Source: Telopea speciosissima
Lineage: Eukaryota > Streptophyta > Magnoliopsida > Proteales > Proteaceae
Reading direction: 5' to 3'
Assembly: GCF_018873765.1 (NCBI RefSeq)
Contig: NC_057919.1
Location: 24,840,698-24,904,697 of the forward strand
Length of the DNA stretch: 64,000 nt
The notes under the pieces were generated by a model that was not told the origin of the DNA, did not search any database, and worked only from the letters and a program-made list of their open reading frames with translations. Shown here in pieces: positions 1 to 64,000 of the stretch. Every line of letters starts with the position of its first letter. The first letter of the stretch is position 1. The position numbers and the translations under genes are program-made.

Positions 1-1339
1 ATAGACAATGGTTCTTCCTCTAGTGAGCGCTCCAAGCAAACAGATCTGAACCTGCAATGGTACTATCAAGGTTCTTCAAGCCAATCCCAGATGCTCTCGA
101 ACTCTTCAGCACAGATCTAGGGTTTCTCAAACCCTAACTCTCAAACACAGATGATAGCAGCAAGAAGAAGAAGAGAGATCACAAGAGGGAGAGAGAGAAA
201 CCAAAAAAGCAGGAGAGAGAGTATCTGCTCAAAAACGTGGAGAGCTTGTGTCTGCTCCAAAAACTTGGAGAGCTCCCTACCTCCTACGTGTTGGTCCCCT
301 ATTTATAATAATAGGGTTTAATTAAATCCTAGATAGATTTAATAGAGCCCTAGTGAGAGTCTGACTCTCTCTCTCTCAGACAGGCAGTTATGTTTAAACT
401 CAAAGTGCTACACAGGTGAAGAAGCAGAATCTAATAGGGAAAGTATTAATTAGATTCTTTATTTAATTATTAATGGATAATTATAATTAACACCAAATCC
501 ATTAATTAAATAAAGAACCAATTAAATTAGCAAATTCCAAATAACTCCCTATATGATAACAATTTATCATATACAACCCCCCACTAATCAACACCATCAT
601 TATGGAATCTAGGGCATGTACACATGTACTGCCAAACCCCAATCCATAGTACATGTCCATATAAGAGCTTCTATGCATCTGATCGGGCCCTGCAAAACTC
701 GATAAAACGCTTTATTTGAAATAACTATAAATAATGTATCATTTTATGTAAAATAAATTTTGCAAAACCATTTCCAAAACGATACTGGACCCAGATTCTG
801 ATCCGACCATGCACAGACAGTCTCTATCTTGGTGTTCCCCAATCGGGCAGTGGTGACCGTGTTGGATAACTCCTTCACTCACAAAGTGTTCACGCATTCC
901 CAGAACACCGGCTTTGACTCGCTTGAGTCTCAGTCATTGATGAACCGAAGAATGCGATCACACTTTGCAGTGACAGGGTTCCCTTAGGTACAGGGTGTCG
1001 GTGACACATGTCTATCCCTTCCTCCATCTGGCAGTAATACATGAAGGAATCGACAAAGTAGATTCTTCGCCAATGCACATATCAAACATGTGAGCACTCG
1101 CATTCGTACCCTGACATCATATGTTTAGGCATACCCAATGCGACGACCATATGATAAGGATGCCCAGCCCAGACCCTAGTCGTGACTACCATTTTAAGCA
1201 TAACTTACGGACACATAATGCTTAAAAAGTTTATATCGCATGTGACAATATTAAACTAAAATGTATAAATGTTCAATACAAAGGTGAACCGAGTTGAACC
1301 GGACCGAACCGGGTTTGATGGACACACACTTGTCCAACA
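1..1339 (-). mobile_element. Long LTR of a retrotransposon (incomplete at the window edge)
   Basis: Read on the minus strand, the block opens at 1339 with TGTTGGACAAG, a typical TG-type LTR 5' end. It runs to the window edge without an obvious primer binding site, so the LTR or its internal region continues outside. A TATAAATA box lies on the minus strand about 1 kb into the repeat, followed by a C/T- and GA-rich leader, as expected for a U3-R-U5 layout. No coding region is present. Assignment to copia or gypsy is not possible from this piece. A low-copy non-LTR origin is not excluded. Confidence 0.5.
300..307 (-). promoter_or_regulatory. Putative TATA box of the LTR
   Basis: TATAAATA on the minus strand, embedded in an AT-rich stretch and followed 3' (lower coordinates) by GGGGACCAAC. 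It sits where an LTR promoter would be expected. The assignment rests on motif and position only. Confidence 0.35.
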
Positions 1340-2243
1340 CCTTGTGCACTGGATACACCCTTTTTTTTTTTGGGTGGGGGGGGGGGGGAGGGGGAGGGTA
1401 TCATTACTGATGTTTAATAGTTTTGGACTTTGATGCGTTGCTCTACATTAAAAACAATTGAATCAAGAAGGAAAAACTTATCATCATCTATACTCTTATA
1501 AAGTTTTTATCAGGTAGGATTTGCCCATATTGGAAGGTGGGGAGTTCTTATATTTGAGGAGTAAGATCACTTTCTAATCTTAACTTTCCTTTTTCTTTTA
1601 AAGAAGTTAAATAAGAAAAATAAATTGTAGCCATTTAAGGCTGCCGTTTGCAATTAATTTTGGTTGATGATGTGTCCACATCAACGGTGGAGGGCTCAAT
1701 GTCATGTTTGTAGCATATAACCAAGAAACTTAGAATTGGCAACTTAAGAATTCAATTAAATTAGTGTATATATGTACCATTTTTTTTTTTTCTGGGGTAA
1801 GGTGTATGTAACATTCAAAAGCACTAGTTTGCTGAGGGGGATCATTGGATTTATTTATTTTTTTCTTTTGTATAGTAGCTATTAATTCTCTAGATTAACC
1901 ATAAACCATACACAAGAGAGGGTCACAATGTAAACCTTTGATGTAACAATTTTCTTTCCTTTTTTTCCCCAAAGCTAGATAGAAATTGTTCCATCAAACT
2001 AATTAATTTTGAAGTTTCAATGTAAGTTTTGTAGACATCGTAAACAATCAATCATAAAATGCAAACATAAAAATTTACATGATTCGACAAGATTGCCTAT
2101 GTCCACGATTAGATGAGCTATGCCTCACTTTCAATGGATCGAGAATAGGGTTATAGCCGCTAATCCTCACACCTCTCAAATTGATTAAAGAGAAAAAATC
2201 ATCCCTACAAACATATAACGAAACCCTACGTAGGCATTTTATC
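1340..2243. other. Intergenic AT-rich DNA, no gene seen
   Basis: It starts with a T-run followed by a long G-run (about 1362-1399). The rest is AT-rich with stop codons in all frames. I see no conserved protein, RNA or paired terminal repeat. Confidence 0.6.
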
Positions 2244-2668
2244 AAAACACTCTAACCCTCTAAAATTTCCCTTCAGGTCTTGTGGCCTCTTAACAGTCTT
2301 TCGGAATCAACCCACTAATGCAAACAACGACAAGACATCATATCTCCAACAAGCTTGAAATATGAAATTACAATTAATTATTAAACTCAATTAGCTAAAA
2401 GTCACGTTTGCCATTACAGTTCAAACCATTTGACAGTACAAAATGAACCCTCCCCTCCCTCCCCCAAAACACTCTAACCCTCTAAAATTTCCCTTCAGGT
2501 CTTGTGGCCTCTTAACAGTCTTTCGGAATCAACCCACTAATGCAAACAACGACAAGACATCATATCTCCAACAAGCTTGAAATATGAAATTACAATTAAT
2601 TATTAAACTCAATTAGCTAAAAGTCACGTTTTTCAAACCATTTTACAGTTCAAACCATTTGACAGTAC
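2244..2668. repeat. Direct tandem duplication, ~222 bp period
   Basis: Positions 2244-2409 and 2466-2631 are essentially identical over about 166 bp. A shorter second block (CAGTTCAAACCATTTGACAG) repeats near 2417 and 2646. The copies are separated by C-rich stretches that differ. Near-identity suggests a recent local duplication. No gene is involved. Confidence 0.9.
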
Positions 2669-3463
2669 TGAAAACCTCTCTAAACCTCCCTCCCCTCCCC
2701 CCCCCCAACCCCTAAAAAAAAAAAAACTAGAGTTCTAAAAATCCAGAAATATTGGAGATTGTACAGTAGTGGTTGGGAAAATTGTACAACATGAAATTTG
2801 AGCCTAAAATTTGACAATTGCTCTACGTAGACTATCCATTATCTATTCAAATAGTTGGAATTGTCACATCATTTTGTCATGTGCTAGAATTAGGTGACCC
2901 ACTAAGATAAGCTTAGCTTCTCTTCATTGCGAAAAACCAATTTTCACAAACAAAGACAGAGGGGTGTACCCTCCAGCAGGAAGGAAAGGAAGGTGTATAG
3001 AGAGAATTGGAGAGGGATAGACCGACCAGACCCTCGAAAGGGAGAAGAAAGAAGCACCTTCTTATATAAACGAGGGGAGAGGATTGGTCACACTGCTGGC
3101 TTTCTTGGAGCTAGCGGCTGTGCACAATGGAGAGGGTGGGATGGGGAGGGCATGGGGGTCATTTCCATACGGATGGGAGAGAGACAGACTCAGGCTGGGC
3201 ACAATGCCAGCGTGCCCAGCTCTCACCCATAAACGAGAGAGATATACATAGAAACATTAGAAGAAGTCAATAGGGGATCTTTACTCTTTGTAGGAGAACT
3301 TGCCATAAACTGACCTTCATGACTCTTTCCGAACCTAATAAGCCCAACCCAGAAAAAAATTGGAAGTCCTGCTAGAAATGTTTGGGCCCCTTATTGGGCT
3401 TACAACTTAAAGAGGTTAATTTTGATTGGGCTTACATTAGTGCCTTAATTTTTATTTTTTTTT
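2669..3463. other. Intergenic DNA, GA-rich open frame without similarity
   Basis: A 101-codon open frame (2927-3232, +) is rich in Arg, Gly and Ser because the DNA is purine-rich. It has no recognisable domain or splice structure, and I do not consider it a gene. The stretch ends in the 9-T run that serves as target duplication of the TIR element beginning at 3464. Confidence 0.5.
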
Positions 3464-5223
3464 GGAAAACTTTCACGGACACCCCCTCAAAGTATTCAAT
3501 ATGTCACGGATTTACAAAACTTGGTCAAAATGTCACAGACACCCCCTATTTTATGACTTTATTTCAACTTAGTCCACTCCATTAGTCTCAGCAATTAAGT
3601 GGCTGTTAAATCTTTTTAAATGGCGAAATTACCCTTACCTGTGAACTCCCCATAATACCCTTAAGGGTAAAATTCCAAATACAAACCATTCTCTTCATGG
3701 GACCCACCATTTCTTCTTCTTCTTCGTTTCTTTCTGCTTCACCGCTACAACATCCGACCACCACCAATGTCAATGACTTTCATGGCATCACCTAGACGGA
3801 CCATCGTAATCGATGCCCAGGGTCGCATGTCTATCAACCTATAAATACACTTTACATATCTCCATCTTCTTCTACTCATCGATCCCTCTTTTATTTTCAT
3901 TCAATTTCTCTGTTCCTGTTTCGAGTTTTAGTTTCTTGAATCTCAATTCGATATTTCCAAGCTCAAAGAAGAAGAAAAAGAAGATATTGGCAATCTTAAC
4001 AAGAGTAGCTGAAAAGACTAATCTAATTCCAAAGGAGATTCTCAAGGATTTCATCTCTTCCCATCCCGGTAATGCCTTTTCCATGGCGTTCAACAGTGCA
4101 CTCGCTAATGTTTGTCCTGACCAAATATACTCCCTCCACAACCAAAGGTACCCATATTGTGCAATTTTATTTGTTGCTTTTGAATTTCTTCAAGTTTTGA
4201 TCAGAAATCAAACAGATTATTAGAGATAAGAATGAAGCAATATTGAAGACCATTTTGGTTTTTTTGTTTACCTGTTCACAGCTGCCGTCCAACCACCCTC
4301 TCTTTCCCCTTCTTCTTTTTATTCTTACTATTCTCCATACACCATAACCGAACCCATCTCTCCACTGAACTTCAAAATTCATCTCTATTTCCCTTCCATT
4401 AACCAAATATCCATCATCATCGTTACCCACTCCCTTTCCAGAACCCCCAAAACGAAACCCATCTTCCTCACTTCATTCTTTACCCCAACTCAAAACCCCT
4501 GCCACCACTTCTTTCCCTAGTTTTTGCAGGTTAAATGATGTTAACTACCTCATTATGTTTTTCTTAATGTTATCTGATCATATCAATTTGCAAATTGTAT
4601 GAAATCCAAACTCTAGGTCTTCCAACAGTTTCCAGCGAGAAAAATCAGGTAAAATTTGGGGATCGGAGGTTATTTCTTACAATGGACTATGATGATTTTA
4701 GATTGATTTTGAGGAATTCAAGGGGTGGATGTCTAGAATTTCATGGACACGGCAATCTCTGTTGACTCTTTGGATTACGGAAACGAATTGAAGGATCGAA
4801 GGGATGGAATCGTAGAGCGGCTTTACAGAAACGAATAAACAAATCATGGACACGAAAATTTTGGTTGGGCGGGCGTCACGAGTAGTCGAGGGGGCGGGCC
4901 ATTGCAGCAGGTGGTGGGTTGGTGGTGATCGTACGGGAAGACGAGGGTGTGGTGGTGGCGGCGGCAGTGGTGAATGGTGATGTTTTAGTACCTTAAACGT
5001 AATTTGTCAAACATTGGATACCCAACTTATAATTTTATCAAATGTTAGGTACCTTAAGTGTCATTTACCCATTTTTTTATTTAAATAATTAAGAGGATAA
5101 AATCGACATTTTAACTTTGGATGGTAACCTGCTTAACGTGAGAGGGAAGGTTGCCGTTTTGACCAAGTTTGATAAGTTTGTGACATATTGAATACTTAGA
5201 AGGGGTGTCCGTGAAATTTTCCC
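3464..5223. mobile_element. Mutator-like TIR element, non-autonomous
   Basis: The ends form inverted repeats of about 67 bp: the left end reads GGAAAACTTTCACGGACACC and the reverse complement of the right end reads GGGAAAATTTCACGGACACC, continuing in register to TTGGTCAAAA. The element is flanked by T-runs of 9 (3455-3463) and 10 (5224-5233) bases. These fit the 9-10 bp target duplication of Mutator-like elements, though a homopolymer is weak proof. No transposase is present. Inside, an open frame at 3813-4223 (+) is followed by a plausible GT donor near 4148 and a TTTTTGCAG acceptor near 4529. This looks like captured host gene DNA (Pack-MULE style), but I do not recognise the protein. Confidence 0.75.
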
Positions 5224-6289
5224 TTTTTTTTTTGGGTTAAGAATAGACCAAAACTCGTCCAAGCCCGGAGCTTGGAAAAATCCGAGCTTCCAAGCTTGTA
5301 TTGGTATACAGATATATATACACACCTAATTAGTTTGGATTTATTAATTTAGAATTAAATGATAAACTCACATTTGTTTCAGGATTTATGTTGGTTTTTT
5401 ACTGGGTGATGATGATCATATCAAGTGTAAATAGGATTTGATTTTATTGCCAAACTCTATAACATGTTCATTGAACTTGCAAAGGCCGCTGAAGCCCAAC
5501 CCAACCCGAGAAAACAGCCCGGCTTCAGGCATAAATAGTTTTGATCGGCTTGGGCTTGGGCTTGGCAATCGTAAATCCAAGGCTGGTTTAGCCTCAAGTT
5601 GGGCTTCTCTTCATAGACCTTGGCCTGGACTTGAGCACTTCTCCGGCTCTCTAAACCGGCCCAATGCCCACCACGAAATGTTAACTTTCTATTGGTTTCT
5701 CTACAGCTGTTAAACTATGGATCGAGTTTCTCTTCACCTGCTGTGAAGAGATTTCCCGGCTTTATTGCCATCAGATGTAACTCTAAAGGCAGAAAAGTTC
5801 ATAAAATAGGGGGAGAAGATGACCTAAAAAGCACACAAAATAAGGAAAAATTCTACATAATCTGAAATTTTTTTTTTTTTTTTTATGAAAAAACGAAATA
5901 AAATATTAACAAAGCAAAGAAATAATATCGTTTACATAAAAGATTTTGAGTGAGAGTTTAAGATAACAAGAAGTCACTAAAATTTTGAAACTTACGAAGA
6001 TTCCCCTAAATTGGAACCTCTGTCCTCGAAATGAAGAGAATATTCGCATCTACTATAGTTTATATTGCTATTGTTGTCAACTTACAAAGTGATTGAGTTA
6101 ATACTACCCTTCTTGTCATTATTCTAAAAGCAATTGATTGATTCCTTGTTTAGTTCTGAAAAATACTGAGAGATTCAGTGTTTTAATGGTGATAATGCAA
6201 ATAAGAAGAGGACCAATTATGGCATTTTTTTGCTAAAGGTCAGCAATGTGTGTATTAGATAGAAAAAATAGTGTTACAATGAGTGGTTG
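5224..6289. other. Intergenic DNA, no gene seen
   Basis: AT-rich sequence with a Pro/Gly-rich open frame at 5438-5713 that lacks any recognisable domain. A T-run lies near 5870-5884. Nothing else could be supported. Confidence 0.5.
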
Positions 6290-8005
6290 CAGGTCTCCTG
6301 AAAGAAATACTCAGGGATCTTACGAGTTACCTTCGGCAATGCCATCAATAACGCGTAGAACCCTGGCAATCTTACCAAAAACATGAAAAAATAAGCTAAG
6401 TGAATCTATAAAATGGGCGTTTCAGCGCCTCCCAAAGGACTGTCTAAGCAATGAAGCAAGGGGGAGCACTCCAAGTAGTTGTGATTTTTGTTTTCGCAGC
6501 TTGTTTTGCAAGGGCATCCGCAGCTGAGTTTGCTTCCCTGAAGCAATGGGTTATGCGCCACTGGATGGATTCAAGGAAAGAAGAAGCTGATCACCAGTCT
6601 TGCATTAGGCCCCAAGGTATCTTGCGAGATAGAATGGATGAGACCACTGCTTCCGAGTCACTCTCAACCTATAGCTTATCAGTAGTAAGCTCAATAGCTT
6701 GCTTAATCCCAGTAAAGAAAGCCCCCATGAAGTTCGAGCCCACTCCCTTATACTTCGCAAAACATCTCAACACCACTCCAGAGTGGTCACGAAAAATTCC
6801 TTCTGCTCCCAACGAACCAGGGTTGCCCAAGGAAGAACCATCAATATTCAATTTGCACCAATTTTACGGAGGTTTCCTCCATCTCACTTCCATTATTCTT
6901 TTTGCAAGCAGCCTTGAGATAGTAATCTTGAGATCTCTTGCTATAGTGAGCTCCTGGACTGTTCTAACATGCACCCCTTTCCCCCGTGTGCAGTCCCCAG
7001 GCTCTCTAAAGCATATTTTTATCACCTGATTAGGAGTTCTTTTCAAGTTGTCATGGCGACGTCTATTTCGCTCCCACCAAATTTGTTGGCAACATATAAT
7101 AAGTAGGACTCCCCAGACCTTAGGGAGGGGGACCACCTTGGCCTTTCTGTGCCACCAAGCAAAAAGTAATTCTACGGACGAGAACCCGCACTAGCTCTGG
7201 TTAAATACATAAAGAATTTCCATCTAGATATGATGTGAGAAAACACAGTCCAGGAACATATGTTGGGTTGTTTCACACGCTGCCAAACAAAGTTCACAAC
7301 AAGACACAAGAGGGACCGATTTGCGACGCACCTTGCAATTTGTAGGGAATGCATCATGCGCCATTCTCCATCCGAATACAGCAGTTCTAGGATGAAGATC
7401 GCGATTCCATACTGTCGAAAACCAGTCCACTTTTGTCACCTTTAATCTCAATGCTTCCCATGCCGACTTGACTGAGAACAAGCCAGTCATTGAATGTGCC
7501 CAGCAACGCTGATCCGGTCTGGCAGTGCAAGTGATTACATTGCCTTGCACCTTAGTGAAAATGCTCTGAAGCTCACGGTCTTGTACTGCAGGTAGATCCC
7601 AGGTTTCTCCCTCCCAAAAGTCTGCAACAGTAGCCTTGAGGTTGCGAGGTATTTGGAGAGGGAGGAGAAGTTCCTCGATACTTTGGTGTTCTAGCCACTT
7701 GTCATACCAGAACTTAATAGAATTGCCATTGCCAACCACCCATCTTTCAGTCGACTGAACAAAGCCCCAAACTCTTCTAAGACCTGGAAGGAGCATGGAT
7801 GTTCCTGCGGCCTTTTTTAGGGACCTATCTGCTTTCACAAGTCTGCCACGCATGAATGATGCAAAAGTAGTATTATCCGTTTTGATAGACCATGCAAGCT
7901 TAGCAATCAGTACCAAGTTTAGGTCTCGCAAACGACGTATACCGATTCCACCTTCCTTTTTGGGCTTACACAGCTTATCCCATCACAGTCGAGAAGTACT
8001 GTAGG
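6290..8005 (-). pseudogene. L1-type LINE ORF2 remnant (zinc-finger RT C-terminus plus RNase H)
   Basis: The minus strand encodes the C-terminal half of a plant non-LTR reverse transcriptase. From 8005 downward it shows the thumb/connection region (DKLCKPKKEGGIGIRRLRDL), then the zf-RVT zinc-binding region (VSCCELCLAACETTQHMFLDC, about 7330-7265). An RNase H domain follows (NIDGSSLGNPGS near 6851, VESDSEAVV, then NSAADALAKQ near 6480). The polymerase core with the YxDD box is absent, so the copy is 5'-truncated, which is usual for LINEs. A stop lies between DKL and VESDSEAV (about 6668), and several frame changes occur between 7350 and 6870. It is dead. Long plus-strand frames here (for example 6451-7029) are antisense shadows. 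Confidence 0.85.
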
Positions 8006-9425
8006 ATGAAAAGAGTTAAAGGTGCCATCTATGGGCCTCCTATTTGTCCCCCTACTGTATGGATGTTGTGTTCAATGTTTTCTACCATTTGTAGATCAAA
8101 TTGAAGCCCTTCATGAGAGGTATATATTCAGTACTGGCTATATGAGTTCATTGTTTATTGTAATTGCATTGATGCTAGCACAAAAAGAATGAACCGCACT
8201 ATGTTTGGTGTTGAAATATGTTCATCAAACCCGAAATTATTTTGGAATAAATAATTTTAATTTTTATTATTGCATGATTTATATTTACAGGCTTATAAGA
8301 TTGTTCCATGACTTTAAAACGGTTCTTGACTAGAGATAAGACCGAACATCTTGTTCATATGATTGTTGCATTATATGTCACTAGAAATGAAGATTTTAGG
8401 GCATAAATATAATTACACATCGTGTATATGTATAAAAAAGAATCTAGTATAAATCTTGCATGTGTTACTATTGCCTATTGTATAAAGTTGAGATGCATAC
8501 CTATCACCAATTGACTCTTTGACTTGAGAGATTCTTATCGTTGTGGTGTTACATTACGGATTTTAATACACCAATGCTTGATGTCATTTGGACTATATCT
8601 CAGTGTGTTAGATTTGTAATTGCGCATTGTGAATGAAAGAGATGCTTAACACGGAATTCACTACCTTGATTGGGGAATAACAGGTAGAGAGAAAATTTGT
8701 GATCAATAGGATAGAAATCTGGATTCAGTGACATTTTTTTGTAAATTGTTTACAAAAATTATTTTATACTATCAAATATATTATTATATTATTTCAACAA
8801 TATTTGATAATGTTTTTGGCATCCAAACAAAATCTCTGATTAAAGACATGTATGGTGACTTGGGGTTCAACAGTATTTATATACATGCATTATAGTTCAT
8901 CATGAGATATTGTTTAGTGGAGGATTCTATAAGCAAATTAAAGAGTTTAATTATGCATGACATTTATTGGAAAAATTAAAAGAGATTGATAAACTTTTAA
9001 TTATAGTTTTTTATTTGATAAAATTTTCAACTATAATTAAAGATATCAAAAAATCCCTTTTAGATTCTACTTCTTCCCACTTTAGAGGCAAGTTGGATTA
9101 CAAACCAAATTAACTTTACCAACAAGTCTCCTAATCTATTTAGAAAATTAGAATTGGGATTCACCTTAACCCTAACCAAGTTAACTTCACCCTAATTGTG
9201 TAACACCTTCCCCAAACCGTAATTTGACGGTTCTCTAAATATTTTTGTTAGATTATTTTTACTTGGAAATCATGGAGTCAATTCAATTATGGGTCCTAGA
9301 CTCTAATTTAAGTGACGACTCTTGTCATTGAGAAACCTACTTTCTTTTGACAATAACAATAATTTTTTATCTCATTGTGGCAATTTAAATTAGACACGCA
9401 ATTGATCAAGAGACAGAGCCAAACT
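8006..9425. other. Intergenic AT-rich DNA, no gene seen
   Basis: Very AT-rich, with stop codons in every frame. I found no terminal repeats, conserved protein or RNA fold. Confidence 0.6.
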
Positions 9426-9429
9426 TCCA

Positions 9430-9767
9430 CTCGGCATTTCAGTTCCAACATGGTCAGATCAACAATTTTTATTCATGTTTTGATGTATTCATTAATTTGA
9501 GGACTTTTCTTTACCTAATGCCTTAAGGTTTTGAGTCGGACCCTCCAACATAGTATCAAACCTCAGATCCTGTTGTTATCTTCCCTAGGTTATACATCTA
9601 TTCACAGAGCCAAATATGCCAAAATTGCATGTGAAGGGGGAGTGTTGATATGTTCGGAGTTAATAGAGTTATATTCCCAAGTTAGTTGTTCAAGTCCTTG
9701 GTGCCTTCATATACTTGAGGAGCTCTCTCCATCTAAGGCCTTAAGCTTTTGGTTGAACTCTCCAACA
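9430..9767 (+). mobile_element. Terminal-repeat retrotransposon in miniature (TRIM-like)
   Basis: A short repeat ending CCTCCAACA (9550) is followed directly by TAGTATCAAACCTC, a degenerate match to the methionine-tRNA primer site TGGTATCAGAGC. About 90 bp later comes a polypurine tract (GAAGGGGGAG, 9633-9642). A repeat opening TGTTGATATG (9643) and closing CTCTCCAACA (9767) follows. The final ~55 bp of both repeats align (TTGAGGA, GCCTTAAG, TTTTG, CCTCCAACA). LTR of about 125 bp, primer site, tiny interior and polypurine tract are the TRIM layout. The left LTR start is blurred. Confidence 0.65.
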
Positions 9768-9937
9768 ACCATCAATTAACTTAAAAAGATATACCCAAAG
9801 AGAATAGATGGTGTAGACAGCACATGACTACAATAGTCATAGATAAAGTCTTCCACCAACTGGTTTCTTTGTCTAACTCATTTGTTGCTTCAACCTTATG
9901 GAATTTGAAGAATGAACTTCAACCTTAGGTAGCAATA

Positions 9938-10606
9938 ATGGATAGTCTGGATAGGTCACTTGTCAAATTTCAAATTCAAAATCAACCATATACCCCATGT
10001 ATTGGCATGCGTCGTCACGTATATCCATGCACACATATAGTACTCTGACCACTAATGTGGGGTCTCACATACTCTTGGATTTTCAAAACTCTATTTTGCC
10101 ACTTGGCATACTTCGTTTCGATTGAAACCTAACATATGATCTAAGGACCAAGGGTCTACTTGTCCATAAAATTGGAGCCCATCCAATATGCAATGTTACA
10201 TATTTTTGGGCCAACAAAATAAGCTTGTCTAGTTGGACCAATCATATATATTTTTCCCTATTTAATTAAAGAGATTTTTCTTATTGACACACTTAATGGT
10301 GAAATGATGTAGCAACTTTGGCTGTTGGATAGAAAGTGGTTAGTCTGGATATGTCACTTGTCAAATGTCGTATGTACTCTAACCACTAATGCATGGTCTA
10401 ACATACTCTTGGATTTTCAAAGCTCTATTTTGTTTTGGCTAAAACCTGACATGTGATCAGAGACCCAAGGGTCTACTTGTCCACAAAATTTGAGTCCGTC
10501 TAATATGTAATATTACAGATTTTTTGGCCAACAGTATAAGCTTGTCTAGTTGGACCAATTAGACATAGTTTGCCCTAATTAATTAAAAAGATTTTTCTTT
10601 TTTGAC
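9938..10606. repeat. Diverged tandem duplication, ~400 bp period
   Basis: 9938-10290 and 10340-10606 share long blocks in the same order: GTCTGGATA.GTCACTTGTC, ACATACTCTTGGATTTTCAA, CAAGGGTCTACTTGTCCA, TAAGCTTGTCTAGTTGGACC and GATTTTTCTT. The second unit has a deletion near its start. It is non-coding and older than the 2244 duplication, because many substitutions separate the units. Confidence 0.85.
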
Positions 10607-11519
10607 ACCCCTTAACTTTTAGGAATAAGGCTCTCTTTAACGTTTGATTTCAATAGCGCATTCAGATTGATTTTTTAAATAGTCAATGAATAGGTTTTTG
10701 GTCAAGAAACTGAAATTGTTTGGTAGATAAGAATGAAGGAATGAAGTTTTGGGAAAGCCAATTCCCCTTGGCATTAGGTGAGGCTCTTCTCTCTTAAATT
10801 CTAACGACTCATCTCTATTTGACTTCGCCTTGCTCACTTGTGCTCCCTTCACTCCTCAATAGCAACACACCTTTGTTTCCTCTATCTACATTAAGGGTGA
10901 AGAAAACAGGGACAATAAGTTATGGTTGAAGATGCGAGAAGCTGAGCACAATATGGAATAAGAACCCATCTTACCAGGCTACTACTTATGCATGATTCCA
11001 GCCCACCATTCTCTACAGTAGGCATTGCCAACACACTTGGAGACAAAGTTGAGAAATTCTGGCGGCATGCGTGGATTGAGGTAGGCGTAGGGTTGTGGAG
11101 AGGATAGGGCGAGGAGGAGGTTGCGACAAGGGTGGGGGCAAGGATTGCAACAAGGTGGGGACAGGGGTGGAGGGGGATTGGGATAGGCGTCGGCGGGTTT
11201 GCAGGGACATGGTGGGGCGGGGAGGGGGAAGTTGCAAGCAAGGAAAGGGAAAGAGAGAGAAAGAGAGATCCCAAAATAATTTACGTGTTCTAAATATACC
11301 TATGGAGATGTCATTTTTTTAGGTAGAAAGAGGGCTATTCATTCTGTCAATCTTTTTTTTTTTTCTTATTTTTCTTTAGAAAAGGTCCTTTTATGAATCA
11401 TTAAAAAGGATAATGATTAATACAGATATAGGTCAACCATTATTATTACCAATTTGATAAGAACTCCTTGTGCTCAAATTTTCTTCAATGTTTTTTAGCT
11501 CGAATATTATTTGGGACAG
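10607..11519. other. Intergenic DNA with a purine-rich low-complexity block
   Basis: The Pro/Ser/Thr-rich frames on the minus strand and Gly/Arg-rich frames on the plus strand (about 10890-11320) are products of a GGGGNGG-rich stretch. No domain, start context or splice structure supports a gene. Confidence 0.5.
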
Positions 11520-12290
11520 GGAAGCCCCGGAATTTTATTAAGATATAAAACCAATAAAAACAAAGGGGGGGGACATAACCTGCCTTACCCCAACCCACGA
11601 AAAAATAATCAATCTCAACTCAAAACCAAAATACCTCACCTTTTCCCATCACAAAACTAAAAAACAAAATTACATACGAAAAAATTAGAAATCCAGTTTT
11701 GTCCTCCCGGATAATATGACAAAGATCGTGAGGAATGTCCTTATCTGCAAAGAAGGTAGAGGAAGTCAAAGAGATACAAGTAGAATTAGCCAAGTAATCA
11801 GTTGTCCGATTGCTTTTTCCGAAGAAGTCGATCAAATCGAGCACCTTCTGAACCAATACCAACAAGTCCATAAAGGACAAAATATTTGACTGACAAAACG
11901 CACAATGGTTTGGGAATCAGAGTTAATATAACAACCTATATAACCCAATTCGGCACACATACGAAGGCCATCTAGAAGCACCATCATTTTTGTCTCTGAG
12001 TTGGTACAAACTCCATAATAATTGGCAAATGCCTTAACAAAGCAGTCATCCTAATTACGAATGCCTCCCCTTATACTAATACTAGGATTTCTTTTACTCG
12101 CCCCATCAACAATATGCTTTATCACTTTAAAGGGTGAGCTCCAATAAACTCGGTAGGGGGAACGATGTTTGACAGAAGGAGGCTTTAAATTAAGGATCTT
12201 TAATATCAACTCATCCTTTAGGCACACATATGAAGGGTATATTGTTGCAATTTTCACAAAAAATAAAAAGAAGCTTATTTGTTTCAATTA
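11520..12290 (-). pseudogene. LINE remnant, RNase H domain
   Basis: On the minus strand the translation resembles the RNase H domain of plant non-LTR elements: VDGASKRNPSISIRGGIRN (about 12110-12054), a stop, then KAFANYYGVCTNSETKMMVL, LDGLRMCAELG and INSDSQTIVRFV, ending with a LIKFRGFP-like C-terminus near 11525. The expected acidic residues (D in VDG, E in SETK, D in NSDS) are visible. An internal stop and at least one frame change mark it as dead. It is probably related to the other L1-type remnants in the window. Confidence 0.65.
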
Positions 12291-12389
12291 AATGACTATC
12301 AGTCCTTTATTAAAGGGTACATCTTGCTGTACCAAATTGGTAAATTGAGAATTGTAATCTTACTTTTATGTCTTTGTTGTATAACACAC

Positions 12390-12743
12390 TTTTTATTTTT
12401 TTTAAATGAGTGTAAAATCCAATAATTTCACAAATATTAATTCTTGAGATTGACATAATAGTAAGGAGCTTTCAAATTATTTTAAAAATCCTTTTTTTTA
12501 TTGTGACTTAAAGAACTTCTAAGAATAAGACATGGGTCAATCAAACGAAGGTTTTAACTTCTTAGTTCATCTTTTTTTTTTTTTAAATGAGGATAAAACC
12601 CAATAATTTCACAAATATTAATTCTTGAGATTGACATAATAGTAAAGAGCTTTCAAATTATTTTAAAAAAAAAAAATTATTGTGATTTAAAGAACTAAGA
12701 ACAGGACATGGGTCAATCAAAAGAAAGCTTTAACTTCTCAGTT
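12390..12743. repeat. Tandem duplication, ~180 bp units
   Basis: Units at about 12390-12569 and 12571-12743 share CAATAATTTCACAAATATTA, TTCTTGAGATTGACATAATA, GAGCTTTCAAATTATTTTAA and GACATGGGTCAATCAAA. They differ mainly in A/T-run length. Non-coding. Confidence 0.9.
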
Positions 12744-13714
12744 CAATACTTTGGTTACAATAAATTGTCCCTAATAGAAATACTTTCTAAAGATGATATT
12801 GAAATACTCAGCTATTAGAAAATATAAAATGCCTAGTAGACTTAAAAGGTGTAAAACATGTAGTGGTGATGTAAAAGTCCTCAAAAACAACACTAATATC
12901 CCTTTTTTTTTAAGGATGAGAGCTCATATGTCCTTGTAACACAATAAATAGAGGTGTTTTGCTTGTGTGATGTCATGTAATGTTCCTATTGAATTATGTG
13001 AGATGTTTTTCTTCCCCCATCCTTTGGGTTAATTCATGTAAATTATTTTTTAATGTTTTATGCTTGCAATTAAAAATTTTAATAAAAATCATCAGAAAAA
13101 TATTACAAATAATAATAGGAAGAGGATTTTCTAAGCTAATATTGTTATGGAGAACCCACCAACCAAGGGATGGATTATTGTTCATCAATAAGGGGTCAGA
13201 AAAGAGAGGGTTTCAAGAGGAGAGAGGAGTTGTTGCTTAGTTAAGATGTCAGGGTGGGAACAAATTTCTATACCAGACCAATGGCAGTATAAAGAATGAT
13301 ATCATGAACAAGAAAGACAGTGTTATGTGGAGCCACATCTCATTATATAAGAAGGTGCACACTGGAATTGCACTTGAACTCCATGCGTTTATTTTTCCCA
13401 TAAAAATAATAGTCTGACAAAAACATTCATAAATTATAACCTTTTTTTCTCCCTTAGAATCCTGTAATAGTCCTGACTCAGTTTTTTAACCTCTCCAACA
13501 TCACCACAAACTTTACCCAAGACTTTAAGGATTCTTCCATATCTATCGATGCTAACTGTTACATATCGTACGGTATCTAATTTTTTTTTGTTGGCATTAG
13601 TACATGTAAGAAACCGTATCCGTTATATATAATAATTGAACCGTTATATATAATAATTGAATGCACTTGCCTTATCGTACCTTGTTCTCCTTTTCATACA
13701 TGATATATTTTACA
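12744..13714. other. Intergenic AT-rich DNA, no gene seen
   Basis: A short direct repeat, CCGTTATATATAATAATTGA, occurs twice near 13620-13660. No coding or RNA feature can be supported. Confidence 0.55.
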
Positions 13715-13972
13715 TATTATTTGGGGAAATTTACACATACCACCCCTGAGGTTTGACGAAAGAATATTTTCACCCCTCAGTTTTGGAAAATTCTGCGTAC
13801 CCCCCTGAGGTTTGCAAATGGTAACAAATAAGCTCATTCCGTCAGTCCATGACTAACACTGTTAAAAATTAGACTTGAATTGACGGAATTGCCCTTCTCT
13901 AAGAAGAACCCAAAAAAAAAAAAGGTGAATGGACAAAATTACCCTTACAAAGGGAAAAAAAGAAAAAAAACC

Positions 13973-14015
13973 TGCAACTCATCCTCCCCAATCGAATTGG
14001 GGAAGATGAGTTGCA
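13973..14015. repeat. Palindrome (hairpin) inside the left arm
   Basis: A 43-nt self-complementary sequence: TGCAACTCATCCTCCCCAAT is answered by ATTGGGGAAGATGAGTTGCA around a short centre, with one mismatch. The same palindrome recurs at 15197. Confidence 0.9.
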
Positions 14016-15196
14016 AGTTTCAAAACCATAAGGGTTTTTCTTTTGTTTCTGTAATTATGATTAAGAGAAATAAAAGGACAAACCCCTTCGATTGAACCCA
14101 TTTGCCCTCTCTCCATTTGCAATCCTCCCTGCAAAACACTTCGATTGAACACATTTCGGCAATCTCTCAACCGGAAACACATATTTCACCAGAGAATGCA
14201 GAACTACAGCAAAAATTGATGAAATCAAAACACCACGTTGATCCACTTAAAACTGAATATGTTCAAGGAGCTCCCACGATTTAGGGCTTTAAAGAACCAG
14301 AGAAATTTTTCTCTTTTTCAAAACCAACAAAGTGTTCTAAACCAAAGAAGAGAACCCTTCTCAAATTGATAAAAACATCTAGAACCCTAAGTTTCTGATA
14401 TTACTACTAGTCTTTAAGGTTTTTATTCACAAAACAACAAATAAATTTGAATAAATGAAATAAATAAGCAGTTGAAGACGTTACAACTTGCAAGAACATG
14501 GTTTGTAACTAAATGAGTGGAGCATTTGAAGACAGAAGAAGAGAGACCCAGAGCAGGAAACACAATCAAGAAGAAGGATCGGCCCTGGTCTGCGTTGTGC
14601 TTACAACTTGCAAAAACATGTTTGTATTTCGGCTTTTCTTTTGTATTAGAGAGGTTGTGACGAAGAAGAAAGAAAGAGTTGCAGAGGCGAAGGAAAAGGA
14701 AGGAAATGGTATGAGGAGATTTGATTTTTGTGTGTTTAGTTCATGAATTGGAATATGCATTTGGGGCAGACCCAAAGTGATTACCGTTGATTTCAATTTC
14801 AGAAATTCGTAGTCCAAAGACCACTTGATTTCTAGAGCTGTGGTGTTTTGGATCGTTCTAGCAGACCTAGGCGACACCAAATCTGTAGATTTCAAGCTGT
14901 TTGAGACGGTTCCAGAGGCTGCAATTCGATTTCCCCTCATCTTCCCCAAACTTTTAGGGTTTGAAAAAGGGGAAGATGAGTTGGGCTTTCTTCTTGGGAA
15001 TCATGAGGAGCATATCCTAGAATTTTCAATAGAAAATAGATTATTTCAAAGCACACTAAGGAATGGTTCTCAAACTTTGTGAAATACAAGTGCCTTTGTG
15101 CTTACACTCCGATGGAGAATGAGCAGATTCTTCAAACTTTTTTTTTTTGGAGTTCTTTTAAGGGTAATTGATGAATCAATGAGGCGCTGGGATGGT

Positions 15197-15240
15197 TGCA
15201 ACTCATCTTCCCCAATCGATTTTGGGGAAGATGAGTTGCA
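15197..15240. repeat. Palindrome (hairpin) inside the right arm
   Basis: A 44-nt self-complementary sequence opening TGCAACTCATCTTCCCCAA and closing with its complement. It is a near-copy of the palindrome at 13973, placed symmetrically inside the opposite arm of the same TIR element. Confidence 0.9.
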
Positions 15241-15619
15241 GGCTTTGGTGTTTTTTTTTTTTTTTTTTTTTGGTTTCTTCTTAGAAGGGCAATTTCGTCA
15301 ATTCAAGTCTAAGTTTTAACAGTGTTAGTCATGAATTGACGAAATGGGTTTATTTGTTACCGTTTGCAAACCTCAGGGGGATACGTAGAATTTTTCAAAA
15401 CTGGGGGGTGAAAATATCCATTCGTCAAACCTCAGGGGTGGTATGTGTAAATTTCCCTATTATTTATTGGACCGAGTTTTCCTTAAGCCATGATGAATAG
15501 AAATCCATTCATTGTGGGACTTTAGATGCGCACAAGATGGTTTTCGAATTTAGGATGAGCTCGGGTTCCAACCTTATAGCCCTAATTTTTTTTTAATAAA
15601 AGAAAATTATATATATTAC

Positions 15620-17385
15620 AAAGAGAAAATATTTATAAAAGAATTAGGATAGTCCATATCACTTCCCATAGTGGCCTATATGGAAAGATCTTGTAGGAAG
15701 CTAACTATAAGAGTATATTAACATAACGATAGTTAAATAGTTCCAAAATATATTAACATGATCTGGAGAGCTACAGTAGAGGTGTAAGTCTTTTGAAGTG
15801 CACTACACTTTCGCTGGCAGATGTCCTGTTCTAATTGTCGCCTTCCATCATTCAAAAAGTCCAAAAAACTTTGTTTCTTTTGGATCTATAATTAGATGGG
15901 TACCTGCAGTTGTTAGAGTAGGGTGACCATCTATCAAAAAGCAAAATACCCAACCGGATAAACCTACATGTGGGTTAGAAAATGCCTGCACATATTAAAA
16001 TAGGACAATAAACATCAATGTTAGGTGTAGGGTGAGATACATTAGAAAAAATAATAATATCTGAGATACGAGGAAGGGAGACAGAAGACCGGGCTGTGGG
16101 AGAGTAATGTTTAAGTCATTGAGCCTTTTAGATACATTCTACAAAATAAAATGAGGGCTAGCTCTTGTTGATCCATGAACCACATTGTTCCAAATTGCCC
16201 AAATATAGTTACACTCTAAGTTCCATGAACCACAATCTTCCCAATGGTTCTGAAAAAAACCATTGGGAAGATAGTTTATCCATTGTGCTGGACAGAAACA
16301 GGGAAACACACAATCGAGCTAGAGAGGGCAAGAGAGAAGCTCTGTTCTCAATCTAAGAGGGGCAGATACCCAAATACGCTTAGTCCAATCACAATATTTT
16401 CCTTGGGCCTAGTTGCCCTTCCTAAGGAACCTAAAAATAATAAGTTCTGGCAGGGTGCATATGCAAGAAAAAGATGCCACATGGACTTATTACAAGATCC
16501 ACATAGAACACAAGTAGAATCGATCACCATCCATTTTGAGATCTCAACTTTGATAGGTAGTCCTGCATTAAAGACACGCCAAAAATAATTTAAAATTTCA
16601 GATGTAATTTGAGTTTCCTGAAAAAAACATCACCATTTAACTAGGGTGGGGTTGTAATGTTTATTTTAAATAAACTTTGCCGCCAATTTTATGGAGAAAC
16701 TTCCAGATTTAGATAGAGAACATCTCCATTGGTCATCATTATCTGAAATACTGATCTGCAGAATTTCATTAATGAATACAGTGGGGAACGATAGAGAGAG
16801 TAAATCGGAATTCCATTAGGGAATGATACAAGTTTATCAACCGATGGAGAAGAAGAAACCTGATATATGGGAAGTTCCAGAAAACAATTCTAGAATGGAC
16901 TTGATAGTTAAAATGTCATCATCAGTGGCCCTGCGTGCAAAAGATAAAGATATCATCTGCAGAGAAAAGATCTCAGGGGCTCCTCTAGCGACCTTAATCC
17001 CTTAGAAAGAATCAAGGTCTCTGTAGGTTGCAAATAGTCTAGAAAGTACTTCCATGGCTAGTAAAACGGGGTAAGGACTTAAGGGACAATCTTGGTGTAA
17101 GCCTCGTTCAGGTTTAATGTAACCAAAAGGATTACCTTCAATATTGAAGGAGAAGGATGAAGTAGTCATGAGGGTATGGATAAGAGATATCCAATTTGGA
17201 GAAAAAACCAGATATTTGAATACATTACAAATCAAAAACCATTCCACCCGATCGTACGCCTTAGTCATGTCAATTTTAATAGTCACATACTTTGTTTGAC
17301 CTTTTTTCCTTTTGAGATAATGAAATATTTCATGGGCAGTTATGACATTATCAAAAATTTGTCTTCCGGATAAGAAAATCAAAAT
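15620..17385 (-). pseudogene. L1-type LINE remnant with reverse transcriptase core
   Basis: The minus-strand frame at 17382-17002 matches the reverse transcriptase palm: GRQIFDNVITAHEIFHYLKR, IKIDMTKAYDRVEW (first catalytic Asp), FNIEGNPFGYIKPERGLHQD and CPLSPYPVLLAMEVLSRLF. Downstream, the second catalytic box appears as LFSADDIFIFC near 16950 but is out of frame with the preceding part. A zinc-finger piece follows near 16520 (CVLCGSCNKSMWHLFLAYA). Much of the region between the ADD box and the zinc finger is missing. Frameshifts, stops and deletions make it non-functional. Confidence 0.8.
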
Positions 17386-18430
17386 TTTATACCCATCTTC
17401 GATACTGATATTTTATACCTTAATTGTACCGTAATTGTTTGGTTGTAATCTGTAATTTGACATTTTATTCTCCTCACCTTGATTCTTTTATAAGATTTTG
17501 CGATCCACCCAAACCAATCATATCTCAGAAAAATAAATTAATTTTTTTAATTTATATTTATTAAATTTTAATATCTAATATTTTTTAACCGCCACATATA
17601 ACATATGATACGGTCAAAAATGATTTTTTGTATGGTAATACTGATTTGTATCGATATCGATATCGATATCGATTGGATAAGACTAAGGGTGTCAAATCCT
17701 AGCTCGAATCGTTAAGACCGACTGAAGTCGATCAAAAAAACCCTAGACCGAACCGTTCCTTATTGGCTTGGTTTTGGATTGTGGTATGATGGGATCAGTT
17801 GAAAATCAAACCGCTCCAGATCGATCGATAACAAATTGAAAATCGAACCGAATGAAACCGATAAAAAAATAATGAGTATAAGGTTATGAATAATTGAATT
17901 GATTTCAATATTAGTAAGCAAATTTATGGTTGTAAGGGAAATTGTTATAAATCAACGAGTATGCGGTTATGACAATAGGGAAATTGATTTGTAGCAATGC
18001 TTGTTCCATTGATTTCCTTTTTAAGTGTGGGGCTAATGACATATTTTATGTAGATGAAAAGAGAAAGAGAAAAAAATAGGCACAAATCGAACCCAACTTG
18101 TAGAAAAAAACCCGATATTGAATCGAATTCAAACCGCTATCAATCTGTTATTATAAACTAAAATGACATAAAATCAAACTGCACCAAAACTGAAACCAAA
18201 AAATCCTTATTGATTCGATTTTGATTTCCCTAAAAACACACCGAAACAAAAAAAAAATGGGACCGAACCGATAAGACGGTGAACCTCTTATCAGAACTTT
18301 TAATTTCGTCGTCTCCATTGAGGTAATTTGAAGTCAAAATCTTTCTAGATTGTTAGAGAGAGTCTACACTGGGTCTTGGGCTTTGTCCCTTGGGACCAAT
18401 TACTCCATGACACCTGGGCCAGTGGGCTTT
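17386..18430. other. Intergenic repeat-rich DNA
   Basis: A short GATATC tandem array lies at 17650-17673. From 17684 (TAAGGGTGTCAAATC) to about 18290 the DNA is full of ACCGAAC/CCGATAAG motifs, as in some hAT-type non-autonomous elements. A matching right end is only approximate and no target duplication was found. No gene is seen. Confidence 0.4.
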
Positions 18431-18803
18431 CTCAGTTATGCCGTGTTTGGGCAGCGGTTTTAAGGTAGCGGTTTTCCTCATCGTCCACCGGTTTTAAAAA
18501 CCGCTTACGCCTCTTTCCACTTGAGAGATTCCGTTTCTGGATTCTTGTTTCTGGAACATTAAATAGAAATCGGACGCGTGGACTTTTTTAATGTCGTTTG
18601 GTACCAGAGAAAACCAAAAACCCCGGAGAACATAAAATAGAGTACCTGCGAAACTGAAAGGCAAGTCTTTCCGCATCTGGTCTATAATTTAGAACGCAGC
18701 TAAAGTTTAGCTTTTCCCATTCTAATTTTACCATTTGGCCAACTCTTCTTCTTCTCTTGTAAATTCCAATTCAAACTCCAACATTACCGCTTGAGGAAGC
18801 TTC
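18431..18803 (+). promoter_or_regulatory. 5' flank and likely leader of the PFK gene
   Basis: A segment with the inverted motif AGCGGTTTT / AAAACCGCT lies at 18455-18507, followed by pyrimidine-rich DNA with TTCTTCTTCTC just before the start codon. This is typical of a plant 5' UTR. The exact transcription start cannot be placed. Confidence 0.4.
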
Positions 18804-20799
18804 ATGGGTTTCACCTGCAAATTGGAACCGAAGATCGTCACCGGAGATGGCGGATATGTTCTCGAAGATGTTCCTCACTTGTGTGATTACATCCCCGATC
18901 TCCCTGTACTGTTTTCCATCTCTCTTTCTATCTTTTTCTATCTAATCTGTGATTGATCGATCTATTCATTGATTTTTGAACTTACTTTGATTCTGTAAAT
19001 GCTTCACTTCTTCACTATTATTGTTCATTGTTGTCAAGATTATTCTTTTCATTAAAAAATTATTCCTTTTGATTGATTTATTATGACTATTAATGTAAGG
19101 TTTTGGTTGAACTCGTAGATTTTAGGATTTTGGTCCCCTTTTTTTCCTCCCTTGGGACAGAAGTTTTGAGATCACAGGGAACATGTCAAGATTATTCTTT
19201 TCATTAAAAAATTATTCCTTTTGATTGATTTACTATGACTATTAATGTAAGGTTTTGGTTGAACTCGTAGATTTTAGGATTTTGGTCCCTTTTTTTCCTC
19301 CCTTGGGACAGAAGTTTTGAGATCACAGGGAACATGAACCTTAAAGTGAAAAGTTTAGAGTTTTGCTTCAGTTTAACAACTTTCACTCCCCCATTTCCCT
19401 CTTTTCTATTTCATCGCAAGCTTGAGACTTTGGAAATAGAACTTGTTTAACGGAATTCTCAACTTGCTTATTGGACAAGTTTCATCATGTTTCCATTAAG
19501 TAGTCTCATTTGAATATTCAAGTTGTTGATCATATTTTAAAGTCCTCTTTGCTAGCATGATTTTCTTGCATTCTTATTTGGGTATTAAAATTGTTCCTAT
19601 TTCCTGAATGATAATCCGCACAATTTCTTTTTCCTAGCTTGGAGGACTGAATGTTTGAATGGATCATACTCCGTTTTTTGCTTTGGGAACTAAGGAAATG
19701 TTCATAATCTTTTATTCGTACCTTTTCTCTGACAGACTTATCACAATCCATTGCAAGACAATCCTGCATACTCGGTTGTTAAGTAAGCCTCTTACATTTT
19801 CTTCCAAGCTAATTTCTTTTGCTTCTTGTTCAACATTTTTTCTTTTGCTTTTGAATGATCATTGTTGAAAGTGATGATTCATCAAAAATAATTAAGCCTC
19901 TTACATTTTCTTTCAAGCTAATTTCTTTTGCTTCTTGTTCTACATTTTTTCATTTGCTTTTGAATGATCTTTCTTGAAAGTGATGATTCATTAAAAATAG
20001 TTTCTCTGTTCAACAGGCAATACTTTGTTAACGTGGACGATACTGTTAAACAGAAGGTGAATCTCATTCTCATCATTGGTCAATTTTTTTTAAGTCTCTC
20101 TCTCTCCCTCCCTCCAAATCTTTGTTTTTCATCGACAGATCTTTTTTGGTTATAGTTGTATGCATGAATTATCTGTTGCCTGTTTATGTATGAGAAATTT
20201 CAAATATTTATTACGCACAAGCTTGTCTGATCGCGATGCTCATGGGCACAGAGACATTAATATTTTTTCTGCCCTGAGGTAAGAGTTAGTTTTCTGCTAG
20301 GGGTGGGAGGTTGAATCTCGTATGGATTAGAGATATGGTATGTTGACCAAATGGCTTTGATTGTGTTTTACTCATTTAAAATTTTCTGTTATGCAGGTTG
20401 TAGTTCACAAGGATGATCCAAGAGGAACACATTTTCGACGTGCTGGACCACGTCAAAAGGTATGCCTTGTTTAGTAACAGTTACCTAGATTTAACAATAA
20501 GTATCTTGTTCACTCATATACATGCAATTCAAAATAACGAAACATATCATTACTGATACTCTCTTCAATTGTTCAGGTGTATTTTGAGTCCGATGAAGTG
20601 CATGCTTGTATAGTAACATGTGGTGGTCTTTGCCCTGGGCTTAATACAGTGATTAGGGAAATAGTGTGTGGCCTTTACCACATGTATGGTGTCAACAAAG
20701 TACTTGGGATAGAGGTGAGTCATTGCATTTTTAGTATTTCTCTCTTCCACCGCTTGTGCTCTTACATTGTTCAATGAGCATAGTTTATCCTGAATACTG

Positions 20800-20833
<34 letters not shown>

Positions 20834-23800
20834 TATTAAGCACTTCATTAAGTGAATGAAACCTTACATTGCTTGCCATGAGGATTTGAAGTCCAAAAAT
20901 TACAGTTGGATATGTGTCTTTCTTGAAAGTTAAATTTTGGACACATGCACATGGTCTTTCAATCTGATTAGCCACACATATGCATGTAAAAATAGCATGG
21001 TTTTTTGTAACTGGCTCAGTTACCAGCCAGGTGCCTTCACAATGTTTATGTTGTAATAAATGTTGTGCATTATCTATTAAACACCCTAATATAGGAAGCT
21101 AGAAATAAGCATTATCGTAGAGTTGTTACTTTTTCTTCTTCTTCTTGTTGCCTAAAATACCTATTTGAAGTATTATCAAGCTGGATTTAAACTCATATCT
21201 ATGTTATTTACTAGCGTTTGAACTAAAAGTAGATGCTTTGCCTTGCCTTGGAGAACATATATATTTTAATGGCCCATCTTCATCATTGCCAGATATACTT
21301 TTGTGGCTTCAATCACTGAATGGTTGTATTCAACTAATGGGAGTGTTGCCATATGTAGGGAGGATACAGTGGCTTCTACTCTCGAAATACTGTTCCTTTA
21401 ACACCAAAATTTGTCAATGACATACATAAACGTGGTGGCACTATCCTTGGAACATCACGAGGAGGCCATGATACATCAAAGATTGTGGACAGCATTCAGG
21501 ACCGTGGCATTAATCAGGTACATGGAGGATATGATTCTATTATTGTATACACTTATTGGTTTCTTCATTCACGAGGATCAATACTTTTCATATGTGCTAC
21601 TTCTTTTTCACAGGAATATGTGTTGGATTTTTGGTTGATACCTTTCTGTTTTCCAGGTGTATATAATTGGAGGAGATGGGACTCAAAGGGGGGCAGCTGT
21701 TATTTTTGAGGTAATTCTTTTTTGATAAACTGGAAATTTCATCTGCCATCGGCTTGAAAGGTGCCCTATATCAATGCTCGAATTTTCGCTAGTTTCCCAA
21801 TTTTAAGAACAGGTAGGCTCACTTTGTGAGGATCTTGGCCCTCTTGGCATATGTGACCTAACTTGTAAAGGATAGAAGGGAAAGTACTTTATTTTTTGTG
21901 GGCAGGGGTTTTTTTTTTATTGTCTAACATCCCTGTTCTCTGCAACATAGGAAATTAAAAGGCGTGGTCTCAAAGTTGCAGTTGCTGGAATCCCAAAGAC
22001 AATTGATAATGACATAGCGGTACTTCTCTTGCCAATTGATGGTTGACAAGCTATGAAGTAAGAAATTTATTCTTACAGGTCTCTTTATGATCATCATCAT
22101 TGACAGTGGTGGATATTTTTATTTTGATTCAGGTTATTGACAAGTCCTTTGGTTTTGACACTGCGGTTGAAGAAGCTCAGCGTGCCATTAATGCGGCACA
22201 TGTTGAAGCTGAAAGTATTGAGAATGGTGTAGGTGTTGTGAAGTTGATGGGTCGCTATAGTGGTGAGTTTTGATAAATGATATTTTCATCTACTTTCAAG
22301 TTCAGGAGCACCACAGTCAATATCTCCGATAAACATTATTGTAAGAAAACTCCTAATTGTAGTTAGAGTTGTGGGAGAAAGGGGCTTTTGTGCATAGATC
22401 TCTTGAAAAGATCTCTTGAAGTTGGATGAAATGCCAGTGGACGTTGTTGCAACATTGTTGCTTAAGTAATTCAAAGATTTAGAGCACATAATTATTTTAT
22501 TGAGTTAGGCATATGCACGATTGTACATTTTGTTTATGAGTATGTGGTTTTACTGTTCTTGTTTCCAAAGTTAGCTTACATCCATTTCTACAATTTAACA
22601 TGATTTTATTTGGTACAGGGTTCATTGCAATGTATGCGACTCTTGCCAGCCGAGATGTAGACTGTTGCTTGATACCAGAATCACCATTTTATCTTAAAGG
22701 ACCAGGTGGGCTTTTTGAATATATGGAGAAACATCTTAAAGAATATGGACACATGGTTATCGTGATAGCTGAAGGCGCTGGACAAGATCTTGTTTCTGAA
22801 ACCATACATTCCCAGCAGGATGCTTCAGGAAACAAGTTACTCCAAGATGTTGGTTTGTGGATATCTCAGAATATCAAGGTATGTACTCTGAATCCAATTT
22901 ATTCTGCATAGAAGTTGCTGTTTTATCCTAGCCCCTTTATTCTCAATTTGTGCGGGCATGTACATGATTCTGATCTTAACAACTGTTTCTTGATTAAATA
23001 AGTAGACTGGCTCATATCTTTTTGTTCTTATTGTAGGATCATTTCAAAAAAAGACAAAAGATGCCCATCAATCTCAAATATATAGGTTGGTGACTTTTTG
23101 AGAGTTTTTGTTTCTTTCTTTTACAATGTCTTCTAAAATTATAGTAGCTATGCTCATGAGAGTCTGATGTAATCAAGTTGTGATCTCTGTTGTCTGGCAG
23201 ATCCTACATATATGATCCGTGCCATTCCTAGCAATGCATCCGACAATGTCTACTGCACACTGCTTGCTCATAGTGCCATCCATGGCGCAATGGCTGGGTA
23301 CACAGGCTTTACAGTTGGACCCGTCAATGGCAGACATGCTTACATACCCTTCCATGTGAGTACCACCTTCATAAGCTGAGATGCCTTTCGATTTTGTGTG
23401 TTAATCAGTAATAGGCTTTGCTGCCACTGAGTCATGGGGATGGAAATAACCAAAATTTCTCATATTTCTTTCCATCGCAAACGACCATTTGAAGACTCAC
23501 TACTGGGCTTTCATTAACCTGCTCCATGACCTTCATTAATTATAGCATGAAGTTGGTTGCCTTTACCTTTGGAAAAAGAAGTCTTGTTCTTCTACACCTG
23601 ACCCGTCCCTGTTTCGTTTTGTTCTACATCTGTTTAAAGTTTTATGAAAACACCAGGCATTTCTGGGTTTAAAGATAGTGGCAGGTAAAAAAAGTGAGTT
23701 ACTTTTAGCCAGTAGGCAAGGTCTTCATGGTTCATTCAATGACTTAAGTAAACTTCTGCCACAATATTACTCAATGTCAATAATAGTAGTTAATTGTAAT

Positions 23801-24025
23801 AACCTGAGGTGTTTGATGCAGCGTGTGACGGAGACACAGAACAAGGTTGTGATAACTGACAGGATGTGGGCAAGATTGTTGGCGTCAACGAACCAGCCTA
23901 GCTTCTTGGGTGCAACAGATGTTGGGGAAGCCAAGAAAGAGGAAGAACCACCAACACAACTCTTGGAAGGTGAAAACCATGCGGAGGGAGATGAGAAGTT
24001 GAAGAGCAACGAAAACCATCTGTAG
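18804..24025 (+). CDS. PFK3: ATP-dependent 6-phosphofructokinase, PFK3-like (13 exons)
   Basis: It phosphorylates fructose 6-phosphate with ATP, the committed step of glycolysis. Lack of a transit peptide points to the cytosolic plant clade. Exons: 18804-18905, 19736-19782, 20017-20056, 20397-20459, 20577-20714, 21359-21517, 21657-21710, 21951-22019, 22133-22262, 22619-22878, 23037-23085, 23201-23355, 23822-24025. All junctions are GT..AG and phases close to 489 codons, the usual family length. Motifs in order: CGGLCPGLN (nucleotide loop), [19 protein letters not shown] (the GGDGT form is typical of ATP users), [10 protein letters not shown] (catalytic Asp), [33 protein letters not shown] and [10 protein letters not shown]. 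After TIDNDI comes AVIDKS, where plant relatives usually have Pro or similar. The C-terminus is acidic and variable. The start is the first ATG of a frame that fits the family N-terminus. No disruption was found. Confidence 0.96.
19032..19336 (+). repeat. Tandem duplication in PFK intron 1 (152 bp unit)
   Basis: 19032-19183 is repeated at 19184-19336 almost without change (GTCAAGATTATTCTTTTCAT through AGATCACAGGGAACATG). It lies wholly in the intron, so coding is unaffected. Confidence 0.95.
19787..20000 (+). repeat. Tandem duplication in PFK intron 2 (~107 bp unit)
   Basis: AGCCTCTTACATTTTCTT begins both units, at 19787 and 19895. Each runs through TGAAAGTGATGATTCAT to AAAAATA. The second unit ends just before the exon 3 acceptor, so the branch-point and pyrimidine region is present twice. 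Confidence 0.92.
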
Positions 24026-24129
24026 GGACTAGGGACCGGTGACCATTTTTGTGGGGCTGCTTTTGTTTTTCTTCAGGAAGCTGTTCAATTCATCTGCTAT
24101 GCTCCCATTGATTTTTGGTGGGATTGTGA
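24026..24129 (+). other. PFK 3' flank (3' UTR)
   Basis: GT-rich sequence downstream of the stop codon, consistent with a 3' UTR. The segmental duplication boundary lies at about 24130. No clean AATAAA signal was identified. Confidence 0.4.
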
Positions 24130-25701
24130 GTATGTTTTATCAATCTTGCTTTGTAACATTAAAAGAGATCTTTGTACTTGCCTGCACAGGCTTTATCTAA
24201 TTAAGTTATTTATACTTTGTTCTCCATGAGTTTCACTGTGTAGTACTAGATCCAAATATGCAATAATACCATCATTTTAGGGCAAACTTTGGTTGCCCCC
24301 ATCTCTTCTCATTGGGCTCCTGGCGTGAAAGGTGACTGGGAAATTTGGGATTCACGATCGGTTGATTTGGACTGATTTGGGTCTAATACTAGGAAAAGGG
24401 GGGGGGGGGGTGGCGCTGTAATCTGTATATTGGTTCCATAATCTTTCCATTGATTGCCCCGTTTTCTTCCTTTATCAATGAAACCCCACTTTGTTCATTA
24501 GCATGTATTGTGGCTTCACGTCATATCAGCTCATTGCCTTGCTCTTGTACTGGGAGTTTGCTTGCAAATGGGTTCTTAAGCTGAAAAATGCTTCTTCAGA
24601 TTACAATTATAATTGTTGAGGATGAAACACAACATATTCAACTTTCTACTGTAAATTACAAGATCAGATAAGGAGGAAAAGCAACGAATTTTTGCTATGC
24701 AGGCATGGGTCTACTGGGTTGTTCAACCCTTCTCTGGTTAATATGGAGACAATGCTACAGCCTACAGATCTGATCAGCACCTTCAAATTTTGAACATCCA
24801 TCTTAAAATTATTCAGAGGATTCTAGATCTGTTGATCTTGTTTCAGGTGGATGCCCTGAATTTGAGCACACCCAGTGACTTCCGACATCCCGAGTGCTTA
24901 CATTGGATCCAAACGATTGTTACGAAATTTTACGAATAATTTTATCATTTAAGTAGATAGAATTTTCATAAAAAAGAATAGTAAAATACCTTATACTGTT
25001 AATTATTGTAGCCCCACGTCAGTTAAATTAAAATTGCAACATATGGTCACAAATTTTGTCAACCATTTACGACTTCGAAAAGGTACGAGGATAGCAACCC
25101 ACTACCAACACTCCAGTGTTTGTGTTTTTTTTTTTTCTTTTCTTTTAAAGGGAACAACACACTTCAGAGTTAGTTTTAACTAAGACTGTACCCTTGAGGT
25201 GTGACCTTGATGAATAGAAAAAAATTAAATGGCCATGTTGTAGTTACATAAATACATTTGGAAATTAAGTACTCCGGTAACATTTAACCACTTTAGTTAT
25301 TGTTTATGCCTTTAAAATAACATTAAATAGGAGCAATTCTATGAGGACCACCAGTATACTGAGCGGACTACTCCTTTTCCACTTTAGTTATTGTTTATTG
25401 CCTTTCAAATATCATTGAAAATAGAAGCAATTCTATGAGGACCACCAGGTACACCTAAACTGAGCTGACTCCTTACTCTCACCTAATGCTTCACAAGAGG
25501 GGAAAAAAATAAAGGAAAAACTAAGGTGCCTATTCAATTCAGTGGTCAGCTAGGACACATACGGAGATCTTGCGGCCCTCTAAGCATGTTCCCTGTCTAA
25601 TACCTGTGGTGTTACCATGAGAGATGGGAGGTGGGGGGAGAATCATCACACACACACACACATTAAGAATGATACGAATGATAAGAATGATGACATTTGA
25701 A

Positions 25702-25850
25702 CAAGGCTCCCACCACTGTGGGGTCTGGGGAGGGTCATAATGTATGCAGCCTGACCCCTGCTTTTTTGCGGAGAGGCTGTTTCCAGACTCGAACCCGTGA
25801 CCTCTTGGTCACAATGGAGCAACCTTACCGTGGCACCAAGGCCCACCCTC
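25702..25850 (-). mobile_element. Au-type plant SINE
   Basis: The minus strand begins with GGGTGGGCCTTGGTGCCACG and contains ACCAAGAGGTCACGGGTTCG, the tRNA-derived A and B box region typical of Au SINEs. It ends GGGAGCCTTG. It is flanked by a perfect 16 bp target duplication AATGATGACATTTGAA (25686-25701 and 25851-25866). The corresponding place in Aurora copy B lacks it, so it inserted after the segmental duplication or was never in that copy. Confidence 0.93.
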
Positions 25851-26213
25851 AATGATGACATTTGAATATTATTCAGATTATGCGAAGAAATAAGAAAAAT
25901 GGGAGAGTTGGACTGTGCATTGTAATACACTCTTATATGCAAATAGAAATTGCAGTTTATGATGTCACATTGAGCAAATAGAGAAGTTACATGTAACATT
26001 GACTGGAAACAACATCTTGATTACCATGGTAGTATGTCTGAATATGACTGCAGACAACAGCATACATCAAAATAAATTTGCACATTGTCTCTGAGCAGAA
26101 TTTCCACATTTAATTGCATCAGCAACGATATTGCTGATGTACCATCAATCGAAGAACATCCCTCGCCCTGCTTCAGGGTTTTACACCAGAGAAAAAAAAT
26201 CCCCATCTGCAAT

Positions 26214-29200
26214 TCAACCACACCACCTGTAGATGCCAGATGGGTCTGCATTTTGAACAATCCATGGATGCTCAAGAAGCTTGTGTAGTGGGAGACGTTC
26301 TGAAGAATCCTTGACAAGCATCTAGTATCCACAAGTGATTCAAAACTCAAAACTTTTTATGTTCAGGAACATGACAAATCTCAAATGTTCATAGACAGGG
26401 GAAGGAGATCTCACCTGACTAATAAGGTCCTTTGCTGCAGAAGAAACCATTGGTTTTGAAGGAAACTTGAGATCCACTTTTACTATCCTGCATGTGTTTT
26501 AACCATCTACATTAGCATCTTATGGGGAAAGGATTGGACCCAACAGAAATAGTTTCAGATATTAGAAATCTTATGGTACAGAATGTAGATTGAATTCCAA
26601 TCGTTGGAAAAATATGCCAGCTCCAAAAGTTCACATTCATTGTGAAAAACAGAAATTTCTCACTAACGTATTGAGAATAACATTGTCAATGTTCTTTTTT
26701 CTCTACAAATCATCATGAGAGAGAGAGAGAGAGAGAGAAAGAGACTGCAAAACTAGCAATTTCTGTTGAAAGAAGAATACATCTTCTAACAAGAGGGAGC
26801 AGCTTGCAAAATTGGTAGTTTGGACAATATCTCATGTTCTGTTTACCTTCTATATGTGTCGGAGCGTTCTTTCGCTAATTATCATGAGAGAGAGAGAGAG
26901 AGAACAAAACTAGCATTTTCTGTTCAAAGAAAAATATAGTTTCTAACAAGAGGGAGCTTGCAAAATTGGTAGTTTGGACAATTTTTCATGTTCTGTTTAC
27001 CTTCTATATGTGTCTGAGTGTTCTTTTGCTTCAAATGGGGGTACCCCATAAAGGAACTCATAGCAGAGGACACCAAGGCTCCAAATGTCAACGCTTGCAT
27101 CATGCTCTACACTCTCGACTGTAAATGGAATGACTATTTTACTAAATAACCAAACCAGAATATATAGGCAAAGCAAAAAGATCTGATTAAAGAGTTTTGT
27201 TCCTACACAACTGAGCATACCCATCTCAGGTGGAAGGTAATCCAGTGTACCACACATGGTCCGCCTGCGATTAAATGTATGCACAGACCAACCAAAATCT
27301 GCAATTTTCAGTTCACCCTGTGGATAGCATCAAGCATTGATAATAAGCGCATGAAATGCCATGTAATCAATAAGAGGAAGTGGTAACTCTGAGCCAAACT
27401 TGAGATTATCACCTGCGCACCAATCAGAAGGTTCTCCGGTTTGATATCTCTATGTATAACATGCTTCCCATGGCAATATATGAGTGCCTGTGCTAATGAT
27501 GAAATATACTGTAACACCACATTCAAATTCCGTAATTTCTAGTTAGGTAAAATAAATAATTAGGGAAATTTGAAGGAGATAAATGAATTCATGTTACTTC
27601 ATCAATAGTGACAAACCGTCAGCGATATACGGATAGAATAATGAGAAACTGTGCCAAGTTCATCATATGTAGAGGGCTCACCGTGGCAGCACGCTTTTCA
27701 CTGAAATACTTGCATTTCTGAAGTTCCTTGTAGAGCTCACCTTTGGCTGCGTATTCTAGTATCAAATAAACCCGTGTCTGCAATAATTATATAAAACGAA
27801 TAATAATTGGTCAATGGCTAAACATTTGTTCCCTTGAGTCTTGGACTAGAATAAACCTCCATCACCCCCACCAAAAGGTGGAGGGGGAAGAAGTGATGCA
27901 CCAGGCATTGAGATGGTTCAACAGTTTCCAGACCTGATCATAGAAATATCCATAGAGGCGTAGGATATTAGGGTGTCGTAGATGGCTTTGTATTTCAACC
28001 TCCCTGCGTAGCTGATGCTCAACCTGAGACTGCTTGAGCTGGCTCTTGAAAAGTACTTTGAGTGCAACGACGTGACTGCTCTGTTTTGATGAATGAATAG
28101 CCTTATGTTACTTGATGATGGAAAATAAAGACTAAAATACAGATTGCATGAAACTACAAGAGGGATTTTCAATAAGCATGTGAAATGAAACATGCATTAT
28201 ACTTCAAGCTTGAAAAGAAAATGCATAATTTGGGTTTCGATTTTCACAAAAATGCTTACATTTTGAGAACTGTTGAAGTTTATATTGAGCATATAGGGCT
28301 AGTAGGATATCTCCTCAATTAGAATATTCCTTATTCTAATCGAGATTCTCTCCTATGTGTCCCTTTTCTATTTGTAATTAAAGTCAGTCGACTCAGTCCT
28401 AGTTAGTCTATGGTTAGCCTAGTCCTAGTTTGGTTTCCTATTGTAACTATGTCTCTAATTTGTGATTCCTAGTAGGATTAGGAATCCTTTCTTTGTATTC
28501 TGATTCTATATAAATAAAAGCATTGTGTGTGTGTGGGGGGGGGGGGGGCAGTTCAATTTATTCTCTCTAGACAGTCCCCCTTTCTCTCCTCCATCTCCTT
28601 TCTCCTCCATCACCTTCAGTTCTGGTGTTTTAGAGTTCTAATAAGTTACAAGAACAAATGACAAATAAATCATATGCAAATGGAATATTTGGTTTGGATA
28701 GTATGAATTTGTAACTCTTACAAAGCTTTAGTATCTTACTCTACCAAAGATAAACGAAGATCATGGAACACTATATGCAAATGGCAGTAAAGGACGACAC
28801 CATTGATACCATACACAAATCTGGCAGTAGGGGAAGAAAAGATCTGTAAAACCTCGAGATCGCTGAAATTTTGGCAATGTTAAGTACAGACAATGTTGCT
28901 CTTTAACGGGTCGAAGATTCAAGCTGCAAAACCCTCTTTTTCCACACACACCCCCCCCCCCCCCAAACCTTTCTTTATGGGCCCTCACATAACTGCGATG
29001 TCTTTCTGCTTCCTGCTTATGTCTTACTATTCTGGATCTCCTAATTAACTATCATTCGAACAGACAGGCTCTAAATTAAATGATTGATAGATTACAAAGA
29101 CATCCAGTGCGAATTCCACAAAAACCTACCCGATTCAGAAACTTAGAAAGAAAGGGAGAGAAACAAAAGATTCCTCCAAAAAATATGTAATTGAAATTAA

Positions 29201-29760
29201 AAAAAAAAAAAAAAAAAAAAAACCTTCTTTTCCCTCGCCAAATAGACATGACCGAATTTTCCTCTTCCGAGAGGCTTCCCAATGTCAAAATCATTCAGAG
29301 TCCACCTTTTCTTCTCTGCTGGAGAAACCTCTGAAGAAGTCTGTGGAAAAAAAAAACAAACAACTTAAGAGTATCAGAAAGCCACGTCCATCGTAAACCC
29401 AAGAACTATGTCAAATATTCAACGAATCATAACAGATACAGTGTCACTCCAAGCTTGCAAGAGGGAACAATTCAGCCAGAAACTGACCCAAGTAACCACC
29501 CCCTCCCCCAGACATTGCCCAGATTTTCTAATTTGTTAGCAAAAAGAAGAAGGGGTATAAAAAACTAAAGACTGATGGAGATTAGGTTACCCAAATTACG
29601 AACTGACAAGAACCCTAAGATTCCGAGTTTCTTCCAAGCAGGAAATGAAAAAGGGGGTTTAAAAGAAAAACCCTGAGGCCAATGCAAAACCCTAATCAGA
29701 TTGAAACCTAAGATAGATAGATACCTTTTCTTCAGGTTGTGCTTCTGCAGCGATCGCCAT
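26214..29760 (-). CDS. AUR1: Aurora kinase, plant alpha type, copy A (9 exons)
   Basis: A serine/threonine kinase of mitosis; alpha Auroras of plants act at the spindle and cell plate. Exons in transcript order: 29760-29725, 29340-29224, 28080-27934, 27777-27682, 27508-27413, 27317-27221, 27118-27001, 26487-26415, 26321-26214. Every intron is GT..AG, and phases close to 295 codons, about the usual length. The short N-terminus ([12 protein letters not shown]) leads into the ATP loop [17 protein letters not shown], then VALKVLF (catalytic Lys), [12 protein letters not shown] (helix C Glu), [17 protein letters not shown], the activation loop [16 protein letters not shown] with its target Thr, [13 protein letters not shown], and [18 protein letters not shown]. 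All kinase residues are present. Upstream is a GA-rich leader and an AACGG mitotic-type element. Intron 2 holds a solo LTR. The tail RWCG differs from copy B. Confidence 0.96.
28271..28650 (-). mobile_element. Solo LTR in Aurora copy A intron 2
   Basis: A 380-bp block opening TGTTGAAGTTTATATTGAGC and closing AATAAGTTACA is flanked by the 5 bp direct repeat AGAAC (28266-28270 and 28651-28655). A TATATAAATA box lies near 28508, so the LTR itself reads on the plus strand, opposite to the host gene. The matching intron of copy B has an empty site with one AGAAC (near 50191). No internal retrotransposon sequence remains. Confidence 0.88.
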
Positions 29761-29860
29761 GGGGAGAGGGAGAGAGAGAGAGAGAAAGAACGAGCGACGA
29801 AACGCAAGGGGACGAAACAACGAAGGAAACGTTGTATTGTTTGGACATCTTCACCCAGGT

Positions 29861-29871
29861 TACAACGGTCG
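29861..29871 (+). promoter_or_regulatory. AACGG core, candidate mitotic (MSA-like) element, copy A
   Basis: TACAACGGTCG about 100 bp upstream of the Aurora start codon. M-phase promoters of plants use the MYB3R site YCYAACGGYY, which works in either orientation. Here the AACGGYY core matches but the upstream C does not. The same 11 bases are preserved in copy B (51428-51438), although the surrounding DNA has indels. Confidence 0.5.
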
Positions 29872-29945
29872 GATTTGTGTGGATTTACACGTGGTCTGGT
29901 CAGCAGCCAGCTTGCACATTTGAATTAGCATTCGCGAGGGAAGTA

Positions 29946-30259
29946 TACACTTTTTTGTGTAGTTTTGTAAAACCAAACCTGGATTTTTGAGTATTTTTGT
30001 AAAGGAAAATCCAAAAATGGGTAATCATGTAATTTACTTAAATTTTGTAGCATAGAAAATGTATAAAACTGAAGAGAAGATAAAGACAGACAAATATATA
30101 TTTTTTGTTTACTTGAAGAAAAAAGAAATCTTAGAAAGTAATCAAAATGGAAGACCAATTGTTATCACACAATGGACCGTGAGGGGTGGTACCCATATCT
30201 TTTACCTGGATTTGGAGGCGCTATAAACCCTAATGTCCTTTGCCGACAATTCTGTCAGA
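29946..30259. other. Junction DNA between Aurora copy A and the LINE
   Basis: About 300 bp of AT-rich DNA. It has no counterpart beside copy B and no visible gene. Confidence 0.5.
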
Positions 30260-30854
30260 TTTGGGTATGAAAGAGATGACTTATGCCTCTATTTATCTTG
30301 GATGTCCAATATTTGTTAATATAACAAAAGTCTATCCTTCAAAAGACTAGTAAATAGAGTTCAATGTAAGTTAGCTCAATGGAAATTGCCGCTTTTATCT
30401 CAAGTTGGTATATCAGTCCTTGTTAAATCAGTGTTGAATTCTATCCCAACATACCTTATGTCATGTTTTTTGGTGCCCAAGAATATTTGTAATAAGTTTG
30501 ATTCAATATGTTCAAAATTCTGGGGTGAGGAAAAGGATGGGTGTAGAGAAAGTTATCACTGATTTCTTGGTCAAGTATTTGCAAACCCAAACATCTGGGT
30601 GGCTTGGTTTTCGCCTAAACCATGCCACAATGAAATAGTTCTTATTAGACTAGTATGGAGACTTCTTAAGAATCCCTCAACCCTATGGTGTATAGTCCTT
30701 AAAGCTAAGTATTTTCCTGACTCAAATATTCTTGATTTTAACTTTGTTTCAAAGCTTGGTTCTTATATTTGGAATAGCATTGTTCATATATCCTGCCTAG
30801 TCTTAAAAATCTTAATTGTGTGTTGGAAAATTGGTAATGATAGACTTATTAATT
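30260..30854 (+). pseudogene. L1-type LINE remnant, left part (split by a MULE)
   Basis: The plus strand encodes the reverse transcriptase thumb/connection region of a plant L1-type element: YLGCPIF (about 30296), KLPLLSQVGISVLVKSVLNS, IPTYLMSCFLVPKNICNKF, WRLLKNPSTLW and AKYFPDSNILDF, then GNDRLIN, where it is cut by the MULE insertion at 30855. The frame resumes exactly at 38537 with LWNDAWIPHWP after one copy of the target duplication is removed. Internal stops and frame changes are present. Confidence 0.82.
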
Positions 30855-31361
30855 GGGTTTTTTACAATTATCACCCCAAAATCTTTCATATTTATTATTA
30901 CCCCTTAAAAACTTTGAAACAATTGTTACCCTCTCCTGTTACATACTAATAACTAATTGGTCCCCACCGTTACATTTTCGTAACGGAGAGGGTTAGTCGT
31001 GACAGTGTACCGTTGTCACGGATTTTCTAGGACCAAAATGCCCTTTTGGGGTGATAGTTGTAAAAAAAAAAAAAACCACCCTATCACCGGCCACCCCATC
31101 ACCGTCCCTACTCCTCCTCCTCCTTCTTCTTCTTCCTCCTCAGCAACCCCAAACCTTATTTTCTCCACTTGAGGTCCTAATCTAGAAGCTTTTATACGCA
31201 AACACTTTCAACCCCGCCACCTCCGCTGCTCTTCTCCGGATCCTCGGCTCATTGAAACTGCTACGATCATCTTCCCAAAGGCAAGCACTCAGGCTGCTCC
31301 ACCTCCTCCATCACAGAACCAGCACCAGAAATAATAAATGGGATGAAGAGGAATTTCATAC

Positions 31362-31849
31362 CTGTAATACAGAGAAAAGCAGAGAAAGAACATAACTGTG
31401 AAGCACCATGGAAACGTAGATAGTACCCACCATGCAGCCAATGAATCCCAGCGTCAAAGGAAGTCTCTGGTAGAAAGAAGTGTCTAGCATGATGATCAAA
31501 TTGATTCGATTGTTGGCTTCCCAGGAATAAGTGATAAATGTTAACCCATAAATATCCAAAAAGTTAAAATACCTCTTTTGTTGACATGTGTGCAAGCTGG
31601 GTTTTTTGGACCTTTTAAGGGCGAAGAAAGATCCATTAATGATGAAAGCACATCCAAGGGTAAAGCAGATAGCAAATTTCTGAGGCATTTGCACCATTAC
31701 TGGAAGGAACATGGTAAATGCAATGAAAATGAAGAACACTCCAGTCGCCAGGAATAAACCAAAGTACATGAGAGATTTTCCAGAAGGGACATATATAGGT
31801 GGTAGCAGACTGGAGGTTCCCTGGTAAATCCTTCACTCCTTTCGAAACC
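31362..31849 (-). pseudogene. Captured SFT2-type vesicle transport gene fragment
   Basis: Two exon blocks on the minus strand (31849-31573 and 31466-31362) are separated by a retained GT..AG intron. They encode the membrane core of a plant SFT2/Got1-like protein, which serves endosome-to-Golgi vesicle fusion: VKDLPGNLQSAT, MYFGLFLATGVFFIFIAF, LPVMVQMPQKFAICFTLGCA, FFALK, then RLPLTLGFIGCMVGTIYVSM and VLHSYVLSLLFSVLQ. Single-base insertions shift the frame after the first block start and around FFALK, so no intact product is possible. 5' and 3' exons of the full gene (family length roughly 200-240 residues) are missing. It lies inside the Pack-MULE, and the intron shows that capture was from DNA, not RNA. 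Confidence 0.88.
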
Positions 31850-32307
31850 CTACAATATCAAATTGGAGAAAATCAGCAGGTACTACCAGAGAAAAAAGAA
31901 ATCAAAATATATATCAAATTTAGGTAGAAGATAAAGAAGATACTCATGTATTCTTGCTACCAATTTTATTGAGTAAAGAACGCATTGTCTGATTTATCAA
32001 TGCATTAGGAGTCAGCTACATAAATCCTTACCATTATAAGCAGTTTAGCATTGGATAATGAATGGGCAACATTACATACAACCGACCTTCCTCCACTCCT
32101 ACACTCTCAAGCCGTAATCCAGAGAATTCAAGTACCAACTTGCACAAACTTCTCCATGCAGCACATATAAATAGCTAATGGACTATATAAACTTTGAAAC
32201 AAAATTTTAAGAATGTAAACCACTGCTTCACAGTCACAGTAACATACCCATCCTTAAAAGTCCATTACCTCTATTCATAATCTAAAATCTGCTATCTGGA
32301 CCCTATG

Positions 32308-32406
32308 GAACTTTCTATTTCACTGAAGACCAGGAAACACAGCTGCTTGTTCATGACACAACAGAGATGCAAGGTATGAGACTTCGGAAAAATTCCCAAA
32401 CTAGAA

Positions 32407-32444
<38 letters not shown>

Positions 32445-32546
32445 AACTTTCTATTTCACTGAAGACCGGGAAACACAAAGCTTGTTGTTCATGACACAAC
32501 AGAGATGCAAGGTATGAGACTTCGGAAAAAAATCCCAAACTAGAGT
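32308..32546. repeat. Tandem duplication with (CT)n between units
   Basis: GGAACTTTCTATTTCACTGA through CCCAAACTAGA occurs at about 32308-32403 and 32443-32546, separated by a (CT)n tract (32411-32442). It lies in Pack-MULE interior DNA, probably captured intron or flank. Confidence 0.9.
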
Positions 32547-32849
32547 ATCCTCAAACTTTGTGTAGAAACCCCTGCATCACACAGTGTTCATGCTAATTTC
32601 TGATAAATCAAGGAATGTAATTATGATGAAATCAACTGAGTGGTAGGCATAACTATGACTAGGCAAGGAGGGGTGGGGTAGGAAGGGGTTCCTCCTTCAC
32701 CAAAAGAGGGGTGGGTGGTGGTGCAAGGGTCGGGTTTGATAGAGAGAAACCCGAGAGGTGTGGGAGGAGGGCTGTTAAGGCATTAGTTAATTCAGGGGTT
32801 TGAGGGAGGTTAGCTAGGAGAGAGAGAAAATGGTTTTCGACTGGATCAG

Positions 32850-33126
32850 TATTGAGAGAAAGATCATCAAATCTCTTACCTGCCTTTCTCGGTTCAATAG
32901 CACATGTGATAATACATGTGATATAAATCCTGATAGTTATGGAAACTCAATATCCTGGGCACTATAGATAGCACATCTCAACCATAATATTTTCCATTCA
33001 ATATATTGTAAATCACCCAATATTGGGATACCAAATTTACCTTTATCTTGTAAGATATGTAAGTCATGTATTTATATTCCCATTGGGGATTATTAGCAGA
33101 TTAAGGGAATACAATCCAGTTCAGCA
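32850..33126 (+). repeat. 5' LTR of the copia element
   Basis: 277 bp. The inner short palindrome CACATGTGATAATACATGTG is shared with the 3' LTR. It ends CAGTTCAGCA. The terminal dinucleotide at the start is TA, apparently a mutated TG. Confidence 0.97.
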
Positions 33127-33140
33127 TGGTATCCAGAGCC
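33127..33140 (+). other. Primer binding site (initiator methionine tRNA)
   Basis: TGGTATCCAGAGCC directly follows the 5' LTR. It matches the copia primer site TGGTATCAGAGCC with one extra C. Confidence 0.85.
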
Positions 33141-33204
33141 ACAGTTGCTCCATTGAGCCAACTTTGAATTGTTTTTTTTCTTTCTCCTTCCTCTCCCTCT
33201 TGCA

Positions 33205-36200
33205 ATGGAAGGCAGCAATAATCCTGATGTCAATGGCAGTTCCATTGTAGGCACCAACAACTTGGCCGCCACTCTCCCTCTTTCTTCTTCTATTTCTCCT
33301 CCATCCTTGAATCATGCTCATCATTACATCTCCCTCAAACTCAATTCTAAAAACTTCATCTTTTGGCAAACCCAAGTGGAGCCGTTCTTGGATGGACAGA
33401 ACTTATTCAGTCACATAGATGGTACAATTCCATGTCCTTTGGACCCTATTGCGGCTGCCGCATGGAGAAGACAAGACTCCCTTACAAGAAGCATGTTAGT
33501 GTCCTCTCTGTCTGAGGAGGTGTTCCCTTTGATTGTTGGGAAAAAGACTAGCCGAGACATATGGCTAACCCTGCAGACTGCGTTTTCCTCTCCCTCTGAG
33601 AGCCTTTTGATGGCCTTGAATATGGCCTTGATTGATCTGGAGCAGAAATCAGATGAATCAGTGTCCGTGTTTCTCCAACGTGCAAAGTCCATAGTTGATG
33701 AACTTGCTACCGTGGGTTATACCTTGCGGCCTGGGGCATTCAATCTCCATGTGTACCGGGGATTGAAGCCTGGATTTAAATCGATGGTGTCTTCTCTTTT
33801 AACACGGACAGACCCGATTGCTTATGACGATCTACATGCGATGTTGTTGAGTCATGAATTTCTTCATGGCTCCTCCTTAAAGAAACTGAACATTAGTGAT
33901 GCTGCTTCCTCCTCTACTCAGCCTACTACGAATACTGTGCAAAGATCCACATCCTCCAGCCCTTCTGGATCCTCTCCTCCAACCCGTGGTGGTAGGGGAG
34001 GCCGTTGGGGTCGTGGAGGCCCTGGGGCTGCTCGTGGTCGTGGACCTCAGACCAGCTATGGCCGTTTTTGGTGTGCTATATGTAGGCGCACTAACCACTC
34101 TACAAACCGCTGCTTTTATCATCCACAAGCCACCTATTCATCCACTACCTCTTACCCATTTCAGATTCCCAACTCTCCTTCAGCCCATCATACCTACCCA
34201 CACCCGAATGTCACCTATCCACCCTATAGCCATCCAAACCCGCCTCTCCTACCCACACCTCATCCATCGAACACCTTGCCATGGTACCCGGATACAGGTG
34301 CTTCTCACCATGTAACCCCTGATCTCCAGGCTTTTTCACAATATGATGACTATACTGGTAATGACCAATTGCATGTGGGTAATGGTAAGGGTTTGCACAT
34401 TGACCATATTGGTTCCTCCTCTCTACCATCTCTATCATCTCGTTTATTTTCTTTACATAACATTCTTCATGTCCCATCCATCTCTAAGTCTCTTTTGTCT
34501 ATTCAAAAATTTTCACAAGATAACAATGTGTTCTTTGAATTTCACCCATCTCACTTTCTTGTGAAGGATCAGGTAACCATGGAAACGCTGCTGTCCGGAC
34601 CGAGTAAAGGTGGCCTTTATGAGCTTCATTCTTCCAGCCCTTCTGTTCACTCTGATGATCATGGTTCCATTGATTTGTGGCATTCCCGTCTTGGGCATCC
34701 CAATGAACAAACACTTCGTCATACCCTACGTGCTCATAATTTATCTTTTATTAATTTTCGTTTCAAATCATTGTGTAAGGCCTGTCACATGGGCAAGGCC
34801 AATTGTCTCTCTCTTCAATTAACTAGTAGCAAAAGTATTTTTCCCTTGGATTTAATATTTACAGACGTTTGGGGGCCATCTCCAACCCCATCGACTTCCC
34901 ATCATAGGTATTACGTTACTTTTGTTGACGATAATACCAAATTTATTTGGTTCTACCCATTAGTTCACAAATCTGACGTATTTGATATCTTTCCAAAATT
35001 CCAAGCCTTGGTTGAAAGGTTATTTGGAAGGAAAATCAGGGCCATTCAATCTGATTGGGGTGGAGAATATAGGTCCCTTCAAGAATATTTTTCCAGACTT
35101 GGTATTATTCATCGTGTTTCTACGCCACACACACATGAGCAGTAAGGGTCTGTTGAGAGACGTCATCGCCACATTGTTGAGACTGGTCTCACCCTTCTTG
35201 CTCATGCGTTTGTGCCCCAGAAATACTGGCACTTTGCTTTTGAGACTGTTGTTTATCTAATCAATAGAATGCCATCATCTGTATCTCTTGGCATATCTCC
35301 TTTTCAGTTAGTTTTTCACCAAGCACCAAATTATGATTTTCTTAGAGTTTTTGGCTGCCTTTGTTACCCTTATTTACGTCCATATAATAACCACAAAATG
35401 GATTACCGGTCCACAACTTGCGTGTTTCTTGGCTATAGTTCTTCACATCATGGTTACAGATGCATGGATTTACAATCAGAGAAAATATATATTGCTCGTC
35501 ATGTTCGTTTTGACGAGCACTCATTTCCATTCACTAAGTCTTTACCATCTTCCTCCATACCCGTTACCCCTGATGTTCCCATCCCTTGGGCGTCATCCTC
35601 TATGTCTCCACCACGTGCACCATTACCATCTCCCATGCAACACTTATCAGTAGGTTCCCCACCACACACGCCAGTACCCTTGTCTCCACCACAATTAACC
35701 CCAAACCAAAGCCCAACATCCACGACCTTTCCAAACCAAGTTCCCACATCACCATCTACCCCACCATCCACATCGTCACCTGTACCGTTAAAAACTCGGC
35801 CAATTCATGACCTATACAACCCTCAGCCCGCACCACAATCACCCTTACAACCAAACCCGCTGCCTGCACCTTCATTACATCCCATGCGGCTTCGGTCTCA
35901 CACACGGCGGCCTAATGCAAATATTGTTCATCCAGTTTCTACTGAACCTTCTTCCTTTTCGCAGGCAAATAAAGTTCCTGAATGGAGGGCAGCTATGACT
36001 GAGGAGTTCAATATCTTACTCCGAAATGGCACCTGGACACTTGTGCCATGAACTGAGTCCATGAATCTTATTGGCAACAAGTGGGTGTATAGAATTAAAA
36101 GAAAAGCAGATGGTAGTCTTGAGCGCTACAAAGCGCGCCTAGTGCAAAAGGGTTTCACCAACAACATGGGCTTGATTACAGTGAAACATTCAGCCCAGTG

Positions 36201-37481
36201 GTGAAGCCAACCACAATTAGATGTGTACTTTCAATTGCCATTTCAAATAACTGGCCGATTCAGTAGTTAAACGTACAGAATGCGTTCCTTCATGGGACGT
36301 TAGATGAAGAAGTGTATATGTCCCAACCACAGGGGTTTGTTAACCCATCCTACCCAGACCATGTGTGCAGGCTGCACCGATCTCTTTATGGGCTCAAACA
36401 AGCCCCACGGGCCTGGTTTCATAGACTATCTGAGTTCCTTATCAGCTTGGGATTTACTGGTTCTCGGACCGATACTTCACTATTTATTCGACGGTCTGGT
36501 GCTCATGTATGCTATATCCTCGTATATGTGGATGATATAATTATCACGGGCAACGACAACACAATGATTCAATCACTGCTTGGGCGTTTGTCCACAGAAT
36601 TCTCTATCAAGGACCTTGGGGAGCTTCATTTTTTCCTCGGTATTAAGGTCAATAGACACCCCAAGGGAATTATCCTGTCTCAAGCCCGGGACATTGGTGA
36701 TTTGCTATAGCGTACTGGGATGACTGATTGTAAACCTATCAAGACCCCTATGGCTACAACTATGACTTTCTCTGATCAAGGGGGTGCACCACTGCCTGAT
36801 CCCACAAAATATCGGTCAGTGGTGGGAGCATTACAGTATGTGACTTTGACTCGACCAGATGTCTCCTTTGTAGTCAATAAAGCTTGCCAATTCATGCACT
36901 CTCCAATCGAGGAACACTGGCAGCTAGTAAAAAGAATTATTTGGTATCTTCAAAGTACTCAATCACGTGGGCTCTTAATAGAGCGTTCAAAAACCTGATC
37001 TCTACAGGCCTTCACAGATGCAGATTGGGCTGGAGACGGGTCTGACAAAAAATCCACAGGTGGTTTTGTGATTTTTCTGGGCCCTAATCTGGTCTCATGG
37101 GTCTCTAGAAAACAAAGAACACTAGCTCGGTCCTCAACCGAGGCGGAGTACAAAGCATTGGCCGATGCATCAGCAGAGCTCGTATGGCTAGAATCGATAC
37201 TTGGGGAACTTGGATTCCTACTTTCTGGACCACCGATCCTGTGGTGTGACAATCTGGGGGCTACTTACCTATCAGCCAATCCAGTATTCCATGCACGAAC
37301 CAAACATGTTGAAGTAGATTTCCATTTTGTTCGTGATCGAGTGGCTAAAAAGCAATTACAAGTGCAGTTCATATCTTCCCAAGATCAGCTCGCGGACACC
37401 TTAACAAAGCCTCTAGCACATTCCAGATTTGCAACTCTAAGGGACAAGCTGAAGATTTGGTTGCCCGATTCTCCACCTTGA
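33205..37481 (+). pseudogene. Copia gag-pol polyprotein, broken
   Basis: The frame from ATG 33205 encodes gag (LNSKNFIFWQTQVEPFLDG), an Arg/Gly-rich stretch, the zinc knuckle CAICRRTNHSTNRC, the protease site WYPDTGASHHVT, and integrase (HxxxH...CxxC: WHSRLGHPNE, CKACHMGK; then LIFTDVWGPSP and DWGGEYRS). RT follows with LYGLKQAPRAW and YVDDIIITG, and RNase H with [18 protein letters not shown] and [10 protein letters not shown], ending at 37481. Lesions: TAA at 35143 in integrase, TGA at 36049, a one-base loss near 36144 that shifts the frame, TAG at 36264, TAG at 36708 and TGA at 36996. The 33169 frame start is a TTG; the ATG at 33205 is preferred because it gives the usual hydrophilic gag N-terminus. 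The element cannot make its own polyprotein. Confidence 0.95.
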
Positions 37482-37488
37482 GGGGGTG

Positions 37489-37765
37489 TATTGAGAGAAA
37501 GATCATCAAATCTCTTACCTGCCTTTCTCGGTTCAATATCACATGTGATAATACATGTGATATGAATCCTGATAGTTATGGAAACTCAATATCCTGGGCA
37601 CTATAAATAGCACATCTCAACCATAATATTTTCCATTCAATATATTATAAATCACCCAATATTGGGATACCAAATTTACTTTTATCTTGTAAGATATGTA
37701 AGCCATGTATTTATATTCCCATTGGGGATTATTAGCAGATTAAGGGAATACAATCCAGTTCAACA
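37489..37765 (+). repeat. 3' LTR of the copia element
   Basis: 277 bp, preceded by a TTGAGGGGGTG purine tract and ending CAGTTCAACA. It differs from the 5' LTR by six transitions and one transversion by hand count. Confidence 0.97.
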
Positions 37766-37772
37766 ATCAGTG

Positions 37773-38180
37773 ATCTGGGATGCTGGAGGGATAATGTGCG
37801 AGGATTGGGGTGGGATACATATGTTTAGGGGTGGGACACAAAGATGTGGGGGGGCAGCGGGGTCCACCAGAGAGACATTAGGTGTTGGGATATGGTTAAC
37901 AAGGTTGTGAACGTGGGGAGTTGATGAGGGTTGAGTGGATAACTGAAGGGGATTAGAACGTGGTTGTCGTGTTTGAATGGGAGAGGTAACTGCCAAGTGG
38001 TTTGATGGGATCACAATTGCTCGAGGGTAAGCTGGCGACGGTTGAGGGTTCAACGGTTGTTGGCGGTGCTGGTTCTGTGATGGAGGAGGTGGAGCAGCCT
38101 GAGTGCTTGCCTTTGGGAAGATGATCGTAGCAGTTTCAATGAGCCGAGGATCTGGAGAAGAGCAACGGAGGTGGGGTTGA
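37773..38180 (-). pseudogene. Captured proline-rich coding-like segment (unidentified)
   Basis: The minus strand has a continuous open frame from within the right inverted repeat (about SPDPRLIETATIIFPKAST near 38160) through NPQPSPAYPRAIVIPSNHLA near 38050 to PPASQITDC near 37763, about 135 codons. The first part also occurs in the left inverted repeat (about 31227-31326). Composition (Pro, Ser, Gln, His) resembles a disordered plant protein rather than random repeat DNA. I do not recognise the family. The copia insertion cuts its downstream end. Confidence 0.45.
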
Positions 38181-38536
38181 AAGTGCTTGCATATAAAAGC
38201 TTCTAGATTAGGACCTCAAGTGGAGAAAACAAGGTTTGGGGTTGCAGAGGAGGAAGAAGAAGAAGGAGAAGAAGGAGGAGGAGGAGAAGGGACGGTGATG
38301 GGGTGGTTTTTTTTTTTTACAATTACCACCCTAAAAGGGCATTTTGGTCCTAGAAAATCCGTGACAACGGCACACTGTCACGATTAACCCTCTCCATTAC
38401 GAAAATGTAACGGTGGGGTCAGTTAGTTATTAGTATGCAACAGGGGAGGATAACAGTTGTTTCAAAGTTTTTGGGAGGGGCAATAGTAAATATAAAAGAT
38501 TTTGGGATGGTAATTGTAAAAAACCCCTTATTAATT

Positions 38537-38980
38537 TATGGAATGATGCTTGGATTCCTCATTGGCCTTATGCTTACTTAGCCTCAGTAATGACTTAGAT
38601 TCCTGCTTTTGAATGTGTTTCTAATTTGATGATTGATAGGGATTTGATTTTCAATCTTACTATTTCTTTTCCATGGACTGCTAGGAATTATTGTGTTGCA
38701 AATTGTTGTCAGCCTAATCCTGTGTAGATTATCAAAAATATTAATCGATGAGTAACTAACCTCAATTTGTTTCCTGCTCATCATAATTTTCCTTAGGTTT
38801 CTAAACTTGTTATGTCTCTATCTAGTAAGGATTTCCTTAGATATAATCGACAGGGGACTTTCTTATTGATTTGTGATGGGAGCTTCAATCGTGACTCTTG
38901 TCAAGCTGGATGGATAGTTGCCATTATCTCTCAAAATCAATTTGTATCCGTTTCAATGGATTATATGGAACTATTTTATC
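38537..38980 (+). pseudogene. L1-type LINE remnant, right part
   Basis: A continuation of the LINE split by the Pack-MULE: LWNDAWIPHWPYAY at the junction, then an RNase H-like piece (LLICDGSFNRDSCQAGWIVA near 38860-38925) with several stops. It abuts the left edge of Aurora duplication copy B. Confidence 0.75.
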
Positions 38981-39072
38981 AATTTTTCTTTGTAACATCA
39001 AAAGATATCTTTGTACTTGTTGGTACAAGTTTTATTTACTAAGCTATACTCCCCCCCCCCTTGAGTTTCACT

Positions 39073-39286
39073 GGCTCTGTTTGTTTCGATGTAAAATTTA
39101 CCTAAAAATTTTTCCCTGACAAATTTTACATGTTGAAAAGTTTTATGATGTTTGTTTCTATCAAAAAACAAACATTGCAACACTTTCCAACATTTAAAAT
39201 TTTAAATTTTACATCTAGTTTTTTTTAAGTGAAAATTTTCAAGAAAAAATTTCCAAGTAAAATTTTACACCAAAACAAACAGAGCC
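39073..39286. mobile_element. MITE with GGCTCTGTTTGTTT termini
   Basis: A 214-bp element whose ends are inverted repeats (GGCTCTGTTTGTTTCGATGT at left, complement at right) that extend through most of its AT-rich length. The orthologous position in copy A (near 24237) is empty, which fixes the boundaries to within a few bases. A clear target duplication is not visible. The terminal sequence resembles Harbinger/Tourist-like MITEs. Confidence 0.82.
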
Positions 39287-39596
39287 TTTATGTAGTACTA
39301 GATGCAAATATGCAATAATACCACCATTTTAGGGCAAACTTTGGTTGCCCCCACCTTGATCTTCTTATTGGGCACCGGGCATGGAAAGGTGACGAGAAAT
39401 TTGGGATTCTCGATCGGTTGATTTGGACTAATTTGGGTCTAATATATGCAAGTGGGGGGGTTGTAATTTGTATACTGATTCCATAATCTTTCATTAATTG
39501 CCCCATTTTCTACCTTTTATCGATGAAACCCTACTTTGTTCATTCATGTGTGTTGTGCCTCATGTTATATCGGCTCAATGCCTCGCCCTTGTATTT

Positions 39597-40107
39597 GTTA
39601 AGAAACAATGCCTAGAATGGCGATTTGCAGAAGAAAACGAGAAACAGAGAAAACACACAACACCAGTGATTTACGTGGTTCACCCCCAAGATGGAAAGCT
39701 ACGTCCACGGCCGAGCAATAGAACAGATTTCACTATCTTTTGGAAATGTTACAAAACCTCTCATACAGCCCTGTCAGAGATAAGAACATTATATAGAGAA
39801 GCCCTAACCTGAAGAAGTACAAGAATATCCCTGGACCCAGAAATTACCAAACCGGACAGGGTCGGACCAAAACATAACGTATTTATCCTAAAATATACTG
39901 TTTCGAAGATCTCGACGAGCCTAACACAACTCCCAGCCTTTGGCAGAGATGTACGCCATTTTTTGGCAATTCGAGATCATTTCGAGGCCGAAATGGCTCT
40001 CCGAAGATCCCAATGGCACATTTGGAACGAATAGCAGGCTTCACCAGTAATAGTATTGGGATGTTTTCCCCCCCAAACAAAATCCTATTGGGCTAAATTG
40101 AGAAAAG
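39597..40107 (-). mobile_element. LTR fragment or solo LTR
   Basis: The plus strand starts TGTTAAGAAACAATGCC; on the minus strand this is an LTR 3' end (TTTCTTAACA). On the same strand are CTATATAATG (TATA-like, near 39790), GGCCGTGGACGTAGCTT and GGGTGAACCACGTAAATC, motifs common in copia LTRs of plants. The block is absent from copy A, where GCTTGCAAATGGG continues directly. The other end is not clean and no target duplication was found. Confidence 0.6.
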
Positions 40108-40884
40108 GGCTTGCAAATGGGTTCTTAAGCTAAAGAATACTTCTTCAAACTAAAATTAAAATGGTTGAGGATGAAACACAACCTATTACACATTTTACAG
40201 TAAATTACAGGATCAGACAAGAAGGAAAGAAAAGAATTTTTTACTACGCAGGCATGGGTCTACTGGGTTGTTCAACCTATCTCAGGTTAATATGGAGACA
40301 GTGCTACAACCTACAGATCTAATCAACACCTTGTAATTTTAAACATCCATCCTAAAATTATTCAAAAGACTTCAGATCTATTGATCTTTTTGTTGTACAC
40401 ACAGTGCATTGGTGCATATGTGTTGTTGTCATATTTGTCAACACATTGCATGTGTGTTGGTACATTGTTGTCAACACAATGTATCTTGGTGGAGTATAGT
40501 TAACAGAGGAGCAATGATAGATGGTAGAGCGTGTACAGGCATGTACAACAGTGGACTAGTGTTTTAGCATGACACCTTCAGTGATGTGATAAGGATCACA
40601 ATGTGTAGACATTAAAAATTACTACCCTCCCGCAGCGATGACACAACTGGATATGGACAAACACCAACACTTCACTTGCAGTTGGACTTACCTAAAATCC
40701 CCCAATAGCCAAAAATGACCCAAAAACAAAAAAACAAAAATGTTGTTTTAGGGAATTGGAGCATAGGGATTTCTACGGCACCGCTAAGGGCTAAGACCCT
40801 CTATGTAGAGGGCCCCTTCCCCATTCAAGAGGAGTCCCCCATACATTGGGAATCGCATCCCTCAGGCCCTTGTTCTTCCTTTAA

Positions 40885-40890
40885 AGTGTG

Positions 40891-40921
<31 letters not shown>

Positions 40922-40922
40922 A
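40885..40922. repeat. (GT)n microsatellite
   Basis: Alternating G/T run interrupted once by TTT. Confidence 0.95.
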
Positions 40923-43900
40923 TGCCCATTAGTGACCCACCCCACTGTTTTTCACTCCCCCGCTTCAATATTTGAACCCCTGGTACCCTGTCTGTAACCC
41001 GAGTGGCCCGAATCCATGTTATATCCCATTTTTCTACCTTTTTCCATTATACCCATTTTGATACTCCTTGTTAGGTCAATGAGTTACTTTATCCGAGAAA
41101 TGAGCAATAAGCTCGTAAAATCCCCGAAGATGTCGTCACTCTATCCAAGATTCAAGTAGTAAAAGTCTTTATTACAATCGTTACTCTGTCTAAGACCCAA
41201 ATAATAAAAGTCCCCATTATAATTGTTACTCTGTACGATAAGAGTAAGAAAAACCGATTGTCCGTCTCCACCTAAGCCGCGGGACATTCCACATTTCTCA
41301 TTCATCATTTCTTTACCTTGTTGATATTGTTGGCAAATATAAAATTTCTACTTTTTTCTTTACTTTTGGCACAATTTAGACCATTAAAGTAATTCGTTTT
41401 AGTGTTCATAGCAATTTCTAACTCATAAAAATAGCATGTTTACTTTTTTGTCTTATATTCAATTTACTATAAGTTAGCCTTGCATGTTAGAATATGACAT
41501 ATCATTATGGGAGAACGTTCGAAATCAATAATCTAGTAGAAAGACCAGTTTAACCAGACAAGATGAGGTGCTAACACCTTCCCACTCTCGTAACCTTACC
41601 ACTTACCTAGACTCTTTGACCAGACCATATGAAATTATGTAGTCTTTCTACTCATCTTGGATTGGGCTACCCCCTGTTGGGTCCTAGGCCCGAATCCTAG
41701 GTAGCTACTCCTTTTATTCTAATGTATATGTGGCATGATCCCAAACCCTCATTTTGGTATATGTATGGTATGATCCTAAACCCCCTATCACAAAAAGGGA
41801 CCCAAAATCTCACGGACGCTCTCACAAGGTGGATTGAATCCCGCTCCGGAGGTCCCGATACCCATACAATGTTATATGGAGTGTACAGTGGTAGTCCAAG
41901 GCAGTTACAATGATCAGAATAGTACATATAGCATTATGGATGAGTTGGCAGACTTCTGATAGTGCAAGTATTGACTAGATAGTGTTCCCAACCTCCCCAA
42001 TAGTTATCACAGTGTTCATAGTGGCAGTGACAACATCACATGGGTTTGACAGTGTACACAGAGGTCCCAAAGTGATTAGGAATCATCCAGGGGCAATTTT
42101 ATCATTTCCAAGCATACACAACATTAGAAGGGTATTTATATAATTTTATAGAGTATTGATGGCCTAGACAGGTGACAATCAACATCCAAGGATATTTTGG
42201 TGACTATGTCGGTTACAAAGGTCAATGGAGTGTTGATACAACTCACAAAGGTATTTTAGGCATTTGTCAGTGATGTGGAATGTTGGTAGTGCCAAGCCTA
42301 TGTTCCAGCATTGGGAACCTTATTCCATAGTTGGTCAGTGTTTGGAAGCCTTGGATGAAGGCTAAATGCCTCCAAAATGATGGTTTCATAGGATCTCGCA
42401 CTGGCAACAACTTCGTTGGCATTTTCAAATGGTGAAATAGCAAAAACTGGGTATAGAAATGTACATGAATATTGCAGTTTATGTATGGTCATGCTGAAAA
42501 GAAGCTAAATGGGAGAGGTTTTTGCAATTCTTGGGAGTATTATGGAACATTTGATTGATTTTGGACATATGAAGTGATGATCTCCAAGTCATGAGCATGG
42601 TGCCGCAAACCACGTTAAAAAATTCCTTATAATGAAGGAGATGTAGCACGATTTCTTTCGGGCTCATTGGTTAGTCGGGTGTACAAGTTATGGTACTTTT
42701 GGTATAAACTGGAACAGAGTTTGAACGACACAGAATAGGCCACATCATCAGATTCTTTACAAGAGGCTGAGATTGGGCTGCTCAATATGCGCTAACAAGC
42801 TTTCACGCAAGATTCTATCAGCTGCATTGTGATTGGGCACGCACAAAAGTTTCTATTCACCGTGTCACACGGAAACAAAGTTCTCTACACACTCTTCAAT
42901 GTTTCATGGAACACTGTATATGCCTAGGAAGATTCTATTTTATACACCCAGAATCCATCCGCAAAATCCCTAACGTGTCTAAAGTGATCCAATGGTTGAT
43001 ATAATCTCCCGCTCAAAACTTCCAGATCGGACAGCATAGGTTTGAGTCACCGATAGACCAAGTGGTCCTTGATGCAGTGTAACTCAACCGCACAACATGC
43101 CAATTAGAGGTTCCATTTTATTTCCATTTTATTAGATACTGTGACTTGCACATTTTGTGCACAGTGATCCGACAACCATCAAGCAATCTCACCCATTCTT
43201 TATAGACAGTACCTGATGCACCAATAGGAGCGTGAAACGCATTCTGACAACGTCAAACCCTGAAGTACAAATCATCATGCAATCCTGATCCAACGGATAT
43301 GATGAAGCGCGATTAGCGCTGACCTCTAACATGCATCGCGGGGTCTATATTTTAAGGCACGGCTAGAAATGTTGATCCAGCCATCTCTGTTGAGGGCGTT
43401 AGTGCACTGACGCTACACATGATCAAGCGCGGCTACCATGTTACGCGCACACACTAAATACACCCCCAAGATTCCCTTTTGAGCCCTCTGGTTGACCCAA
43501 CTTCAAATTGACATAACTTCATCAATACACCTCCAATTTTGGTATTCGAACTTGCAGATTACTCGTCTCTCTGAGCTTTACACTCAAGGGAAAATAAGGG
43601 GTTATAGCCTTTATATGCGCAGAATTTTAAGAAATCCCCTTCCCCTTATTATATGCATTTGAACCCATCCCCATTTGTTTTCTTGCAGATGTAAAGCTTC
43701 ATTGAAGCTGCTGATATGATGGAGGAGGCTTCATTTCCTATTCTATGAGGAGTATTGATAAAAAGAGAAGAAAACAAAAGGGGAATAAGGAAGGACGAAA
43801 AGATAAGGAGAAGGCAGAAGAAGAAGAAGAAGAAAGAGGAAGACAATGGTTGCCCACACTGCCAGGGATCACTCAGAGACTCCATACATGTACACACTTG

Positions 43901-44494
43901 AAGATTCTAGTTCTCCATCAAATTGGGAGGAGCTAAAGATTTCAGTGAGCATTTGGTGATCCCAAATTCATCTCCGGACTTAAAAAATCAGAGACATTGT
44001 GTGGTTGTGAGAATTTCTATCTCGTGGCTTTATATTTTGCATTTCTATATACATTGAATATGCTAGCAGTAGGGATACATGTTGAGAACTATGCTGGATG
44101 TGGCTTGACCGTAGGGTATTGTTATAAGCCCAATTATGTTTGTTGAGTTGTCCAGTTGCATCTAGATACAATGAGGGTAACCAGTGGGTGATGGGTACCA
44201 TTTGGGGTAACACCCTTGCCTCTATACATTCGGTGTTGAAGCAGGTTAGGTGTCCTGAGTCATAGGTGTGACTGAAACATCATTTGCCATAGGTGCAACC
44301 TCTCAGTTATATGCTGGGAAAATAGTGATGAGTAGATGCTTAGGTCAATGTAACCATTACTCTATGCACGTAGGCAATCTACTGAAGCACGCATATTTTG
44401 TGTTGTGGTTGTATGCTTGTATTGGAGTGCCTGTCTACAGGATAGATCTACACAGTAAGTATATTGTACCATAGGAATTGTATGCCTGGTTATG

Positions 44495-44770
44495 GTTGAG
44501 AGGAAAGGTGTGTCACATAACTGTGTGTATGTATATCATCAGTAAGGTACTCATAGCAGTGGTTGAGGTTGTGTGCTTCAGTGACAGTTGCACATTGATA
44601 GTGTTAGCCAGCTCCAGTCATACAATTCCTCTGGTTGAGAGGAAAGGTGTGTTACATAACTCTGTGTGTATGCATACCATCAATGATGGCCTCTAATAGC
44701 GGTTGAGGTTGTGTGCTTCAGTGACAATTACACAGTGATAGTGTTAGCCAACTCTAGTCAATAGTGGTTG
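44495..44770. repeat. Tandem repeat, ~140 bp unit
   Basis: GGTTGAGAGGAAAGGTGTGT begins units near 44495 and 44634. Each continues through GTGGTTGAGGTTGTGTGCTT-like sequence and AGTGTTAGCCA. It lies near the right end of the 4.58-kb insertion. Confidence 0.85.
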
Positions 44771-44996
44771 AGATTGTGTGTGTGTGTGTGTGTATCTGAG
44801 TCAGAGTGTTACCAGATTGTATGTTTGAGTGCCTGAGTATTTGAGAGGACTGTATCTATGTTAGTAGGAGTTTAGAGGATCTCAACAAGTGAACTGGGAG
44901 TGAAACTATTGAGGGAAATATTTTTAGAGCCCACTGATTCACTCCTATTAGCCATCACTATTCAACACTTTTTTAGATGGATGCCTTGAATTTGAG

Positions 44997-45388
44997 CATA
45001 CCTAGTGAATCCTGACATCCCTAATCACGCTTATATTGGATCCAGATGAGCCTTAAGAAATTTTGCAAACAACAATTTTACCATTTAAGTAGACAGAATT
45101 GCCATAAAAAAGAATAGCAAAATACCTTATATTGTTAACTATAGTAACAACCACTTTGCTTAAATTAAAATTGCAACATAAGGTCACAAATTTTATCAAC
45201 CATTGAGACTTCAAAAAGGTAGGAGGGTAACAACCCTCTACCAGCACTTTTTTTTTAGCACACCTAGTGAATCCTGATTTCCTGATCATGCTTACATTGG
45301 ATCCAGATGAGCCTCAAAAAATTTTGCGAACAACAATTTTACCATTTAAGTAGATAGAATTGTCATAAAAAAGAATAGCAAAATACCT
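44997..45388. repeat. Local duplication inside copy B
   Basis: A segment starting ACCTAGTGAATCCTGA and running through AAGAATAGCAAAATACCTT occurs at about 44997-45125 and again at 45262-45388. Copy A has it once (about 24878-24991). Confidence 0.88.
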
Positions 45389-47370
45389 TGCTGCAAAAGA
45401 GTGATAATAAAACAAAACAAAAGAATCACACTTGAAAGCAGCAGCTCTAGTCAGCAATTTTTCGGGATTTTTTAAATATATTTTTTAAGTTTTTCATTAG
45501 CAGAAACAGTTCCATGCAAGGCACTTGAGATTAGAGAAGCTAACAAATCATTCCCATGTTATAAACATCTTAAACATTTACAATTCATAAGGAGACAAAG
45601 GTCGGCTCCTAGGAATCAAGCCTTTCTGATCTTATTTGAGGCATTCACACAGGTGAAGATCTTAGAACTTGAGATCTTCCATAATACAATGTGTTTTATG
45701 AAAAATCTGGTTTTCAAGCCTATTTTCAATGGCAATATCTCTGAACTGCCTCTGGTTGCTGCTTGGGTGAGAAAACTATGAGATTAGGTGTAACTTTATC
45801 TTCCTATCCTTCACTTGATAAAAGTACAGTAATCAAAGACTCAAAAGAGAAATCCAATGACAGTAAATAAAGAACCTACTGAATCATACATGAGAGTCTT
45901 GATGGACTCGAACCATCATCTCCTGGGAACAAACCCAGGTGCTCTTCCTTTTGGAGCTAAAGAACCACATATATGCATAATCCATGTTAGTTAAGGGGCA
46001 AGTCTCAACCCTTAAGCGTGCAATTGTCACGCGGTGTGGAGAAAACGAGGGAATGAGGAATTAGGGATGTAGGAAGAAGAGACTGGCAAAGAGGGCGATG
46101 GTTTTGGAGATTGCAACTTTTTGAGGGACTTTTAGCTCGTTGGAAAAAAGAGAGAAAGAGGTTGGTTCATCGTCGGAGACGAGAGATTTGGGTATTGATT
46201 TTGGGTGGGGAAGATGGGTAGTGCAAAATTACATTTAAACCCTTTATTAAAAAATTAATCTAATATTCTTGGGTTTCCTGGATTTTCCAACAATGAATGT
46301 GATTTTACACAAGTATCCTTACAAATTTATTTCCAACTGCGTCCTAACCTGTAGTTTGAAGAGGGTAGTAGGTGTCTTGTTATGTTTGGATAAGTAACAG
46401 ACCCTTGTTACGTTAATAATTCCCCTTATTTTAACCTTTAAAAGTACTAAAATTTTGTAAATATTGGTAATAATACATGTTCTAGAAAACAAATTTTATC
46501 AAGCACCTGTGATGTTCCATTGTTTCAATTGTCTTCTGGAAACGTTTTCAGAACAGGTTTACCAAGCGGGTCAAAAACAGTTTCTCAGCACAGAAACAGA
46601 AAAAACTGTTCTGATGTTTCTAAGCACAGTTTCAGCACAGAAACAGCAGTAAGGTTATCAAGCAGGCACTAAGATTTTAAGAAAGCAGGTTAAAGTTGGA
46701 CTTCTGAAATCAATGGCTGGAACAGAATGATTTAGAACAGAAATAACAATAACTATTCAGTAATAGAACCCGAACAGTATTCTGAACTCAGATTTAAGAT
46801 ACCAGATCAGTAAACAGAGTTTTTAAAGAAGCTGACTTCAAGTAGGAAAGCTGAAATTCGACCAGAAGAGGGTTTTAAACAGAACTTAAAATCAGAATTC
46901 AGAAGAAAGAAACATATGTTACGGACTAGAAACTAGGTTAATAGAATTGAAAAATGAAAAGAATATCAAAACTAGTATCCGCAGGATAGAAAAGAAGAAA
47001 ATTGATTTGATGGAAGAAAAGGAAGATATACTTAGGAATCCCGCCAGTACCTCAACCTGGAATCCTACAGGGTTCGAACGAAAAGAAGAAGAGATTTTGG
47101 GTTCATTTGGTCTATTAGGAGGTATTATTGCCTTATTGGTATATCACAAGGGGCATTATTGGTATATCAGAATAATAAGGGCATTTTGGGGTTTAAATGA
47201 AAATATTTTGGGTGATGTCATCACTTAACAGCTATTTTTGACAGAATGAGTATTTTTGATAGAATCTTCTGAGTTACGAGGAGGGGAGAGTTATTACCCA
47301 ATACCCAGGGGAGGGGTTTGTCATTCGGGGATCATCGAGGGGAGGGGGGAGTAATTTACCCTAAATATAT
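45389..47370. other. Unmatched ~2 kb insertion in copy B, no gene seen
   Basis: No counterpart exists in copy A. The right edge (AGGGTAAATTACTCCCCCCT on the minus strand) resembles a Mutator-like terminus, with clause-like CCCC blocks as in the other TIR elements here, but I did not find its inverted partner. It contains a tRNA-like sequence at 45893-45966 and AG-rich frames (46947-47228, +) without domains. Confidence 0.45.
45893..45966 (-). tRNA. tRNA-like sequence, probably a pseudogene
   Basis: A 74-nt minus-strand sequence folds as a cloverleaf. The D arm is GCTC..GAGC, the T arm is perfect (GATGG-TTCGAGT-CCATC) and the anticodon stem is CCTGG/CCAGG. The acceptor stem GGTTCTT/AAGACTC has one mismatch and one G-U. 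The anticodon loop has 8 nt (GTTTGTTC) instead of 7, so the anticodon is uncertain and the gene is likely non-functional. It lies in the copy B insertion, not in copy A. It could also be an organelle-derived or SINE-derived fragment. Confidence 0.4.
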
Positions 47371-47614
47371 TTTTGAAATTAAGTACAACGGTAACATTTG
47401 ACCACTTTAGTTATTGTTTATGCCTTTAAAATAACATTAAAAATAGGAGCAATTCTATGAGGACCACCAGAGATTGACTTCTTTTCCACTTTAGTTATTG
47501 TTTATGCCCTTTAAAATAGCATTCAAAATAGGAAAAATTCTATGAGGGGACCATCCGAGATGGGAATAAATACCTGAGATGTTACCATCAGAGATGGGAA
47601 TAAAAAATAAGAAT

Positions 47615-47617
<3 letters not shown>

Positions 47618-47663
<46 letters not shown>
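47618..47663. repeat. (CT)n microsatellite
   Basis: An uninterrupted CT run in the 3' flank of Aurora copy B. Copy A carries the Au SINE in the nearby position. Confidence 0.95.
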
Positions 47664-47665
<2 letters not shown>

Positions 47666-47975
47666 TTGAGAGTTGGCCTGTGCATTGTAATACATTCTTA
47701 TGTGAATTGAAATTGCATTTTATGATGTCATTGAACAAATATATAAGTTACATGTAACATTGACTGGACATAAACATCTTGATTACCATGGTATTATTTA
47801 TGTCTGAATGTGACTGCAGACAGCAGCATGCATCCAAATTTACACATTGTCTCTGAGCGAATTTCCACATTTAATTGCATCAGTAACCATATTGCTGATA
47901 CCATCAATCGAGGAACATCCCTGGCCCTGCCAGCTTCAAGGTTTCACAAAAGAGAAAAAGTCTCCTATCTGCAAT

Positions 47976-50900
47976 TCAACACTTGTAGATACCAGAGGGG
48001 TCTGCATTTTGAACAATCCATGGATGCTCAAGAAGCTTGTGTAGTGGGAGACGTTCTGAAGAATCCTTGACAAGCATCTAGTATCCACAAGTGATTCAAA
48101 ACTCAAAACTTAATTATGTTCAGAAACATGAAAAATCTCAAATGTTTATTGACAGGAGAAGAAGATCTCACCTGACTAATAAGGTCCTTTGCTGCTGAAG
48201 AAACCATTGGTTTTGGAGGAAACTTGAGATCCACCTTTACTATCCTGCATTTGTTTAAACCATCGACATCAGCATCTCATGGGGAACGGATTGCACCCAA
48301 CAGAAATAATTAGTTTCAGGTATCAGAAATCTTCTGGTACAGAATGTAGATTGAATTCTAATAGTAGGAAAAATATGCCAGCTCCAAAAGTTCACATTCG
48401 TTGTGAAAAACAGAAATTTCTCACTAACATATTGAGAATAACATTGTCAATGCTCCTTTTCTCTGACTAATCATCACGAGAGAGAGAGAGAGAGTGCAAA
48501 ACTAGCATTTTCTGTTGAAAGAAGAATACATCTTGCAGGGAAAGGATTGCACCCAACAGAAATAATTAGTTTCAGATATCAGAAATCTGAATATGTTGGT
48601 TTGGAGGAAACTTGAGATCCACCTTTACTATCCTGCATATGTTTTTAACCATCGACATCAGCATCTCATGGGGAAAGGATTGCACCCAACAGAATAATTA
48701 GTTTCAGGTATCAGAAATCTTCTGGTACAGAACGTAGATTGAATTCAGCTCCAAAAGTTCATATTCGTTGTGAAAAACAGAAATTTCTCACTAACATATT
48801 GAGAATAACATTGTTAATGCTCTCTTTTCTGTGACTAATCATCGTGAGACAGAGAGAGAGTGCAAAACTAGCAATTTCTGTTGAAAGAAGAATACAGCTT
48901 GAAAAATTGGTAGTTTGGACAATGACTTATGTTCTATTTACCTTCTATATGTGTCTGAGTGTTCTTTCGCTTCAAATGGGGGTACCCCATAAAGGAACTC
49001 ATAGCAGAGGACACCAAGGCTCCAAATGTCAACACTTGCATCATGTTCTACACTCTCGACTGTAAACGGAATGACTATTTTACTAAACAACCAAACCAGA
49101 ATATATAGGCAAAGCAAAAAAAACTGATTAAAGAGTTTTGTTCCTACACAATTGACCATACCCATCTCAGGTGGAAGGTAATCCAGTGTACCACACATGG
49201 TCCGCCTGCGATTAAATGTATGCACAGACCAACCAAAATCTGCAATTTTCAGTTCACCCTGTGGATAGCATCAAGCATTAAGAATAAGCCCATGAAATGC
49301 CATGTAATCAATAAAAGGAAGTGGTAACTCTGAGCCAGACTTAAGATTATCACCTGCGCACCAATCAGAAGGTTCTCCGGTTTGATATCTCTATGTATAA
49401 CATGCTTTCCATGGCAATATATGAGTGCCTGTGCTAATGATGAAATATACTGTACCACATGCAGCATTCCATAATTTCTAGTTAGGTAAAATTGATAATT
49501 AGGAAAACTTGAAGGAGAAATATGAATCCATGTTACTTCATCAATATTAACAAGAAACTGTCAATGATAAACGGAGAGAATAATGTGAAACTGTGCCAAG
49601 TTCACCATAGGTAGAGGGCTCACCGTGGCAGCACGCTTTTCACTGAAGTACTTGCATTTCTGAAGCTCCTTGTAGAGTTCACCTTTGGCTGCATATTCTA
49701 GTATCAAATAAACCCGTGTCTGCAATAATTATTTGAACAAGATAATAACTGGTCAATGACTAAACATTTGTTCCCTTGAGTCTTGGACTAGAATAAACCT
49801 CCATCGCCCCCACCAAAAAGGTGGGAGGGGGGGGGGGGGGAGAAGTAATGGACCAGGCATTAAGATGGTTCATCAGTTTCCAGACCTGATCATAGAAATA
49901 TCCATAGAGGCGTAGGATGTTAGGGTGCCGTAGATGGCTTTGTATTTCAACCTCCCTGCGTAGCTGATGCTCAACCTGAGATTGCTTGAGCTGGCTCTTA
50001 AAAAGTACTTTAAGTGCAACGATGTGACTGCTCTGTTTTGATGAATGAATAGCTTTATATTACTTGATTATGGAAAATAAAGACTACAATCAAGATTGCA
50101 TGAAACTACAAGATGGGATTTTCAATAAGCACTTGAAATGAAACATGCATTATAGTTCAAGCTTGAAAAGAAAAATGCTTACATTTCTAAGAACAAATGA
50201 CAAATAATCATATGCAAATGGAATGTTTGGTTTAAATAGTATGAATTTGTAATTCTTACAAAGCTTTAGTCCCTTACTCAACCAAAGATAAAAGAAAACC
50301 ATGGGATACTATATGCAAATGGCAATAAAGGACGACAACATTGATACCATACATAAATCAAGGCAGTAGGGGAAGAGAAGATATGTAAAACCTCGCGACA
50401 GCTGAAATTTTGGTAATTTTAAGTTCGGACAATGTGGTTCTATAATTGGTCGAAGATTCAAGCTCCAAAAACCCTCTTTTACCACCCCCTTTATGGATCC
50501 TAACATAACTGTAATGTCTTTCTGCCTCCTGCTTATTTCTTACTATTCTGGATCTCCTAGTATACTATCATTAGAACAGACAGGCTCTAAATTAAAATGA
50601 TTGATAGATTACAAAGACACCTAGTATCAGCTCGCATTCCACAAAAACCTACCCGATTCAGAAAATTAGAAAGAAAGGGGGAGAAACAAAAGATTCCTCC
50701 AAAAAAAATGTAATTGGAATCCAAAAACAAACCTTCTTTTCCCTCGCCAAATAGACATGACCGAATTTTCCTCTTCCGAGAGGCTTCCCAATGTCAAAAT
50801 CATTCAGAGTCCACCTTTTCTTCTCTGCTGGGGAAACCTCTGAAGAAGTCTGGAAAAAAAAAACCGTAGATTATCAGAAAGCCATGCTCATCGTAAACCC

Positions 50901-51297
50901 AAGAACTATGTCAGATATTCAACGAATCATAACAAATACATTGTCGATCCAAGAGTTCAAGAGGAAACAATTCAGCCAGACGAAAATTCAAAAATCCCTG
51001 GAAAGAGAGTAAAATCCATGAAACTGACCCAAGTACCCCCCCCCCCCCACATTGCCCAGATTTTCTAATCTGTTAGTAAAAAGAAGAAGGGGGGAAGAAA
51101 AAGAAAGAATGGTGAAGAGTAGGTAGCCCAAATTACGAACTGACAAGAACCCTAAGATTTCAGGTTTCTTCCAAGCAGGAAATGAAAGGGGGTTAAAAAT
51201 AAAAAATCCCTGACGCCAATGCAAAACCCTAATCAGATTGAAACCTAAGATTGATAGATACCTTTTCTTCAGATTGCACTTCTGCAGCGATCGCCAT
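47976..51297 (-). CDS. AUR1: Aurora kinase, plant alpha type, copy B (9 exons)
   Basis: A duplicate of the 26214-29760 gene with the same exon plan: 51297-51262, 50849-50733, 50032-49886, 49719-49624, 49449-49354, 49258-49162, 49059-48942, 48244-48172, 48077-47976. All junctions keep GT..AG, and phases close to 293 codons. The kinase motifs ([46 protein letters not shown]) are unchanged. Over exons 2-8 I count 18 base differences from copy A, only two changing an amino acid (Val to Ile in exon 3, Ser to Pro in exon 8), so both copies look functional and constrained. The N-terminus reads [12 protein letters not shown] and the C-terminus ends SGIYKC, two residues shorter than copy A. Intron 7 contains a partial duplicate of exon 8. 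The AACGG element is kept upstream. Confidence 0.95.
48600..48632 (-). pseudogene. Decoy partial exon 8 in intron 7 of Aurora copy B
   Basis: The acceptor (CATATGCAG) and the first ~33 bases of exon 8 (GATAGTAAAGGTGGATCTCA and on) are duplicated here, about 390 bp upstream of the true exon on the transcript. The copy runs into unrelated intron DNA without the exon 8 donor. Use of this acceptor would truncate the kinase unless a cryptic donor follows. Copy A has no such duplicate. Confidence 0.8.
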
Positions 51298-51427
51298 GGG
51301 GGAAAGAGGAAGGAAAGTGAGTGAGTGAGAGAGAGAGAGAGAGAGGGAGAGAAGGAGAGTGAGAGAACGAACGAGCGATGAAACGCAAGGGAACGAAACG
51401 ACGAAATGAATTAACGTTGGCCCCGGT

Positions 51428-51438
51428 TACAACGGTCG
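51428..51438 (+). promoter_or_regulatory. AACGG core, candidate mitotic (MSA-like) element, copy B
   Basis: TACAACGGTCG about 130 bp upstream of the start codon, identical to the site in copy A. See the copy A site for how it matches the MYB3R consensus. Confidence 0.5.
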
Positions 51439-51490
51439 GATTTGTGCGGGCCAGCTTGCACATTTGAATTAACGTTCGCGAGGAAAGTAT

Positions 51491-52530
51491 TCAGTGACAT
51501 GTCGGCGTAAAGTAATTTCGTGGTAGTCTGGGATCATACGAGATATCTAATCTAATGGCCAGAGATGTAAATGGAAAAAATAAAGTGTGCTCAGGGCATT
51601 TATATATTGGGATAAAAAAGGAAGAAGAGGAGAGGTAAACGATTCCTTTCTTTTGTTACACTCCTTTTAATTTTATAAATTTACTTTTCAAAATTATCCC
51701 TTCCATTTACTTTTCTTTCAAAGAGGGAACAAAAGTTCTACCAAAAAAAAAAAAAAAAGAGGGAACAAAAGAGAAAAATATATTTCTTTTTTTTGTTTTG
51801 GTTGAAAAAGAGAAAAATATATTTCATCAAAAAAGAAAAAAAGAGAAAAATATATTCTATTATGCTCTTTTGAAAAAAAGGGTTGTTCGAAGTTTGGCAT
51901 CATAACAGTTTTGCCCTTAAGCAAAGTTCGAATCAGGTATAATAAGGGTATTTTTGGTAAATAAAATATGATATTCATTAATATACTTTGCTTATATACA
52001 AATGGCAAGGATTTTGTTTTTGTTTTTTTTTTTTTTTGGTAGATAGAAAGCCTATTCATTCATAAGCGCCCAATGCCAAGCAAAGTAAATCAAGATACAT
52101 AAAACAGAATGCTGCCTAGTGGGGTGGTTCGTGTGCCCAGACACAAGAGCTTTCGAAATTACCGCTTATCCCCGTGAAATAAAAAAATCTCATTTATGCT
52201 GATACCTCTATATGCACTCTCATTGGCTTTGTGCTAGTACCAGGGTTATGCGACCAGGCAATGACCTCTTGCCTTTTTTAGAAAAAAAATTTGCTTTTTT
52301 TTTTGTACCACTAATTTGGTATCAACCGTATCAAATGGATCACAGATACTGTCGATCAAATACTAATCCTAAATCCATGGCAAAATGATTTTGTCTTTTT
52401 TATTGCACATAATAGCATGGTGGCAACTTATTATCAATATCTATGGTTACATGGAGATTAATCCTTGAAAAAACAAAGGGACCCTTTGATGACATTCTTC
52501 TTGTCTTCGATTGTAAAACAATAAAATTAT
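51491..52530. other. Intergenic DNA with A/T runs and a possible LINE tail
   Basis: A T-run followed by GGTAGATAGAAAGCC (52019-52048) looks like the poly(A) tail and 3' end of a minus-strand L1-type element, but no coding part follows. The rest is AT-rich, with repeated AGAGAAAAATATA motifs near 51770-51860. No gene. Confidence 0.4.
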
Positions 52531-52680
52531 TGTTGAGTTTTATGTCATATATTTTGTAGCGGTCCACATAATTATTATTGAGCTTATTATACATGTTTGG
52601 ATTGGGATTTGGATCCACTACATGTATAGGAGTAAAATTGTAATTGTGTGGGGATTAGGGATTTTAGGGTTTTCTATATA

Positions 52681-53568
52681 TTTTCTCTATTTTGTTGATC
52701 ACATCCTTCTTGTTTGTCCTTTCGCCCAAGCTATATGTTCGTGTCTCGTCTCTCTTATATCCCATCCCCCCAGCGGCATCACCCACTTTATTCAGGGTCA
52801 TTCAAAGCTGGGACCTATCTTCTCGGCGAGATAAGCATGGGTGGAAGGAGATTGCTAGTCTTGGCTCCTTTATTATTTGGTTTCTCTGGAAAGCAAGGAA
52901 CGATCTCCTTTTCAACCAGATAACTTGGAGTCCTATGGAAGTGGCCTCAAAAGCGGAGAAAGAGTTTTAGGAATTTTATTCGGCTACATCCAAGCAACCT
53001 TGTGCAGTCCGTGACCAAAACCCACCTGCTAGATCAAGGTTGGCTCCTCCCCCTGCTTGGTCTCCTCCGAGTCCTCCTTCCTTGAAGCTGAACACTGACG
53101 CGTCTCTCATTGAAGGTAAAGGAGGCTTGGGGATTATTATTCATAATCATCTAGGAGAGGTGGTGGTCGCAATTTCAGAGCCCTCACAGTTTTCATCAGT
53201 CTTCTAGGGTGAAAGTTTAGCTTTAAGAGCTGGTTTGCTTGAAGGCATCTCAAAAGGTATTGATCATCTCTTTGTGGAGGTTGACAATCTGGAGCTAGCT
53301 AAGTGTATTTTCGACCGTAACCACTCTCCTCCCTTAGATTGCATAAACATCATTCAAGACATCCAACATCTCCAGTCTTTTTTTGTTTCTTGTTCAATGT
53401 CTCACATCTCCAGGGAGATTAACAGCGTAGCTGACTCCCTGGCCCGAAAAGCCTTGTCCCTTGCGTGCAGGACAACATGGCAATCTTCCACTCCTTGGTT
53501 ATCTGAGATTTGTAATTCAGATTCCTTACGCTAGTCACGCTTTAATATATAGACCATTCCTTACCATA

Positions 53569-53593
<25 letters not shown>
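52681..53593 (+). pseudogene. LINE remnant with RNase H (RVT_3) domain, inserted in an LTR
   Basis: Plus-strand coding for the C-terminal part of a plant non-LTR element: WFLWKARNDLLFNQITWSPM (near 52880), Pro-rich linker, KLNTDASLIEGKGGLGIII (53085-53140), ESLALRAGLLEG, VEVDNLELAKC and REINSVADSLARKALSLA (53415-53470). The catalytic pattern D..E..D..D of RNase H is present. Two in-frame stops (TAG at 52968; TAG near 53205) inactivate it. It ends in an (AT)n tail (53565-53600). It splits the 5' LTR of the surrounding element. Confidence 0.87.
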
Positions 53594-53599
<6 letters not shown>

Positions 53600-53600
53600 T
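53565..53600. repeat. (AT)n microsatellite at the LINE 3' end
   Basis: A nearly pure AT run, with one TG interruption, between the LINE C-terminus and the resumed LTR. Confidence 0.9.
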
Positions 53601-55397
53601 CTTTATGTGGAAAACCCTAAATACAAGCAAGGGAGATTACATTGTAAGGTGGAGAGCGGTGTAAAGAGTTTTCTTGACTCCGTAAAGAATCTTGGTTCTC
53701 TGGGTGGAGGTCAACATGCGTGTCAAACCATATTAAATTATTCATGGTTATGTATGATCGTTTTATTTGTTTCTTCCCCATGGTTGTGCATTCGTTCCCA
53801 ACAAGTGGTATCAGATTAAGGTTCAACATAACATCACAGATGAAATCTCGAAAACAAACGGTGTACAAGGAGAGCGGAAGAAGAAAAAAGATGCATAGAA
53901 ATAAAACACTACACAATTCCAATTCTGATACATTATGAAGAGAAGAGAGAAAAAAATGGAAGATGATTAGGTTTGGGGTTCATGATTTGAAAAACATGGT
54001 CAAGGGTAGAGTTTGATATCCCAAGGTTTTTTAGTACTACATTGCAGTTCATGATGCGAGTCAAGCCGATTTCAAGTAGATTTCATTTCATTAGTATTGA
54101 TCTTACAAGTTCGTGCAGATCAATGATGATCGGGTTTGTTGAAGTTGATGGCGAGCAAGTACAAATATCGTTCCAAGTTGAAAGGTTGAGAAATAATTTA
54201 TTATTATTGTGAGGATGAAGGTCACTTAAAGAGGAATTGACAAAGGCATAAGGAGGAGGACAAGAAAGGGAATGGAGATAAATCATCTACTGCTATTGTT
54301 GTGAGAAGGGTCCTGAAGTGATGGAGATGTCTATCTCACTACTTCATTAGGTATGTAAACTTCAGATTGGATTTTAGATTTAGGTTATTCATTTTATATG
54401 TGTTTAGTCGGGAATCAATTTGCTATATCATATATATAATAATGGTATTGCCAAAATGATAACTAAAGCGAAAAACATGATTTTTGGGATTAAGACTGTA
54501 CATATTCACAAGTGTTGATGGGATGTGAACTTTGACTAGGGTTAGACATGTGCTGAATTTAAGGAAATTTTTTATTTCACTGGAAACACTAAATTCGAGA
54601 GGTTTCAGCTACTCATTTGAAGGTTGAATTTTCAAGGTTTCAAGAGGGGCCATGATTGTGATGTAGAAATGAATGATTGGTAATTTGTACAGACTTGTAG
54701 GAGCGGTTGAAAGAGGTGCCACTACCATTAGAACTTAGGCAAGAGGTATAGACAAATTATGGATGTTGCAGGTAGTTCAAGTTGGGAACACATATAGGTT
54801 GGAAAGAAATGAGTCTCTTTCACTTTGTATTTGGTGAGTGGAAGTGATCTCTCTCATTGGATCGCAGCGATAGGGAGGTGGAACTACATCACATCATATA
54901 GTGATAAGCTATGCATGGTACCCTGGGCAGGGGTGTGGGCCATGTCGATTGGGTATGGTGGATAGGTAGAGATAATGGTAGAGTTTGCAAAGTCGACATC
55001 AATAACTCTTCAGGGTGGCTTTCAAAATCCAAGCCAAAGTGGAGACTATTGAGTTTTATGTCTTATATATTGTTGTTGTTCACATATTTATTATTAGGTT
55101 TGTATTTGTTTGGGTCAGTCTTTTGGGTCCATTACATGTATAAGGGTAAAATTATAATTATGTGAAGATTAGGGTTTTTAGGGTTTTTTATATGTGGAAA
55201 ACTCTAAATACAAGCAAGGGAGATCACATTGTGAAGTGGAGAATTGTGTAGATAGTTTTTCTAGCTTATTAAAAAATCTCTAGTTCTCTGATGTTGATGT
55301 TGATGTAAGCATTTGTACAAAACCATGTTAAAATTTTAATGTTGTGAATGGTTGTTGCTTGATTTCTTCTTCGTGGTCTGCACATTCATCCCCAACA

Positions 55398-55805
55398 ATT
55401 GTTTTTAATTATTTTTTTCATTTTTTTAAGTTGATATTCAAAAACCTATGTTTGATATCAATAAATTAGTGGACAGACAAAATTTTCTTTCATCCATTGA
55501 GAAGGAGGAATCCCCTCAACACTCATGATATGACCTTATGATTTTGGTGCTATCATAAACTCCCACCTCTTATTATATGAGGTCGGAAACACCTCTCAAT
55601 CTTTATTAAATATTGATTCTTTGAAAATCGAGCCCAACATAAGGATTATTTATTGTTTAAGCACATTTTGGCCCAACCTTAAGATGAGATCCATTATTCT
55701 ATAGTCTAGTATATGTCTACATGATAATGTTATTAACTCCAATGTCTCCTCCACTTTGTTGGGATCTCAAGAACTTTTGCATATTCAAGGATGTTATGGA
55801 TTCCA
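55398..55805. other. Intergenic AT-rich DNA, no gene seen
   Basis: Flanks the LTR element on one side and the minus-strand LINE on the other. Nothing else is recognisable. Confidence 0.5.
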
Positions 55806-56960
55806 ATTTTTTTTTTTTGTCGAAAGAAAACTTATTTTTATCACGTGCCCAAAGCACGGTATTTGAGTAATAGAGATCAGACAACCATGGAATGGATAAT
55901 GACCAATTTGTTTCACACACACAGGACAATGCCTTCCTAGCCAGGGAGTCAGCCACGTTGTTAATATCCCTGAAAATGTAGCGAAAGGAGCAAGGTCTAA
56001 AATGTGTTGCAAGGCATTGCATATCCTGGACAATATTGCAAACTTCATATTGACAAGAGGTTGACCTATTAGTTAGTGCCAGGATAAGCTCTTTGCAGTC
56101 AGACTCCACCAAGAGATCATCAATGCCTTTTCGAAATGCTGTATAGTAGCCCCAATCTTAGCTAAGGCCTCTCTTTGCAATACTGAGCCGAGGTGGATAG
56201 GGGCCGACACAACCACCAACGGATTTCCTTTGAAGTTCCTAACAACGTAACCTAACCCTCCCATGTCTCCATTTATAGAAGCATCCAAATTGAGTCTAAA
56301 GACAGGAGGATTTCGGGGTGGGTACCACGTTGCATTGTGAAGATTGGAGCTTTGGTTGGCATGCTGATTGTTTCGCTCTTGACCCCTTTGAGAGTTGATG
56401 AATTCTTGAGCCCGAGCTCCCGTTGTCTTAATGACTTCTGCTGGGGATTTCTTTAAGCCTCTGAACATGAACTCATTGCGAGCTAACCAAATTTCCCAAC
56501 ACAAGAATGATGCTAGGCTTGAAACTTCTCTACCCACTTGTTTTCTGCCAGTGAAGAAAGTATTCCAATATTGTATAAATTGAGGTAACTGGGGAGTGGG
56601 TGGGGGGGGGGGGTAAAGGAGTATATGAGCCATTGATTCTATACTATTTTCACAAAGATGGCAATTAGGGGTCTACTAGGACTTTTCTGAGAGCCAAGTT
56701 CCGTCCTGTAACCAAGCCTCATGTGCACACTTGCCATAGAGAGTTGCGGATTTTGGGGAGAGTATAGCATGAATTTTTTTATGGATTTCAATGAAGTCCT
56801 AAAAAAAGGGAAAGGAATTTGTGCACGTAGATTCCATGCATCGATTCATCCAATAGGGGGTGGGGCTTTAGGGTTATTCTGGATAGACATTTATGCCCAT
56901 TTTGACAATAGTTAATGCCAACCATGCACATGCACAATTGTGCATAAGAACTACTGCCCA
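55806..56960 (-). pseudogene. LINE remnant, zinc finger plus RNase H (RVT_3)
   Basis: Minus-strand coding: YGKCAHEAWLQDGTW and CHLCENSIESMAHILL (zinc-binding, about 56740-56620), WEIWLARNEFMFRGLKKSP, RLNLDASINGDMGGLGYVV (near 56300-56240), then after a frame change VESDCKELILALTN and RDINNVADSLARKALSC (near 55985-55930). A T-run at 55806-55819 is its poly(A) tail read on the other strand. Related in layout to the 52681 LINE but in opposite orientation. The frameshift near 56110 and upstream stops make it inactive. Confidence 0.85.
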
Positions 56961-57504
56961 CAAAAAAAAAAAAAAAATCTTCCATGACTTTGGGGAAAAA
57001 TCCCTCTGCTAGGGGAGGTGGATAGGTGAATTGATCCCATGATTGGACTTTTAATCATCATTACATTTCCATTCTTTATTGATAAAGTCGAAACTACCCT
57101 CCTGTTGATCATCTGACATTGCCAAGTGCCCATAGTGTAGGGAAGTGAAGGGGGCTCGGTCCTTTCGATTTTCTATCAATATATTGATTTGGGTTTTCTC
57201 GTTGAGCCACATAGGGGTTGCAAGCAAGGGTTTAGTGTGTGGAACAATATTTGCAGTGGTTGATACCGATATCGATACGATACGATGCTGATTGGATTTG
57301 ACTAATATGTTTGAATCTGTCGAAGAATGAAAAAAAGAAAAGAAAAGCCGTGGCTGTGTCGATCAATGTGGACTGGTATCCGTACCGGGTTGATCCCGTA
57401 TTAATGGAATGGTACTTACTAGCGTAAAATTGTCGGGAAAAAAAAAACAGTTTTTAAGGAAAACCAAAGACAAAATTGTCTGATCCCGGTCGGTGTAGTA
57501 TTGG
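56961..57504. other. Intergenic DNA, no gene seen
   Basis: Contains CGATACGATACGATGC-like short repeats near 57270-57290. No coding support. Confidence 0.5.
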
Positions 57505-57512
57505 TTCCAAGG

Positions 57513-57871
57513 TAGGGATGTAAATGGATATCTGAAAATCCGAATCTGATCCGCATCTGTATCTGTATAGGGACATTCGAATTCGTTTAAAGATATCTGA
57601 AAAAAAAATCTGAATACTCTGATAAAAAGCAGTCGAAAAAAAAAATCCGAATACTTAATAATAAAAAATTAAGTAAATAATGATCTTGAAGATTTTTGAA
57701 GATTCATCAGGTTCTAGAATATGAGGAAAAGAGAATCATGATCTAAGAGATATGGATTGACAGTGAATTGTATCCGCTGGGGGGAGGAATGTCCGGCTTA
57801 CACAAGGCAGAGATGTAAATGGACCTGTATCCGATCACATCCGATCCGTATCTAAGCCGTTTACATCCCTA
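57513..57871. mobile_element. hAT-type MITE with 8 bp target duplication
   Basis: A 359-bp element with termini TAGGGATGTAAATGG and the complement of TAGGGATGTAAACGG. It is flanked by a perfect 8 bp direct repeat TTCCAAGG (57505-57512 and 57872-57879), diagnostic of hAT-superfamily insertion. The interior is rich in ATCCGAAT/TCTGATCCG repeats and non-coding. Confidence 0.93.
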
Positions 57872-57944
57872 TTCCAAGGTGACTGATCCTTGATTCGATA
57901 CCAAGTACGTATAAATTGAAAAAGAACACCACACCACTTGGTCA

Positions 57945-58300
57945 GGCAGCGCACGGACCTGGCTCCTGTCCAACCGTGACGGGAGCTAGAAGGTCCAACG
58001 CTCAGAAACCACCCCAAAAACAAGGGTGGGGTGGTCATTTCACATGCGGGGACAAGTGGGACCCACCTATGAAATGACCACCCCACCCCTGTTTTTGCTG
58101 TCGTTTGGCGGGACTGGATGCTCCAGCTCCCGCCACGGCTGGGCAGAATCCTTTTCCGGCAGCGCACGCTGCCCCTGCATCCTAGCGGTGTGCAAAATGA
58201 CGGCCGCACCCCCTGAACCCTGGAAAGGGTCAGGGGGGTGCGGCCGTCATTTAACGCGCATCTGTGTCAGGGCGCAGGGGCGAAGAACGCTACCTTAGTC
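57945..58300. repeat. GC-rich fold-back region with two strong hairpins
   Basis: Arms at 58015-58042 and 58070-58097 (GGGTGGGGTGGTCATTTCA and complement) form one hairpin. 58195-58252 forms another with about 26 bp arms (AAATGACGGCCGCACCCCC and complement). An outer pair (GACGGGAGCT near 57979 and AGCTCCCGCC near 58126) encloses the first. GC content is far above the surroundings. It resembles a fold-back MITE family. No target duplication was identified, and it lies just upstream of the AP4S gene. Confidence 0.75.
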
Positions 58301-58472
58301 GCGCGGACGGACTACGACTGCTACTCTTCACGAATCATGGGCTTTTGGTAAGACAATGACCGAGTCACGGTTAATTTCGTTCCATAGCGTATCAGCGTAT
58401 GTCACACCTTAGTCGCTGCGGTAGTTTCTGTTGCTGAGAGGCGCAAGCTCTGGAAACAGGGAAGGGAATTAG

Positions 58473-58955
58473 ATGGGGATCAGATTCATACTGCTTGTGA
58501 ACAAGCAGGGCCAAACCCGCCTTGCCCAGTACTACGAGTACCTCACCCTCGATCAGAGAAGAGCTCTCGAGGGTGAAATCGTCCGCAAATGCCTTGCCCG
58601 TAACGAGCAACAGGTTTCTATCTCTCTCTCTCACATGCTTGACCCAATTTTTTGATTTCGCTTTTTTCTCTTCTATACGCCCTCTTATCTTCCAGCGTGT
58701 TGATGATCCTTCATGGTTTTCAGTTTTATGAGGCTTTTGTTATTGATATTGCTCTGTTACGGACACAACACCGTTATGCCTTAATTTGATGGATTTGGAA
58801 TATTTACTTGACCTTGAAACTGTTTTCCTCTTTTTGCTATTGAGGCCAAACCATCTCTTTTATCTCAGTGTTCATTTGTCGAGCATCGGAACTACAAAAT
58901 TGTCTACAGGCGCTATGCATCACTGTTTTTCTTGGTTGGGGTTGACAACGATGAG
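58473..58955 (+). CDS. AP4S: AP-4 complex sigma subunit, first two exons only
   Basis: The small (sigma) chain of the AP-4 adaptor, which packs cargo into vesicles at the trans-Golgi network. Exon 1 is 58473-58613 (MGIRFILLVNKQGQTRLAQY ... CLARNEQQ) and exon 2 is 58869-58955 (CSFVEHRNYKIVYRRYASLF ... VGVDNDE). Both have proper GT donors, and exon 2 has a TTTTATCTCAG acceptor. Together they give 76 of about 143 residues, and the match to the plant AP-4 sigma N-terminus is close. The next exon should begin around NELAILEF; I could not find it up to 64000. Either intron 2 is over 5 kb, swollen by the TIR and RTE elements at 62177-63871, or this is a truncated copy. The open frame of the two exons is intact. 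Confidence 0.9.
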
Positions 58956-61900
58956 GTACTTTTCCCTCCTCTCCTCCCTTCCCCCCAGAAGAAAAGGGGG
59001 GAAAAGAGATTCTTGTGCCACACTGTTTATTTTCTAAGCACTTTCTGTAGAAAAGAGATCTAATGTGGTTGTTTGATGCACCATGAATTTTTGCCACTTC
59101 TGCGTTCTTGCTCCATTCACCTATATGACATGCTGGATTTTGTTTGATAGCACTTGGTCTATCAGTGGTTCGTAGCTCTCGAGCATATAGGATGCCCTTC
59201 TGAATTACGAACCAAAACTTTTAAACACATAATTCTATCAGGAATGGAAAAATATGCCCTGATACTCAGCCATGATGCTTTAAAAACTTGGGCATCCATC
59301 TTATATCATTGTTACATGATATCACAGAAAAGATTGGTAAAGCGTAGGAATATAAAAGACTCTCATGGTGGCTTGATTATATTCATCATGAAACAGTGTA
59401 CATCACTAAGGTATTCCTGGACCAGAAACAACCCAGGTTACAGTGAGTAGTAGTTATGAATATTAATCTTTATCATATCTGCCTACATTCCTTTGTTTGG
59501 TTATCATGATGAAGTTTCCACTTACCCAAGAAATACTAGGTTCCCAAAAAATAAGGGTAGTGGAGATATTTGAGACCTGTGCAAAGGCATTGTAATGGCC
59601 TAAACATTAATCAGATGAGGCGATGCAAGTCCTTTGATCAAAACACATCCATGAGCATTTACATGTGGCTTCCCACTTAATAAATATAAGAGGAAGAATT
59701 AATTTTTGGATGATTGTTTAATATTTTAGGAAGGATGAGACCTATTTTAGCTAAAATTTTTAATGTCAATTTGTTTGAGTAATACTTCCTAAAATAGGCA
59801 AAATAAGATGCGACATAGGAATCATGTAAAAATGTGGAATCCCAATATTGTGTATGCTTTAATATTGTATAATGATTACGTATCGAATGGAATTCTTCCA
59901 TTGAAATAGTGCCACACTGATAGGTGATATATTCAAAAGGAAAGGTGAATCAAGTACGTGATGAAGCTTTAATGGAAGCTTTCCAAAATGGGAAAGAAGA
60001 AGAAGGAAGAAAGAGAAGAGAGAAAGAAACTGATGGGATAATTACTCTCTCATTGAGTCTGAGCACTGAAACAAGGGGGCTTGATGAAGTCTCACCATCA
60101 AAGAGAGGTGTACAATTTTCACTGAGGCGAACGAGGTTCAGAGTTCATTAAAGAGAAAAGTTGCAAGGACATGGTCTTTTGTAGTTTTGATGTTTTTTAT
60201 TTTTAAAATTTTTATTTCAGAGCAACAACCCTATCTTGAAACATAGGTAATCTAAAAGGAAATCACAGAAACATAATGTCAAAATCCCTGAGGAACATTG
60301 CTTGGCATCCTTGCGAGCTGTTAAGGACTATCCTTAACTGAGTTTGCTGGAAGAGAATTTCAATTGGGTACTTAAATGATGACATGGGATTGTTCATGTC
60401 ATACAATATCTAGGGAAAACAATGTCTGTAAAAAAATGTGGCGTTGCCATTGAGGTAGATGAAATATTCTACATGTCATAGTTGCGATTCATCGTTCATG
60501 TTTTAACTGTTCTGTTTTGAAGCGGAAATCAGAGCAATGTCAACTATTTAATTTTATAGAAGAGTATCATTCATGGACGCCAAAGTGGTGAGTTGATGCT
60601 ACAGTATTCAGTGATCTCAAGGTGAAGCCCTGTTGTCATTGCCAAGTCAACAACAAGAAATTATGCCATTTTTAAAATTAAGAAGCAGTATCACATATGG
60701 ACAACAATAAAGGCCATAATTATGAAATAAAAGAAGTTAATAATAAATGGTTGCTCTGTAGGAAACTTTCCAGTATTGTCATGGCAGTATGAACTATGGC
60801 GCACTCACTTTCAGGTGGGAGTAAGAACATAGAGTAGATACTATATTATTTATTGTATGGCATGAAGATCTTGCATTTGTTCAGATTGAAACTTAGATCT
60901 CAAAGGCAATTGTTTTTTTACCTAATTGGGTGATTATGAATCCCTAGGTTAATAGGTTGTAGTTCCCCTTTTATGGGAGAAGTCGAGAACAGAGCCCAAA
61001 CATCTTGTTCACCTCAGGTCCATGGTCAGCCTATTTATAGTTGTCTCATTGGGTAGGTGATGCAGTTTATCTCCAGCATCAACCAGACGACCATCCACGT
61101 CAGGCACTTTTTGATTTTTCTTAAGGATTATGATGTAATTGTAATGCCACTTGAATTTGGGTTGTATTGCTTACTAATATTCTATATCTCAGTGAAAAGG
61201 TTGTTATGTGCTTCTAATAATTTATGTTAATAAATCTGTGTATTTTTAGGTTTCTTTGGTGATTATAGTTTAAGCTTCTTTCATGGGAGAGTTGGATCAA
61301 CTTAATGTGTATTGGGTGAAGGGTAGGAATTTTATTCTTTTGTAAGTACCCATAGTCAGGTGTCCTGTTCTATTTAGTTGGTATTTGTTCTGTCATGAAG
61401 TGAAGGAAGCTATGACTACCTTCAATTTTGTTTTCTTTTGATGGCTTCTTGGAATTATATTTCCTTCATGATGGGAGATGAATAATCACCTCATGGATGC
61501 AATCAGTAGCCTCTGGAACAAAGCTCACTGTCCAATGTAAGCATGAAGCAGCGGCTTTGTTGATCCCTCCCTCCCTCCCTCCTCCCCACCCCCCCCTTTT
61601 TTTTCTTTTTCTGTTGATAGGTTGCTCTGCCCCACTCCATTCTTGGGAGATTGGTTTAGGCTGACTGATAAGTTGAAAGGGATTGGCATTAGAGTAGCCC
61701 CCAGTCTGTACTGGACCCAAACTATTTCTGTCCCTACTATTTATCCAAGGGAAATGAAGTTTTTCTTTACTCCACGAGTCACTTTAGCATCTTCTTGTCA
61801 TCATCATCTAATGCTCATCATCATAATAGTATTGGAATCATGTGGATCCTTTACCTTGAAAAGGGTTTAAGAGGCGGAAGGATGCAAAGATAAGATGGTG

Positions 61901-62170
61901 TTGAGTCACCAAGGAATGTTGCTTTGTTTGACAGTGGTTCTGGATCTGATACAGGAAGAATGGGAAGTTCTGGAAGCTCTTTACATTTGCTGTCTCCCTC
62001 CTCACCCCCTGTGCGCACATGTGTGCATGCGCAGTGTATAATAGACAGTATAACCTTTATATTTGAGTTTGAGCATCCACAGGATCCATAAATAACTTTT
62101 GGGTCATATATGTAAGGTTAGAAGCTTTTATATGGCTAACAAAATTTAGCCATAGTATGTTACTCTCTAC
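58956..62170 (+). other. Presumed AP4S intron 2 or downstream DNA
   Basis: AT-rich DNA without a recognisable exon. Open frames such as 59154-59450 (+) and 61466-61720 (-) show no domain. A C/T-rich tract (CCTCCCTCCCTCCC) lies near 61566-61600. Confidence 0.5.
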
Positions 62171-62176
62171 TTGGTA

Positions 62177-63447
62177 AGGGTGTAAATCAGTTTCGGTTTT
62201 GGTTTATCGGTTCAGTTTCAGTTTGGTTCAAGATGTAATGAACTTAACTAAACCGATTATTAATCGGTTGCAATTTCCCAAACCAAAACCCATTAATACG
62301 GTTTGGCTTGATCTGTTCCTAGTCGGTTTCCCCTTCACTAGAGTTGCAAAACAAATCCATGATATCCCCCCCCCCCCCCCACCCCCGAACACACACTCAC
62401 ACACACAAAGGATTAACTGCTGAATAATCTGGAAATTTCTGCATTGCAAGAGTGTGGAAGTCCATCAAATACAATAGATATAAAACAGCAAGAAGAGAGT
62501 CAACACTCTCCGTCTCTCTCATTCTCAGTCACTCACTTTCACACTCTCTCCTTTTCTTAAGCTTCTTCTTGATATGGAATATTATAATATTTAGTCGGAC
62601 AATATGGTGTGTAACTTTTGTTACACTAGGACAGATAATGAGGTGGTGAAACTCGATGAGAGGGAAATTCCACAAAGTGATTATTTTAGATATCTTGGCT
62701 CAATCATAAATAAAGAAGGTGATATAGAGGATGATGTTTCGCAGAGAATTAAAATAAGATGGATGAAGTGGAGAGTTGCGTTCGGAGTGCTGTGTAATTG
62801 GCGTATCCCTTTAAAACTTAAAAGAAAATTTTATAGGCCAGTCATAAGACTGGCTATGATATATGGTATGAAATGTTGGGTAGTTAAGAAGCATCATATA
62901 GATAAACTTAGTGTAATGGAGATGAGGATGTTGAGATGGATGAGTGGAAAAACTAGGAAGGATAAAGTAAGGAATGATCATATTAGAGCTGGTTTGGGAG
63001 TAGCCCTAATACGTGATAAGCTACAAGAAAGTCATTTGAGGTGGCATGGCCATGTTCAACGGAGGCCTTTGGATGCTCCAATACGGAATAGTGATTTGAT
63101 TCAGATTGAAGGAACTAAAAGAGCTAGGGGCAGACCTAAAATGACCTTAGGAGAAGTGGTGAAGAAAGACATGCATAGCTTAGGGCTTGTTTCAAATATG
63201 ACCTCAAATTGAGCTGATCTGATTGGAGGGCAAGGATCCATGTAGCCGACCCCATTTAGATGGGATAAGTCTGAGTTGTTGTTGTTGTTAATCAGTTTAC
63301 AACGCACAGTTTCTCAGTTAAAGACCGAAACCTATTATTAGACTTCAAAACAAAAACGAACCAATTATAATGGTTCAGTTCAGTTCGGTTCGATTTTAAA
63401 CGGCCAGTTTCATTTCTTATCGGTTCCATTTCAGAATTGACACTCTT
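62177..63447. mobile_element. hAT-like TIR element disrupted by an RTE LINE
   Basis: The left end is TAAGGGTGTAAATCAG (62177) and the right end is the complement of TAAGAGTGTCAATTCTG (63431-63447). Both ends are rich in CGGTT/AACCG motifs. A nearby CTCTCTA repeat occurs on both sides (about 62163 and 63448) and may be the 8 bp target duplication with one mismatch. The middle (62580-63289) is an RTE-type LINE fragment. Confidence 0.5.
62580..63289 (+). pseudogene. RTE-type LINE 3' fragment
   Basis: A 202-codon open frame (62604-63212) encodes the C-terminus of an RTE-clade reverse transcriptase: DYFRYLGSIINKEGDIEDDV, RIKIRWMKWRVAFGVLC, MIYGMKCWVVKKHHIDKLSV, MRMLRWMSGKTRKDKVRND, LRWHGHVQRRPLDAP and RARGRPKMT. 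It is followed by the family 3' end (GCCGACCCCATTTAGATGGG) and a GTTGTTGTTGTT tail (63276-63289), typical for RTE. The catalytic core is missing (5' truncation). The frame is open over the whole fragment, which suggests a fairly young copy. Confidence 0.92.
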
Positions 63448-63811
63448 ACTCTCTAATCCCTAAACCTTGAGAAGCCAGTGTCTAGGATAAAGTAATTACG
63501 TGTTTCTAAGATCATCCATCCATCATGATTTATCAGAGCAGACTCTTAAGGTTCGGAAAATTTTCCAGAATCATCGCTCCCATCTCTTGGTACTGAAAAC
63601 ATGAGACTGACATATATCCTTTTTTTTTTTTTTTGTTGGATTGACGTTGCAAAAGAATATTGTATTTCCCTTGATACCACTTATATGCTGTTTAAATCGG
63701 GTTCGATTATAATCTAGACTAGCAGATAATCTCACCTTGAGATGTATCCATTTCAGACAACTTTTCAGCACACCTGGTATTGAGCACCAGAGGAGGGTGC
63801 GAGTTAGGTTA
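63448..63811. other. Intergenic or intronic AT-rich DNA, no gene seen
   Basis: A T-run at 63621-63635. Nothing else is recognisable. Confidence 0.5.
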
Positions 63812-63871
63812 TTACAACAACAAACTCAATCTTATCCCAACTTAATGGGGTCGGCGACATGGATCCAAGCA
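63812..63871 (-). mobile_element. RTE LINE 3' tail, opposite orientation
   Basis: ACAACAACAAACTCAATCTT followed by AATGGGGTCGGCGACATGGA is the reverse complement of an RTE 3' end with its GTT-type tail, closely matching 63223-63289. Upstream (plus-strand right) DNA to 64000 shows no RTE coding, so it is either very short or continues past the window. Confidence 0.8.
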
Positions 63872-64000
63872 AAACAGAGTTCTAACCGAAAAAAGGGAAA
63901 GAAAGGATGGGAAAGGAGAGATGGGGCAAGAGATTAAAAAGAAAAGAAAAGATGGGAAATAAATAAAACAAGATGAAAGATAGTAAGTGGAAAGAGGTAC

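Follow-up and report, generated by a model that had tools for sequence, protein, structure and literature searches.

Two head-to-tail Aurora kinase genes in a directly duplicated block of the Telopea speciosissima genome

The gene pair and the duplicated block

We analysed a window of 64,000 nucleotides from Telopea speciosissima, in which our gene models place two complete nine-exon Aurora kinase genes, both on the minus strand in head-to-tail order (Table 1). Every exon letter of both models was compared with the window sequence, and all introns begin with GT and end with AG (8/8 in copy 1 and 8/8 in copy 2). In profile searches with both proteins, PF00069 was matched with E 2.9e-75 by copy 1 and 1.1e-75 by copy 2, and six of six catalytic kinase motifs stand at identical positions in the two copies. 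Accordingly, nine exons, splice sites and kinase residues are kept in both copies, as the initial annotation stated. Membership in the Aurora family is indicated by the kinase domain, which in a PDB search with copy 1 only was nearest to Aurora A/B among solved structures: the best match was 3d14 (Aurora A; E 9.4e-123), and the best 60 of 85 matches were all Aurora A or B chains or constructs. When copy 1 was searched against the window by tblastn (E up to 1), 14 of the 16 matches fell within the two genes, and the remaining two were a decoy piece of copy 2 (48634-48605) and a chance-level match (57520-57470, E 0.24); beyond the two genes and the decoy piece, no further Aurora-like piece was found in the window with this query.

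Table 1. Coordinates of features at the Aurora locus, numbered within the window
Feature	Position	Strand	Description
PFK (phosphofructokinase) gene region	20538..24025	+	stop 24023-24025; 20538 not necessarily the 5' limit
Duplicated block, copy 1	24135..29949		5815 bp: post-PFK intergenic DNA, Aurora copy 1, 189 bp upstream
Aurora kinase copy 1	29760-26214	-	nine exons, 295 aa
Copy 1 exons 1-5	29760-29725, 29340-29224, 28080-27934, 27777-27682, 27508-27413	-	
Copy 1 exons 6-9	27317-27221, 27118-27001, 26487-26415, 26321-26214	-	
Exon 7/intron 7 repeat, copy 1	26727..26876	-	last 30 bases of exon 7 and start of intron 7; 88% to 26886-27030
Solo-LTR-like insertion, intron 2 of copy 1	28271..28650		380 bp, TG..CA, 5-bp target duplication AGAAC
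AACGG (MSA/MYB3R core), copy 1 promoter	29864..29868	+	104 bp upstream of ATG
Junction DNA, left part	29950..30854		from about 30230 probable plant LINE ORF2 fragment
Mutator-like element	30855..38526		7672 bp, ~470-bp terminal inverted repeats, target duplication CTTATTAATT
Got1/Sft2-like gene fragment within Mutator-like element	31359..31832	-	PF04178, E 5.1e-13
Copia LTR retrotransposon inside Mutator-like element	32850..37765	+	ATCAG on both sides
Junction DNA, right part	38537..38973	+	same probable LINE fragment continued; stops at start of copy 2 block
Duplicated block, copy 2	38974..51493		12520 bp
Aurora kinase copy 2	51297-47976	-	nine exons, 293 aa
Copy 2 exons 1-5	51297-51262, 50849-50733, 50032-49886, 49719-49624, 49449-49354	-	
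Copy 2 exons 6-9	49258-49162, 49059-48942, 48244-48172, 48077-47976	-	
Tandem duplication, intron 7 of copy 2	48207..48901	-	48596-48901 / 48207-48535, 88.5%
AACGG (MSA/MYB3R core), copy 2 promoter	51431..51435	+	134 bp upstream of ATG

Self-BLAST of the window joined the two blocks of Table 1 in a collinear, same-orientation chain (best piece 1382 columns, 90.7%, E = 0), which confirms the direct segmental duplication proposed before. The genes have the properties of tandem duplicates, being adjacent, in the same orientation and collinear in introns and flanks. About 39048-39290, 39594-40108, 40392-44970 and 45249-47361 of the copy 2 block are absent from copy 1. Homology begins 110 bp after the stop of PFK, which itself lies outside the block, and reaches upstream of the start codon by 189 bp in copy 1 and by 196 bp in copy 2. 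The earlier coordinates (24130..51490) and the figure of about 185 bp upstream of the Aurora start are right within about ten bases, but the unit is wider than a gene with a minimal promoter, since some 2.1 kb of its 5.8 kb are intergenic DNA between PFK and Aurora. On the PFK side, PF00365 matched three of five plus-strand ORFs tested (20538-20774, 21359-21706 and 22540-22908; E 5e-4 to 9e-7, each individually below the gathering score) and had no match in 21402-21635 and 23648-24022. A gamma-glutamyltranspeptidase gene lies about 22.6 kb to the right of the copy 2 block.

Coding constraint, promoters and splice signals

Over exons 2-8 (744 bp), the two copies show 18 differences, 16 synonymous and two nonsynonymous (V55I and S246P), exactly the counts first reported. 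Exons 1 and 9, which lay outside the first count, add A7V, P9S, two silent codons and, at codon 292, a change between R and K; the sole coding length difference, of 6 bp directly ahead of the stop in exon 9 (C-terminus RWCG vs KC), is in frame. No frameshift or internal stop, such as the eye might have overlooked, was found in either coding sequence (882-888 bp). Over 291 codons, dS was 0.075-0.107, far from saturation, and dN/dS was 0.055-0.091, well below 1. By NG86, dS was 0.107, dN 0.0059 and omega 0.055 (bootstrap 0.011-0.144); by maximum likelihood, omega was 0.091, and values of 1 (p 4e-7) and 0.5 (p 4.7e-4) were rejected. Considering that 0.5 is the value expected if one copy had decayed from the start, such a decay is rejected. 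The pooled introns without intron 7 gave K 0.127, similar to dS and far above dN; intron 7 gave K 0.345, a value that we attribute to misalignment caused by its internal duplications and disregard. The pattern supports the view of the initial annotation that both proteins are under purifying selection.

Divergence of introns and flanks is uneven between the copies (K 0.06-0.24), and conversion between them may have occurred. Although the upstream 188 bp diverged by K 0.199, the two promoters share an unchanged 22-bp stretch that includes the MSA core; elsewhere in the window this stretch does not occur.

Intron 7 carries decoy splice sites in both copies. The copy 1 repeat bears a decoy donor, with 26847 as the last exonic base, that equals the real 5' splice site over the 23 bp compared, and its use is predicted to give an immediate stop and a protein of 236 aa. 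This exon-7 relic may be older or younger than the gene duplication, the comparison having counted 10, 11 and 8 differences in 108 aligned columns. In copy 2, the intron 7 duplication also covers roughly the initial 37 bases of exon 8 and places a decoy acceptor, whose first base is 48632, ahead of the real 3' splice site; splicing to this decoy is predicted to yield 255 aa, with the stop lying 400 nt upstream of the exon 8/9 junction. This duplication showed 18 differences vs 24 and 25 over 299 columns and is perhaps somewhat younger than the gene duplication. In intron 2, the empty site of the solo-LTR-like insertion of copy 1 is present in copy 2 near 50179.

These decoys might reduce correct splicing. 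Therefore, the description of both copies as intact stands for open frames, GT..AG introns and motifs, and is conditional on correct splicing. They are also what would speak for one copy being a decaying pseudogene whose open frame survives by chance, and in copy 2 the decoy acceptor precedes the real one; with omega at 0.055-0.091, 0.5 rejected and frames undisturbed, we consider this improbable. The pairwise ratio would not reveal a very recent loss of function in one copy. That the decoy donor of copy 1 and the decoy acceptor of copy 2 together make the pair self-limiting through splicing is very unlikely, and less likely than the joint doubling of both Aurora classes considered below.

The junction and the origin of the pair

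The copies are separated by 1.3 kb of other DNA, which is interrupted by a Mutator-like element, itself interrupted by a Copia element. The junction DNA carries a reading frame that runs on across the reconstructed empty site of the Mutator-like element and that, from motif similarity, is probably of a LINE; no Pfam match above cut-off was found for this fragment. The inverted repeats of the Mutator-like element (30855-31326 / 38065-38526) match over 474 columns at 90.3%, and its 10-bp target duplication stands on both sides. With long terminal inverted repeats and a target duplication within 9-11 bp, the element agrees with a Pack-MULE, to which the captured host gene fragment, here of the Got1/Sft2 family, also likens it; unlike a plain Pack-MULE, it sits in the probable junction LINE and is broken by a Copia element. 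It may lack a transposase, judging by ORF length: outside the Copia, no ORF reaches 200 aa. Nothing indicates that this element made the Aurora duplication.

The Copia element is young, with LTRs 97.5% alike (K 0.026), and its open frames are broken. Because the PFK-side segments differ by K 0.10-0.24 and the Aurora coding sequences by dS 0.075-0.107, the gene duplication is, judged by divergence, older than the Copia element between them. The term "recent" therefore has to be tempered: dS is far from saturation, but non-coding K spans 0.06-0.24 and the duplication predates the Copia.

False duplications typically appear as direct tandem repeats, and two haplotypes of one locus placed in tandem by the assembly had to be considered. 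However, only the block after PFK recurs within the window by self-BLAST, and silent divergence of about 0.1, with 0.10-0.24 in the PFK-side segments, is high for alleles. The junction has nested insertions of its own with target-site duplications, no N runs occur, and the surrounding contig measures 72 Mb. An artefact of this kind is, in our view, extremely unlikely.

The structure of the pair, its open frames, the constrained coding divergence and the nesting of the Copia in the Mutator-like element in the LINE-like fragment were observed directly. The best explanation is very probably a local direct duplication of one, presumably alpha-type, Aurora gene, with both copies retained as functional kinases under purifying selection. 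On this explanation, a single gene beside PFK would have been the starting state, and a 5.8-kb block of gene, 3' intergenic DNA and about 190 bp upstream would have been duplicated locally in direct orientation by an illegitimate event, presumably break repair or unequal exchange, leaving about 1.3 kb of non-homologous junction DNA. Both copies would then have been kept as functional, and presumably expressed, kinases under purifying selection. Dosage or partial redundancy would be the most likely reason for retention, given that the MSA (MYB3R) core persists in both promoters and that the proteins differ at few positions.

The junction, with 1.3 kb of DNA and a LINE-like frame broken at the copy 2 block, is at odds with the simplest unequal crossover. 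The upstream end of homology need not be a duplication breakpoint, because the junction holds this other DNA and the LINE fragment ends at the copy 2 block; no match was found between the copy 2 upstream flank and the junction DNA. Alternatively, patch-type break repair may have inserted copy 2 as a templated copy at a break within a LINE that lay upstream of the original gene, which we rate at somewhat below an even chance. The copy 2 block indeed abuts the middle of a LINE-like frame that is otherwise continuous across the Mutator-like empty site, and copy 1 has the PFK side seen also in Arabidopsis; yet the rest of the LINE is absent to the right of copy 2 by nucleotide match, and the last LINE piece there gave only a 13-residue protein match (E 7), so that an extra deletion is needed. 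Such a templated insertion differs from local duplication as preferred here in mechanism only, with copy 1 keeping ancestral flanks on both sides, whereas the classical model makes the copy 2 upstream flank ancestral. The position of PFK to the left and of the transpeptidase to the right is compatible with both.

Two further routes were dropped. As to recombination between flanking LINE copies, nucleotide comparison of the junction LINE with the block flanks revealed no relative, the single match of 13 bp (E 0.55) being due to chance, and at the protein level no other part of the window resembled it convincingly (best non-self E 0.086). For LINE 3' transduction of the block, there is no LINE ahead of the block at copy 1.

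Aurora classes in the genome and known systems

When the Aurora protein was searched against the 823-Mb host genome, with 133 of 1374 candidates scored, 138 matches resulted: 11 at 69-97% identity, all at this locus, four at 59-64% that form a second Aurora class, and 123 at 43% or less. Among the scored matches, the two copies are each other's closest relatives, and no further close copy lies outside the locus. We infer that the close pair is of the alpha type, since its neighbourhood points to alpha and a second class at 59-64% fits the alpha/beta split. The second, beta-like class also has two copies, with dS 0.096, near that of the close pair. That one of these is a haplotig of the other is unsupported, as their loci (C237 and C6) are little alike beyond a 2.27-kb block: 50 kb of each, outside this block, have in common only a single further stretch in collinear order (184 columns, 74%), besides four non-collinear matches (78-93%, 108-308 columns). 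That two independent small duplications doubled both classes at roughly one time, with all four genes kept under constraint as a coordinated rise in dosage without whole-genome duplication, is unlikely.

The pair is a real, ordinary case of tandem gene duplication, a known process, and alters no general principle. If both copies are expressed, they would be a small natural system in which to ask what keeps a mitotic kinase duplicated, strengthened by the other Aurora class, also doubled at similar silent distance. Our literature search found no paper joining tandem duplication with plant aurora kinase AUR1, which does not prove absence.

The neighbours PFK and gamma-glutamyltranspeptidase fit the gene order of Arabidopsis, an old arrangement, where GGT4 (AT4G29210) adjoins PFK1 (AT4G29220). 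By locus code, AUR1 (AT4G32830) adjoins PFK6 (AT4G32840; PMC12294930). The likeness of the PFK here to PFK6 or PFK1 is one of neighbourhood. Arabidopsis likewise retains two alpha-Aurora genes, AUR1 beside PFK6 as Aurora is beside PFK here; AUR1 and AUR2 (AT2G25880) lie, from their locus codes, on different chromosomes, whereas the Telopea pair is a local tandem. A second plant tandem duplication is the maize p1/p2 (P1-wr) cluster, for which PMC2686159 describes filler DNA in a chimeric gene and proposes end-joining and transposition. P1-wr comprises eleven near-identical repeats, in contrast to two Aurora copies at about 10% silent divergence.

Two Aurora genes and the constraint on them

The window (G+C 38.5%, zero N) sits inside a 72-Mb contig of an 823-Mb host genome and contains plant-type genes and transposons. 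In a self-comparison of the window, direct matches between 24135-29949 and 38974-51493 formed a collinear chain, and each block holds an Aurora kinase gene, copy 1 and copy 2, respectively. Exon models, in which each exon was compared with the window sequence, gave GT..AG introns in eight of eight cases for either copy. The protein kinase domain (PF00069) was found in both proteins (E 2.9e-75 and 1.1e-75), and the best 60 of the 85 PDB matches of copy 1 were Aurora A or B. Six kinase motifs occupy identical positions in the two copies. These results bear out the nine exons, splice sites and kinase residues that the initial annotation had claimed for both genes. The tandem duplication is real and of an ordinary kind, and both copies of the plant Aurora gene are apparently functional.

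Features of the Aurora duplication and of the second Aurora class
Feature	Position	Strand	Location	Details
Aurora copy 1	29760-26214	minus		nine exons, complete, 295 aa
Aurora copy 2	51297-47976	minus		nine exons, complete, 293 aa
Solo-LTR-like insertion	28271-28650		intron 2, copy 1 only	380 bp; 5-bp target duplication
Mutator-like element	30855-38526		between copies	~470-bp inverted repeats, 10-bp target duplication; Copia-interrupted
Got1/Sft2-family gene fragment	31359-31832	minus	carried by Mutator-like element	
Beta-like Aurora copy	C6:61586843-61588283		block C6:61586439-61588699 (L023, L032)	protein match
Beta-like Aurora copy	C237:6250-7679		small contig; block C237:5840-8111 (L024, L025)	protein match

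The count made earlier across the 744 bp of exons 2-8, 18 differences of which 16 are silent and two replacing (V55I, S246P), was exact. Beyond these, exon 1 has the replacements A7V and P9S; in exon 9, two codons differ silently, codon 292 is R in one copy and K in the other, and the lengths differ by 6 bp (RWCG vs KC). Over 291 codons, NG86 gave an omega of 0.055 (bootstrap 0.011-0.144; dN 0.0059, dS 0.107), and a codon model purpose-written for this analysis gave 0.091 (dS 0.075). When omega was fixed in this model at 0.5, roughly the expectation if one copy had been neutral from the start, or at 1, the fit was worse (2dlnL 12.2, p 4.7e-4, and 25.7, p 4e-7, respectively). This supports the proposed purifying selection, in that both copies would have been constrained through most of their history, with which a very recent loss is still compatible.

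Intron 7 contains decoy splice sites, which the initial annotation had overlooked. In copy 1, it carries an imperfect repeat of exon 7's final 30 bases plus the donor site; the decoy donor (last exonic base 26847) equals the real one across the 23 bp compared, and exon 7 extended to it is predicted to meet an immediate stop, giving 236 aa. In copy 2, a ~330-bp tandem duplication includes the exon 8 start and acceptor, and reading from the decoy acceptor (first base 48632) is predicted to give 255 aa with a stop 400 nt ahead of the last junction; such a transcript would probably be a decay target. Twelve local tandem duplications (79-99% alike, 76-331 columns) lie within the 64 kb, for example at 2243-2708, 10040-10608, 12391-12745, 19032-19336, 19780-20002, 44493-44760 and 48207-48901, which suggests that short-range duplication is frequent in the host genome.

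Age, breakpoints and junction

K was 0.127 for the pooled introns without intron 7 (1682 sites; single introns 0.06 to 0.19), 0.10 to 0.24 for the intergenic segments between Aurora and the phosphofructokinase gene (PFK), and 0.199 for the 188 bp that precede the ATG. Accordingly, the duplication is far below saturation, yet not very young, and the description "recent" is to be taken as relative. The Copia element between the copies is younger, considering its LTR K of 0.026, and the solo LTR postdates the duplication because copy 2 retains the empty site. The Mutator-like element predates the Copia element nested inside it. A MITE-like short element (39073-39286, ends GGCTCTGTTTG..CAAACAGAGCC) is in copy 2's block and missing from copy 1.

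The left block end lies 110 bp beyond the PFK stop (24023-24025), and the right ends lie 189 bp (copy 1) and 196 bp (copy 2) upstream of the ATGs, in agreement with the initial annotation, which had placed them near the PFK stop and about 185 bp upstream. The unit is more than its gene plus minimal promoter, as ~2.1 kb of intergenic DNA is also inside the block.

With the Mutator-like element and one target-duplication copy subtracted, the DNA between the copies comes to 905 + 437 bp. It contains a reading frame that we presume to be LINE-like from its motifs, since Pfam gave nothing above cut-off for this frame. The Mutator-like element splits the frame at the target duplication CTTATTAATT; the frame reads on across the reconstructed empty site and is cut off where copy 2's block starts. 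Classical unequal crossover and templated insertion into the LINE can both be considered, and neither is proved. With the crossover, copy 2's upstream flank would be ancestral and that of copy 1 a chimera, whereas with the insertion copy 1 would be ancestral on both flanks. Other LINE pieces in the window are two RNase H-like ones beyond copy 2 to the right, one on each strand (53208-53531 and 56157-55720; PF13456, E 1.4e-14 and 2.2e-12), zf-RVT at 7227-7982 and RVT_1 at 17005-17412.

Second Aurora class, promoters and gene neighbourhood

A search of the host genome with the Aurora protein, in which 133 out of 1374 candidates were scored, gave 138 matches: 11 at 69-97% identity, all exons of the tandem-pair locus; four at 59-64%, representing two copies of a second, presumably beta-like, class; and 123 at 43% or less. 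The beta-like copies have a common 2.27-kb block (92.3%), and a comparison of 50 kb of C6 with 50 kb of C237 showed little else alike. Their 783 bp of exon pieces differ at 4 replacing and 15 silent sites, and the dN of 0.0065 and dS of 0.096 are close to those of the tandem pair by NG86. The agreement in dS may be coincidence; the errors are large at just ~15-19 silent differences per pair. That the second class is also doubled, at a similar silent distance, adds interest to the tandem pair.

Each upstream stretch has one AACGG, 104 bp (copy 1) and 134 bp (copy 2) from the ATG. The motif lies within 22 bp of sequence of which the window has two copies, one in each promoter. Counting both strands, the window has 43 AACGG, which gives an expectation of 0.13 per 190 bp. 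A passage in a review describes AACGG MSA elements near AUR1 start sites in Medicago and 20 other legumes, alongside MYB3R1 activation (PMC10042942). Considering the motif in both promoters together with this report, G2/M control is probably retained by the duplicated minimal promoter.

In the PFK region, three of the five plus-strand ORFs tested match PF00365, each alone below the gathering score. The next recognisable gene found past copy 2's block, gamma-glutamyltranspeptidase, begins after ~22.6 kb; to the right of the window (L009 and L010, stretches of contig C4), three of four ORFs tested match PF01019 (E 6e-25 to 7e-59). Arabidopsis locus codes follow chromosomal order. Excerpts of published work list AUR1 as AT4G32830 and PFK6 as AT4G32840, and GGT4 as AT4G29210 and PFK1 as AT4G29220 (PMC12012799, PMC12294930, PMC12038154). 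An ancestral PFK-Aurora-transpeptidase order, differently thinned in two Arabidopsis segments, would explain the neighbour arrangement in both the host and Arabidopsis.
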